NCBI GenBank assembly: GCA_031841125.1
Contig: CM063110.1
Span: forward strand, 54,721,946 to 54,785,945
DNA length: 64,000 bases
Source of the DNA: Acanthococcus lagerstroemiae
Taxonomy: Eukaryota > Arthropoda > Insecta > Hemiptera > Eriococcidae
Direction: 5' to 3'
Shown: positions 1-64,000 of the stretch, one piece after another
Layout of the letters: each line of letters opens with the position of its first letter
How positions within the stretch are numbered: the first letter of the stretch is position 1
Made by a program: the position numbers and the translations under genes
Notes under the pieces: generated by a model
The model's database searches: none
What the model saw: the letters and a program-made list of their open reading frames with translations, nothing else
What the model was told of the DNA's origin: nothing

Positions 1-2160
1 CCAACATCACGCTGTCGAGCTGGTAGTTCGACCTCCAACGACGCGCACTCGAGAAGCGCCAACACGGCCACTTTTGATTTTTGACCGAGTACCCACTCAC
101 ACACCTGGTTCGACTGGCCAATCGCGAGACACTACACGCGCCGGCTGTTCATGACGCTTACCGGCGCCTATCACAGAGATATCAACCCCGCGGATATGCG
201 TACTCGGATCGCTATCACGACCCAGACAGCTCGGCGTCTGAGTACGACTCTGATCCAGCATTCGAAGATGCCTGCGTTCGAGGGGTGGCTTCATCACGCA
301 TACGGGTTCGCCGACTCGATCCGGGCGAGCCGACGATGGACGTATACGCGGCCACCTTCCGCCAGCGCCGTGAGGCTTCACCCGTGCACCGTCAGGGTCC
401 ACCACGCACTTGTTTTCCCGCCTCGCCGCACGATAAGTACCACAATGAACGAGTTCCCGTGTCGCCGGACCCAGTGCCCACTGCCCCGGCTCCGACCTAT
501 CTGATGACCAACGATCAACTTGCCTCGCTAATCCGGCATGCACCAGCCTCAGAGTACGCGCCGCTGCGCCCTTCGTGCCGTCTGCCCATCTACAGCGGCA
601 ACCTTCACGAGGACCCAAACGTCTTTCTGGGTTCTTGCGCGTGGATATGCCGTACGAGCAACGTGCCGGAAGAGGATTGTTTCGGCATTGCGGCCGACCA
701 GCTCCGTGGTATAGCCGCCTCCTTCTGGGCCCCCTTCGTTTATACCTATCCGAGCTGGGAGATGTTCGAGGAGCGAATCCGAAGGAAATTCGACAACGAG
801 ACAATCCGAGCCCAAGTTGCAGTTGCATTCTACCGGGACACGCAGGCAAAAGCGGAGTCAGTAGAAACCTTCGCCGTGAGGAAGGGGCAGCTCTATGCCC
901 GCCTTAATCCAAGGCACTCCGAGGTACCGGGTGCACTCATTCCGCTTCTCATCGGACAACTTCATGCCGCCTACCGACCGCACCTACTTACAGCCCGAAT
1001 TCGGTCCTTGGACGAACTCGTGGAAATTGCCACGGGTTTAGAAGACGGTTTTGGGCGGCCTGAACGCCCAATGACTCCGCACTCATATCCCATCGCTGCT
1101 CTGCCGAAGAAAAAGGTCGAATTCGAGGACGCCCGTCCGAAACGAGAGCAGTATGAATCTCGCGCTCCGCAGCCTCCCGCTGCTCATGCCTGTCTCAATG
1201 TCACTTCTGTCCTGACCGCCATTTTCATCGGGACTGCCCAGTCCTGGCCGAACGAATCGTCACCAAACGCCATGCTGCGACGGCCGCCGAGAGACAACCC
1301 GCACCTACACTCAATCTCATCGAGTTATTCCCCGATGAAATTCTGGAAGAGGAGCGGTCTTTTGAGGATCGAGTCCCCGAAAACTCCGGACTCATTCTTA
1401 GCAACATCAACGAGACCAATAAAGGCCGAGCCAACGCTGACGCCACAACAGGTCCGAAATATGAGACGGGGGTCATCTTCTCTCTAGCGGCCTTGTCAAA
1501 GAAACGCTCTGAAAGGGAAGATGCTCAGCCAAGGCACGACTTCTCTGGGTCACGACCACCAATGCCACCTGCCACCACTGTCAAGGTACCTACTCATGTC
1601 GTACCCTTTCCCATTACCACAGTGCCAGTTCTGCTCCGATCGCCATTTCCACCGACATTGTCCAGTTCTGGCAGAACGCGTGGAAGCTAAACGAGCAACA
1701 GCCTTCGCGCCTCTCTCGGCTCCAATTTTCAGCTTAATTGAAATCCTCTCGGACGAGATCCTTGAAGAAGAAAGAGCACCCGAGGAACGGGAACGCACTG
1801 AAACTCCTCCCACTCTTAGTAGCATCCAAGAGATGGCTGCCACACAGGGATCGGTGATCACGGAGGAGGAAATTGATTTGACACCACCTGTTGTCATATC
1901 CACTGTGTCAGCTGCTCGCGCAAGACCTGGTCCGAGCACCACATTTGGCATGGATGGATTGGAACGCCCAGTCGCATCCGATATTGTGGTATCAGCCAAC
2001 CCTATCATCGAGGGGCAGGTACCGTATTCAACCACCACTGCACTACAACATCCGGCTGCACCGCTTGAGTACGAAAACGCGCCTCTTGCCCTCCCAGAGA
2101 GACACTTTGCCGAGTCACATCTAACCCGAAGAGCGTACCACCTTGGAACCCGTAGATGAA
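1..2160 (+). mobile_element. LTR-retrotransposon gag relic (Gypsy-like), frameshifted
   Basis: A long open frame (about 81-1487) carries a capsid-like gag core at roughly residues 150-330, with the spaced Trp and aromatic residues (SFWAPF, YPSWEMFEERI) seen in Retrotrans_gag-type capsids. The frame has no early ATG; the first in-frame Met is near 336, and a stop lies just upstream at 75-77. A zinc knuckle (QCHFC...HFHRDC) follows at 1199-1237, but in a frame shifted by two relative to the core. A second knuckle (QCQFC...HFHRHC) lies at 1623-1661 in yet another frame. Each knuckle is followed by an acidic stretch containing DEILEEER. No protease, reverse transcriptase or integrase is seen downstream, so this is a partial and probably dead element. 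The gag identity is a family-level inference from motif layout. Confidence 0.7.
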
Positions 2161-3000
2161 GTTAAACGCCCGTGGCCACCACAGAAAATTATCTCCGCCA
2201 TCGCCAGTCTACCCCCCGACCCGCGGCGGGACATTGTCAGAGCGTCACAAGGGCTTGAACCAGCCTATCGAGACACCGGCATTGATGAACTGCTCCGCCT
2301 TGTGGGGACATCTGAGCGAGATCACGATCCACGGGACGCCGGCACCTTCAACATATATCACGCCGTCAACCGCCGAACACCTCCAGCGACAGGTGAAGCC
2401 CAGAAACTCACTCCACCTCCAGCCGCAGTACCCTTCCACCGCTTCCAGAACGAGCTGCTGGCCGAACATACCGAGACCGTCCATCCTGGGAGGAGCTGCA
2501 CCAAACTGCTGCGGGACCACCCGGCACGGAGATACCGAGGTCTACCAACACCACGACAACGTCAGCCAGCTCTTCACGCACGCCTCCGCCTGCCAAGGGC
2601 ATCGTTTCGCCACCCTCAGACCACTGCAGAAGTCGATGCGATTGGTGCACAGATCGAGAGACCATTTGCCGCTCGAAACACCCTCCTGGGTTCCAAGTAA
2701 GAAGGTTCACGGTTTGTGGAGGCACTCGGACAGTTGTTTGTCCCCTCCCCCGGCATGTAATGACGACACACTTTGTCGTCGTAAATTTCTCATTTTGCAA
2801 ACGAACTGTCCGAATACCTCCGCAGGTAGAACGCGCGGCCTAATTAATATTCACCCTCGTGAATCTGTATCAACTGCATCCCTCCGGTTCTCCGCTTCCC
2901 ACCGGAATCGCCGGGTCCCGCTACCCACCGGCCGAATCGCCTCCTCCGCGGACCAACCGGGCCGGATAGCTCGAGTTTCGCGACAAGTGCTTCAATCAAA
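2161..3000 (+). repeat. Retrotransposon 3' remnant and GC-rich dispersed repeat
   Basis: The GC-rich character of the gag relic continues here, but no conserved domain is readable; the short open frames are proline/arginine-rich. The part at about 2880-2995 is a dispersed repeat: its reverse complement occurs at about 51292-51400, sharing the CTCCTCCGCGGACC core and a TTTCGCGACAAG end. Beyond 3000 the composition changes sharply to AT-rich. Confidence 0.55.
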
Positions 3001-3741
3001 ACTATCGTTATTTCGTTATTCCTCGATATGTCTCGGTTATTATTACACAAAATTGTATATCTGTTGCGAAAAGACCGAAGTGTGTGATCGAAGTAAATTC
3101 TCAAGGCTTTTACTGGATTTCGAAAGTAAGAATAATGGTGTGTGATTGTATCATCTATCAGAATAATTCATTTGACCTCAATACAAAAATGAAAATATTA
3201 GCGGGGTAACTTTGATTTTAGGTTACGGGTATGAAAAAAATTTAAGAAGGTTATTCTAGAGTGTAGGAAAATTGGTTGAATGACCAGTTACAGAAAGTTC
3301 TACACAAAATATCTGAACGGACGTTATCCATATCTATTGTATCGGTCAGTTACAGGATTTATGGGACGTGTTTATGGGCTTCATGTGAAACATCGGCGCT
3401 TCGCTCGCAGGGTCAGTTTATATTTCCGTTGAACGTCTTGTAATTGCCTGCATACGCAATTAATGCTATCCAAATCCATTAAAAACAGCGGTATCAAAGT
3501 CACGCCAGGAGCTGGGTAACATTGATAGCTTTTTCGCCAAGGCGTACCGATTAGGCAATTTGGGTTACAAAGTTCGTTTTCATTTCGATGGATAGAGCTT
3601 TCAGTGACTTTCTCTCAGCGATACCCTATCTGTCATTAGTTTCGCAGCTTCATTTATAAAACTGTAGGGGGGGGGGCGAGGTATGTGCAAACCTATCAAA
3701 TTAGCCCCGTGTTACAGTAGCGAATGTGAAGAATTCATTAC
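3001..3741. other. AT-rich stretch where exons 5-6 of gene D are expected
   Basis: No exon, repeat or RNA gene is recognised here. In sister genes A-C, exon 5 begins only about 92-101 bp beyond exon 4 and is easily seen; nothing comparable follows exon 4 of gene D. A poly-G tract of ten lies at 3666-3675. Confidence 0.5.
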
Positions 3742-6700
3742 CACTGTAATTTGGGTTGGAACGACTAAAACGCCCAGAGGTTCATTGAATGGATTCATTG
3801 GAGGTTTGCATGAACGTTTGGTGTAAACGAGTTGCACAGTGAGCGGCCACCTGAAACAGGAATATAATATGAATTGTTGCTGTGACCATAAATGATCTGT
3901 TGCGTGTAAAATGTAACGTCGAGCTGTGTCGTCTCTCAGCGTTTCTTTAGTGCGAAATGGTAGTGCTTATTTTGCACCGTCCTTCTTTATTTGCTGACGT
4001 AGTCCCTCCATTTTCAGAAATCCTTCAAAGAGTAGTTGATATAATATGTGTTCCTTAGTTATCGACTAATCATAGTTGTGATGGTTATAGACAAACTTGA
4101 GAGCTAGTTCAGTTTGTTTATGAGCCTCGAAGCTTAACCATATCATTTCGTAATTCTAAAAAGAAAAGTGGCAAAATTACAGTGTTCCATCAACTGAGAA
4201 GGTAGCCAAACCATTGAAATCGTGATCCCAGAAGTAGGTTATCTTATAGAAGTCATATATCTCATTTTCGAGTACGCCTCCGGTTACACTATTTATGGTC
4301 CGGTTTTGAGCTGAAGTTATTTCAACTGAAAACAGGGATATCAATATGAGAAGGGGGAAAAAAGTGAAGGTAATACATAAGTAATTAATCGCCATGTGAG
4401 ATCAATAGGTTTGTAACAGGGTAAAATGAAGTAATAATCCCACGTATCCCATTAAGGGGACGCTGATTACTAATTTATAAATAGAGGGTGATTGTTTAAC
4501 AAGGAAACCGGCTTCGAGCTGCGCGGCTGTCGCCTGCGTATTAAAGCCACGCGGCGATATGGTAGCTCAAAGGGGAGGTATAACGGACAGCCATTTTGAT
4601 TGCAAGAAAAGTAACCAAACTAAAGCGCTAGATAGGAGAGTACGATCGTCCGCCATTTTAAATCTAACCGCGCCCGTCGATGCCGAATTGACTATGCGGT
4701 ACGCTCCGCATAGTCGGATTCGTCATCCACGAGCACGGTTGAAGTCAAAATGGCGGATGAGCGTACTTACAAAAAGTATACAGAGCTCCAGTTCCCCGAC
4801 ACGAATGTTGGACAAATGTGTAAGTACTGAGTGATCCCTTGTTGGGAAGAGGGGGAATTTGTGATCCTAAGGGAACTAGATTTTATTATTAATACATCCT
4901 GCTTGGTCTTACGACTCAAAAAATGATTCGGGTTAATACCAAACTAATCATGAAAAATTACCTCGTATCTCGCCACTGACGTCAATGCTGTAAGAGTTGC
5001 GTTGGGAGTGACCTATATAATCTATCGCATTTGGTTAAAATGGGCTCCCTTACTAGCGGGCGTGTGTTTTCCGCAGTAACTCTCAATTCTTGGGCATCGT
5101 TTTCCAGCAGAAATAAGTATGTGGTCGGTTAGCGAATTAATAAAATACGAATTTGGTGGCTTCATAATACATATAAAACCCCTAAGTCTTTACCTGTGCT
5201 TCCGGTATTTTTCACTATGAATGTTTCATAGTCGCCGACTGTGAAGGTAAGAGGACCACGAGTTTTCACTTCTGTTGCATAGCTGGTGTCTATATTCAGG
5301 GGAGCGTGCTTTGGCCCTCCAACGTACTCAGCTAACAAATTAAAAGTGAATGTGCGTCATTATATGCTCCGTCAGTACTTCAGGATTCTACACATACAAT
5401 ATCTACAATTTTTTTTATATTACTTGATCAGAAAGGCAATGTTTACTTTCGTGTTTTACGGGCGACAAGAAGCGCCTATCATTCATGCATCAAATGCTAA
5501 CGAAACCTGCATATAAAGTAAACGTCCCTCAGTGTAAAGCGTTTTTACATGAAATCGGGAAATCAAACCCGCGTCAATTGAAACATTTGACTGAAATGCA
5601 GCGATCGTCTCTAACCACTCGGCCACGGAGCGCATTACAAAATAGCGACTTAAGAACGCATTTAAATATTCACGACGTAGTACAGCTATTATCGTTCGTT
5701 GTTAACAGTCGTTACGTTTTGGCTGGCCACTACCTGTGTATGCTGTTTATGCACGTGAACAAACTGAAGACAAGACTGTGATACTGTACTTTGTAATAAT
5801 TAACTGAGCGAATTAAATTTTTGAATTAATTACGCACACAAAAATCACCTGTCTATAATTTAAATAAATAAATAGATTAAAAAATTTAAATAAGTACAGA
5901 CCATGTCAACGAAAAACATTGCCGCTTCTGATCAAGTTGTATTGAAAATATCTTCCACAACGAGCCAAAAGTGAGTTAACATGACTCGGGAATTACTCAC
6001 TCGCTACGCTCGTTCGCAAACTTTCCTTCGCCATGTAAATAATACTCACTTTTACTATTGCATTATGAAACAAGTGCCTCGGAAAGTGACTTTCAAATTT
6101 CGATGGCCAGTAATGTACCTCAAACGTGATGTACAACGACCGCGTCTTCGTTATCTTGGTTATAAATACACGCCTTCTGAGGATATGTTAGTGACACAGT
6201 GACATGTAACAGTAGTACATATTTAATGGCCTAATCTCATACTATTCACAGTTGGGAGTAGAATGTCAAAATGTGATAAAACTTCTTAAATTTATTTTCT
6301 GAAGAAAAAAAAAAAAAGAGTGACTGAGGTTAATATATTCTACTTCGAGTGTTGTATCCGGGGGTTTGGTTGGCCGAGTGGATAGCGCGCTGGTCTCGGA
6401 ATCCGGAGGTCCCGGGTTCGAGCCCACGCAGCAACTCGCTACGTGTCAACATAGGCCGGTTTTTCGGTAAGAAAAAAAGAGGGCTAAGACAGCCCTCTAA
6501 CAGCCTCTCCGGGCGGATTCCAGTGCTTGGGTTGAGAGTAAAATTAGGAGAGAGAAGGTGCTGTATCCGATGCCGAACGTTGGTGGTCGCGGTTTCTGAC
6601 GCGCGGCCCTCCTGGGCAGGTCAGTTGGAGTAGTTTTGCCGTTGCATTCCCCACGGTTTGTTGTCTGTTAGTTTTCCATCTCTGTGCCGAAGACTGTGAA

Positions 6701-9700
6701 ACCGCAGCTCGCTTACCAGCGACGTGTTTCACGATACTGAGTAAGCTGTCCACAACATGCACACGCGCAGTACCAATCTTTCTGATCTGGTGGTAATATG
6801 CCCTGCAATAGTAATGCCTTGTTCGTTCAAACTAGCGGGTATTGCAGGACGCGCTAGTTTCCACCTCGATCGACACTGTTGTCATTTTGTTCGCTATGAT
6901 GGTAGTGGGGGTATTTGAATATCACTAGCTTTTCCGCGTTAGTACGACTCGAATTCGGGAGAAAGGGATTGCAAAGCGGACACGTTACTACGTACTTGGC
7001 TACACAGTGTCCTAATACACTCAGTAACGCTTTTTGCTATTGATCTGTTGGATTCTGACCACACAGGATTAATTCAAGTCTATTCCAACGGTATTGCTTC
7101 TGAAATGATTTTGCCAAATGTCATTTCTCTCCGTTGTGTCAGAATTCCAACACCACAATCCAAGAAGATACATGTCACTGTTGAATATCATAGTCAAATT
7201 TGAATAATTTTATATCATGTTGTTTCATGGTTCACAAATCTTGTGGTCAACTCTCTCCTGTGATACTGACAAATTTCACGGGGGCTGAAGACATATGCTG
7301 CTCCAAGTTTGAATTTCAGATCAAATTCTGCATCATAATTTTGTACCATTTTGTGCCTTCATTGCCGAATTTTGTATTCAACTCGCTCTAGAGGTATTCT
7401 TTAATTTCAGTCGGCGGGGGGGGGGCTGAAGAAATGGTAACCCCAAGTGCAAGTATGAAACTCGCAATTGAGGATAGAATTTCTCCGACAGTCTGGCTGA
7501 AATTAGTGAATACCTCGAGAGGGAACAAAATACAAAATTCTGGAACGACTGCACAAAATCGTAAAAAAATGTGGACAAAGAGCGTTATCAAATATGACCT
7601 GGAATTTCAGCTAGTGGTGCAGCATAGTTCTAGCCTCCCAGTGGAAATATTCGATGTTATGAGATGAGGTTCCGTATAAAGTATTGAAATGACAGTAATA
7701 ATGGAACAAAATACGTGTGAAATAATAACACCTACACCCTCCGTTGATATTTGCAATTAGGGTTACTAATTCTCCAGCCCCAGCCTCTAAATGATTAAAC
7801 CTAGAATGCAAAATTTAGAATTGATGCTACAAGTGGTTGAAAACGAATACAAAATTACAGCCACAATTTGATCCGAAATTGGCACTCGTGGTTACAAGTT
7901 CTCCAACATGCCGATTTGAATTTTTGGACACCTGCAGTGGGGATTGGATTCAATGTTTTGAGAATTACGGCACAGAATGAGCATGAAATTACGGTACTCG
8001 AAATACTTGGTAGTGGGTGGTATCAGAGGCGTATTAAGGAAAAAAGCTGCTTTAGGCAATATAAAATTTGCCGCCCCATTTGGTTAGAAATACATAGTAG
8101 GATCACATGGAATCATGAGTGCGCCCAATTTATAATGGCCAGGTGACTATGAACTAGGCTACTAAAGTTTTAATGGGTAACTCCCCCCAATAACTCCTAA
8201 TTTAAAAATTTTTTAAAAGCATTTTTGAGTATATTTTTTGATGAATTTTTTCCGAGGAATGTGTAATGTATATGTACTTTATGGCATGTCTGAGTTTCAA
8301 CAATCTACCCCTCTCCCCTCTAGTTGAGACAGGGGGATATACTATTTACAAACGACGAACGCATTTTCGTAGACGGCGGACGAACGCATTTTCGTAGACG
8401 GCGAAGAAATGTTTGTGAACAAGAAAGGGATGTTCCACTTGTTCTTTCGTCAGTGAAATTTTCTTTTCTTTTTGAGAGACACGCTGAATATCACGCATCA
8501 ACATAGCCGTGTCTTTGAGGATTGTCAGGGTGTCTACTGGTCAAGGAAGTCAAGTATTTAGGAGAGTGGTCAAAAAAAGTCAAGGAAGTAAAGGAAAAGT
8601 CAAGTATTTTGGATATTTTTTATTTAAATTTTCTCAAAATTACTATCACGAATTTTGTTTGAATTACAAGTAAATTTAAAGTAACGTAAATATTTTCAGA
8701 TAATTGCATAATATCCTTTTTCATAGTATTTTTTAGTGTTTCCATTTATTGTGAGCAGCCCCCCCCCCTCACCTTGGTAAGGTTCTACGAGTAAGATTAT
8801 ATTTGTATGTGTGTAAAACTATTATGAAAAACGTGAGAAAAGGTCAAGGAAAAGTCAAGGAATTGAAAAATTTGGACCCAGGAGACACCCTGATTGTCAA
8901 ATATGGGGTTTCTTGCGTCGCTCAGTTCATTCTTGGGGACATCAGGGCCGGAATCCGGCAAAGATCCGTACTCGGACCAACCCTCCCCAGGAAATTGGAG
9001 ATTTCGAAAACGACAATTGGTGCGCGATGTGTTACATATTCTAGTACCCTTCCCCAAGCTTCGAAATAACCGCGCTCGGATATTGGCACGCTAGCTATCG
9101 TTGGCGAAGCCCTTTTTTTTTCCATTTCGGGACAGAATCCGCCGGCCTTTTAACCCAAATTAAGGTCGAGTCCTAAATGAGATGCAATACTCTCGATTGC
9201 CTGATCGATCGATTACAAGACGTTGATGAAAATGAATATTATTCCTTCGTTGCTCGTTACAGTTCCTTCATCGTTTATTCAAACGTCACTCGGATGCGAC
9301 CAGGGACGTATGGATGGGGGGGGGCCTTCCCTCCCGTAGGAAATTCTTTAGTCAGCAGCTGGGGATATTTACCATTTTAGTCAGGCGGAGTTGGGAATTT
9401 TTGGTAGAGTGGGAAAAATCCAACAAGTCGGAAGCTTTTTTTTTGCTTTTTTTATGCTTTGATACTTGGGAATTTTGAGTTGAGAAGTTGGGAAAATCCA
9501 ACACATGGGAATTTTGAGCTGAGAGGTTAAAAAAATCCAACAAGTCAAAAAAGCTTTTTTTTTCTTTCTTTTCTTTGATACATGGGGGAATTTTTAGTTG
9601 AATCAGTTGGAACTTCCACACTTCTCCCCCCCCCCCCCGAAAACTCTTCGGTGTGTCCCTAGATACGACGAAGGAAAATTTTGTGTATAAACTGGTTGTA

Positions 9701-11834
9701 GGCAGCCATCAGTGCGAAAAAATTAAACACGGTGCACGTTGGTATATTCTGTGGTGTTGGCTTGCTAAAAATATGCAGTTATTCAATACTTGTGATAATT
9801 ACTTCACAGATTGTTAGTGTAGTCTACGAAGGAAAATTTAGAGTACAGAAAGTCGATTTTCAGTGAAAAATCGTTATGCATAACCATATTAATTTCAGAA
9901 TTTTTGGGAATTATTTTATGGACGATACATAACATTTTTCAAACTATAAGAATTCAGGGTCTCTACTTTTTTCGGCAACAAATGTCACCCACAGTAAGCA
10001 TGGCAAAAGATGAGCAACTACGAAGGAATAAAAGTGGTTACACAACTTCAACGTGGCCTGTAGACCCTCTTAAGGAATCGAAATTTTCGGTAGCGCCCTG
10101 AAATGACTTGCACAACATATCTCTTTGACAAAAACATTCCGCATAGATTTTTTATTAGAAATATTTGTCTGTGTGACGCATTTTTAAGAAAATGTAAGTG
10201 GTTATGTAGACGAAGATGGAACTTTTAACCATAATTTGGCAGTTTGGGGATGTTAGGTCATGCATTCTGAACTCTGGTAGGCTGATGTGATAGGAGAGAT
10301 TTACACTTATCTAGCAAAAAAAAAGAAGAAAAATTATTGCTCTAACATTCTTAGCTCTTCAGATACCAAGCGTTTACTTAAATATTGAGTTACTGGGAAA
10401 ATAACACTAATTTCCTTTATAGACCGAATCGCGGGCTTGAATTCACTTCGTTGTCAAGAGAATAATCCTTAGTTTAAACTAAATGTTTCGTACGCTTTGA
10501 TAATTCAGAGGATGGCTATTGTTTCAATAGTAAAGGACCAAGAATGCCGCTGCAGTAGAAATCTTCTCGATAAGTTGACTAGGAAATGTTCGCGAAGCAT
10601 TTTTCAATAGGAACGGACTTTTCGGTCACCCCGTAGATGACAGAAATCTTTCGAATGGCTTAGAGTTACTTCTTCTATTTTATTCCCTCTCCATTTTTCT
10701 ACTTTTGTTATTCTTTCTTTTTTTTTTGCTTTTTGCTTTTTTTGGTCTGAAAATTCAAAATTTTGCCGCCCTAGGCAACTGCCTCGGTTGCCTCACGGTA
10801 AAAACGCCTCTGGGTGGTGTGTCTACAGCTCCAACCAAAATTCGTTAACGTATCGATTGGGAGTGACGTGCAGAATTTCAGATTGATGGTACTTTAAATT
10901 ATTACAAAATCATGGTACTAAAGTTGACCTAAAATTCCGCCAGGGGGAGCGGGAGAGGTGGTGAAATGGAGCTGTTTTAAAACCTCCAGACTTCGTTACT
11001 CACAAGCAGTCGCGGAGGAAACCTGTAATCACGCCCTCCCTAGTGGCGAAAATGGAGGTAAGGGGATCTTCATTAAAAAATCCGATAAAATGAAAAAATT
11101 GATATAAATATGAATAGCAATTAAACGGTTGAGATGCCCGGGGAAAACTCATTTCTTTAACATTTAACTATTTGAAGAGCACTAATAGATTGAGCGATCG
11201 TTGTCGACATTGATCGATGGTGGCGTAGTGATATGACCTCGTCCGAGGGTGGTCATGGTTGACGAAACGGCTTTCACATGGTGCAAGTAGACGGGTATCG
11301 ATTTACGGCAAACATACATTTCTGCTCTGCGTAGGCGGCTTTCCAGCAATTACATAACTGACATTAGTGAACGGCATCGTGGTGTATTCATCTTGGCCCG
11401 ACCCCAGCCCCGACGTTTGGGGCTAAGATTAATTCATGTTTGTGAATAAGGATGCACGATGTAGAATCACGCGGGCATATGAACCATAAACAGTTAGAAA
11501 GCGATAAATCACACGTAAACTACTTAACGGCGACTATGCCAAAATCAAGGCCGGAAAATGTGTGAAAATTAGAAAGACAGAGAAGAACCACACTGTCCTA
11601 AGGGCAAAAGCCAGATAAAGATGCCTCGTTTCGCTCCATACAGGCTTGCAAGGTTCCCCCCCCCCTTAACTTGAGGTGGACTACCTGCTGTTGAAATTCG
11701 ACAGTCGCTTTCCAAAACACCTTGTATTTAATTGTGATCATCAACTCACCAGCGCTGCAGTGGCTTTCTGAGAACGTGGATGGGATGTGTTGTTGCAAAG
11801 CCAGACAAAATACGGCCACGATCGCGAACTTCAT
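3742..11834 (-). CDS. Gene D: secreted carbonic-anhydrase-like protein, 3' exons missing
   Basis: Minus-strand gene with CDS exons 11834-11750 (signal peptide MKFAIVAVFCLALQQ), 5331-5194, 4325-4181 and 3850-3742. Every acceptor is AG and every donor GT, and phases (1,1,2,0) match genes A and B. Exon 2 (QYVGGP-type start, here AEYVGGPKHAPLNIDTSYAT) corresponds to the QSPIDIDT region of alpha-carbonic anhydrases; exon 3 holds VTGGVL and KITYFWDHDF in place of QFHFHWG; exon 4 holds WPLTVQLVYTKR in place of AELHLVHWN. The expected zinc histidines are Thr104, Phe106 and Val131, and the second-shell Glu is Gln129. Exons 5 and 6 are absent from 1-3741, so the copy is either truncated or continues beyond the retrotransposon outside the window. 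The first four frames are intact, so decay, if any, is recent. Recognition of the family is strong; expression is unknown. Confidence 0.75.
4639..4791. mobile_element. Foldback MITE, copy 1
   Basis: Almost the whole element is an imperfect palindrome: GTACGATCGTCCGCCATTTT on the left is mirrored by AAAATGGCGGATGAGCGTAC on the right, and the middle (CTATGCGG...CCGCATAG) folds on itself. It lies in intron 2 of gene D. Related copies are at 24709-24858 and 51131-51304. Confidence 0.7.
6360..6590 (+). mobile_element. tRNA-derived SINE, family 1, copy 1
   Basis: A tRNA-like head carries an A box (TGGCCGAGTGG, 6371-6381) and a B box (GGGTTCGAGCC, 6414-6424). It is followed by a non-tRNA body with CCGGTTTTTCGG and AGAGGGCTAAG. 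The same head and body occur on the minus strand at about 32940-33182, which marks it as a dispersed SINE rather than a tRNA gene. The TGGCCGAGTGG A box resembles Ser/Leu-type tRNAs. Confidence 0.75.
6795..7665 (+). repeat. Dispersed repeat X, copy 1
   Basis: Unclassified repeat with landmarks GCTATTGATCTGT near 7037, GGGGGCTGAAGACAT near 7280 and TTTCAGTCGGCGGGGG near 7405. Copies with the same landmarks in the same order lie at 48110-48860 and 54215-55240. No coding domain or terminal repeat was recognised. Confidence 0.55.
8355..8404 (+). repeat. Two-copy 25-bp tandem repeat
   Basis: The unit GACGAACGCATTTTCGTAG plus GACGGCG-type end occurs twice in direct succession with essentially no divergence. 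Confidence 0.7.
8526..8892. mobile_element. MITE with CAGGGTGTCTACTGG termini
   Basis: Terminal inverted repeats CAGGGTGTCTACTGG and CCCAGGAGACACCCTG enclose a body rich in GTCAAGGAA repeats. The immediate flanks share ATTGT (8521-8525 and 8893-8897); a full 8-bp duplication is not visible, so the superfamily is only probably hAT. It is nested in the 2.8 kb element. Confidence 0.6.
9301..9661. mobile_element. hAT-type MITE, nested
   Basis: The left end CAGGGACGTATGG is mirrored by GTGTGTCCCTA on the right. Flanks GATGCGAC (9293-9300) and GATACGAC (9662-9669) agree in 7 of 8 bases. The inside is repetitive, with poly-G, poly-C and GGGAATTTT / AATCCAACA repeats. Confidence 0.6.
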
Positions 11835-12000
11835 TTTGGTCTTGACGTTCGTACTGATGAATCTTGAACAGGGTGTTCGGTGGCAATATGACTTTTAGTT
11901 TCAGAGTCAAGTGTATGTACTGATCAGTGAATTGTCCTCTAATATCATGGAGTTCTTGTACGGCTGAAAATACGGTTTTATTGTTCGAATGAGTTTTCGA
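11835..12000 (-). promoter_or_regulatory. 5' flank of gene D
   Basis: The minus-strand sequence just upstream of the ATG contains CTGTTCAAGATTCATCAGTA and ends CCAAAATG, shared with gene B (GTGTTCAAGATTCATCAGTA) and partly with A. The TATA-position segment seen in gene A (TATAAACTCGAT) reads TACAAGAACTCC here, so the TATA match is weak in this copy. Confidence 0.4.
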
Positions 12001-13395
12001 CCTCGGCGTTTGAAAAATCCTGGTAAATCACCTGAAAGCAAGGTTTTCAAAAATGAATTCCAACTTTCATAGTTTAAAAAAGCAAAATAAGTTTTTTAAA
12101 TTTTGGGTTTATAATGCGATTTTGCACGTTTACACCTTCACATCGGGCGCCTCTGCTCCATCGTTGCTCAATTCAATTACAAGATATAGCAAAAATTTGA
12201 TCCTGGTTTCAGAGCCGGTGCAAGGGCCCAGTCATTTTTCATTCGGCAATTTTGACAAATTCTTGCCCAGTTCGGCCAAATTTTGGAAACTGATGTTTCT
12301 TTTACCCACCGATTTCACAATTTTTCTTTTTTACATACTGAATGAAAAATCTCATCGATTTTGACAAAATTGTTATTTGGTTACACCTGAGAAAAATTCG
12401 GAAAAAAGCATTTTAAAAATTTCTGTTTGGCAATTCGGCATTTTTATAATCCACCCCCCCCCCCCCCTATAAAAATTGCTCAAATCGTCGCTGTCAGGTT
12501 TGCAAAATTAGCTATCTAGTCAACACGTGGAAATCTCAAGAACAAATCCATATTTCGCAAAACAGTTTTACAGGCATACGTGTGAGATGTACTAAAATGT
12601 TTTCTGTACGTTTCGTTGAAATTGTAGAGTTTGATGGCAGGAAGTGTCATGTTTTGTTTGAACATTGGAATGGAATGACCCAGTTACAATAATCGATAGT
12701 TGCGTTTCAACTACAAAAAATTTGAAGAGAAAAATGAAAAAATACAAAATTTTCCGAAAGATATGTGTTTTTACAGACTAAACTCATTCCATTGGAATCA
12801 TCTTTTTTATCGATCTTTCAGCGATGATTTGAAATGGAAGCCTGGATGGCCATTTTCATCGAAATTGGTACGCACTGTTTTGCCCCAAAATTATTTATAA
12901 GGGTCATCCTTTCCAGGAACTATCACTTATGTTTCTGTAGGAAATGATTAACTAATTTAGCTATTACGGGTGGGCCATGCCAATGAAAAGTATTTTCGTA
13001 TCAAAAATATGAACTTACTTCGCACGAACTCGATTCTTTGTGTGTGTTGTGGAACAAGCGTTGAATTTGGAATGAAAAGAACAACTGTTGTAACGAAGGT
13101 TCTCTATTATTTTGCTAGAATGGCTTTTTTGTCCGAGCCGTGTTCTATGTATAATGGTAGGTGAAGTGTGCATCACGCTCTACTTTCGATAAGGGCCTCA
13201 CATTAAAGGAAAAATTACACCACAATGAAAGAATAATTTATGGGTTTTGATAAGTGTCACATATTATTTTTAAAAAGAATAGAAACGACACCGCATAAAT
13301 TACTAACTTGACTTGTATTAATAATAATAAGAGAAACAACATAATAATTGACAACAACAATAGGAAAAAGATAAAAATGTGTAATTGTGACACGT
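12001..13395. other. Intergenic, nothing recognised
   Basis: AT-rich DNA with a poly-C run near 12453. Short open frames have no recognisable domain. No RNA gene or terminal repeat was found. Confidence 0.4.
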
Positions 13396-14290
13396 AGGGT
13401 AAGGTAGGGTAATCTAAAGTAATGTAGGGTAAGTTGGTTACCCTCTTCCCCCAGCACCCACCGCTACCACCAGGGCGGGGGCTCACCAGGCCGGACTGGG
13501 ATTCGCAGCTGGAAATTACAGCCTGTGAGCGGAGAGTAGCACAGGATCGGATCAGAGGAAAGAGGAAAGCACCGAGGCCGGACGGCATACCTAGCTTGGC
13601 CTGGGAACTGATTCACTCGCTGAGGCCGGAATGGCTATACATACACCTGCGTCACTAGATGTCTTGAAGAGAACCATTTCCCTGCGATATGGAAGACAGC
13701 GAGGGCTGGTCCTGCTTCGCAAAGGCAATAAACCAGAGGGCTTGCCTTCCTCGTACCGCCCCCTATGTCTACTGGTTGACATAGGCAAGTTAATGCAGCG
13801 GGTTATTGCTCTGTGGGCAGAAGCGCACATACATGGCTTCTGAAGGTGGGCTGGCGAAATCCCAGTATGGATTTCGAGCGACTCGGTCGACCAATGACGC
13901 GATATTGTATGTGCAAAAGATCATCAACACCGTATGCAGCAAAAATGGTTTATGTGTAGCCGCTAGTCTCGATGTGGGGAACGCTTTCAATACACTGCCT
14001 TGGAGGCGTATCCTGAAAGCGATGGATGAGTGGGATCTCCCGGGGTACCTACAAGCGATCATCAAGAGCCACCTGGCAGGCAGAAAGATAGTGTATACAT
14101 ATAGACGCAGAAGGGATCGGTCTTAGGGCCCTTGTTGTGGAACATGTCTTTTGACCGGGTCCTGCGGCTCATACTTTCGAGTGAAGCCCAGGCCATCTGC
14201 TTTGCCAATGACACCCTTTTCTCCTTGTAGAGGGAAGATCGGAGCAGGAAGTTCGCAGCAGGTCCATACTCAACATTGTGGTAACCGAAA
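13396..14290 (+). mobile_element. R1-clade LINE relic, reverse-transcriptase part
   Basis: Preceded by a degenerate GTAGGGTAA repeat (13396-13440). The decayed reverse transcriptase is readable across several frames: KKAPRPDGIPSLAWE-type start, SSYRPLCLLVDIGKLMQRVI, SQYGFRATRSTNDAI, SLDVGNAFNTLPWRRIL, then GSVLGPLLWN and FANDTLFSL, where the FADD catalytic motif is altered to FAND. The order and wording match R1/LOA-type LINEs of arthropods. Frameshifts and stops make it non-functional. It ends abruptly after an EGRSEQEVRSRS-type segment around 14285. Confidence 0.75.
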
Positions 14291-15100
14291 CGTGAAGGCT
14301 CCTGGGTGAGAGGAGGACAGTTCGGTTTGGGAGAGGAACCACCTGTTAGGCCACGACTAGCTCTAGGGACCTACAGGGTATGGAGTCGGCACGAAAGGAC
14401 TTGACGATCCTGTGTTGGAGTTGCGACGTGGTAACTCAGGGTTGGATGAGTACCGGGTCGTTAGACTACCTCTGAGGTGAACCTTACACTGGCCCTCGAT
14501 GACTACTGGTACGAACACACACAAAGACAAACACACGGTTGAGTGGGAAAGTGAATATAATCTAACGAGTACTTACAGATATGGTACAAAACACAAAACA
14601 AAGAAGACGAGATTCGCGAAAGCGCGGAGGCGAGTTGACGGCGGAGAGCTTTCGTGTGGCCACGCGGCGTGTTCGGCTACGGGTCCTGGTTACAGGGGCA
14701 CAATTCTAAGTTCTCAAACGATCGGCAATTCGCGCGCGTACGGGCAGCTACGTAGCGTGTCCAACGTATATCGGCGAAAAAGTCTTAACTTTGGGGTTTT
14801 GAAGACCAAAAGTCGCAAAAAGCAAGATGATGGAGACCGGTTCGGAGATAGAACGAAAACCTTAACGGGACGGCAACCTCTTTAGACGAACGTCACGAAC
14901 CGAGTCCTCGCTGCCGCGTTTCCACGAACGGTCAACGGTGAGTTTTCCCCCTCTCTGGGGTAGGTCACAGAATTCACAGAAAAAGAGGAAAAAGTCGATC
15001 GAATCGAAGGAAAACAGCAGAACAAGTATTATCAGGTATGGACAGGTGAAAACAGGAATCAACATGTTAGGATAAATGAGAGAGCGAAACTCGCCAGCAT
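14291..15100. other. Unassigned segment between two R1 fragments
   Basis: GC-richer DNA separates the two R1 pieces. A 128-residue open frame (14499-14885) has no recognisable domain and is rich in basic residues. The coding sense of the first R1 fragment stops at its left edge, and the second fragment restarts with an overlapping part of the protein. Confidence 0.35.
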
Positions 15101-16200
15101 ATCTATCGCGTTATACAATGTCAATGCCTTGGCCATTCGGGAAAAGAGCGGAGCTCGGTCACCACAACATCGAGATGGTGTCTCGCTGTATGCCGGCGAA
15201 TGGTTTAGAGGTGGCTGCCCAGAATACAGAAGCCGTCCTTTTTCACGGGCGGAAAGGGGGCAGGCTACAGCCATTTGACCTTGCGGTGGTGAACCGGTAT
15301 CCCTACAGCCTCAGATGGTGTACCTGAGAATGGCGGCAGACAACGTGCTGTGTTGGAGCCCGTACAAAGGCAGAGAAAGCAGAGCGGACGCTGAGAGCGT
15401 TGCGTCAGCTTATGCCGAACCTTCGGGGGCCGAGTGAGAGTTGACGAAGACTGTATTCGACAGTAACCCACTCGGTTCTCCTCTATGGGACCCTCAGTTG
15501 GGAACCAATCGCGGTACTCCGTGCGAAAAGAGAAGATATAGGAAGGGTTCAGCTGGCTACGGCACTACGCATAATCTGCGCGTGTACTGACTCGAATGCC
15601 TCTTATTGATCTGAAGGCTGGTGGAGCGCTTTTCTTTATCAGCGCTGCCAGAAGTTCCCATCAGCTGATAGACAAAAGAAAGGTGAATAAAACTAAGAGA
15701 GAAGTCCGGTGGCAAGCAGTTCAAGAGTGGGTGGCTCGCCTCGAAGAGCCCACCCATGGTCGCTGGACAGTGAGGCTAGTACACGACCTCGATGCATAGC
15801 TTTCGCGGTGGCACGGTGAGCTGACGTACCATCTTACGCAAATGCTCACCGGGCAGGGGTGCTTCAGTGGTTATCTTAACTGTCGGAACAAGGTACCCAG
15901 CCAGTGCTCGCATTGTCCAGCAGAGGTCGATGACGCGCAGCATACCATCTTTTGCTACACTGCGTGGAACGACGCACGAGCAGCGCTCGAGGCGTCTGTC
16001 GGCAGCCACTTCACTCCCGAGATGATAGTTGAAGTGATGCTGGCTGGCCAGCAGAACTGGCCAGCGATGATCCAATTCGCCGGCGCAGTGATGCCGGCCA
16101 AGGAGGACGCCGAACGCGTGAGAGAGCGGACAGCATCCGCGCAGCTCACGCAATCCACGCAGCAGGTCTTGAGCGACGACTCTCCATAAGTAGGGAAGGC
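15100..16200 (+). mobile_element. R1-clade LINE relic, C-terminal part
   Basis: Readable pieces in order are ANGLEVAAQNTEAVLFHGR (start of the post-RT region) and, at 15842-16189, the C-terminal domain MLTGQGCFSGYLN with a zinc-knuckle motif CSHCPAEVDDAQHTIFC (C-x2-C-x8-H-x4-C). It ends with an acidic, Arg-rich tail (KEDAERVRERTAS). This arrangement is typical of R1-clade ORF2. Several frameshifts are present. Confidence 0.75.
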
Positions 16201-16429
16201 TCCTCCACCGGACAGTCGGCTCTGCAGCTGAAGCCCGGCGCCGTGTCCGAGTAGAATATCGAAAGGAGATATCAGGATGCGGCGGCTGTAAGGGCGAGGA
16301 CGGACAAGACGACGACAGTGGAATCGCGAAAAAAAAAGAGAGAGTGAGAGAGAAAGTAGGACATCTATTGGTAGATACTTTTTTACGGAGAGGAGTGGAC
16401 TCATCCTCCCACTATCATATTATATGATT

Positions 16430-18230
16430 AATCTTTTTGCGATGATTTGTGCTAAAATTTGGGATACGCATTTTCATAAAAATTGATACACCTCACGAGT
16501 TTGGGCAAACAGTTTTCTTTTTAATCAGTAGGTAATTTAAATAAAAAATATTAAAAAAAAAAGAAATCTTGATTTATGAATTTGTACCGATTGAGAGAAG
16601 TTTTTAGTGTAGAGGAAGACGCTCAGTGGAAATTATGATTTATGATTCTCGTTTCTGAAAGGAGTTATGAACCATTTAAACTGTCATTGAAGATGATGCT
16701 TATTAACAATAAGTATACTCGTATTAAAAATATAATATGATCTCACCTTTTGGGAATTCGTTTCTGTGTTCCTAGTAGCAGCTGGACAACTAAAATAAGA
16801 CAGTTCTGTAAGCACCTATACGGTTGGAGTACTTTTGAATAGGTTTAACTGGTATAGGTGCTTATTTCATACTGAAAAGCCTATTTTGTTGTAAAATTCT
16901 GCGGCCTCTCATCAAATGTTGTAAAACCACTTAAAAAGTAGAAATGATATTATGTGCTATCTTTTGAAACTGGCCTCTTAACCATGGTGTAGTTCCCATA
17001 TTTTTTATCATTTAGTTATACGTAAATATGATATTTGTTATTTCTTTTCATAGTGAAATTCTGCTGCCTATTAGCAACATTGAAACCCCGTGTCCTACTT
17101 TTGAAATGTTATTTCGCCTTTTTTTAGCTAATATATCAATTACTTTTGCCTTTGTACAGGTACGTTCTCATGTTATCGTTGAATTGCGTGTTACAAAATT
17201 TTCTATTAAATTTCACGAGTCCTAGCAGCAGTTGGTTATTTTGCTGAGAAAAACCTTGAGATTTATTTCTACGACCTTGTAAGCACGAAATGAGGCCAAT
17301 TTCTTTCACCTAAAAAACTTTTATCTTTTTGGCTGTAAGGTTTTTGAAATTCATTATCATCTTTACCAAATTATTTTGTTGTCGTGGCATTTTATTTCGT
17401 TTTTCCAACTCCTTTGGTGTACAACTCGAAGTGTTATATCTTACTGAGCATTGACGTCAATTTTCGTCGTTATTGGGTAATTATACACGTGTGTCCTCTG
17501 CTTAATTACTCATAATAGTTTTTGGAATTTTCCCAACACTTAGAAGCAGTCAAGTTTCTGAAATAAGGTGCTAATCTAGAGTGTTCTGCGTTTTTTGAAA
17601 ATATTATAGACCATGTTTAAGTATGACTTTATGGTTTTTCATAATCTACTGCTACCCAATTACTGTGTGTTATTGTACTCCTAATATGTGTCTGTTGAGC
17701 TGTTGGTACACGAACATTTATCTGCTCGTGCGTCATTTGAAGTAGTTCAAGGTAACGCGAGTTTCCGTTCTGAACTATGTTGAGGAAAAAAGTTCGAAAT
17801 TGGCAGTGATCCCTGAAGGCCAAGTGACACTGTCGGGGTGAAAAGTTTCCTTGGGAGGAAATGGGTATAATAATCAGCCGTTTTTCTCTTGCTTTATTTC
17901 GAACCCGGAATCGGGTCGGTGAGGAATCAGTGAGAATCTAAAGTGAACAAGGTCCAGTTATCAGGTGAAAGCATTTTTCATTTACATAGCAAAAACGTCC
18001 CCCAGTGTAGTTGAAGGTTTCACTTTTTAAAACTCTTCTGCGGCATAAAGTGTTGAACTCCTCTGTAGAAAGTCCCCCTTTTCGAAATACGTATCGTGAT
18101 GCTTATAACATCGTAAAATTATGAGTAAAATTATAATATTCATGTTATCAAATTTAGAATTGCCTGAAGAAAAATATAATTATAATACCTTAAGAGACAT
18201 GAGAAACAGTGCAGGGGTGGATACCGAGAG
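16430..18230. other. AT-rich intergenic stretch, nothing recognised
   Basis: No convincing exon, terminal repeat or RNA gene. Short open frames are low-complexity. Confidence 0.4.
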
Positions 18231-20200
18231 TTTTTGTTAGCTGGCTTACTAAAATGAGATTATTCCAGTAGATTTGCTTGAGACTCTTTAAAACTTCTTT
18301 AATATTCTTTAACATTCGTGAGGGTCATTTAAAACTATTTCAGCTGGACTGAGCCTTCTTGAGATGCTTCGAGTGTTCATTCAGATTCAGTAGTATAAGA
18401 CTATTCTAGGACTCTGTTTTAGACCTGTTTAGGACTCTGGACTAATTTAAGACTCTTCAAGACTTATCTAGACATATTGTAAACTGTTCAAAATACTTGA
18501 AGCTTTTCTTTAATGCCTTTTCAGTCTCGTTGAAAGAATTTTCGAATCTCTAATATTCTTCCAGATGCGTGTAAAACTCTTGAAAATTTCTGTAAACCTC
18601 TACTGAACTCATTTGACACTGCTCCAGGCGTGATTGAGATTCTTTGAGACTTGGGACTTCCATTCGAACTCGCTGAGACTTTTTCAAGACAATGTCAGAC
18701 TTGTGTAAAACTCTTTTAAACTTGATTTTAAAATTATTTAATGTTGATCCTTACGTGATCTGGACTCTTCCAGACAATTTGTATTTAGTACACTCCACCC
18801 TTTTTCAGGCTTATTCAGCATAAGACTATCTCGAAATCTTTTCTGAATTTTCTAAGACTATTTTAGGCTTGGTTGACACTTCTGGACGAATCTAGACACG
18901 CTGAAGACTCTTAAAGACTCTTTAGGACTTCATTAAATCTTGTTATGACTCTTTTAATACCTTTGACACTTATTTGAATTCCTTAAGACTGCTACTAAAC
19001 ATGACTCGATAGTTTGAACGTGTCTTCAGCGAGTCCGTGAAAGTTTCGAAGAATTCTGAGGGAGTCTTAAAGAAGCCTTGAGGTGCCCTGTCGCGTCTTC
19101 AGTGTGCCTGGAAGAGTTTTGAAGCGGGCTGAAATATGTCTGAAAATTCCGTGAAAACCTTAAAATAAATCTAAACGAATATGAAGAGTTTCAATCATGA
19201 TTTAACTTGTTAATCAGTTTGGTAGATTTGAAGGAATAGTCGCGAACTTATCTGGAAGTCTTGACGAACCTTGGATCTTAGAAATGTCTATAAGAATCTT
19301 AAAGCACGTAAAAAAGGCATTTGTTAGTCTTGAAGTCTTGGAAGAGTCGTACACAAATCTGTTACTTGTACACCAAAATGTAACTTCTCATGAAGTTACA
19401 CTATCTAATTGCCGAAATTCTCTGTTTTCGTTGCACCTTGAAAAGCATAAGCGGAATTTACAATTGCCCAGTGAACTGTCCTGTAGAATTGCTAATTTTA
19501 ATTTTGTAATTATTCAGACCCAACAGAACTTCCGCATAGGATCACCTGTAATTTACCACCACCCGAACTCTCTTTTAGAACTATGCACTCACTCTGACCC
19601 CAAGACTCAGAAATGCGATTGAAGGGTGTGTAACCTTAAATATTTCGAAATTTCGGTTATTGTTGCTAACGTGACTAGAAAGTCCGAAAGGGTCTTCAAC
19701 AAATACGGAGAAGTCTCGAAAAGTTCTAAGCGAGTCCTAACGAAGTCTTGAGGTGCCCTGACATGTCTTTCAGTTTGATTTTGAAAAAGTTAGAAACGTG
19801 TTTCCACACCATTCAGTGTTGAGGAACATAACAAGAAATCTTGAACCAGTCCGAGTGAGTCTTAATAGGTTTAGGTCAAGTTCGAACAAGTTTTTAAGAG
19901 GTCTATAAAAGTTTTAAAAATTCTTGGCGAGTCATAAAGATGTTTAGAAGAGTCTAGTACAGTGTAAATATATTTTGAAGAACCTTACAGAAATCTAAAC
20001 AAATCTAAAAGAATATTAAAAGTTTCAGTCAAGCTTAAAATTGTTGTGAATCAGTTTGGAAGAGTTTGAAAGGGGTAGTCGTAAACTAGTCTGGAAACCT
20101 TGACGAACCTTGGATCTTAGACGTGTCTAGAAGAATCTTGAAGCACCTAAAACATTTGGTAGTCTTAAAATCTTGGAAGAGTCGGTACACAAATCCGTTA
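18230..20200. repeat. Degenerate GACTCTT / AAGAGTC array with strand switch
   Basis: From about 18270 to 19000 the plus strand is filled with loosely spaced GACTCTT-like words (AGACTCTTTAA, GACTCTTCAAGACTT). After about 19020 the complementary sense dominates (GAGTCTTAAAG, GGAAGAGTC). Within the right half, 19230-19560 is repeated at about 20080-20380 with strong similarity (CTTGACGAACCTTGGATCTT, ACACCAAAATGTAACTTCTC). No coding content. Confidence 0.65.
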
Positions 20201-20397
20201 CTTGTACACCAAAATGTAACTTCTCATGCAGTTACACTATCTAATTGCAAAATTTCTCAGTTTTCGCTCCACCTTGAAAAGTATTAGTGCAGATTACAAC
20301 TGCCCGATGAACTTACCTTTAGAACTGCTAATTTTCGTTTACAATTATTTAGACACAACAGAACTTCCGCATAGAACGACCACTACCATCCAAACTC

Positions 20398-22191
20398 CAG
20401 GGTGGCCACTTGGTCATTTTCTCAATCTTAAGTCAAACTTTCAAACTCTCAACTGGAAATTCGGGTCCCATCCACGTCAGTTCCTCTAAATATATCAGCG
20501 TCGGAATGGTATCAGCTGTTTTGTTTCCTTCAACAAGTTTTGCAGTTACTCCTGATTATCAGCTCTTCTGTCGGAATGATACAACAACTAGAGCAGGAAT
20601 CCTGGGGGTGCTGAAAGTAGTTGCAAGTAATTTCAGTTTGCGACCCTGTGACGATATCACTTCTCTATTAAGCACCATGTTTTCCAAAACTCAAAAAGTA
20701 TAGACACCGTGACTTTGAATAAAACGAAAGCTCGGTACCTATAATGACAGGAGCTTGTGGTCCATATTTGTACAGGCGTTTAATCGACGATATTATGCTT
20801 ATTATTCTCTTCTGTATAATGAAACGTCTAATGTCGCTGATAAGAGAGAGTTACAAATTTGTGCAAGATTTTCACCTGAAAGTAAGAACAAGGTGATAGT
20901 TGCTCATTTAGAAACAATTTTCCTAGGCTCTGCTGCAGCTAAAGTCATTTTTCAATCCATTTGATCGGTTGGGGATAAGGTTCAGTTGTCGCTGAAAATT
21001 TTGTTAATGTTGGGCCCAGATGGTCTTAGTGTTGATAAATCAGTGTTCAGTTTATTCAGTGAGAATGCAAAAGTTATACATTCTAAAAAATCATTGAATA
21101 TTGGGACTTACGATGTACACAACGCCCATAATACCTTTTCTAAAGATCTGAATGAAATTGGCCGTGAAACTGCAGAATTTGTTAAAGCTTTGCGTTATTT
21201 TATTGATAAATGTCCTAATCGAAGAACAGATATCCGCATGATTCAAGAAAAATTGAAATCGCCACCTGTAAAAATACCGAAATGTATTTCAGTTCCCTGG
21301 TTGACTTTGAGAAACTCAGTAAAATAAAATTGAACCGAGTCGTGCAATTAGAGAATTGTTTTTGGGTTTCCTACCGAAAGAGAAGCCGTAACTATTAAAT
21401 AGCAGATTGCATATGAAGTAAACTCACAAAGCTGAATTGGAATTCCTGTTTACAGTTTCCCAGTTATTCACCAATATGACTGAAAGATTTCAATCATCCA
21501 GTGAAATATTGATACATATTTTGCATTCAGAAATGCATTCACCGTATGTAACACATCTTAATCGTATTATGAAATGATCTAACATTTCTTTTGTGAAGTT
21601 TGACGAATCCGAAGTGGAATTTTCACCTGTTATAGAAGCAGTTTTGCCTAAAAAAGGTGAACGTATGAACTTTCTACTATTAATGAAAGAGAAAAGTTGA
21701 GTATTTTGTTGTGTTGTCAAAAAAGTTACTTTAGCTTGGCAGAATATTTATACTTAAAACGCTCAAGTCAATCAGAAATTGCAGCTCTGAGGTTTTTATC
21801 ATGTTCCTATAATCAAAAAACGTTAAAAGTGATCCTAATTTTGCTTAAGATATTATTATCATAAATGTGTGTTATTAAAAAATGAGAACATTCTTGAAGA
21901 AGAAATGATTGGACTAGAGTATTTTGAAATATGAATCGGGGTTTGAAAAGTATTTTATTCTATTACATTATTTTTCAAATTCGTGCATAATATTCTCCCC
22001 CCCCCCTACTTTGAATTTTTTAATTATGATTTGAGCGTGCTTCGTGAGAAAGAATAATAATTAGAATTTTATCCCGGGAGTGTACGCAGCCCCACAAAAA
22101 CTGGTACCGAAGAGGGTAAAACTTTTGAGATTTTGGTCATTTTAGGTCACTTTTTCAATTTTCTGAAGGAAAAGTTTGAGTAGCCACCCTG
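20398..22191 (+). mobile_element. hAT-like DNA transposon relic with transposase remnants
   Basis: The ends are inverted: CAGGGTGGCCACTTGG at 20398 and the inverse of CAGGGTGGCTACTCAAAC at 22191. Inside, three plus-strand open pieces (20410-20703, 20755-20964, 20986-21327) and a further stretch to about 21720 resemble the central region of hAT-like transposase-derived proteins, including ETSNVADKRELQICARF, LETIFLGSAAA and LNIGTYDVHNAHNTF (usually GTC-LH-VHNAF). Stops between the pieces show decay. The 8-bp flanks do not match, so an exact insertion boundary is not proven. Confidence 0.55.
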
Positions 22192-22479
22192 AAAGATTTA
22201 TACTCTGTCTTCATAACTCATTCTTTGTCATCTCAATGTTCTAATGTGCCATATTTTTATTTGTTTCAGGTGAGTGTCGATTTCTTGATAATGTTATGCC
22301 TACGGCTGAGAAATGAACAATGCATTTGTAAGTACCTAAGAATATAAGTACCTTCTCGGAGCATTCCTGATGAAAATATTTCCTTCTGGGAAGGATCATT
22401 GTCGTCTTTTCCCTTTCCTTACATGCCCGTTCGATCCGAAACAAACAAGTCAAGAATTTAGATACGCCTTACAACGATC

Positions 22480-23555
22480 TGAGGAAGCCTGAAAGAGTTT
22501 TGAAGAGTTTGTTGCGGTCTCGTAAAACTTGAAAGTGTCTCATAGAGTATTATAGAGTCTGAGTGAGGCTTACGGCTCTTTACTCCAGTTTGAAAGTGGC
22601 TCATTTATGAGCCGACTCTAGTTCGAGGGTCTGAGAAACTAAGATGGGGTAAATAGATGAAAGAAGGGAGGCGAATAAGCCTCATAAACGATATAACTCT
22701 GTGGACTGGTAAACTAGCTGAAGAAGAAAATTATTATCTTCGTAAGGTCTTCGCATCTGTGTTAAAAAGTAATTACTCTGAACGGGGCCAACTTGAACCC
22801 CATTTTGAGTAGTTCTAATCCAAATACAAGAAAATTGCTCATGGCCTTTTTTATGGAAAATTAGTGTACAATCTAATAGTAGCTTAAGAGGCCAAGTTTC
22901 ATGGGAAATTGAAAAAAGGTGAAAAATTTCTTATATAATCTGTACTGAACTTGATTTTATGAACACCCTGTCGAACCGACTCCAACATTTTTTTTCTATG
23001 GTTATCACAATTGCCTTCTACTATAACCTATTCGTATCATTTTTCTGTCCATCCCCAGTTGTGAGAAGCATCAATCAGCCCCTTAGAAAGGAAAAGTATG
23101 TAAGCGTATTTATATTGTGTCAGGGTAGGTTGCCTACTTACCAGATGGAAGGGGATTATTGCAAAAGAGACATCCTGTATAAATAGCTCTATTTTTAACG
23201 GGGCTAGATAGGTCTTATGTGTGGTGGGAGCTGAGTCCCTCCTTTGCCAAGTTCACTTGTGGGCTTATCAAATTTAGAAGTGTTACATTACATAGTTCGA
23301 ATAAAGCTAGCAAGGTCCAGAATGGTTCTGGACGAAATTAGAGAAAGTCTTACTGCATTAGAAAAAAGTTAGAGTGAGTCTTGGAAGAGTTTTACACCAT
23401 TTTGAAAGAAACTGAAAACGGCTCAATGACTTTTAAATCAGTCTAGAAAACTTGTACAGCGTTTTGAGTTTGGTAGCATCATGAGTGTCTGGAGGAGTTT
23501 TAAGCTACACTGAGTCTTGCAGCGTATTATTAAAGTTTGATACAGTCTTGAGTTG

Positions 23556-23587
<32 letters not shown>

Positions 23588-23785
23588 TTCTCCCTTGTTG
23601 AATATTTGAGTTTTGAGTTGAACGTGCTTCATGGAAAAGAATAATAAATTGAATTTTGTTCCGATTGGGTACGCAGCCTCACAAAAATTGGTACCTAAGA
23701 GGCTAACACTCATAAAATGTTGGTAGTTTTAGACCACTTTTCAATTTTGTGAGGAAAAGTTTGAGTGGCTACCTGGAAACCTTTT
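22480..23785. repeat. Repeat mixture: AAGAGTC words, (TC)n and second hAT right end
   Basis: AAGAGTTTTGAAGAG-like words recur at 22480-22570 and 23290-23540. A TC microsatellite lies at about 23558-23594. The stretch 23610-23785 is a second, diverged copy of the right end of the upstream hAT-like element (22020-22195): both contain AATAATAA, GTACGCAGCC and AAAAGTTTGAGT. About 700 bp between these holds nothing recognised. Confidence 0.5.
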
Positions 23786-23811
23786 TTTAGAATTATCCAG
23801 TTACTACTTTG

Positions 23812-23892
23812 GAACTACTTAACACTTCGGAACTACATAACACTTCGGAACTACATAACACTTCGGAACTACATAACACTTCGGAACTACAT
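23812..23892 (+). repeat. 18-bp minisatellite, about 4.5 copies
   Basis: The unit GGAACTACATAACACTTC repeats in tandem; the first unit differs slightly (CTTAACACTTC). Copies are otherwise identical, which indicates recent expansion. Confidence 0.85.
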
Positions 23893-24396
23893 ATTCTTTA
23901 GTATAATCCTGAAATGCACCCTAACCCTAACACTCAATAGTGAAAAAGGGTTTATACTTTCAAGTACCTATATCGAAAATTGAGTTATTTAAGTTGCTAA
24001 GTTCATTTGTGACCTCACTCCAACTGTAACTCAAATAACGTGAATATTGAAGTAACGATGTGTTGTCAAGGGCATCAAAAATACGGGTTGCGAGCCGTAT
24101 TCATTGTAGAAGTTATTTTGATTCTACACCCTAACCTGAGGGTTCTATAAGAACTGAAACATCAAACTAAACTCTGATTGCATGTAACTGGAATCCGAAT
24201 TGAAATCTCCACTGAAAAGAAGATTCAAGTGGTTAATGTTCCTAAAAAGGGCTTAACCGAGTGAGCTTTAAGACGTTTTTACAAAAATTATAGTCATTCG
24301 ATTATGAGAAATCATATTTGATTGCAGTATACAACACTATTAAACAACCATCTGTAGCAGGAGGCTGTGATAGTTTCATTTGAAATCAGCTGTCCT

Positions 24397-27300
24397 TTAA
24401 TAGGATATGGGGAGGATTTTTTCTACTATTCCTGTAGCTTGTTTGAGGTTTCGTCCTCTGGATGGATACGCGGTCTGAACAACTTCAATCGGCTTTCCTG
24501 CACTATTCAGAAGATTTGTGAAAGCTGCGAACTGTAACAGAGAGTGATGGATAATGATATTGGACCCATTAAATTTGTTAAACACACCCCTACTGGAGTG
24601 TCTCGAATTCATGCGCGGTGGAACTCTTTCCTTTCAAAATCTTCAGTTCTGTAATTTTTTTATAATGAAGGTGTGAAGAATTCTGTCTTTGACCTCTTGC
24701 CAGCTATACTAGAGCTCTGTATACCTCGTGTAAGTACGATCGTCCGCCATTTTGACTTCAACCGTACCCGTGAATGCCGAATCCGACTATGCGGAGCGTA
24801 CCGCGTAGTCAATTCGGCATCGACGGGCGCATTTGGATTCAAAATGGCGGCGTAACTTCTACCTGAAAGTATTTTTGTCACGTTTCTCCAAAGATAAGGT
24901 TTCCCAAAATGAAAATTCCCTGGAGCAGGCCTGTCCATCGCCTTTTGTCGTTTGAAGTTCCACCGTTCATGCTCGAATTTTGTCACTGAAAGTTGTACGA
25001 AATTGGAAGATGGCGATATTTGAGGTTCAGTACCTGGCAGATGGATATGTAGCCGGTTTTACTTTTCGGAACCAGGAGGTATATGGCGTCGTAACATATC
25101 GTACTGTTCTCGGTCACATCGTAGTACGTTCCGGAGTACGAATAGTAGAATGGATAATTCAGCGAGGTCTGATCGTACCAAGCACATACGGTATCGCGTA
25201 CCGAGCCTTTGATCGGGTACGAGGAACCAGCTTTCGTTAGGTTCTGAAGTACGTACTCGAATTTAGAGAACTGGGGATTCGGAACGGCTCCTTCCTAAAC
25301 CGTCAATTCAGAAATTAATATTAGTCGAGTTTCCAGTTGCATTTGATTGTTTCGGTACCTATGTGTTGAGGAGCCGTAGGAGAAGGAAAGCTTACCACAC
25401 TGATTTGAACTCGAATGACCAAAATGCCTTCTGGTTGGCTGTACGCGTTCTCAATGGATCCGGATGACTGTTTGTAGTAGATGAACTCAGCACTGAGCGG
25501 GAATCTGGAACACGAATATTCAAATGAAATTCGTAGCTGAGTTTATGAATGAAAACGGCTACCAATAGACACGAAAATCAGCAGGAAGGATATGCTCGTA
25601 ACTGAGAAAATAGATGTCGTCTTGCATATTTTGTAGGTTAATTTTTTACGCTTGGACTGTCAAAATGTTCTCCCACGAATCGGTAATGCCATGGTTTGGC
25701 GAAGTGGTTAGCTGATCAGTTCGTTATCAAAGTCTTCTAGATAAATCGCTTATGTCTTCAGAGTTCAGACTTTTTTGTAGTATCAACTTGATTATTCCAG
25801 TGCTTCAGGTAAATCTCGAGAAATCGGGAATATTATGTTCAGTTTGTTTGTAACGTTCGGAGAATTTTCGTATCATTGCTTATAGTGGATAAGTGTAGAA
25901 AAAAACAAACGAATAGACTTACTCAGATCGATCAATTGAGTAAGAAGCATCTCCAGCAAAATCGTGGTCCCAGTAGAAACGTAATTTATGGAATACATAA
26001 ATATTCTTTCCAAGTACGCCTCCACATATGATGTTACCGGTTTTTGGTTGATTTACGATTGCTTCGACTGAAATATAAGACTTTGGTTTTAGAGAAAAAT
26101 TTGTAAATTGGTACCAGGTCCGTAGCGAAGCTAATTTATGGAAGCAGCGTTAATCAAAAAATAATGTTCAACTATTGAAACGTAAAGTAAAACAGAGTCC
26201 CTGAAATTGTCAAATCCCCCCCCCCTCCGGTCAATCCTGAAATGTGATTGGAAACTCGAACTGCCCAGGCCCCGTAGCTACGGCCCTGGTGTGTATTCGA
26301 TATTTTATGGTACTTAGTGCCGAGCTTATTGTTAAACCTGCTCTGGGTGCGTCTTCATTAATGAACTGAGCCTTGTTGACATATTGAACCACCCAAAGCG
26401 CCCTAGGTCATTGGTGAGGGGTAAGTTTCCTTGAGAAGCTGATACAGGATGCAATATATGATAACTTCTACCACCAATACTGGATGCTATTGATTTTTCG
26501 GTTCAAGTTAAGTATGGGCCCTTTCCATTATGGGGCCAGTCCTGTCAACTAGTGCAATTAAATCTAATCAAAGCAAAATAGAAAACTTTCCGGATACAGG
26601 AAAGACACCACTCTCTAGGGATACAATACGTTATATTGCCCTTTCCTGTTGGACAGGCGAAACAAGAGCAGATCGAGTACACGAGAGAGTAGACAAGTAC
26701 GTAATGAAGAAGGGGACTCAGTACCGGGCTAGGGCTGTGGTTGACAAAGGTGGGTTGGACTTGAGATACTGCAGTACCGGGTAATGCATGTTATTCAGTT
26801 TCTTCTCATCTCCATGTCTACCTGACCCACTCTCTTGTACTGTCTGATAGTTATGGTACTTTTGAGCATTTCAAATCGTTGATTCTTGGGTAAAATGTGA
26901 TTTCGTCCTAATTTGGCATCAGTTTACCTCTGCGGAGCTGCTCGCCATTCCTATGGAAATCGTCAGATGCACTATCGTCTTAATTTTGTACGAGTTAACC
27001 TTCCTCGGGCTTCTGACTCTTCTTATGGAAATCGTCTCCAATCTTGAATATGGGATTGATTGGCAAATAAAAAGAATTTTGTCTAAGGAGAACATCATAA
27101 AGAATTCGGTATATGTGCTGAATGGCAAGATATTAAGATCTTTCTTACCTGAACTTCCTGTATTTTTTATTAAAACATGCTCATTGTCGGCTACTATGAT
27201 CGTTAGTGGATCCACAGTCGGTACTTGTGTTGCATAGCTGGTGTCCACATCGATGGGGGCGTACAAAGCTCCTCCAGTATATTGATCTAAAAATGCGAAG

Positions 27301-30300
27301 TAAAAGCGAGTTGTTACATAAACTATCGATGCAACAGAGATTGTGATTTGACTGCCGAAAAGTTCAACAGTCAATAATTCGTCCAAAACGAAGGTTACCT
27401 AAACTTGGGTCTTGCTTGACTTAGTTATATATCTAAAGGTTCCAGTGGCGTAGCTAGGGGTTTCCCAAAGGAGGGGGGGGGGCACAATAAGGTTTCCAAG
27501 GGAGAAAAAGTCGAAAATTGAGGTATTTTTTAAAAGTCGCCGATATTAAAAAACTATGTAAAAATAATGGGGGGGGCACGTACCCCCTCGTGCCCCCCGA
27601 GGCTACGTCACTGAAAGGTTCTCAAAATGTGATGCCAAGAAGCCGCCAAGATTTTCTTAATACTTGGGTGAATCCAGTGTGACTCACTGTGGGAAGTAGA
27701 CGGTCTAAAGTTTTCTTTGAAAATGGTAAAGCATAAATGATGTTTAAATTTCCTGTCCTAGCGCCATGTCTGGACCTCTGGAGGTCGATGTCGGCGTAAC
27801 GATCATGTGGCATACTGAGTACAGTAGTCAGGGCAGTTTGCCAGCACGTTCGTCATAGTTTGTTGTTGAGTTAGAGCATTGCTTTTTTTATGTCAAAAAC
27901 GTGACTCACAATATTGAGTTTTTGACCCACAAGACGCACAATACTGCACCTATCCTTCAGATACTCTGAGAACTGGCTCACGACTGCAGAGCAGGCTATC
28001 TATCCACCTGGATTGGTACTGTGGTTATAATGTTCGCTACGATGTTTACGGGGAGAGAGTTGAAAACTGTTCTCCAGGTTCCCTGAACTGGGAATCGAAC
28101 CGACGTAGAAGGTTCTCGCTGTACAATCCATTCATACATACTTTAAAAAAAAAAATGGAAACCTGCATTTTTAAATGAAGGATGAAATTAACGTTCTCGA
28201 AAACTGCCTGTTACGCCGAATCAAAATTTCTGGATATCTAGTTGTTAATTTGCGAGAAATAGTTTTCACCGCAGTTTCTTTATACTGACATGTTGGTGAG
28301 AGCTCTTTTTCTTTTTATACGTCTCAACTTCACAATCAGTTGAAGTCGTGAAGTTCATATCCTATGCGCCAGATTTTTCAAAAGAGGTTTTTCATCGTAA
28401 ACTGTTGTGAATACTGTTGCCTATACAATACAATAATATATTACGTGGCCGTGTAGCCTCAAGGTATTTCTAATTTCAGCCATAAGATCGCAGCACGCAT
28501 ATATGTGTCGAGCGCTCAATCCATGCAAAACATCTTTACTGTTACAAAACTTTTGATAAGAATATCTGTCTCGAGATTGTCAGTTTGCAATTACTGGGTC
28601 AATTGACCTTGATGACATTTGGGATGTTTTGCCTAATATTTTGATGGTTTCGGGATGTGCACTACTTCAGCCCTTATTTTCTCATTTTGAGGATGATTGA
28701 AGCCCAAAATTCTTCAATGGTCATGTATACTAGGCTTCAGAGAATTGATGGAGTATTCAATTTGCCCAACCCATTTCCTTCCTCCCAATGAAATAGTTTT
28801 TTGCTTATCCCGTAAAATTTTTAAATCGCTACATAGGATAGTTTGAACTTTACGCTTTTAGTTATGGAGTTTTATAAGTTGAATTTTCTGCATCTGCCAT
28901 AACCTACCTGTTCTACTTATCTACGTTGTATCGAAAAGTAGAAAAGAAGAACTTACAGTGCCGCCATCTTGTATATGATTGTACAGAACTCGACTTGGAC
29001 AATTCCTCTCAGTTCTCACCATCTGGGATCTGTCCTAGTCGCATTCGGCCCTCGTCTCATCCACGTCCTGCCCGACCCTTTTTCCTTTATTTAAAAACTG
29101 CCCTTTCATCGCCCCCTATTTTCGTCCTTTCCAATCGTCCCTGGTGAAGTCATATTAGCACAGTTGCTGTTTTTGTAGTTTCCTGTCATCCTTTCATCAC
29201 TAATCTTTATGATTCGGATAGATCTTCACGTCTTCTTTCGCTCGTCATTGTGTTTGCCCGTTTTCGTGTGATTTTGATTTTTTTTCTATAGGCACGTTTA
29301 CATCTGACAAAAACAGGCAAGCCAGTGCCAGGTATGCGTGCTAGTGTGGACGTGTTAATGCGCGCGAGCATCCACATCTGAATGCAAACAAGGTAAGAAG
29401 CTGAGGTCCACATCTGAACGCAAACAAGGTAAGAAGCTGAGGCGAGGAATGCGTGCTAATGTGGATGTGTTAAGGCATGTCCACATCTGAATGCAAACAA
29501 GGTAAGAAGCTGAGGCGAGGAATGTGTGCTAATGTGGATGTGTTAAGGCACATTCCCACATCTGAACGCGAACAAGATAAGAAGCTGAAGCGAGGAACGC
29601 GTGCTAATGTGGATGTGTTAAGGCACGTCCACATCTGAACGCAAACAGGGTAAGAAGCGGAGGCGGGGAATTCGTGCTAATCCACATCTAAACGCGAACA
29701 AGATAAGAAGCTGAGGCGAGGAATTCGTGCTAATGAGGACGGGTTACCAAGGTGTGGCAAACTACCTGAGGCTGTGCGGGGTTCAGCCCAAGACTGAATG
29801 AACACTTATCACAAGTTGGTACTTCAAAGAGAATTTTGTACAAAATCATTCAGATATGGATGTCATATTGTTCAGATGGAACGTTGCCGAACGCTGCTTC
29901 ATTTAGTGCCTCGGCAAATGCCGAACAAATCTACCTGGTGCCCGCACGAGGCATTCGGATCATAAATTCTACAACTTGTCAGGCTTAACCCTCAGTGCCA
30001 GTACATGACGATGTATTTTGCACCCAACATTTAAGAACCCGAACTTTTCACTTATTGCAGCTACAATAATGAGCCCGAGTGATTTTAGTTATCCACAACT
30101 ACAGCTCATTTATGTAAAATTGCTATAAATTGTACAGTGGGGGACAATAAATGTTTGTATTTTACCCTCGAATTTGACAACGCTGGAGTCATTACTTTTG
30201 AAACGAAGCGTAGTATGAAGATAACATTTTTTTTAAATTACTGAACCCGTGTGTATTTAGCGGAATCTGTCAACTCACCCGTACTGCATTGGCTAACGGA

Positions 30301-30363
30301 TACCGACAGTGGTATATGTTGTTGCAATACCAAGCAAAAAGCAGCCACAATCGCGAACTTCAT
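24397..30363 (-). CDS. Gene A: secreted catalytically dead carbonic-anhydrase-like protein
   Basis: Complete six-exon gene: 30363-30279, 27286-27149, 26067-25923, 25504-25396, 25294-25034 and 24531-24397 (stop TAA). All introns are GT-AG, and phases are 1,1,2,0,0. The predicted protein has 290 residues: a signal peptide (MKFAIVAAFCLVLQQ..., cleavage near 22-25), then a carbonic-anhydrase-like fold. Landmarks are YTGGALYAPIDVDTSYAT (for QSPIDIDT), CGGVL (for KGGPL), KLRFYWDHDF (for QFHFHWG), SAEFIYYKQ (for AELHLVHW), YSQPEGILVI (for QQPDGLAVL), YYSYSGTYYD (for YTYPGSLTTPP) and AYPSRGRNL near the C-terminus (for NWRPAQPLKNR). The three zinc histidines are Arg104, Tyr106 and Ile131, and the catalytic Thr199 position is Tyr. 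A signal-side Cys (SQC) and NSTIC could form the disulfide of secreted carbonic anhydrases. NSTIC also offers an N-glycosylation site. Hydratase activity is not expected. Confidence 0.87.
24709..24858. mobile_element. Foldback MITE, copy 2
   Basis: Left arm AGTACGATCGTCCGCCATTT and central palindromic CTATGCGGAGCG...CGCGTAGT match copy 1; the right arm is cut short after AAAATGGCGGCG. It lies in intron 5 of gene A. Confidence 0.65.
26115..26288. mobile_element. Possible MITE in intron 2 of gene A
   Basis: The ends CAGGTCCGTAGCG and GTAGCTACGGCCCTG are inverted copies of each other, and an internal poly-C tract resembles other MITEs here. The 8-bp flanks differ, so target duplication is not seen. 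Confidence 0.4.
27443..27613. mobile_element. hAT MITE (CAGTGGCGTAG family), perfect 8-bp TSD
   Basis: 171-bp element starting CAGTGGCGTAGCTAGG and ending GGCTACGTCACTG. Both flanks are AAAGGTTC (27435-27442 and 27614-27621), a perfect 8-bp target duplication as made by hAT transposases. Related elements are at 36334-36509 and 54869-55027. Confidence 0.88.
27880..28140 (-). mobile_element. tRNA-derived SINE, family 2, copy 1
   Basis: On the minus strand a degenerate tRNA-like head (GGTTCGATTCCC B box, near 28090) is followed by a body with landmarks shared by two other copies: GACCCACAAGA, CTTCAGATAC and GAGAACTG. The other copies are at 45380-45660 and 62705-62995. Confidence 0.5.
29310..29750 (+). 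repeat. Minisatellite of about 85-bp units
   Basis: About five to six imperfect units, each with CCACATCTGAA, GCAAACAAGGTAAGAAGCTG, GGCGAGGAATGCGTGCTAA and TGTGGATGTGTTAAGGCA. CCACATC and GATGTGG within each unit are inverted, so single strands could fold. The units vary in length because some lack the GTGGATGTG part. It sits in intron 1 of gene A. Confidence 0.8.
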
Positions 30364-30490
30364 TTTGGTTCTAATCTGCTAACTGATGAACTTGCAACTC
30401 AGTGTACGGCGAGATGACTTCGAGTTCGTGTCTGTGACACAAGTGAATTAACTTTTTTCAGAATCGAGTTTATATGCACTCCTAATAACA
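30364..30490 (-). promoter_or_regulatory. Promoter region of gene A with TATA box
   Basis: TATAAA on the minus strand (30474-30469), in the context CATATAAACTCGATTCTG, lies 106 bp upstream of the ATG. Gene B has TTTAAAAACTCGATACTA at the matching place (53997-53991) and pseudogene E has CATAAATTCGATTTTG. The shared AACTCGAT word and its constant spacing suggest a conserved core promoter; transcription start is inferred, not seen. Confidence 0.55.
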
Positions 30491-31015
30491 TAAATTTATC
30501 TTGATTTATGTACATACCTGGCATCATAAATTGTAATATTCCTTAAATCGCTGTTACATGTGATGGACACGCGGAAAAAAACAAACGATCCCATTATACA
30601 TTGTAACTGATGGTTTCTGTCTTAGGTTACGTCAATGAAAGATATGGTTTCCGTAGAATTTACGTGATAGGTCAGTCGCGCCAATACGGCCGATTAACCT
30701 CTGCAAAAATTTGAAATCTACCACCACACCGAGGAATGCGTCCGTTGATTATTATTTGTTGATTGTAAAAATCGGTCCGGTGAGCTTGAGGCTTTTCCAG
30801 TGTTCTAAGATTGATATTGCATGATGAAGACGTTTGTGTTACGGTCAAAAATCCTTCTGAGGGCGTATATGATTTTGTATCTCAAAACATGGGACAAGAT
30901 TTTCATTATTCTGAGGTATCGATGAGTTGCAAAAGTGGACATTACACATGGAAGGCAGGATTAATTGAGTTGAGGTAAAGCCGGAGCGGCGCCGCCTTTT
31001 AGGTTTTAGCTAATA
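30491..31015. other. Intergenic, nothing recognised
   Basis: AT-rich DNA between the promoter of gene A and the Helitron. No exon or terminal repeat found. Confidence 0.4.
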
Positions 31016-32821
31016 CTAGGGGGCTTCGCCCCCTGGCCGCTTCGCGGCCCAACCCCCCCGCCGTCACTCGCTTCGCTCGTGCCGGCCTTACTCGGCGCTT
31101 CGCGCCTCGTCCAACCGCCACAGTCCTCAGTGTTTGGTCTGAAACTTTTGTTCCTGATTTGAGGGTTGCTTTGTGCTTCTTTTACTCCCCCTCTATCAGC
31201 GGTCCTCAATCTTCCACCATGAACCCCCTTCCATCCTTTCTTCATCACGAGCCTCCTTCCTCCTCCTCCACCACCCCACGACCCCCTCGTTGACTATGGT
31301 TGCTCTCCGCCTCCACGGTCACACCACAACAGTCGCAGCCCTCATCAGCCACAAACTCCTCCCCCACAATGTCCATAGTCCTCCACCTAGTCTCCCCCCG
31401 ATCACCCACTTCCACCCCGAGTGCCCTCGATTAAGACCAAGACCTTCGACCACCCCACACCACTATGGCCTTCATTTCTGTTCACATACCACACCCCCAC
31501 CAAGACCTCCTCACCCATCACTACGACCTCCATAATGGCGGCCTTAGTTCCTCTCTACAGCCTTCCCCTTCTGCTGCTCCATCACCCTACAGCCTCCTCG
31601 CTCAACCACCACGAAGATCCCCTGGTCCTCCAACCAGGAGCTTTCACCACCATGACCACCACTCCCCTACAAGAACCCTTCCCTTCAAGACTACCTGCCC
31701 GGGACCAGAAACTTCCGCACCATTTCCTTCATTTGCCTTCCCGGCCGCCTCTCTCACCAATGACTTCCTCCTCCACCAGGACCTCTTACACACTATCCCC
31801 CCCCCCCGAGACCTTTATCTTCCTCTACAGTCCCCGCCACCGCCGTGATTTTCCTTCCTTTCAGGAGCTCCCTCTTCCACCATGAGTACCTCTTACACCC
31901 CCTGGCCTTTATCTACCAAAATTTTACTGCCCCTCTGGGATCCTCACCCACCACTACCCCCTGGGCTTCATCTCCCATCAGAGCCCCTGTCCTCACTGTG
32001 GCCCTCCAACCCCCTTGAAGATCCCTAACCATCTACCCAGGAGCTCTCAAAACCATGACCACCCCTCCCCGAGCGCCCTTCCTTCTCAAGACCCCACCCC
32101 GCCACCAGCCCCTCCCGCACCACGGCCATTTCTCTCCAAGGTCCCCTCTCTCACCAAGGACTTTCTCCTCCACTAGGTCCTCTTACTCCCGCCCCACCCA
32201 GGGCCTTCATCTTCGTCCACAACCCACGCTCCCACAGGGGATGTCCTCCCCCTTCAGGAGCTTCCTCCACAACCATGAACCCCCTCCTGAGGGTAGGCTA
32301 CCCCTGGAAAATTCACTAATTAAGGGGCCGGGTAGGCAACCTGCAGCGACTTGTGATCTTGGAGATTATGGGTAATTTTGTCATTTTATGTCTTTTTATG
32401 TCTCATTATGTCAGTTATGCCTTAAAACTTGGAGAGCTTTTATGTTAGAACAGATTATGTCCTTGAAAGTAGTTGATCTGCCCCTGCAATTTTCCAGGGC
32501 TCTTCTCCCCCTTCAGGAGCTTCCTCCACAACCATAAACCCCCTCCTGAAGGTAAGCTACCCCTGGAAAATTGAGTAATTAAGGGGCCGGGTAGGCAACC
32601 TGCAGCGACTTGTGATTTTGAAGATTATGGGTAATTATGTCATTTTATGTCTTATTATGTGGGTTATGTCTTAAAACTTGGAGATCTTTTATATTAGAAT
32701 GTCCTTGAAAGTAGCTGATCTGCCCCTGCAATTTTCGGATTTTTAGATAGGCAACCCGCAGTGCGTTTTTTTCCCCCGGAGGTGGCGGCGGCGGATTTTA
32801 CTTTTTTAGTATATAGAGAGA
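31016..32821 (-). mobile_element. Non-autonomous Helitron, 1.8 kb
   Basis: On the minus strand the element begins TCTCTCTATATACTAAAA at 32821 and ends CTAG at 31016, preceded by the hairpin GGGGGCGAAGCCCCC. It sits between A and T, with no target duplication. TC start, CTRR end, subterminal hairpin and A|T insertion are all Helitron hallmarks. No Rep/helicase is encoded. The interior is strongly pyrimidine-rich on the plus strand (31170-32300), and a block of about 100 bp (AGGAGCTTCCTCCACAACCA ... AAGGGGCCGGGTAGGCAACC) is duplicated at 32250-32355 and 32508-32613. A TATGTC-rich tract follows each copy. Confidence 0.82.
31019..31115. repeat. Cluster of short GC hairpins with TTC loops
   Basis: Successive perfect hairpins GGGGGC-TTC-GCCCCC, GGCCGC-TTC-GCGGCC and GGCGC-TTC-GCGCC, plus an imperfect one (CACTCGC-TTC-GCTCGTG), lie side by side at the Helitron 3' end. 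One hairpin is the normal Helitron terminator; the extra ones are unusual. Confidence 0.75.
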
Positions 32822-32939
32822 TTAGGATTTCTGCAGAATAATTGACTGTCGCCCAAGTATAGTATGGTGAGGAAATTTTGCTTACTGCTGTACGGATGAA
32901 TTCTGTCAAATTCGCTGTTCCAATGATTTTTGTCTGAAG

Positions 32940-33182
32940 CTGCAGTACAGATGTAACCAAGACAGCATTTCTTTTCTGATTTTACTCTCAACCCGAGCCC
33001 TGGAATCCGCCCTTTCGAGCATTACCTCAGGAACGTCGGGGAGGCTGTTAGGGCTCCTTAGCCCTCTTTCCTTCTTGCCGAAAAACCGGCCTAGGTTGAA
33101 ATGTAGCGAGTTACTACGTGGGCTCGAACCCGGTCCAGATTCCGAGACCAGTGTGCTATCCACTCGGCCAACCAGACTCCTC
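32940..33182 (-). mobile_element. tRNA-derived SINE, family 1, copy 2
   Basis: Minus-strand copy of the SINE at 6360: A box TGGCCGAGTGG (33170-33160), B box GGGTTCGAGCC (33131-33121), then CCGGTTTTTCGG and GAGGGCTAAGG. The anticodon-arm region differs by a short deletion. Confidence 0.75.
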
Positions 33183-33350
33183 CCAACCAATCCAGCATCA
33201 GTTATTGGTTTAATTCATCCCTGAGCTAATTCCTCTCCATACAGCTGTTAAGTGAGTCAGGATGTGTGACCAATTACAAGGTTCACGAATAAGGTTAGTA
33301 AAGTCGTTTCATGCTATCGAGGGGTTCTTTTTGTTTAGTGTGCATACGAG

Positions 33351-33642
33351 CGGGGCCGCACTTTGCTTTTTTCCACCTTTGGGCTATGAAAGTCTGTGCG
33401 CCTTTTCTCCGGAAATTTTTCTCTTTTTTCAAGCGGTTGGGGCTTAGGAGGTCTCGAAGTATACAAAAATATAGATGGTCATTAACGTGGTTTGGAAATG
33501 AAAAATCCCTGATTCCTGATAATCATTTATAAGTGAACTGTTCGCTTAAAAAAATCGTCTTTCGTTTACCGCTCCGGACAGCCTTTAAAAATCTGCAGCC
33601 TTGGGCTGAAGCCCCTTCAGTCCATTCCTAAGTACGGGCCTG
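33351..33642. mobile_element. hAT MITE with perfect 8-bp TSD
   Basis: 292-bp element starting CGGGGCCGCACTTTG and ending CTAAGTACGGGCCTG, which are inverted copies of each other. Both flanks are CATACGAG (33343-33350 and 33643-33650). Confidence 0.8.
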
Positions 33643-34225
33643 CATACGAGTCTTCTTTCTGAAATAGGAATGACTATGCATATAAATGGGATGAACCGGA
33701 TGTAAAGTTGCGTGAATTGGATCAGTTTGAAAGATCATGAGAACTAAAAAAGGAATGTAAACTGTCGAACTATTAAGCTAGTATAGAATGACATTTCCTC
33801 CAACTTCTACGGCTACGGACTTTCCTGTCTCTTGTTGAAGTTTACCTTCTCTGCTCTCACATACTTCCTGTACCATACTTTTGCAATGTCCTTGTTGCTG
33901 CAGAAAGATGTAGTAAAGTTGCGGGAAAATACAAGCAAACGACAGGAGGTCAGGTCAGGGTACTTGATTCTTGAACCAGTAAATACCGAAGATGCATGAT
34001 TACGATTAGTGCATTAATTTTTGACTTCATATTTGCTGCCAAGGTTTCGATTGGCTAACTCTGTGATAATGGAAGGAAAGGGCTCTTCATTTACTCGACA
34101 GTTTCAGCCAATAAACCTGGTCGGCGGTGTGAGAGTGGTCAGGATCCAAGACAGTGGTGGATTGAGGAAGACATTTTGGGAGAGTGACAGTTCGAAATAT
34201 GTAAGCATAGTTTTAGTTTAGTAGG
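33643..34225. other. Spacer, nothing recognised
   Basis: AT-rich DNA. An open frame at 34021-34221 has no recognised domain. Confidence 0.35.
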
Positions 34226-34233
34226 TCTATCAA

Positions 34234-34427
34234 CAGACCCGGCGCTAGGCACGGGCAAAGCGGGCCTTTGCCCGGGGCGCCTAATTTGTAGGGGCGGCAT
34301 TTCATCAATCCTCATGGTATTATGGTGGGCTTATCGCGATGGTGTGATTGGTGCCTCTTTTCATTCACCAAGGGCGGCAAATGTTCTTCCTTTGCCCGGG
34401 GCGACAAAATCTCTCGCGCCGGGCCTG
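34234..34427. mobile_element. hAT MITE with perfect 8-bp TSD
   Basis: 194-bp element with ends CAGACCCGGCGCTAGG and TCGCGCCGGGCCTG. Both flanks are TCTATCAA (34226-34233 and 34428-34435). The inner parts also pair (TTTGCCCGGGGCG occurs at both ends). Confidence 0.88.
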
Positions 34428-35910
34428 TCTATCAACCCTCTCCTCCTGACTTCTCGGGTCAATATTTAAATAAGTAGATTAGAGGGGAGGATTTGGACTT
34501 TTGAATGATATAATGTATCGCTGACTGATTATCACGATGCGCTGGCGTTGCAAACGAGAAATGTAATGTGGTACTGACATAAGAAAGGGGACGTGGGTGG
34601 ATTAAATCTACACCTTCCATTGGAGATTCAGAGTACCAGTAAGTTAATACATTCATTTCGTGCTTCTTTTCCTTGTCATTGATACTCGGATATATTACCA
34701 GTTGTGGAGTTCGGTACTGATGTTTGTGGTACTTGGTCTGCTCTGGTGAGGGCTGTACCTTTTAAAGTGTACCCCTATCCTTACCCTGCTTGACTTGTAT
34801 CACCTGGGTGTGCGGCCATTTTAATGGGACTATTTTTCAGCGATTCTGTGCATAGGTCAGTCAGTGACTTTTACGAATTCTACTAAGAAGTAAAGACTCG
34901 GTAAATATGCCCGCGAATAGACGGTGAATGTAAAATCCTTAAAACTTTCCTGTGTGCAGTTTTATTATTTTTCGTAATCTGCAGTCGTGCATGTGAAAGG
35001 AGTCGCACTGACTACTTCTGATGCGTAGCTGGTGTCCAAATTGATGGGTGCGTACAAAGCACCACCAGTACATTGATCTCAGAAATTGAAATTGAAGGCG
35101 AGTAGGAATATGCAGTAAGACCTCGATAACTCAAAACTCAAGGGAAACCGCATTTTACTCCGAAGTGACCGATTCTCGAACTTTCGTAATTTAAGATAGC
35201 GAAGGTCACAGGTTCAGTTTTCGAGTGCACGTAAGTTTTATTTTGTAAGTAAGCCTTTTCGTTGACCAAACCTGATAACGTGGCTGGTAATTTACGGCCT
35301 GTGAGTAGATACCGATACAAATGACAATTGAATATTTATTGACTAATTGATAAGTACTCCTCAGGAATTAAGGAAGGTGAAAAGTTCAATTGCAGTTTTT
35401 GACATTTTGTGCGTACATATAGAAACATTCGCGTCAGCATTTGATCGAAAATTCGAGTAACGTAGTTTGAATGACGTCAACTGTGGCTTACAAAGGTATC
35501 ACATACTGGGATTTCAAGTTGTAGAGGTACCATGAGGCTAACTTCGACTCACATTTTTCAAGATACACTCATTGCATAGTTACGCTGCAGCTTCGATTGA
35601 TTTGGTTAAAGATTAAATCGGAGAGGATCAGGCAGATTGCGTCCCATTTTACACACGGGACGCAATTCAGTAGTACAGATTGCATCCCAAAGGACAAAAA
35701 AAAAAGGAGATTGTAAGCCTGTTAGCATGAACCAGGAGACATCACGTAGAGGTCAGCTTACGACGTCTTCCAGAAGCAAAGCTTTGCACTTTGCTTCGTC
35801 ACTAAAGAAAGGTGCGTAAAATATGTTTGAAGGTAGGAACTTCATGGACACAATTTGACGTATTCAGGTGTCGATATTTCGGCATTCTTTAACTGCACCA
35901 CGAAAGTCTT

Positions 35911-36240
35911 TCAACGTGTCAGGAGGTAAGAAAGGTAATCCGAAAATGAGCGTGGATAAGAACCCTCAGCGGAAGCACTCTTGTAAAGTGTCGATAAGCC
36001 TAACTTTTGAATTTTTCGGAACCAGGCTTGGCACAAGTGGAACCGGCAGCACCTGATGACACTCGACGGCCATACAGATTCCAGTGCCGCGTGAATGGCT
36101 TGCTCGAAATCCACGTACAGTAGTGCTGGAGCATAATTCGACGGCAAATAGACTTCCAACTTGCGAAGAGCAATCAGTACTGTCGTCACTTTTTCTATCC
36201 GGGACGCAATCAGTATGAAAAAGAACTGGGCTCGGGACAC
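35911..36240 (-). mobile_element. MULE-type transposase fragment
   Basis: About 110 residues with YVDFEQAIHAALESVWP and CCRFHLCQAWFRKIQKLGL, matching the DDE-region pattern of Mutator-like transposases: an Asp/Glu-bearing strand, then C-x2-H, then a helix with a basic-KxxxLGL end. It has no matching N- or C-terminal parts, so it is a fragment. It lies inside intron 1 of pseudogene E. Confidence 0.65.
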
Positions 36241-36333
36241 AATCTGGCTGAAGCCAATCGAAGCTTACAAAAGAGATTAGTTCGGGTAAACTGTTGAGCT
36301 GTACATAACTGATTTGAGGGTTTCGATTGTAAC

Positions 36334-36509
36334 CAGTAGCTTATCTAGGATGAAATCATGGAGAGGGTTTGACTTTTAATTTTAAGGGTATTCCTAAAAA
36401 AAACAAAAAAAAAACACGTTAAATGAGCATATTTTTGATATCTTTTAGAGCTCTTTTTGGCCATTGGGGGAGGGGGTTGAACCCGGACCCCCCCTTAAAT
36501 ACGCCACTG
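36334..36509. mobile_element. hAT MITE (CAGTGGCGTA family), perfect 8-bp TSD
   Basis: 176-bp element starting CAGTAGCTTATCTAGGATG and ending CTTAAATACGCCACTG. Both flanks are ATTGTAAC (36326-36333 and 36510-36517). Confidence 0.85.
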
Positions 36510-36549
36510 ATTGTAACTGTTGCATTTTGGTCTGAAGATATCTTGGACC

Positions 36550-37440
36550 GTGAGGGTTTTGGAGCCACTACTGCGACCTGGCGCGGCGAAGGTTAGCGAC
36601 GGAAAATGAAGTCGTGAGTGAGTCTTGTACGGCTGAGAAGAAGCCTGTTGATGGAGGTTTCGATGTTACGCACGGATGCGTATGCTGATGGCGTGGGTCC
36701 GGCCGCGTGTGTCCGCTTTTGCTCACGAAGTTTTTCAGTGGAATGGCTCCAGTCGGTTTCCCAGGAAAGCACAATGAGTTGACTGATATATACTCTCTTA
36801 GGCTGGTTGGAGTTACTAGTGGGATGTAGGTCTCTGATTCCGATTTGGTCGCCTTATCAACAACGTCGTTGCCGATATTGCCGCAGTGTCCCAGCATCCA
36901 GACGAACATTATTTCAATATCCAATTGTGATAAGGTGTTTAAAAAGTGCCCAGTTTGAGCAGTCAAGGTATGAATTTTTGGTTTTTCTTTGGCTTGGGGT
37001 CTCCTTAGTGAGACTTTCGAGTCCGAGCGAATGATGTACTTGGTGGGCAATGTTGTTGGTAAGTTCAGGAGGCACTGTCAGATGACGCAGGCACTTGTCG
37101 ATTTCGTTGATGTTGAGTATCGGTGGTAGAGCAAATGAAGACAAACTTGTATCAATGAGATAGGCCCCGGTTGCTCGGTTCTGTGTTTTGGAACCATTAA
37201 AAAAAGGCATCAAATATGGCCAGGGTATTTAGCGAGAACGGTGTCGAATTGTGCCTGGAGATCTCCGGCCACTTCGTTTTCGGAGTTCGACTTTGAAGAG
37301 GTCCTGGGTTTAGTTGGTTTTCCAATGAGGTGAAGTGGGCGGGCGGTGTTGGCGTATGTTGTGCGGATGGAACGGTGTGGAAGATCTTTTTGGGAAGTGT
37401 TGGGAGGGCTGATCGGATAGTTTGGGAGTTTGTTCGCCAA
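36550..37440 (-). mobile_element. LINE relic: RNase H domain
   Basis: Three overlapping minus-strand open pieces read in order as a linker (37440-37210), then FNGSKTQNRATGAYLIDTS (FTDGSK motif with Asp lost), then HSLGLESL / IRSDSKVSL and FVWMLGHCGNIGNDVVDKA (the W-x-x-GH-x-x-I-GN-x-x-xD block). This is the RNase H domain found at the C-terminus of Jockey- and I-type LINEs. Frame changes between pieces and the missing first Asp indicate decay. Confidence 0.7.
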
Positions 37441-38225
37441 TTCGAGTTACTGAGGTAAATTTAATCCGTAGTGTTATAGGAGGTGTGGGGGTAATTATTT
37501 TTTGAGTTATGGAAACTCGAGTTATCGAGGTTTCGCTGAATATAAACCGTTAATGCGATAGAATTATCATCAACAGTATAGCATGTCTGAGTATAGGACG
37601 TCTTAGAAGATGACTGCCGAACTTCAATAACTGATTGGGTGTTGAGTGAAAAATTGATATAAATATGGGTTCTTCTCTCGCTTTCGTTGCAAATCCAGAG
37701 ATTTTCAAAATCTGCTGTTAGCGCATTCATGTTACCCATAGGAAGTGAAAACTGGACTGTAGACTTCTATCCTATTTTGAATAGAGTGGTTCCACAGGTT
37801 TTCTCCGATAGGCGAGGGGCGTGTACACAAATAGTTTTCAACTGTTCGATATTGCAGTCGTTTTGTCAGAAAAATGTAGCTGATACTCCAGGAATTGTTG
37901 AAAGGTTTATTATTGTAATTGCGATAGTCTTAAAGTTATTTAGGTGTTCCTGAAATTTCAGAAAAATCTTTAAAGAAGAAAATAAAATGTTATATTTGTT
38001 ATGCTTATAAAGTGGGAAACTGCACCTTTCAAATTCTCAACCAAGAAAATTTGCTTTCAATGGACTGATGTCTATGTACACTCGTGCAATAGTAAATTTC
38101 CACGGACATAAGTTATAAATTTTGCAACCACTTTTTTTTTTACCCCTAGCATGGATTACCTACAATTAAGGTTTGACAACCGTTTCCTAAAACTTTTCTT
38201 TACATAGTCTCATCTATCTACTCTC
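37441..38225. other. Part of intron 1 of pseudogene E, nothing recognised
   Basis: AT-rich sequence with short unrelated open frames and no terminal repeats noticed. Confidence 0.35.
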
Positions 38226-38310
38226 CAGGATTGCAATCGCTAGTAGGGAACGTGGATGGGATATGATGTTGCAAAGCCAAACAAAATACTGCCACAGTTG
38301 TGAACTTCAT

Positions 38311-39690
38311 TTTTGTCTTGACCTCTTGATTGTTGAATCTTGGGGTGCAAAATTACGGCCTATTTCAGCGTTCCACTGGAAATACCCAGGGAAAGTGAAT
38401 TTATTTTTCCCAAAATCGAATTTATGATTATGCTCCTGGCAAGTGGATTTATTTCTATAAGTAGGTGTAAGTACATCGTGTCGCTGCAGTGTGTAGTTCT
38501 TGAATTAGTGTTATGTATGATTAAAATTTAGAACAAAACCAAAAAAAGCTGACAATTTTTATTTGTTACGCCCAATTAATTTGGCTGAAACTTTCCTTCA
38601 CGTGCAACAGTCAGCAGTTCCATTAGTGCCTGAGATATTTTGCATAATTCCCGCCTTTCGCAGTAGGGCAGTACCAAGGGAAAATTGTTGCAGATAATTC
38701 AAAAAAGAGAAACTCAAAATAGTTCGATAAGCTCCTTCGAATAATATTAACTTGTGCCTGGCGGAGGTCGAAATTTAACTTTTATATTAAAAATTGGCTG
38801 TTTAGAATTAAAAGTGTTGGAAAATAAGAGAAAAATAAAGTTGCGTGCATTTCGATTATAGTCAGTGCATTATATCGTCAGCATGCAGATTCCAGAAAAA
38901 TCTTAAGAATCGTAAAAATCGTATTCGGAAGAAGTGCAAAAAGACTACCGAAAAACAAAGTCTAAAACTGGAGAAGTCGAATAAAGAATTTGAAAAATTA
39001 TACACATTTTAGTCACGCGAAGTATGTACATTACGGACGTAAAATTTCAAGGGACAGGCTGAACAACATTTTATTGAGACAAAACGTAGATTTCAATAAA
39101 ATTTTAGAAAATTTGAATGGCACATTCTACAGTGGTGTAACTCGGGAAAAAACAAAAAAATGTTTCCTGAAGAAATGCATAATTTCATTTCAAGTCGGTA
39201 AATATTTTCAATATTTTTAAACTACGTCTTCTCAATGTTTTTATCAAATTGCTCCTTCATAAAACCTGTCATTTTTAAGTTTTCAAAATGTTTGCGATCT
39301 ACTTTACTTTTTATGGAATGCTGTCCAGCTTTTATTCCTACGTAGATTACGGAGGCCACATGCGGATCCCAAACTTTCTCACAACAAAAGTTAACGATTT
39401 CTCGATGTTTAGATCGGTCCCATTGCAATATATGTATGGTCCCGTCACATATTTGAAATCTTACAGATTACATAATGTACGAGTACATACCTCAGGCAAC
39501 AATCAGTTTATGTTGCATCAAAATTGATTAGTTTTTTTTTTTGTTTTTTTTTCATGTTTTAGTCCATGTCTTTATTCTTGGATCCCAGTTTTCCGGTGTG
39601 ATTTCTCTGGTGTTCTCAAATTATTTCTCCGAAATATGATTTCTCGAATGATCAAAATTTTTCTGTATTTGTAATTTATATTCCTGTCTC
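38311..39690. other. Intergenic with unidentified coding-like stretch
   Basis: Directly upstream of pseudogene E is a relic of the family promoter (CATAAATTCGATTTTG). At 38900-39220 the plus strand encodes a Lys-rich, coiled-coil-like segment broken by stops. At 39222-39530 both strands have open frames of 68-79 residues. None could be assigned to a family; a decayed transposase is possible. Confidence 0.3.
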
Positions 39691-40147
39691 GGACCTGTAG
39701 TCAGGATTTTTAGGAGAGGGGGCTCACTGGGGGCTAGCTGAGGGCATCCAACATGTGCATTTTTTCTAACAAGGAGTGAGGAAATGATTTTTTTTTTAGT
39801 TTTTAGATGTCTAAACTTTTTATTGAGGCTTTGTACTCCGAAATCCATCCTTTTCTAAAAGCGTGCCTATGTGCATGTGTAGCTGTACAAATTAACCTTC
39901 AACTCTACTTTTTTACTTTGTCTGTTGGAACTCGGATTCAAGATCAAGAAACAAATAATATTACAATACAAAATGGGGTACCTATTATTTATTTCAAGTT
40001 TCTGTTTTTCTCCCAACTTTTTCTTCGAACTTTTTCAACATTTTCTTTTGACGTGCAAAAAAAAAACAATTAAAAACATCGTTAGAAGGAGGGCTTAGAT
40101 TGGTTAAAGAGGGACGCTGCACTCCCTCCTCCTAATTACGGGTCTGT
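39691..40147. mobile_element. Probable hAT MITE
   Basis: The ends GGACCTGTAGTCAGG and CTAATTACGGGTCTGT are inverted relatives of each other (GACCYGTA core). Both flanks contain CCTGTCTC (39683-39690 and 40148-40155), an 8-bp duplication. The exact terminal base is uncertain by one or two positions. Confidence 0.6.
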
Positions 40148-40499
40148 CCTGTCTCTATTCAGTATTGCAAAGCCCAACTCTGTATGTGAATTAGGGAAAG
40201 TACATTCAAATTTCAAAACATTTTGCAAAGCCAGAAAAACAATTTGTTCAACTTTTAAATTGGTGCTTTGACTTTCATTAAAATACGTAGATTTTTTTGA
40301 TTCTTTAGTTTTCCTCATTTCAAATAGCAAATTTTTCCCACAAACGCTGAACTTTGACCCACGTGAAGCGTAAGCTAATATTATCAAATAAAGCTCAAAC
40401 TTGGTAGTTTTTTTCTTGAAATTTTTATAACAACGTCCGGAGATGAAGGCTTTTGGTTTATACATTTTTCATTTTCCCCCCGGACTCACGAAATCTCGA

Positions 40500-41240
40500 A
40501 TACAGAAAGGGTACGACGGAGTGAGGTGAAGGGATCGTGTGGTGGGACGTATGGTGATGCACGCGTCTCAAAGTGGCCGCTGAGACACCGCAACCCCTGC
40601 CCCGAAAACTACCCTTTCAAGTATCGAATCAGTGGCCGGAGGGACGTTTCGAAGCCGGCCCGAGCCCCCATTTCGCCGATCTGCTTCCGGTGCGCGCGTC
40701 CTGCGAGAGCTACCATGGGGTTCCCTACTGACCGAGGTTTACGCTCCCCGAGCACTAGCCTGTAAATTTCAGGTCCTCCGCAGCCGGACACGCTTCCTCT
40801 TCACTCACCCCTTACCTCCTAGTGTTGGTATGTGTGGCGACGCAGGCAGGCGGTGACGGCAGGGAGCCCTGCCGGGGGGTCCGCAGCAGCTGCAGCAGCT
40901 CTTCTAGGGTGGTACAGAGTTGGTGTGGGCCGAGCTTGGTCCGTCGGCCCTCTACCTCGACCACTCCGTCTGCATATTCCTCTTCATGGTGGCCGAGACA
41001 AAGGCCGACACCCGGCTCCATCCGCTTCTATTCTTCATCATTTACGGAACCTGGGTGTCCGGCGCGAGACGGCTAATCACGCCGTCGTTGTCGCTCGTAG
41101 TGTTTCCTCCGCCGCCGGGATCGATCGTTGTGGCCGTCCCGCGCCTCTCCTGCTCACCAGGCCTCACACTCGAATAGAAGGTGCCTGGGAACAGGGTGTG
41201 TCAATGAAGGTGAAGGATGGTGAAAATGTTTTTGTAGAAT
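40500..41240. other. GC- and CpG-rich island with overlapping open frames
   Basis: This 0.7 kb differs sharply from its AT-rich surroundings. Overlapping plus-strand frames of 84-136 residues (40822-41242) are all Arg/Pro/Ser-rich, as expected by chance in GC-rich DNA. The frame at 40920-41177 includes hydrophobic LDHSVCIFLFMVAE and HPLLFFIIYGTWV segments. None matches a family I recognise. It may be a retrotransposon remnant or a promoter CpG island. Confidence 0.35.
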
Positions 41241-41309
41241 AGGGACGTTTCATGTTTATCTGTCTGTCTGCTGATGTACTTCATCTAAATTTGTTGGTCG
41301 TCCTCCGCA

Positions 41310-41860
41310 GAGATTTGGAAGAGTCTAAGCGAGTTTTACTGAGTCTGGATCAGATCAGAAGAATACTGAAACCAGCACTAATTAGCGCAGAAGAATCTTA
41401 AGAGGTTTTGGAGGAGTTTAGATGAGTCTTAAGGAGGTCTAATTTAGTCTTAAAGATTTTTAAAATAGTTTGGAAGCATCTTTGACTTGGCGTAGAAATA
41501 TCCTGAAGAGTTTAGTAACACGAAAAGAATTACAAATTTCGGAATCGGGAAAACTAGTACAATGTACTGCTACGTGTGCGGAACTCGGTACGGGTTACAA
41601 CGACTTACTTTTATGAACAAGCTGAAATTTATGTGTGGCCAAAATAAGTACATGATTCATTTAGGGACCCTTTAGGAGTTTCGAAGAGAATTGAGAAAGT
41701 CGAGAAGAATCCTAATCTCGCCTGTAAGAATGTTGCGGTTCCTTAAGTTACTCTTGAAGAGCCCTGGCGGGTCTTCAACAAGCCTACAAGAGTTTCACGA
41801 GATTTTCAATCGGTTTTTGGAGATTCTGGTATGAGTCTAGAAGTTCTTAGCGGATCTTAA
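41310..41860. repeat. AAGAGTC-word array
   Basis: Loosely periodic words (GGAAGAGTCTAAG, GATGAGTCTTAAGG, GAGGAGTTTAG) repeat as in the arrays at 18-20 kb and 22-23.5 kb, so they belong to the same dispersed family. Confidence 0.5.
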
Positions 41861-42281
41861 TCTAGTACGTTTATTGTCGTATGAGTTCTCGAACATTTTT
41901 CAAATATACAAGCTATCATGAGCACCTGCCCGCGCATCTAATATCGACAAAACCTAAACAACTTTAAAATATTGTAAGCACTGACGATCATGCACGTAGT
42001 AAATAACTTATTTGAGACCTGAGTTTACGACGCGATAGATTAGATTATACATAATTTTGGCATTACAGACAGATACGAGTAAGTACAATTTACATAGCTG
42101 GATCCTATTTTTCCAGAATAAAACTATCATGTTGATGGTTATTTATATATATATATTTTTTTTTTAAAAGATAGAAGTGTCTACGCATTGCGAAATAACG
42201 CTGTCACTTTGGAAATGTGTATATCGGAATACTTAATGACGTTAATGACCTGAGAATCAGCCAGCTTCATGCATTTGTGAC

Positions 42282-42453
42282 CAGGGGCGGCAACTTCTGT
42301 ATGGCGTATGTAGCAGATGCTACACATGAAAAGATTTTGCTACACATAAGATTTTCAAAAAAAAACACATTAAATTAATACTTTTTAATTTATTACTGAA
42401 CTTGAATTTTTTTGTTATGCTACACATGGTAAAAATTTAGGTTGCCGCCCCTG
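42282..42453. mobile_element. hAT MITE with perfect 8-bp TSD
   Basis: 172-bp element with ends CAGGGGCGGCAACTT and AGGTTGCCGCCCCTG. Both flanks are TTTGTGAC (42274-42281 and 42454-42461). A second inverted word, GCTACACAT, occurs inside. Confidence 0.9.
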
Positions 42454-43036
42454 TTTGTGACTACCACGGCTTCTTTATCACTCACGGTCGGCACCGGTCA
42501 CAGGTAGCGTGAGGTCCGATGTAAATTAAATTTACGTGGCCCTCCATCAGATTCGAAAATCGATTGGTGACTTACCTTCATGATTTTTTTCAAGCAGGAG
42601 GATGTAAATTTGGTCGAGAAATAAATGTAATGAAGCTTCATGTGGCAAATGACATGAAAAAACGTTTTCATTATGGAAATTGCACGTTGGCCTACTTTCT
42701 CAGTAAATACTGCCTCTGTCTCATCGTTCCTTTTGTATGAGGACGATAGGGCTGGGTACAGCTTAGGATTTCCGGCCGACAGTTCTTGGAGCATTTTCTC
42801 ATACTGGATTTGCCAGATTCCAGTCGGAAGTCAGATTTACTGGATATCTTTTGTCGTTGGAAGACGGAGAGGACAAACATTTTGACAAATATTTTTACTG
42901 AGATCGATTTGTAAAATGCTGAATAAAGTTCGCACATCTTGAATTTTGCTATTTTGTTAACTTAGGGGATTCAGAATTGGCTCTGTCAAATTTTAAATGT
43001 TGGAAAGAGAAAGCGAGAAAATTTAGATAACCTCAA

Positions 43037-43106
43037 GTACTACGCTCCGCTATAGTGTCAGTTTGCAGACGCATCTGCAAACTGATGCACTAGCGGAGCG
43101 TAGTAC
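43037..43106. repeat. Long near-perfect hairpin
   Basis: The arm GTACTACGCTCCGCTA ... CAGTTTGCAGA pairs with TCTGCAAACTG ... TAGCGGAGCGTAGTAC across a tiny loop (CGCA); only a few bases in the middle of the arm are unpaired. It gives about 32 bp of stem. Confidence 0.8.
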
Positions 43107-43459
43107 TCGAAGGCTAATACACGGAACATAGTGCTCTCAGTCTGAAACAAGGAGCGTTGTGAGTCGGAAGTGTCCCGGACCCAGCCTCGGTTTATACGAT
43201 TTACATTTCGCACCTCTATTCCGACGACGAAATTTCAGCGAAATACTTCAAGCGCATATCTATTGGTTAGCCAGCATAGCCACATCGCTAACGCAACACC
43301 ACTATAGCGATACCACCCCCGATACGAAGCCAGTCCGTATGACTTAGCTCTTCGTGGTGATATTTCAGTTCAGTGGTTGGTATTTCTACAGTCTCCAGCC
43401 GTGTTGTTTTTATATAAATTTCCATGGAAATTTTTTAATGTAGGGTAAGATACAGTCAG

Positions 43460-43720
43460 TCCAGCCAGCCCGTAACTCTATTCTTGTCACGCTCCAGAGT
43501 AACGTTTTTCCCGTTCCCAGCCAGCGCGATTTTCGTGAGTCAGTAAGTCAGTCAATCAATCAATCAGTCCAGTCCAGTCAGAGTAAAGCTTTATTTATCC
43601 TTTTGAATGCCGAAGTAAAGACATGAAAATGTCGATAAGAAAAAGTCAATCAGTTAGCCAGTCAGTCAGCCAGCCAGCGAGCCTAGCCAGCCCGTAACGG
43701 CGATTTTCATGACGCTTCAG
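43460..43720 (+). repeat. CAGT/CAGC low-complexity repeat in two related blocks
   Basis: Blocks with CCAGCCAGCCCGTAAC and GAGTAACG...TTTTCCGTTC occur at about 43468-43515 and 43665-43740, separated by (CAGT)n and (CAAT)n tracts. Confidence 0.6.
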
Positions 43721-43911
43721 AGTAACGCTTTTTTCCGTTCCGTTGTGTGCCAAAGTAAAGGCATAAAAATGTCAAAATTTCAAAGAATTGCAGGGACAGA
43801 TCAGTCACCTTCTACTTCATTACTGAGATAGGATCTGAAGACAGACATGAGACTGTCGGTCTATGGCTGATAGAAGACAATGATAGAGAAAGATTTTTTC
43901 TATCTATCTCT

Positions 43912-44070
43912 CTATCACTCTATATACTAAAAACAGTAAAATCCGTCACCCACTGCGGGCTGCCTACCCTGCCCCTTAATTCCTCAGTTCTCTGGGGGTA
44001 GCCTATCCTTGGGCGGGGGTTCATGGTGGAAATGGGAGCTCCTGGAGAGAGAAGGGCGTCGCATTGGGCG
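43912..44070 (+). mobile_element. 5' fragment of a second Helitron
   Basis: CTCTATATACTAAAAACAGTAAAATCCG, in the Helitron 5' style, is followed by CTGCGGGCTGCCTACC and GCCCCTTAATTCCTCAG. These match, in order, the 5' part of the Helitron at 31016-32821 read on its minus strand. The fragment ends next to the left edge of the B/C segmental duplication (44088). Confidence 0.65.
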
Positions 44071-44087
44071 AGGAGGAGCAAGTTGCG

Positions 44088-46560
44088 TATTCCTCTTTAC
44101 GCGGTCATTCGATCCATCATGTTTCAGCAGGCTGACACGGAGAATGCCGAGCGATAACGAGGATGAACGACGAGCAGAGGCATTGGAATGTGAGTGTGTC
44201 CGTCAGCATAGTCGCCTGGGCGACATACGCATTACGCATGTAATGATGTCTTCCATACAGTAATCAAAATTTTGCAGGCTTTATATTTTGCGGACGTACT
44301 ATTTATGAGCCCGGTATAATGTTGGAATTTGAAAAATATTTTTGGTTCCATCCTAGTGTGCAATGTGTCTATTATCCAGCCGAGCTGAGATTTTCAATAA
44401 ACTGCCTATCTAGCTCATGGTATGATAAACTGCGTGGCTGTACTCCCAATTCAAAATTTGGAGAAATAAACGATTATATTGTCCAATAAGTTGTGGGAAC
44501 TCAAAATAATAGGTATCTATTTCAGGCATACAAGCGAATTATTTTCTTAGCCTATGTTCACAGCGTAGTAATAGTGTAATCTATAATGGGTACATGAAAT
44601 TCGTTCCAGACATACTGTTCGTAATTAAATCGATGGAAAATTCTATTGATGTCAAATCAAATCACTATAACACGCAGTTAAGTTTCTTTTACCCAGCAAC
44701 ATGAGCTCACAAGCAACTTCACAAAAGGTGGATATGATTTATCAGTTGGTTTTATATTTTTCAAAGGGTGTGTAGTAAACAATTTCCTTTATACCCACAG
44801 CTTGTGAGATATTGAGTCCTCTGGATGGATACGCGCTCTGGACATTGGCAATTGGTTTTCCAACATAGTTCTTTAGGTTTGTGAACGCCGTGAACTGTAA
44901 CACAGAGTAGTTAATTGAGTGTTTGAAACAAGCGAGTTGAGTTTTAGAGACATAGTTTAGATTTTTAACGGCTCAAGAAATCCTGTTTTGAAATATCTTC
45001 TCTTTTTCCTCTAAGAGGTCATATCAGTGTCGCAACGTGAATGACTGTAGCGATCATATCATTCTGCTAAATAGATCGGATAACCCGGTCGTTCACCATT
45101 GTTTTCCTCACCATTTGTTACTTTATAGTATATTTCCTTCTCTGTGTCAAAACCCTGTGTATGTGAATCATGACCCGACTGACAATTTGGAAAGCACTCA
45201 CATAACATATCACAAACCCCTACCGTGTTGAGACTTTTGGCCAATCACTTTTTTTTTTTGTGAGTGTTCAACATCTCATCATTTTAAGATAGTGTGTGTG
45301 AAGTGATCGCTCAGCATTAGTCTGATTACTGAATGATGTTCACAAATGCACTCACAATTGGCCTCATTGTCAATCGGGTACTATCTTTATGCCCCGCAAG
45401 ACACACGACACAGAACCAATCCTTCAGATACGGATGATACTGTATTCTGCGAGCATAACGCCTTGCTCCTGAGAACTGACTGAGGGACTGCAGATTTCGC
45501 TATCTATTCTCCTTGACTGGTACTGGGATAGCTCTGTTCCCATGGTTGTTCGTGGAGTGACCGATGAAAGCTGTTCACTACGTTCCCGGCGCAGGGATTC
45601 GAACCCGCGCCGCATAGATGCGAGGCGGCATAGCATTACTCGATCAGAAAGGGAGAAAACCCCAATTTAACCCGGTAGTCTCAGCTGGAGAAAAACTAGG
45701 GAACAGGAAATAATGGTTGGGCAGTGGTGAGTTATCTCAAGTGGTCGTGATTCATGTACAATGTGGGTCGCGACTGTTTATAGACAAGTAAAATACTAGT
45801 AATTTGAGGTACAATACCTGGCAGATGGATACGTAGCCTGTCCTACTCTTCGGAATCAGGATATATATGGCAGAGTCACACATCGTGCTGTTATTTTGAC
45901 TCTGATCATAGTATGTTCCGACATAGGAGTAATAGAATGGATAATTGAGTGCGACTTGATCGAAGAAACCGTAAATAGTTTCGCGTACTTTTCCATATAC
46001 CACGCTCGAAGAGCCAGCTTTTGTTATATTTTTAAGTACGTTCTCGAATTTGGTGAACTGGGGATTTGCGATGGCCCCTTCCTAAACGGTTGTGCAGAAG
46101 TATTAGCACAATTTGCAGTATATTTATTGCATGGTTTGTATTTATGTAACACTCGGATGTGAAGCAATCATTACCACAGCAATTTGGTCTCGAACGACTA
46201 CAATGCCCAGTGGTTGTGCGTATGCCTTTTCTAAAGATCCACATGAACGTTTGTAGTAAACAAGTTCCGCAGTAAGCGGCCACCTAAAACGGAAATATAA
46301 TATGAATATTGTGACTGTAACTATGAATGATCTGTTGTGTGTAACATATAGCCCCAAGCTGGGTCGTCTGTCAGCATATTCTTTAGTGCGAACTGGTAAT
46401 GCTTCTTTTGCATAGTCATCTTTTATTTCTAAAAATCTTTCAAAGAGTAGTTGATATACGTGTTCCGCATAATTGTGGCGGTCAGAAAGAAACTTGAGAG
46501 TTAGTTCTCAGTTTGTCTGTGAGGCTCGAAGCCTGTTCATATCATTACGTATGTAGTATG
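44088..46560. repeat. Segmental duplication, left copy
   Basis: Starting at TATTCCTCTTTACGCGGTCA, this block matches 61639-64000 nearly throughout, including introns, a SINE and exons 4-6 of genes B and C. The pair probably extends past the window edge. Confidence 0.85.
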
Positions 46561-49500
46561 TAGTTCTAAAAAGAAAAATAGCAAAATATTACGGTGTTCC
46601 ATCAACTGTGGAGGAAGCGAGACCATTGAAATCGTGAGTCCAGTAGTAGCGTATTTTGCCGAATGCATAAACGTCATTCCATAGTATGCCTCCAGTTACA
46701 CTGTTTATGGACGTCGGTTGATTCAAGGTTATTTCAACTGGAAAAATGGATGTCAGTTTGAGAAAATGAAGAGTGGAGGTAATACCTAGGTGATAAATCG
46801 TGATGCGAGAGCGATAGGTTTGCAGAACCGGGTACAATGAAGGAATGATCCCACGTATCTCATTAAGGGGATGTCAGTTGCTAATTAATGGATACATTAA
46901 GTATTTTAAACTTTTTTTCCCCTTTTTTTCCCAAACCCATATTCCCGTACGTTGGCCGTTATCCTGGAACCTGGTGCCGATGTCTTGAGTACTTGTGGAT
47001 CTGTGGTGGTAGTCTGCTTTCAGTCATAAGGAGAGGTGCAACTACGAGTATTTGCTAGGCGCACTGCATGCTGACATCACTATGGTGGTTTGCCTTTTAA
47101 AAACCTCCAGTCGTCGTCTTATTTAGGGTAGAGAAGGGATAAATTTACAATTCCCGTTGCCCGAGTTGAATACGTGAGAACTCTGTGACCCCCTTTTTGG
47201 GAGGAGGGGGTTGTGATTCCAAGAGAACCTAATTTTACTGTCACAAGATCCTATTTGGTCTTATGTTGATTTGCTCGAAAAAACTGATCGTGGTCTATAC
47301 CGACTGAATCAATCATATAAATTTATCTCAGGCCTCACCAGGGACGTCTATGCTGTAAGTGGGTAAGTGTTGCCTTAGGATTGGCCGCACCTATAAAGTC
47401 GTATTACCTTTGAGTAAAATGTACTTCTTTACTACATGCATGACTTGAGTTTTCCGTAGCGGCTCGTAATTTTTGGACACTTTTTTAACAGCCCAAAATA
47501 AGTGTAAGGCCGGCTAGCGAATTGATCGAACTTTGTTTTGAAAATCCGAAACTGTCGGCTTCAATAAATGATAGGGAAATATAAAACCCATAAGCGTTTA
47601 CCTGAGCTTCCGATATTTTTCACTTTGAACTGTTCCCAGTCGCCGACTGTGAAGGTAAGAGGAGTTGCGATTTTCACTTCTGTTGCATAGCTGGTGTCCA
47701 GATTGATCGGGGCGTACTTTGGTCCTCCAACATATTGAGCTAAAAAATAAAACGTGAACGTGCTTCGTTAGTACTTCTTCAATATATTAGAATTTGTACA
47801 TTGTGTAGGAAGTGCTTCGGTAATTGATTTCCGAATTCCCATAGTCAATAATACCCCCCCCCCCCCGAGTGTCGTTATCTTAGTTACAAATCTATGCGTT
47901 TCAGAGATGTGCTATAGATAAGTTGACTTGTGACAATGGTACGTATGTAATGGCTTAACATGGTATTCACACTGGGGAGTAGAAAGTTTGAAAAAAAAAG
48001 TCGTGATCACACTTTTTTAATGCATGTTCTACGAAAAAAAGTGCAAGAATTTTAATAGGACTGTGGCTAATATGCTCCAGGTCTCAGTAATATTTTCATT
48101 CCAAGTTAAGTCGAATAGAAAGTGACACCCTCTGCCATTGATCTCTGGGATTCTGACCAAATTTATAGCATAGATTCCTGTCTGTCCCAATTATTTGCCT
48201 CTAAAAATGTTTTGCCAAGTATTAGTTCTTTCCATCGTAAGTCAGATTTCAAAAACCATAAACCAAGAATATACATATCGCCAAACTCCCTCATTTGTTG
48301 GAATGTCTTAGTCAACATACCATAATTTTGTACACATTTTACACCATGTTGTATCAGCGGGAACAAATTTTGTGCCCAGCCCTCTGCTGTGATACTGACA
48401 AATCCCACGGAGGCTGAAAACGTGCTGCTCCACGTTTTTGGAGTTCAGGTCAAATTCTGCATCATAATTTTGTATGTATGTACTAATTTGATACCATTTT
48501 GTGCCGCCATTCCCGAATTTTATTTCCAACTTTCTCTAGGAATATCCACTAATTTCAGTCGGGGGGCTGAAGAAATGGTAAGCCCCAAGTACAAAAATGA
48601 GCTTAAAATTGATGATCGGTCCAATGTTGGAATGAAATTCCCAATTGTGGATGGAATAATTTCGTTAGCAATCTGACTGAAATCCGTGAGTACTTCGAGA
48701 GGGAATGAAGTACAAAAATCTGGAATGACTGTACTAAATGGCAAAAAATATGCACAAAATGACGATGTCAAAAATAACCGAGAATCTTAACCTGTGTTGC
48801 AGCATGTTTCTTGCTGTCCAGTGGAGATGGTATGTATTGAGAGTGAATTAACGGTAAAAATGGAACGAAATAAGTACAGAATAATGATACCTATATTGAG
48901 CTGCCCCTTCTGTGTATGCTACTTTAATGTGGTTAGGGGGTTTAAAAATAAAAACTAAAATCACGTTAGGAGAAGGAAAACTCCGACAGATAAACCCTGT
49001 TGAGAGCCAGGTGAAACTATATCAGTATTTTTCTCAAGAGATATATTGTGATGGCAACTCACGAAGCAAAAAATAATAATTCCGGACGTAAAAAATCTCC
49101 TCTTCGGAATGAGGGATGGAGACTGCCGGGTGAGAAACTATCAGAATTGAGAATAGGGACGTGGAATGTAAGGACATCTGAATGAGGCAGGCAAATTAGA
49201 AAACCTTGAAGATGCAGTCGATAACCTGCAGAAATCATTGGTAAATATAACAAAATGGGCAAGAAAATGGAAAATAGCCCTCAACGAGAAAAAGTCAGTT
49301 CGAGTAGACTTTGCTCTTCGCCAACACGGATATGTTCCGTCGAACATTGATGGTAAACCAGTACCCTTAGCCAACTCAGCAAGCAGAGGCGAAACTTGAC
49401 TTTCAGTTGAGAGAGGGTAGTGGAAAAGGAAAATTTGCCGACAAAATATTTTTTTTAAGTAAAAATTCGCCGACAACATTTTTCAATCAAAATCTATAAA

Positions 49501-52500
49501 TATTAAAAGAATTGATGAAAAATAATACGAGTTTGTCCAGCCGTTCCATCCATCCGATTTGTTTCATATTTTTTCAATGAAATAAGGTATTATTTATATG
49601 TTCATATGTCATCAAGTATTGAAATTCACCTAACTTTGACCTTACTCAAGTTATACTCAATCACGATTTAATTTATGATTTTTACAAGCTTTTCCTCCAC
49701 TCGAACATCAATACTTCAGGTTTTAATAAATGCATCAATGTTCATTTTTGTCTAAAAACACTCAGTGGGTCAAGACCTTTCATTTGAGTTTGTGACCACT
49801 CAAACTGGTTGAGTCTGAGGGCAGTTGTGAGTGGACATTCAACGTCACCTGTTATAATTTTAGAAGGAAAAACAATGGTAGATTAAAGAAAAATAAATAA
49901 AAAACACTTGCTTCATTGATTGGCTCTCAGCTTCAGCCATTATACTTCCAATTAACAACTAATGTATTATTTAATCGAGGAAAAAAAACAAAAAAAAAAA
50001 CTACAAACGTTCTTAGAAAATGAAAAATTCGAAGGAACAGTTTCAAAATTTGCCAACTGCCAAATTAATGGAGGTGTTTCACCCCCCCCCCCTCTCATAG
50101 TTTCGTCCGTGCAAATGCAGATTGAAACCTCATCCTCCAAACACTCACATTTGCGCACATGGGCATACCCTAGTCTGGGAGGGTAAGGTGGAAGGATGTT
50201 AGGAATACTTGAGAGGAACACACAACTTCTTTACACATGAAGACGGTCGTTATTTTTACTCTTGGTTGTATTTTTTTTCTAATTTCCTCTGATTCGTCTC
50301 CTAAATTGGTTCCAATAAATAAATTAAAAAATAAAAAAACTGTAAAGTTTCAGGTCGATCGGATTTGGGAAATCCGTGCCACAAGCTCCCTTTCATTCTT
50401 ATGAAAAAAAAAAACATAGTATTTTGACATTTCTTCCTGACTAAATTTCCCTCTTATATTCACCAGGACGAAAGTCCGTAAATTAAACAATAGAACATTT
50501 GCTATCGGACTCAGTTTGTGACTTTGAAGACTAAGTCTTTTGCTTTCAACTTTTAGATTTTAATAAAATGTTCAACTTTCTCAAATTTCAGGCTGTTTAT
50601 CATACAGAGTAGAATTTAGGAAAAACCGAATAGTCATTGAAATTCGAAATTCAACTTTTACTACCGACTTTCATATTTTCGAAATGTCTTCCACATTTCA
50701 GCTTTGTTTCAACCTTTCAAATAACTTTCGATACTCAGCTTGAAACCTTCGGCTGTTGACTGACTATTCTCTGACAGGAGTCCAGGGTACTTCATTTTCA
50801 GAAACGAAGTTTGATTTTCAGTTTGGGGAGGTGGAGAAGAAAAATTTGCCGACAAATATTTTATGAAAACTAAAAATTCACCGACAAAATTTTTAAAAAA
50901 TAAAAAATTTGCTGATTTTTAATCGAAATATTTTTTAATTAAAAAAAATAATAAGCAAACAAACATCCATAAAAAATGAAAAATTTAAATGAACCGTTTC
51001 AAAATTTGCCGACTGCTAACTTATGGGGGGGGGGTCTCCCCCCTATAGTTTCTCCCCTGTCAGCAAGGTACCTCGGCCTACATCTGGACTGCCGACTCAG
51101 CTGGTCCGAGAACATTCGTAAGAAGCGTAACTAGAGCTCTATAACTTCGTATGAGTACGATCGTCCGCCATTTTGACTCCAACCGCATCCGTGGATGCCG
51201 AATCCGATTATGTGGAGCATACCGCGTGGTCACTCTGGCATCCACGGGTGAGCTTGAAGTCAAAATAGCGGACAATTGTACCCACACAAAGTTATAGAGC
51301 TTGTCGCGAAAACCGAGCTATCCGGCCCGGTCGGTCCGCGGAGGAGGCAATTCGGCCGGTGGGCAGCGGGACCCGGCGGTTCCGGAGGGACCGGAACGCC
51401 TCGTAACTGGCCGAGGACCGTGTCTCGTCGCGAGTCGACATTTTTAAGTTCGGGAACGGCCGAAAATTGGGACGATCAATGCGCGGCACCAAATAAAATA
51501 CGATTTACACAGAACTGATTAATATGTATTAAAAGTAAAAAATAAGACGTTTATAGTATGTACAGAATTCTACGCGGGTTGAACTAGCAACGCGAAATGT
51601 CGCAGGCGCAAACGAAACAGAAAAAATGAGGATGCAGCGAATATAAAAGTACTTTTTTTAAGGCGGCGGGACGACGGCGGCGCGGAAGGGTTCACAGGTC
51701 GTATCGATGACCGTGCGGCCTAACTAACGCACTGTTCACAGCTTGGCCAGGATGCAAGGGAGCCAGGAGGGGAGTGGATGGGAAGTAGCCTATGTCTGAT
51801 TGTCAAGGATTCTAACCCTTTTCACTTCGGTCGTGCCGGTGAAGGCGCGATCGTAGTGGGTCGCGGAGTTAAATGGCAACTTGGCGGATCGCCTCCAAGT
51901 ACGCTATTTTGCCCGGAACGGTAAGACAACCCTTTCTACTTCGATCCCGTCGGGTAGACGTGACCGTAGTATGCCGCTGGTTAAATGGCAACTTGGCGGA
52001 TCGCCTCCAAGTACGCTATTCAACTAGGACGAGAACTAACAACCCTTTACTTCGGTCGTGTCGGTGAAGACGCAATCGTAGTAGGCCGCGGGTTAGATGG
52101 CAACTTGGCGGATCGCCTCCAAGTACGCTATCTAACTCGGACAGTATCTACAACCGGATGTTAGGAATACTTGAGAGGAACACACAACTTCTTTACACAT
52201 GAAGGCGGTCGTTATTTTTACTCTTGGTTATATTTTTTTCTAATTTCCTCTGATTCGTCTCCTAAATTGGTTCCAATAAATAAATTAAAAAATTAAAAAT
52301 CTGTAAAGTTTCAGGTCGATCGGATTTGGGAAATCCGTGCCACAAGCTCCCTTTCATTCTTATGAAAAAAAAAACATGGTATTTTGACATTTCTTCCAGA
52401 CTAAATTTCCCTCTTATATTCACCAGGACGAAAGTCCGTAAATTAAACAATAGAACATTTGCTATCGGACTCAGTTTGTGACTTTGAAGACTAAGTCTTT

Positions 52501-53879
52501 TGCTTTCAACTTTTAGATTTTAATAAAATGTTCAACTTTCTCAAATTTCAGGCTGTTTATCATACAGAGAATTTAGGAAAAACCGAATAGTCATTGAAAT
52601 TCGAAGTTCAACTTTTGCTACCGACTTTCAGATTTTCGAAATGTCTTCCACATTTCAGCTTTGTTTCAACCTTTCAGATAACTTTCGATACTCAGCTTGA
52701 AACCTTCGGCTTTTGACTGACTATTCTCTGACAGGAGTCCAGGGTACTTCATTTTCAGAAACGAAGTTTGATTTTCAGTTTGGGGAGGTGGAGAAGAAAA
52801 ATTTGCCGACAAATATTTTATGAACTAAAATTCCCGACAAATTTATTTGGGATAAAAATGAACCAAAAAAAAGAAAATTAATGAACTACCGGCTAATTGG
52901 GGGCCCAAGTGTCAAAGGTACCCGGTCTGGACTGCACTCGCGGTTGAGAATTTCGAAGAAGCGTAACTAGAGCTCATAACTTCGCGAGTGATTTGTAATT
53001 GGCCGCCGTTCACTACCGCGTGGAATTCGGACACGGTAGTTGAAAAATGCGAATTTGACGACAAAAGTTCTACAAGCTCTAGCGTGAATAACTCAATTTA
53101 TTATCAAGGAAATATTACTGGATGACTGGTCACTGATCAGCACCCTCACTCCAAAATAAGAAATTAATCTACACATCCATCCTAAAGCCAGTTTGGATGT
53201 ACGGAATTGTGATGTTGGGGACCGCCAAACCCTCAAACTGCCAAATCATACAACGGTTCCAGAATAAATGCCTCCGAATAATTACTCGAGCTCCTTGGTA
53301 CATACGGAATGACCAATTTCACCTTGACCTAAATTTTAGAAACAATTGAAGAAGCATATATACAACAGCTACTAAGAGATATACAGCTAGGCTGCACCAT
53401 CACAGTAACATCAAGGCTATCCAGATACTTCATCCTGTCGGACAATGGAATCGGCTAAACTGCAGGAATATCCGCTCGACTTCGTACACATAAATAGCAA
53501 TTATGAAAACGACCTGAAGTCTTGTAGAGTCTATCTGTGTTCTTTGGTGATAAACGAAATCTTTTGTAAATACGTAACATATATGTAGCTCAAAAATATA
53601 CTTTTAAAAAAAAAGAAGAAAGGTTGCAACATGGACTTATTCGAAAACTTCCAGGCTTTGTTACAAACAGTCGGAGGAAACCTCTGTAATCGTGCAAGCT
53701 TACCTTTTTTCTACGTTTGAGGTAGACTATCCGCTATTAAAGTCGATAGTCGCTTCCCAAAACACCTTGTATTTAATTGTGATCATCTACTCACCAGTGC
53801 TGCATTGGCTCACTGAGAACGTGGATGGGATTTGTTGTTGCAAAACCACGCAGAATACGACCACAATCGCGAACTTCAT
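44742..53879 (-). CDS. Gene B: secreted catalytically dead carbonic-anhydrase-like protein
   Basis: Complete six-exon gene: 53879-53795, 47739-47602, 46737-46593, 46283-46175, 46081-45818 and 44894-44742 (stop TGA). GT-AG introns have phases 1,1,2,0,0. The predicted protein has 297 residues. The signal peptide starts MKFAIVVVFCVVLQQQ; then come QYVGGPKYAPINLDTSYAT, VTGGIL, KIRYYWTHDF, WPLTAELVYYKRS, AYAQPLGIVVV, YYSYVGTYYDQSQNNST and AYPSRGLNISQ. Zinc-ligand positions are Arg104, Tyr106 and Val131. Exon 3 could be misread as ending at a stop (CCGTAA), but GTAATA there is the donor in the same phase as in gene A. Intron 1 (6 kb) is packed with repeats. Splice sites are predicted by comparison between copies, not by transcripts. 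Confidence 0.87.
45380..45660 (-). mobile_element. tRNA-derived SINE, family 2, copy 2
   Basis: Minus-strand head with B box GGTTCGAATCCC (45605-45594) and a matching GCGCGGGTTCGAATCCCTGC arm. The body shares CTTCAGATAC, GCTCCTGAGAACTGACT and CTATCTATTC with copy 3 at 62705-62995. It lies in intron 5 of gene B; the copy in gene C occupies the same place, so insertion preceded the duplication. Confidence 0.65.
48110..48860 (+). repeat. Dispersed repeat X, copy 2
   Basis: Shares CATTGATCTCTGGGATTCTGA, TTTCAGTCGGGGGGCTGAAG and AGAGGGAATGAAGTAC-like landmarks with copies at 6795 and 54215. Its CCACTAATTTCAGTCGG stretch is the uninterrupted form of a site occupied by a MITE in copy 3. Confidence 0.55.
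49175..49390 (+). mobile_element. Jockey-type LINE fragment, 5' part
   Basis: The plus strand reads LQKSLVNITKWARKWKIALN, EKKSVRVDFALR and GKPVPLANSA, the region after the FADD motif in Jockey-like reverse transcriptases (WxxxWRIxLNExKSxxVxF ... ANSAKYLG). It ends at NSA and resumes at 53133 after 3.7 kb of foreign DNA. Confidence 0.7.
50190..51290 (+). repeat. Tandem duplication, left copy
   Basis: Starting GGATGTTAGGAATACTTGAG, about 1.1 kb is repeated at 52155-53100 in the same orientation. The first 700 bp are almost identical; afterwards similarity is patchy (GAAGCGTAACTAGAGCTC is shared). Confidence 0.85.
51131..51304. mobile_element. Foldback MITE, copy 3
   Basis: The longest arms of the family: AGAGCTCTATAACTTCGTAT and GAGTACGATCGTCCGCCATT on the left are mirrored on the right (GACAATTGTACCC, ACAAAGTTATAGAGCTTG). 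The middle contains inverted GGATGCCGAA / TGGCATCCAC words. Confidence 0.7.
51292..51420 (-). repeat. GC-rich dispersed repeat, second copy
   Basis: The reverse complement matches 2880-2995, next to the gag relic (CTCCTCCGCGGACC, CGGGTCCCGCT). It abuts foldback MITE copy 3. Confidence 0.7.
51810..52145 (+). repeat. 112-bp tandem repeat with palindromic core, three copies
   Basis: The core ATGGCAACTTGGCGGATCGC, ending TCCAAGTACGCTAT, starts at 51873, 51985 and 52097, an exact spacing of 112. The part ACTTGG-CGGATCGCCT-CCAAGT is palindromic. Core sequences are identical; the spacers (CTTCGGTCGTGYCGGTGAAG and similar) vary more. Confidence 0.85.
52155..53100 (+). repeat. Tandem duplication, right copy
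   Basis: Copy of 50190-51290, starting GGATGTTAGGAATACTTGAG, with small deletions toward its right end. In place of the foldback MITE it has a diverged relative (52967-53090) keeping AGAGCTCATAACTTCG and a shortened inverted structure. Confidence 0.8.
53133..53480 (+). mobile_element. Jockey-type LINE fragment, 3' part
   Basis: The plus strand reads LIYTSILKPVWMYGIVMLGT, IQRFQNKCLRIITRAPWYIR and NDQFHLDLNFRN, then after a stop and frame change RLHHHSNIKAIQIL. This is the C-terminal region of Jockey-like LINE ORF2. It continues the fragment at 49175-49390 after a gap of about 45 residues. Confidence 0.75.
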
Positions 53880-54010
53880 TTTGGTCCTGATGTCCTTACT
53901 GATGAATCTTGAACACGGTGTTAGATGACTTCTGAATTCAGAGTCAAGTATGCGTACTCGCCAGTGCAATAACTTCTGTTAGTATCGAGTTTTTAAACTG
54001 CTGAAATAAC
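53880..54010 (-). promoter_or_regulatory. 5' flank of gene B
   Basis: Upstream of the ATG the minus strand shares GTGTTCAAGATTCATCAGTA with gene D and AACTCGAT with gene A. A TATA-like TTTAAAA (53997-53991) sits about 115 bp upstream of the ATG. Confidence 0.45.
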
Positions 54011-54214
54011 GGTTTGGATGAAGTTGATTGTCATCAGCAATGATGACATCTACAGCGCACCGTATCCGATAATTTTCTAGAATTGACGTGTGACAACCGT
54101 TTCAAAAAAACTGACAATTTAATCAGTTAGAATTGTATCAATGAAAAGTTCCGCTTATGTGCAAATACCCGGAAAATCGGAAAGAACCTCAAGTCAGAAG
54201 CTTCGAATTCCTAG

Positions 54215-55240
54215 ACATGCCCTCTGCGATAGTAGGTAACACATTGTGCGTTCGAACTAACGGGTGTTACAGGACGCGCTATGTTTCCACCTCAGTAATT
54301 TTGTTTGTTGTGATGTTAGTGGGGGTATTTGAACGATTGCAAAATGGGCACGTTACTACTTGGCCACACAGCCACCTAATCACCTCAGATAACGGTAATA
54401 CTGTATAGTTCCATGATAATTCGAACAGACGATAACGCTCTCTGCTATTGATCTGTCCAGGATTCTCATCACCCACTGGATAGATTCCAGTCTATCCCAA
54501 AGGTATTTTCTGGAAATATTTGGCCAAGTGTCACTTCTCTCTGTTATGTCAGAATGACAAAACACCGCAGTCGAAGAGGGTACATGTGGCCAGCTCCCTT
54601 GGTGGAATATCATAGTCAAATTTGGTGCAATACTATTATACTAATGTTGTACCATTTTATACCATGTTGTTTAACCGTTCACAAATTTTGTGCTTAACCT
54701 CCCCTGTGATATTGATAAATTCCACGGGGGCTGAACACATGCTGCTCCACGGTTGAATTTCCGGTCAAAAAGGCTGAATCATATTTTTTTTGTACTAATT
54801 TTGTACCATTTTGTGCTTTCATTCCCAAATTTTGTATTCACTTCGCTTTAGAGGTATTCACTGATTTCCAGTGGCGTAGTATGGGGAGCAGTGCCTTCCC
54901 CCAATATTTTTACATATAGTCCTCTAATATCGGCGACTTTTAAGAAATACCTCAATTTTCGACTTTTTCTCCCTTGAAAACCTTATTGTGCCCCCCCCCC
55001 TTTGGGAAACCCCTAGCTACTCCACTGCTAATTTCAGTCGGGAGACTGAAGACATGGTATCTCCAAGTGCGAGTATCAGCTCAAAATCGATGATGAGACC
55101 AAAAGTTTAAAATAAAATTCGCAACTGAGGTTAGAATTTCTCCAACAATCTGACTCAAATTAGTGAATACTTCGAGAGAGAACTAAGTACAAAATTCTGG
55201 AATTTATTCATAACTGTCATAATTCGAAAATTATGATATA
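54215..55240 (+). repeat. Dispersed repeat X, copy 3, interrupted by a MITE
   Basis: Matches 6795-7665 from the GATAGTA/AACGGGTGTTACAGG part onward, and copy 2. It lies upstream of gene B rather than in an intron. A 159-bp MITE interrupts it at 54869-55027. Confidence 0.55.
54869..55027. mobile_element. hAT MITE (CAGTGGCGTAG family) with empty-site evidence
   Basis: The ends are CAGTGGCGTAGTATGG and CTAGCTACTCCACTG. Flanks CTGATTTC (54861-54868) and CTAATTTC (55028-55035) agree in 7 of 8 bases. The related repeat at 48545-48560 reads straight through the site (CCACTAATTTCAGTCGG). The interior is inverted relative to the copy at 27443. Confidence 0.88.
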
Positions 55241-56215
55241 TTAGTTATGATCGTCACTCTGCTTCTACGAACTATTTCACATGGTAGCAGAGCGGTGTTC
55301 TGCCCCCTCATTTATTGGCACTTAACACAATATTTGGAAATTACCTAGTCTCTACGACCATAGGAGAAATCGACTTCTATTTGATAATTTAGTAATTTAA
55401 GTTTAAAAGTGAGTTATTTCAACTTTGAAAGTGGTGTCCGCTCGAAAGTAGTTTTTAAAAAAGCTAAACGGCCTGTCTTTTGTGACAGGCAGCGTCAACG
55501 AACTCATAACTCATACTGGCCGACAGCCCTGTTGACGATTTTTGCATAAGAAATTCGCAGCACCACGCAGCGATCCTGAGTGAGACAGTCGCGTTCACTG
55601 CTGATGCGGAAAAACAAAGTGTCAACAGCGTTTCGCAGCAAAAACATGTTCGCAGTGGTGCGGAGAAAAGATCAGTCAGCAGCGTTCATGACCTTGAATC
55701 AGCGGCTGATTCAAATGGTTTTTCAGTAGCTACTCTCTGCTGGATTTTTATTCAGTGGTGGAAATAAATCGATTCTGCTGCTGCTGCATTTTGCAGCGGA
55801 AAAACAGCAGTTCTAGCTGTGGTCCGCAGCTACAATTCTCTACTCTGCGGTAGACAGCGTATTGCAGTTTCTCTTCTCATTTACAATTTATAAAATTGAA
55901 ATAGTAAAAATATCGTACAAAGTAACTGGTCGCCAAAAAAATTAATAATATCAATGATTCTTGAAATTACGAGTATATTTATGTAAACATACGAGTATAA
56001 AACTTTCAAAATTGCTCAAATCCAAGAATACGGGTGACCTCATCATGTGATTTGGTGACCTCATTGGTTACTTCATGTGATTTGGTGACCACATTTGTCT
56101 CTGAAATAAATTATAATGTTGAATAACTTCATGGTATTTTCAAGTTCGTTTATAGAAATTACACACCCTTAGAAGCAACAATTTGGTAAGGCTTATGTTC
56201 TGCAATGTTCCAAAT

Positions 56216-56287
56216 CTCTCTCTCTCTCTCTCCCTCTCCCCTCTCACCATCTCCCCTCTCCCCCTCTCTCACTCACACACACACACT
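56216..56287 (+). repeat. CT-rich then CA-rich microsatellite
   Basis: (TC)n, CTCTCCC variants and (AC)n in direct succession. Confidence 0.85.
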
Positions 56288-56997
56288 TTTCCTTCAGTGC
56301 CCTGATACACCATTACATGGCCCTACTATCTTATTCCCAATTCTCTCCTACTTGAACCAAAAATAAAAACCTTCATCTCACCTTTCTCCTATTTTTCACT
56401 GCTCGATTGTTATTTTGTACTTAATCAGTTTTGAATCACGCTGATTAAGGATGAATGATTCTTAAAACACCGAGAAGAACATTCTCTATATCCTTCTTTC
56501 CCTCATATTCTATTGCTTGAAATTAAAAGAATGTATTTCTTCTTTAATGCACCTCAACTGATCTAAATAAATAACTCTTCCCAATATTTCATATTGATAC
56601 TCTCTTTCAATTAATCACAATTCATAGCTGGAATGATTTTCTTCTCCTAGCAAAGTCATCGCGGGGATCCCACGCATTTATCTTTGAGGCCCCATTCTCG
56701 TTCACTGATAACGTCATTGCACTCATTACCTAGAGACATAAATTTTATTTTGTATTCATTTCTGATTCTGTCTTCTGGTAATTTATCGCATCACTTCCAC
56801 CTAGTATTTGATATTGTCACAAGGGGACTCCATTCACTTTGCTTTTTTGAAGTTCCACCCTGCTTTCTGCATCCTCCAGCATACTTGAGACTTTCATAAT
56901 TTTTTTGAACATATTTCGACCCACTGGATATCACCTTCCTATTCTTCCTACAAGTATTCCGTAAGATTTTCAAATCTCATATTCATACAATATTTAC

Positions 56998-57066
56998 CTG
57001 TAATATTCTGACAATTCAGGTTCTCTCGTTCATTGGACTCATCGGACTCAGCTTTCTTCGATTTAT
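56998..57066 (-). CDS. Possible isolated exon of unknown gene
   Basis: On the minus strand, TTTCTCTAG is followed by 69 bp open in phase 1 (KSKKAESDESNERENLNC and NIT at the end) and then GTAAATA. Acceptor, donor and symmetric phase fit an exon, but no neighbouring exons were recognised. It may belong to a gene carried by the surrounding GCAGC-rich block. Confidence 0.25.
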
Positions 57067-57069
57067 CTA

Positions 57070-59100
57070 GAGAAATATATTACATAATAACAAGTAAAAA
57101 TGGATTTCTTTTCACACTATTTCATAAATGAAGTAAAAAATCAGCCACGTTTTGACTATCCACCACTCTTCACAAGTTGTCCACTTTCTTCCGAGGATCA
57201 AATTCCCTAACTTTTCCAGATTTTTTCAATGCTCACCAACGCCCCCTCCTTTTGTCAAGGGCGGACTTCTTTGAATACTAGGCTGGTTATGCCCACTGGC
57301 CACAATAAAAACAATTTAATGCGTACGTCTCTGTTGAAAGGCCCCACTTTGGCGATCACAGTTTTGGCTGTACAGCTGATTTTTTTTTATTTTTTATTTT
57401 GACCAAAAAAACAATTTTTGGGTTTTTAGCGATTTAGTTGTTTCAGCTCCGCTGTACAATTTTTTGAGATCTCATTCCATTCAAGCTCTAGGGTATGAAA
57501 TGCATAGAAACAAAAAAGGGCCCAGGTTGTCGACTCCAGTTTTTTTCTTTATGGAAGTTTTCACTCTTAATCATTTTGCGGACTTTCAAAAAAAAAAAAA
57601 TACAGCTTTTCTGTACCTCATTATCAAAAAGACTGAAAAAATATCTTTCAGTAACGTTACACAGCTGGTTAAGGTCTTATTCGAAAGGTAATTCGGTCTA
57701 GTATGACCCCTGCCCCTCGACTTCATACCGACAAGACCAAGTGGACCTTCTTGACAGAGATGTGTACAAAATATGAACATTTTGTAAGACTATTGAAATA
57801 GTTCGAATAGATGTTATTGACTTTTCACACATACAGAACCTTCAAGACAGGTTATCACTTATGAAAGCCGCCCCCCCCCCCCTCACGACATGCGCGCGCG
57901 TTTTGAAACACACGGTACAAAAAGTCAAGTAGAAATCTTTTGAACGGCTGCAGGACCAGCCTAGAGAGCATTTTCGGAATTTTCCCACGCCCAAGCTGAT
58001 TCACCCATTGAATAATTAGGGGTGCGCTTTTTCATTATGCGAAAAAGAAGGGTAGTTTTCGTGAAAAGGAAACAGAGAAGGAAAAAACGCGACAATAATC
58101 AGCTATTTAAAATTTAAAAAAGCGAGAATCACGCCAGTTTTAGGATGTTGGATACTTTAAGGCTCTTTATCAGTTTTGGACTGTCAGTTCGGGCTAATAT
58201 ACCAGTTTGGGTTTTTGGTCAGATATTGTTTGTCCATCACATTGGTTGGTTTTTTAGTAGTGATTCTCAATTTCCAGATAATATTAAGCGTTTCCCGAAA
58301 CATTCCCGATTTGATTTCTCTTTTCTTTCTACTTTTTTCTTTGGGCGAGGAGAGGGGCTCACATTTTTCGTATTTTTGATTGAAAATATTCTGGGAAACA
58401 TTCCTGTATTGCACATGCTGCAGACGAGAGTGATCAGAGCCATAGCCAAGAGATGCAGGGGCAGAAGTTCATGACAGTCGAGCACCTGGCACTGGTTGTT
58501 GAGGCTGACAGTCCAGCACATGACACTAGTTGTTGGAGCGGCAGTGGCAGTGGTTGATGACAGTAGCGACCTGGTACCTGAAGTATGAGAGGGTTGAGTA
58601 CCCTGAAGTTGGAGTTACCAAGAGAACAACTGAAATGGAACACTGGAAGTACCATTCATACATGACAGTTCCAACGATTTAAATTCGTGCGCCTTATTTC
58701 GCGTGCATTCCATATACAAATGGCATGCGTTTGATTTCTAGACTTGTCGTTTTTCGCATGCAAACGCTCTTTCTATCGCTCGCAAATAATTATTCTCCAA
58801 TAACTACTAATTGAATATTACATTAAATGACATGTAGATGACATAACTTACCAGTAAATTACCTTCTCAACACAAAATTCCAAACTGAACTCAAAAACGC
58901 AACGCGCAACCGCTAACTTGGAAGTTGGAAACAGGAACTGTGAGATAGTTGGTAGTTGGGTTAGTTGGTAGATACGCATGGAACCGGATAGCCATTAAGC
59001 CGCGAACGTTTATCTAAAGGCGCCGACTTGGCGACAACCTTGAAACCTGAAGGTAACTTCACCCGTAGCTACAAGCCATTGTTTCATTCTGATATCAACC
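57070..59100. other. AT-rich interior of the GCAGC-rich block
   Basis: Open frames at 58145-58655 on both strands have no recognised domain. Poly-A and poly-C tracts are present. Confidence 0.3.
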
Positions 59101-59802
59101 TTAGCTGCTGAAAAAATAGAATTATCCGCAGCGTTCCGCTACTTAGTCGCAGTAAAATGAAACGCTGCTGTATACTATCCAACATTTAACCGCTGAATGC
59201 TGCTACTTTTCATCATCCACATCAGCAGTGTAGTGGATAATTGTTTTAAATTGCTGCGTAACGCTGCTGTCTCTATGTGTACTCTGCGGAATCATTTCAA
59301 AATCCGCAGCAGACAACTCTTGAGGTCTGCTGTTAGATCTGCTCACATCGCAGTGTAACGCTGCATTGATTCTCATAATTTCGCAGCGGAAAACTGAAAA
59401 TCCGCTACAACCAGGAGCTGAATTTTGCCCGATTTCATCAATAGGGAGGCCTCGTTCCCTTATTGCCAGTATTCTGGTCTCGAACTCTACTTGTTGTCGA
59501 GATTAAAATACATTTTTTCCCCCGGTGATCATGCATGGTCAACCTAGTATGAGCATTTGAGCAATTTCAGAAAGGGAGACTCGTTGTTGGCCACAATGGG
59601 TCACCACCAATCCATTCGAGACGCTTATTTGAATTCTATTGATCGTTTGAGCTGAGGCTAACTACAATCTTAGAATTCTCGTGAATTTTACTAGCCTAAG
59701 GAGATGTGCACATTCGTTCGATGCTCGTAGCATTTCTCGCCTCAGGTCACTTATGCCGAAGCAACCGTTTAATTGTCTGCCTGTTCGGGCTAATGTGATG
59801 TA

Positions 59803-60697
59803 CACAGTGTACTCAGAAAGTTCCAGGACTAATTTTGCAGAAAATGTACAACTGGCGCTATCTGTTAACCGACGCCGGAACTATGCAATATCAACCCTTA
59901 GCTGCGCACAATTGAAATGTCAGCGCTGTAACTTCATGTAGCGTCTGATTATGATCCTTTGAAGTGACGTGTTTTCGTTACTTAGTCATAATGGAACAGG
60001 CGTGCGCACAAAAATTTTGTTTCATAGTTGGCAAAAGTGTTTTGAAAACATTCGAGTTGTTAGAAACCGCGTATGGGGATGACTTTTAAAGGCGAGGCTA
60101 CGTTTTCCAGTGGTATGTGCTCGCTGGAAAATGATCTGCAAGAGGAGCGCCCTTTCACATTCTTTTTTCAATTTTCGCGGGAGGATTATCCATCATAAAT
60201 TTGTGCCCCCAGGCCAAAAAATAAACGCAGTATCCTACAAAAAGATGTCCTGGAACGATTTTTGAAGTAGATTCGACGCGTGAGACCGGAATTGTACCGC
60301 ACCAGTGACTTTTTTCCTCTTGCAAGAGACACAAGACAATGCGCCAGGCCATTCCTCGACACTTGTCACTCAATTTTTGGTTCAAGTCAGTCATCACGAT
60401 TCACCATCCGCCCTACTCAGCAGATCTGACTTGGTTACACTTTTTTTATTTCCTAAATTGAAAATGGCGATGAAGAAAGAGCGTTTCGAAGTGTTGAGGC
60501 GATTCAAAGGAATGTGACCAGGGCTCTGAAAGCCATTCCAAAAAAAGAGTTCTCCAGATCGTTCCACCGACTGTATAGGAGCACAGTAAAATTTGTATAG
60601 AACGAGGAGGGGGTTATATTGAAAACTAAATAAAAAATTTTTTCTGAACTCTTTTTGTGAAAAAAAATTGATCCCGGAACTTTTTGAATACGCTGTG
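59803..60697 (+). mobile_element. Mariner-type element, internally deleted
   Basis: Inverted ends CACAGTGTACTCAGAAAGTT (left) and the inverse of CACAGCGTATTCAAAAAGTT (right, ending 60697) are flanked by TA on both sides (59801-59802 and 60698-60699), the mariner target. At 60310-60500 the plus strand retains QDNAPGHSS and LFLFPKLKMAMK, corresponding to the catalytic-Asp block (DNAPxH) and the FPxLKxxL block of mariner transposase, with the third Asp region altered. At 895 bp it is shorter than the usual 1.3 kb and carries frameshifts. Confidence 0.82.
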
Positions 60698-60699
60698 TA

Positions 60700-61638
60700 C
60701 ATTAGGTTAATCATGAAAAAAATAATTTAATTCGGATGTGTGTTATGCCATGACGGCGTGAGGGCGCAGACAAGTGCCTGGTTGTAAGGGTGTACGAAAC
60801 ATGAACCTGGCTGTGCCAAAACATGTAAATGAATATTTTCAGCGTTGTTACATGCTAAAAAATATAAAATTTTAAAATTCAAGTTCTTAGTTCCCAGAAC
60901 ACGGGCAAGATGGCTCATGGTAGGTGTTCTTTTATCATCCAATCGATCGAAAATCTCATAATCCACCCACCGAATTGCCACGTCGCGGATCCAAATCATT
61001 TCATATTCAGTTATATCACTTATTTCAGTTTCTGAGGGCAGACTTTCAAATTCAGTGCAATGAAGACTTGATATTTTTCTCGATTAATTCGGTCAAAATT
61101 CTCAGGTGTTTTATCAGAAGAATTCAGAAATTCTTTGTACAATAGGATGGGACGGAGACGCTCATTTCTGTTTTCTATTTCCAAGATCAGGTCGGCTTAG
61201 AAATAGAACTTTCCTGCAGTCTGGAGGGCTTGAAATTTCGAATTGTCTTTGCATTATGTATTTCAACCATACACTACTCGATAATCAAATATAGTGCAGT
61301 ATGTTTAAAAACAGTTCATGTTCACAAGCTCCACCCCGCCCTTCTCAACATCAAAGTAAACAACCACATTTCATTTGAAGTATATTGTTAACATGAAATG
61401 GGAGGAGGTAGACTTGAAAAGCTTGTCTTGACGTGTACAGTTGCGTTTCAGCTAGGAAAGTGAAAGTAAGGCTATACATGTGTGCGACCCATTTTGAATT
61501 TTAACCCTCGTATTCATAGAGAATCAATATTAACATGGACATGTCTACTGGGTCGCCACGCGAAAGAGAAAAATTCCGCTGAAGACCCCCCGCAGAAAAA
61601 GTTCCGCAGAAAAGTACAACCGTTGTGAAGTAGTTGCC
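60700..61638. other. Intergenic, nothing recognised
   Basis: AT-rich; a 90-residue minus-strand frame (60727-60999) has no recognised domain. Confidence 0.35.
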
Positions 61639-62278
61639 TATTCCTCTTTACGCGGTCATTCGTTCCGTCATGTTTCAACGGGCTGACACGGAGAATGCCG
61701 AGCGATAACGAGGATGAACGACTAGCCGAGGCATTGGAATGTGGGTATGCCCGTCAGCATAGTCGCCTGGACGACGTGTGCATGTAATGATGTCTTCCAT
61801 GCGACAGTCAAAATTTTGCAGGCTTTATATTTTGCGGACGTACTATTTATTATAGTCCGGTATAATGTTGGAATTTGAAAAATATATTTTTGTTCCATCC
61901 TAGTGTGCAATGTGTCTATTATCCAGCCGAGCTGAGATTTTCAATAAACTGTCTATCTAGCTCATGGTGCGAGATAAACCGCCTAGCTGTACTCTGAATT
62001 CAAAATTTGGAGAAACAAACGATATATTGTCCAATAAGTTGTGCGAACTCAAAATAATAGGTATCTATTTCAGGCATACAAGCGAATTATTTTCTTAGCC
62101 TATGTTCACTGCGTAATAATAGTGTAATGGGTACATTAAATTCATTCGTCATACTGTTTGCAAGTAAATCGATGGAAAATTCTTTCGTTGTCAAATCAAA
62201 TCACTAAAACACAGTTAAGTTTCTTTTACCCAGCAACATGAGCTTAAAGGTAACATGACGAAAGGTGGATGTTGTATG

Positions 62279-63629
62279 TCAGTTGGTTTTGTTTTTTTCG
62301 AATGGTGTGTAGTAAACAATTTCCTTTATACCCGCAGCTTGTGAAATAGCTCGTCCTCTGGATGGATACGCGTCCTGAACATTGGCAATCGGTTTTCCGA
62401 CATAGTTCTCCAGGTCTGTGAATGCCGTGAACTGTAACACAGAGTAGTCAGTTGAGTGTTTGAAATGAACGAGTTACTTTTTAGAGACATGGATTGGATT
62501 TTTAGTGGCTCAAGAAATCCTATTTTAAAATATCTTCTCATTTTCTTCTAAGGCCTATCGGTGACCTAATGTGGATGACAGTAGCAATCATATTATTCGG
62601 CTAAATGGGCCGGATAACCTGGTCAGTTTACTATTGTTTTCCTCTCAGTTTATTACTTTAGTATTTTTGCTTCTCGTTGCTGAAGACTTGTGTGTGTGAA
62701 TCGTTACTAGCCTTATGCCCCCCAAAATTGAGTAGGTGACCCACAAGATACACAACACAGCACCGATCCTTCAGATACAGATGGTACTGTGTTCTGCGAA
62801 TATAACACTTTGCTCCTGAGAACTGACTAAGGGGCTGCAGATTTTGCTATCTATTCCCCTCGACTGGTACTATAGTTGTACCATTCCCTTGGATATTCGT
62901 GGGAAGACGGATGAAAGCTGTTCACTAGTTTCCCGGCGCAGGGATTCGAACCCGCGCCGCAAAGATGCGACGTGACCCAGCATTACTCGATTGGAAAGGA
63001 CGAAAACCCCAATTTAACCCAATAGTCTCAGCTATAGAAAAACAAAGGAACAGGAAAGAATGGGTGGCCAGTGGTGAGTTATCTCAAGTGGTTGTAATTC
63101 ATGTACAATGTGGGTCGCCACTGTTCATATTAAAGTAGAATACTAGTAATTTGAGGTACAATACCTGGCAGACGGATAAGTAGCCTGTCCTACTCTTCGG
63201 AATCAGGATATATGTGGCAGAGTAACATATCGTGCTGTTATTTTGACTCTGATCGTAGTATGTTCCGACGTAGGAATAATAGAATGGATAATCGATTGCT
63301 ATTTGATCGAAGAAACCGTAAATAGTCTCGCGCACATTTCCACGTACCTCGCTCGAAGAGCCAGCTTTTGTTATGTTTTTAAGTACATTCTCGAATTTGG
63401 TAAACTGGGGATTTGCGATGGCACCTTCCTAAACCGTCGTGCAGAAGTATTAGCACAATTTGCCATAATATATTTATGTGTTTGTATTTACGTAATACCC
63501 AGATGTGAAGCAATCATTACCACTGCAATTTGGGAACGAACGACTACAATGCCCTGTGGTTGTGTGTATGCATTCTCCAAGGACCCGTATGACTTTTTGT
63601 AGTAAATGTACTCTCCAGTGAGTGGCCAC
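62279..63629 (-). CDS. Gene C: carbonic-anhydrase-like protein, 3' exons only (window edge)
   Basis: Exons 63629-63521, 63428-63165 and 62431-62279 (stop TGA) have the same lengths (109, 264, 153) and phases as exons 4-6 of gene B. They read WPLTGEYIYYKKS, AYTQPQGIVVV, YYSYVGTYYDQSQNNST and AYPSRGRAISQ, ending YYTPFEKNKTN. The third zinc histidine is Ile. Exons 1-3 should lie just beyond 64000, since gene B has 309 bp between exons 4 and 3 and the matching intron runs to the edge. A hand comparison of exon 6 with gene B gives about 9 nonsynonymous and 10 synonymous changes in 153 bp, which suggests both copies have been kept under purifying selection. Confidence 0.85.
62705..62995 (-). mobile_element. 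tRNA-derived SINE, family 2, copy 3
   Basis: Minus-strand head with B box GGTTCGAATCCC and GCGCGGGTTCGAATCCCTGC; it is at the same intron position as the copy in gene B. Confidence 0.65.
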
Positions 63630-63951
63630 CTGAAACACGAATATGAGTGAGTAAATTGTGACTGTGGCCATGAATGATCAGTCGTGTGTAAAATGTAACT
63701 TCGAGCTGGTCGTCGGTCAGCATCAGCATATTATTCAATAGTGCGAACTGGTAATGCTTCTTTTGCATAGTCATTCTACGTTTCCAGAAATCTTTTAAGG
63801 GTAGTCGATAGATACGTGTTCGTCATAGTTGTGGATGTCAAAGAGAAACTTGCATTATGCTGATGTAGTTCCTCCATTTCCAAAAATCTTTCGAAGAGTA
63901 GTTATGTGTGTTCCTCATGGTTGAAGCGGTCAGAGAGAAACTTGTCAGTTA

Positions 63952-63985
63952 TTTGTGTGTGTGTGTGTGTGTGTGAGTGTGTGAG
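63952..63985 (+). repeat. GT microsatellite
   Basis: About 15 GT units with one interruption (GAGTGTGTGAGAG), in the intron before exon 4 of gene C. The duplicated partner in gene B lacks this expansion (GTTTGTCTGTGAG). Confidence 0.85.
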
Positions 63986-64000
63986 AGGCTCGAAGCGTGT

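Follow-up and report, generated by a model that had tools for sequence, protein, structure and literature searches.

What use is made of a carbonic anhydrase (CA) fold that has lost every one of its zinc-binding histidines and has then been copied many times over is the question raised by a gene array in the genome of the insect Acanthococcus lagerstroemiae. Few inactive relatives of CA have been described, and most of them retain some portion of the zinc site. Here, we focus on a window of this genome, meaning the whole stretch of 64,000 nucleotides that was analysed (C5:54721946-54785945), and on the array of which it is a section (C5, 54.66-54.865 Mb; genome size 658 Mb). The reading that we favour, at a probability of about 0.62, is that the genes encode a clade of secreted alpha-CA homologues in which the zinc site was lost, which has expanded, and in which a salt-bridged pocket now serves a binding role. 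If this is true, the CA fold can persist once its metal is gone and has been recruited for a different task at large scale, with around thirty loci in one genome, and the presence of zinc-retaining paralogues in the same genome makes the change testable by comparison. A sequence-only reading of the window had described a tandem family of secreted, expanded and zinc-less CA homologues; its observations are partly confirmed, with corrections, and its interpretation is partly supported, the core of it standing in nine array genes and in those outside paralogues that were read and lack the ligands.

Translated self-comparison combined with splice reading places four gene copies (A, B, D and E) and one dead fragment (C) in the window, all on the minus strand (table 1). 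The genes share a six-exon architecture in which splice sites and phases match among copies. B and D are complete; A and E are truncated by the window edges, which leave exons 1-4 of A and exons 4-6 of E inside, and both are intact once the flanks are added. The interval from 3742 to 63629, originally proposed as the extent of the family, does run from the end of A exon 4 to the start of E exon 4. The sequence-only reading counted five related minus-strand copies, and relatedness and strand both hold, but C is not a live copy: it consists of exons 1 and 2 only, GA replaces GT at both donors and two in-frame stops interrupt it, while a sensitive search found no exons 3-6 belonging to it. Fragment C is a remnant. 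Rfam at gathering thresholds and ARAGORN found nothing.

Table 1. Exons of the array copies in and beside the window (window coordinates unless prefixed by a chromosome), and residues at CA II positions 94/96/119 in copies outside the array (?, position not read).
Feature	Position	Strand	Basis
Gene A exon 1, signal-like peptide	11750..11834	-	splice reading
Gene A exon 2	5194..5331	-	splice reading
Gene A exon 3, KITYFWDHDF, Thr94 and Phe96	4181..4325	-	splice reading, CA II alignment
Gene A exon 4, Gln119	3742..3850	-	splice reading, CA II alignment
Gene A exons 5-6, outside window	C5:54721051-54720785 and 54720306-54720163	-	flanking sequence
Gene B, complete, GT/AG at all introns	exons 30363 to 24397	-	splice reading
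Gene B exon 1	30279..30363	-	splice reading
Gene B exon 2	27149..27286	-	splice reading
Gene B exon 3, KLRFYWDHDF, Arg94 and Tyr96	25923..26067	-	splice reading, CA II alignment
Gene B exon 4, Glu119	25396..25504	-	splice reading, CA II alignment
Gene B exon 5	25034..25294	-	splice reading
Gene B exon 6 with stop codon (290-aa protein)	24397..24531	-	splice reading
Fragment C exon 1, donor broken (GAGAGT)	38226..38310	-	splice reading
Fragment C exon 2, 2 in-frame stops, donor broken	34950..35077	-	splice reading
Gene D, complete, GT/AG at all introns	exons 53879 to 44742	-	splice reading
Gene D exon 1	53795..53879	-	splice reading
Gene D exon 2	47602..47739	-	splice reading
Gene D exon 3, KIRYYWTHDF, Arg94 and Tyr96	46593..46737	-	splice reading, CA II alignment
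Gene D exon 4, Glu119	46175..46283	-	splice reading, CA II alignment
Gene D exon 5	45818..46081	-	splice reading
Gene D exon 6 with stop codon (297-aa protein)	44742..44894	-	splice reading
Gene E exon 4, Glu119 (exons 1-3 right of window)	63521..63629	-	splice reading
Gene E exon 5	63165..63428	-	splice reading
Gene E exon 6 and stop	62279..62431	-	splice reading
Outside copies, R-I-E	C5:4.63 and C5:18.45		
Outside copy, Y-N-T	C4:44.37		
Outside copy, R-V-S	C4:50.70		
Outside copy, Y-Y-V	C3:42.746		
Outside copy, Q-F-N	C3:42.806		
Outside copy, T-Y-R	C3:42.726		
Outside copy, R-F-?	C6:59.33		
Outside copy, D-F-?	C8:46.20		
Outside copy, Q-F-?	C6:4.966		
Outside copy, ?-?-R	C6:4.944		
Outside copy, ?-?-N	C3:42.759		

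A survey of C5:54655000-54874999, which covers the window and its flanks, adds G1, G2, G3 and F on the minus strand and G and H on the plus strand. The array thus holds eight intact genes (G1, A, B, D, E, F, G and H, each with an uninterrupted frame from start to stop codon and GT/AG borders on all introns), G2, whose exon 1 has no clear donor, its partial duplicate G3, approximately 5.2 kb apart from it, and fragment C. Throughout, the nine array genes are the eight intact genes plus G2; G3 shares the exon peptides of G2 and is not counted separately. The alpha-CA order of motifs proposed for the copies holds. In Pfam searches PF00194 is matched at 2e-17 by B, at 8.3e-15 by D and at 2.2e-8 by the exons of A inside the window; those of E inside the window reach 2.8e-4, under the curated cut-off, and the complete E protein 4e-17. 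All eight complete array proteins score above the cut-off (1.2e-12 to 1.8e-17), and so do all five of the outside paralogues that were joined from their exons (6e-8 to 2e-14). Among solved structures CA II is the top match (7.3e-7 with D as query, 1.4e-10 with a four-row profile), and identity to it is 20-26%. By sequence homology the array proteins are members of the alpha-CA family (PF00194) by descent, and would share its beta-sheet fold.

None of the zinc-binding histidines 94, 96 and 119 is kept in any of the nine array genes. The loss of His94 and His96 had been noticed in A, B and D, the only copies with exon 3 inside the window, where alignment to CA II places Arg at 94 and Tyr at 96 in B and D, and Thr and Phe in A. 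Position 119 is Glu in B, D and E and Gln in A, and not the Ile or Val that had been read there through a two-residue shift; it is fixed by an alignment that runs gap-free from Thr108-Val109-Asp110 to the QPxG turn. Across the array the 94/96/119 triplet is R-[YF]-E, with the single exception of A (T-F-Q). The surroundings of the site have changed as well: the Glu106 position is occupied by Ser, Thr or Ala and His64 is replaced in all nine genes, and position 209 is Tyr or Phe. At the Thr199 position no Thr is aligned in any of the nine genes, and a gap, Asn or Ser is aligned in an uncertain loop beside a long insertion, so that the Tyr formerly assigned to it is not established. The W[DT]HDF motif described at the lost ligands is present in the window but broadens to W[DTV][HQ][DN][FY] over the array. 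Since the ligands have been lost together with Glu106 and the His64 shuttle, CO2 hydratase activity is very unlikely.

What may hold the former zinc cavity together in the array is charge. All nine array genes have Glu67 and Lys92, and eight of them also have Arg94 and Glu119, the corresponding CA II residues being Asn67, Gln92, His94 and His119. These four positions face the cavity in the CA II structure, and salt bridges Glu67-Lys92 and Arg94-Glu119, as read off the alignment, may therefore have replaced zinc as the core of the pocket; held in this way, the fold would need no metal. Gene A departs from the others at both 94 and 119, and this joint change (to Thr94 and Gln119) is weak evidence for pairing. 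Outside the array, the Arg-Glu pair occurs in two of the seven copies in which both sites were read (C5:4.63 and C5:18.45), the remainder having Tyr-Thr, Tyr-Val, Gln-Asn, Thr-Arg or Arg-Ser. Strict covariation of Arg94 with Glu119 was considered as a general rule and rejected, as it fails in these five C3 and C4 paralogues.

The eight complete proteins start with MKFA followed by a hydrophobic stretch and contain no later membrane-like stretch (hydropathy and a simple cleavage rule), in keeping with the signal-like N termini reported previously, and on the hydropathy of these N termini they are predicted to be secreted. Cys246 is present in all nine array genes and Cys26 in all eight having exon 1 read, which suggests a disulphide, and every one of the nine carries at least two N-glycosylation motifs. 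We propose that the proteins would be secreted and glycosylated, that a disulphide between Cys26 and Cys246 probably braces them, and that they would act by binding an extracellular partner, be it a glycan, a host or food protein, or a microbe. Binding roles are the alternative to catalysis for the CA fold, and other CA-fold pseudoenzymes act in this way; by this analogy a secreted binding role is favoured, and the products probably serve in binding or as structural proteins and not as enzymes. PDB entries 5ush and 4e9o, the poxvirus CA-fold envelope protein (IMV membrane protein), an inactive fold used in binding, are matched by D over residues 37-262, longer than the CA II match (33-185), with an E value of 4e-5 only; that protein is viral, whereas the present genes have introns and lie on a eukaryotic chromosome. 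Scans of viral contig and genome contig collections found no relative. More tentatively, a metal-free, salt-bridged CA scaffold might underlie a large secreted binding repertoire of at least 30 loci, whose variable binding face would be either the former active-site cone or the outer loops, a use that can be likened to that of lectin or odorant-binding families.

The number of loci comes from a genome search with D as query, which gave 79 matches at E<=0.001. Those covering exon 5 define at least 30 loci, 10 in the array and 20 outside it on C3, C4, C5, C6 and C8 (some may be dead), and not the five members originally envisaged. Exon 3 could be read in 19 distinct copies, nine of them in the array and 10 outside it, and 18 copies (nine and nine) could be read in exon 4: His94 and His96 are kept in none of the former and His119 in none of the latter, the outside residues being read by eye with Trp97 (exon 3) and the exon-4 Pro as reference points. 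These readings cover residues 94/96 or 119 in 11 of the 20 outside exon-5 loci, the ligand positions of the other nine being unread (four, L023, L028, L058 and L061, where the stretch was retrieved and no exon 3 or 4 was seen, and five that were not retrieved). The copy at C6:4.966 (L064), read in exon 3 only, is inside the 19-copy count and is not one of the 30 loci; exon 3 of C4:37.36 (L063) was left out of the readings. The exons for the ligand-binding domain of the ecdysone receptor (EcR) in this genome match insect EcR chains, with 4ozt at 1.8e-100; 1z5x, the Bemisia tabaci chain, ranks third behind 4ozt and 2nxx and is clearly different, and one published EF1-alpha primer (PMC8706854, Table 1) has 0 exact hits. 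The genome is thus that of an arthropod, and B. tabaci is rejected as its source.

Broadly defined, a CARP is a CA relative without one or more of the zinc histidines (PMC2873310), and by their loss of ligands the array genes fall under this definition. Among the closest known systems are the secreted CARPs of cnidarians (CruCA2 and others; PMC4981384), which are inactive through histidine loss, arose repeatedly and in some cases lie in tandem with active CAs. In those proteins one or two histidines are replaced, which agrees with the view, already expressed for this locus, that inactive relatives described so far usually retain some of the zinc site, whereas here all three are replaced wherever all could be read, in one large clade. 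The R/H/Y-H/R-Q/H pattern is said in the same source to cover most CARPs in databases, and R-[YF]-E and other triplets found here fall outside it. CARP VIII, X and XI are alike in having a CA fold without activity and, in several, Arg94, but they exist in few copies and usually keep His96 (PMC4981384). Within literature titles and the starts of abstracts, a coverage that lies largely outside subscription journals and does not prove absence, no insect or arthropod expansion of this kind was found.

The most probable of the alternatives, unlikely as it is, would make the copies salivary or gut effectors, as the sequence-only reading suggested. The planthopper salivary CA (LssaCA) is a secreted CA that works through its binding to proteins of the virus and of the plant (PMC12774414), and aphid salivary protein lists include CAs (PMC13256243). 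However, esterase activity has been measured for LssaCA, which is therefore not a zinc-less relative and differs in this from the genes described here.

It is improbable that the copies are expanded CARP X-like proteins, which are widespread inactive CA relatives of invertebrates. Arg94 is common to the array and to the R-H-Q pattern of CARP X and others (PMC4981384), and CARP X-like sequences are reported from every insect and nematode genome that was available at the time (PMC2873310). The array genes, however, have Trp97, lack both His96 and the GSEH motif, and do not match the R-H-Q triplet in any member. The genome also contains two genes of CARP X look (C8:3.84 and C7:1.83, with HFG/HYG and GSEHT), which we take to be CARP X-like on the strength of human motifs. 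The search for true CAs used a fragment of CA II as its only query and recovered C8:10.16, where His94, His96 and His119 are all kept (QFHCHW, QLHLVHW), and C2:9.82, where His94 and His96 are kept (QFHFHW) and the exon carrying 119 was not read. A tree built on 97 columns for 21 rows unites 16 zinc-less rows in a single clade (99/99) apart from these two zinc-retaining genes, while the two CARP X-like rows group separately (98/94). The simplest reading, limited by long branches and few columns, is a single loss of the zinc site preceding expansion: the loss would have occurred no later than in the ancestor shared by the sampled copies, and tandem and dispersed duplication would have followed.

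Against our reading of the array products as binding proteins, it might be argued that they are still enzymes, either metal-free or carrying metal on new ligands, the pocket being used as in an esterase. The charged residues conserved there and selection on the protein are compatible with this, as are the few histidines that stay near the site, namely one two residues past Trp97 in seven of the nine array genes and His120 in F, adjoining Glu119. The ungapped alignment places these residual histidines off the ligand positions; the 56 residues invariant across the array genes comprise no His and one Cys, and the replacement of Glu106 and His64 in every gene also makes retained catalysis a doubtful proposition.

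Pairwise dN/dS among the nine array genes is 0.24-0.70, below 1 in all 36 pairs, which indicates that the proteins are mostly under selection. In simulation, 1.75% of runs left an unselected frame of 297 codons open after 0.1 substitutions per site. Between D and E, 15% of sites in intron 4 and 18% in intron 5 differ, against a pN of 0.07; over 0.6 kb downstream they differ at only 8.8%, and there the contrast to pN is small. The highest ratios involve A, paired with D, E, G and H (0.55-0.70; bootstrap range for A-D 0.44-1.06 on window exons). The A-D pN of 0.21 exceeds the intron 3 difference of 0.175, and the branch from the fork is 0.47 for A vs 0.19 for D and 0.16 for E. Gene A may be relaxed or adapting, and the argument for constraint rests on the other array genes. 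That the copies are relaxed and functionless, pseudogenes in the making, as the remnant C, the unclear donor of G2 exon 1 and the ratios of A might suggest, is very hard to reconcile with eight full open frames bounded by GT/AG at each intron, with dN/dS below 1 throughout and with the faster divergence of the D/E introns. Intron 4 of A, approximately 4.6 kb long, contains a gag-like frame at window positions 78-1484, whose PF03732 match (0.0045) is below the cut-off of that profile.

Exons 1–5 of G2, an array copy with an unclear exon-1 donor, are repeated in its partial duplicate G3 at a spacing of ~5.2 kb, and the matched peptides are identical; no exon 6 of G3 was found when array copies were sought in the fetched C5 stretch. 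This repeat reflects a duplication of very recent date or, alternatively, one created by the assembly. Two weak exon-1-like pieces sit where the fetched stretch ends on the right; the array may continue past this edge.

Intron 4 measures ~4.6 kb in gene A, whereas it is ~0.1 kb in the related genes B, D and E. The intron in gene A encloses an open frame that weakly resembles retrotransposon gag. Intron 1 of the dead copy C contains a fragment that matches a MULE transposase domain, and a fragment matching a reverse transcriptase lies elsewhere in the window. The two units of a direct repeat share 98–99% identity and are ~1.96 kb apart.

Positions of repeats, transposon-like pieces, and array copies and exon-1-like pieces outside the window
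Feature	Position	Strand	Basis
G2 (L034)	C5:54687141-54691272		
G3 (L035)	C5:54692352-54696507		
Two exon-1-like pieces, weak (L046)	C5:54874041-54874123	+	E 0.08 and 0.01
Gag-like open frame	window 78-1484	+	PF03732, 0.0045, below cut-off
Reverse transcriptase fragment	window 13794-14123	+	match, 6e-9
MULE transposase domain fragment	window 35914-36264	-	domain match, 2e-8
Direct repeat	window 50405-50867 and 52365-52824		window self-comparison
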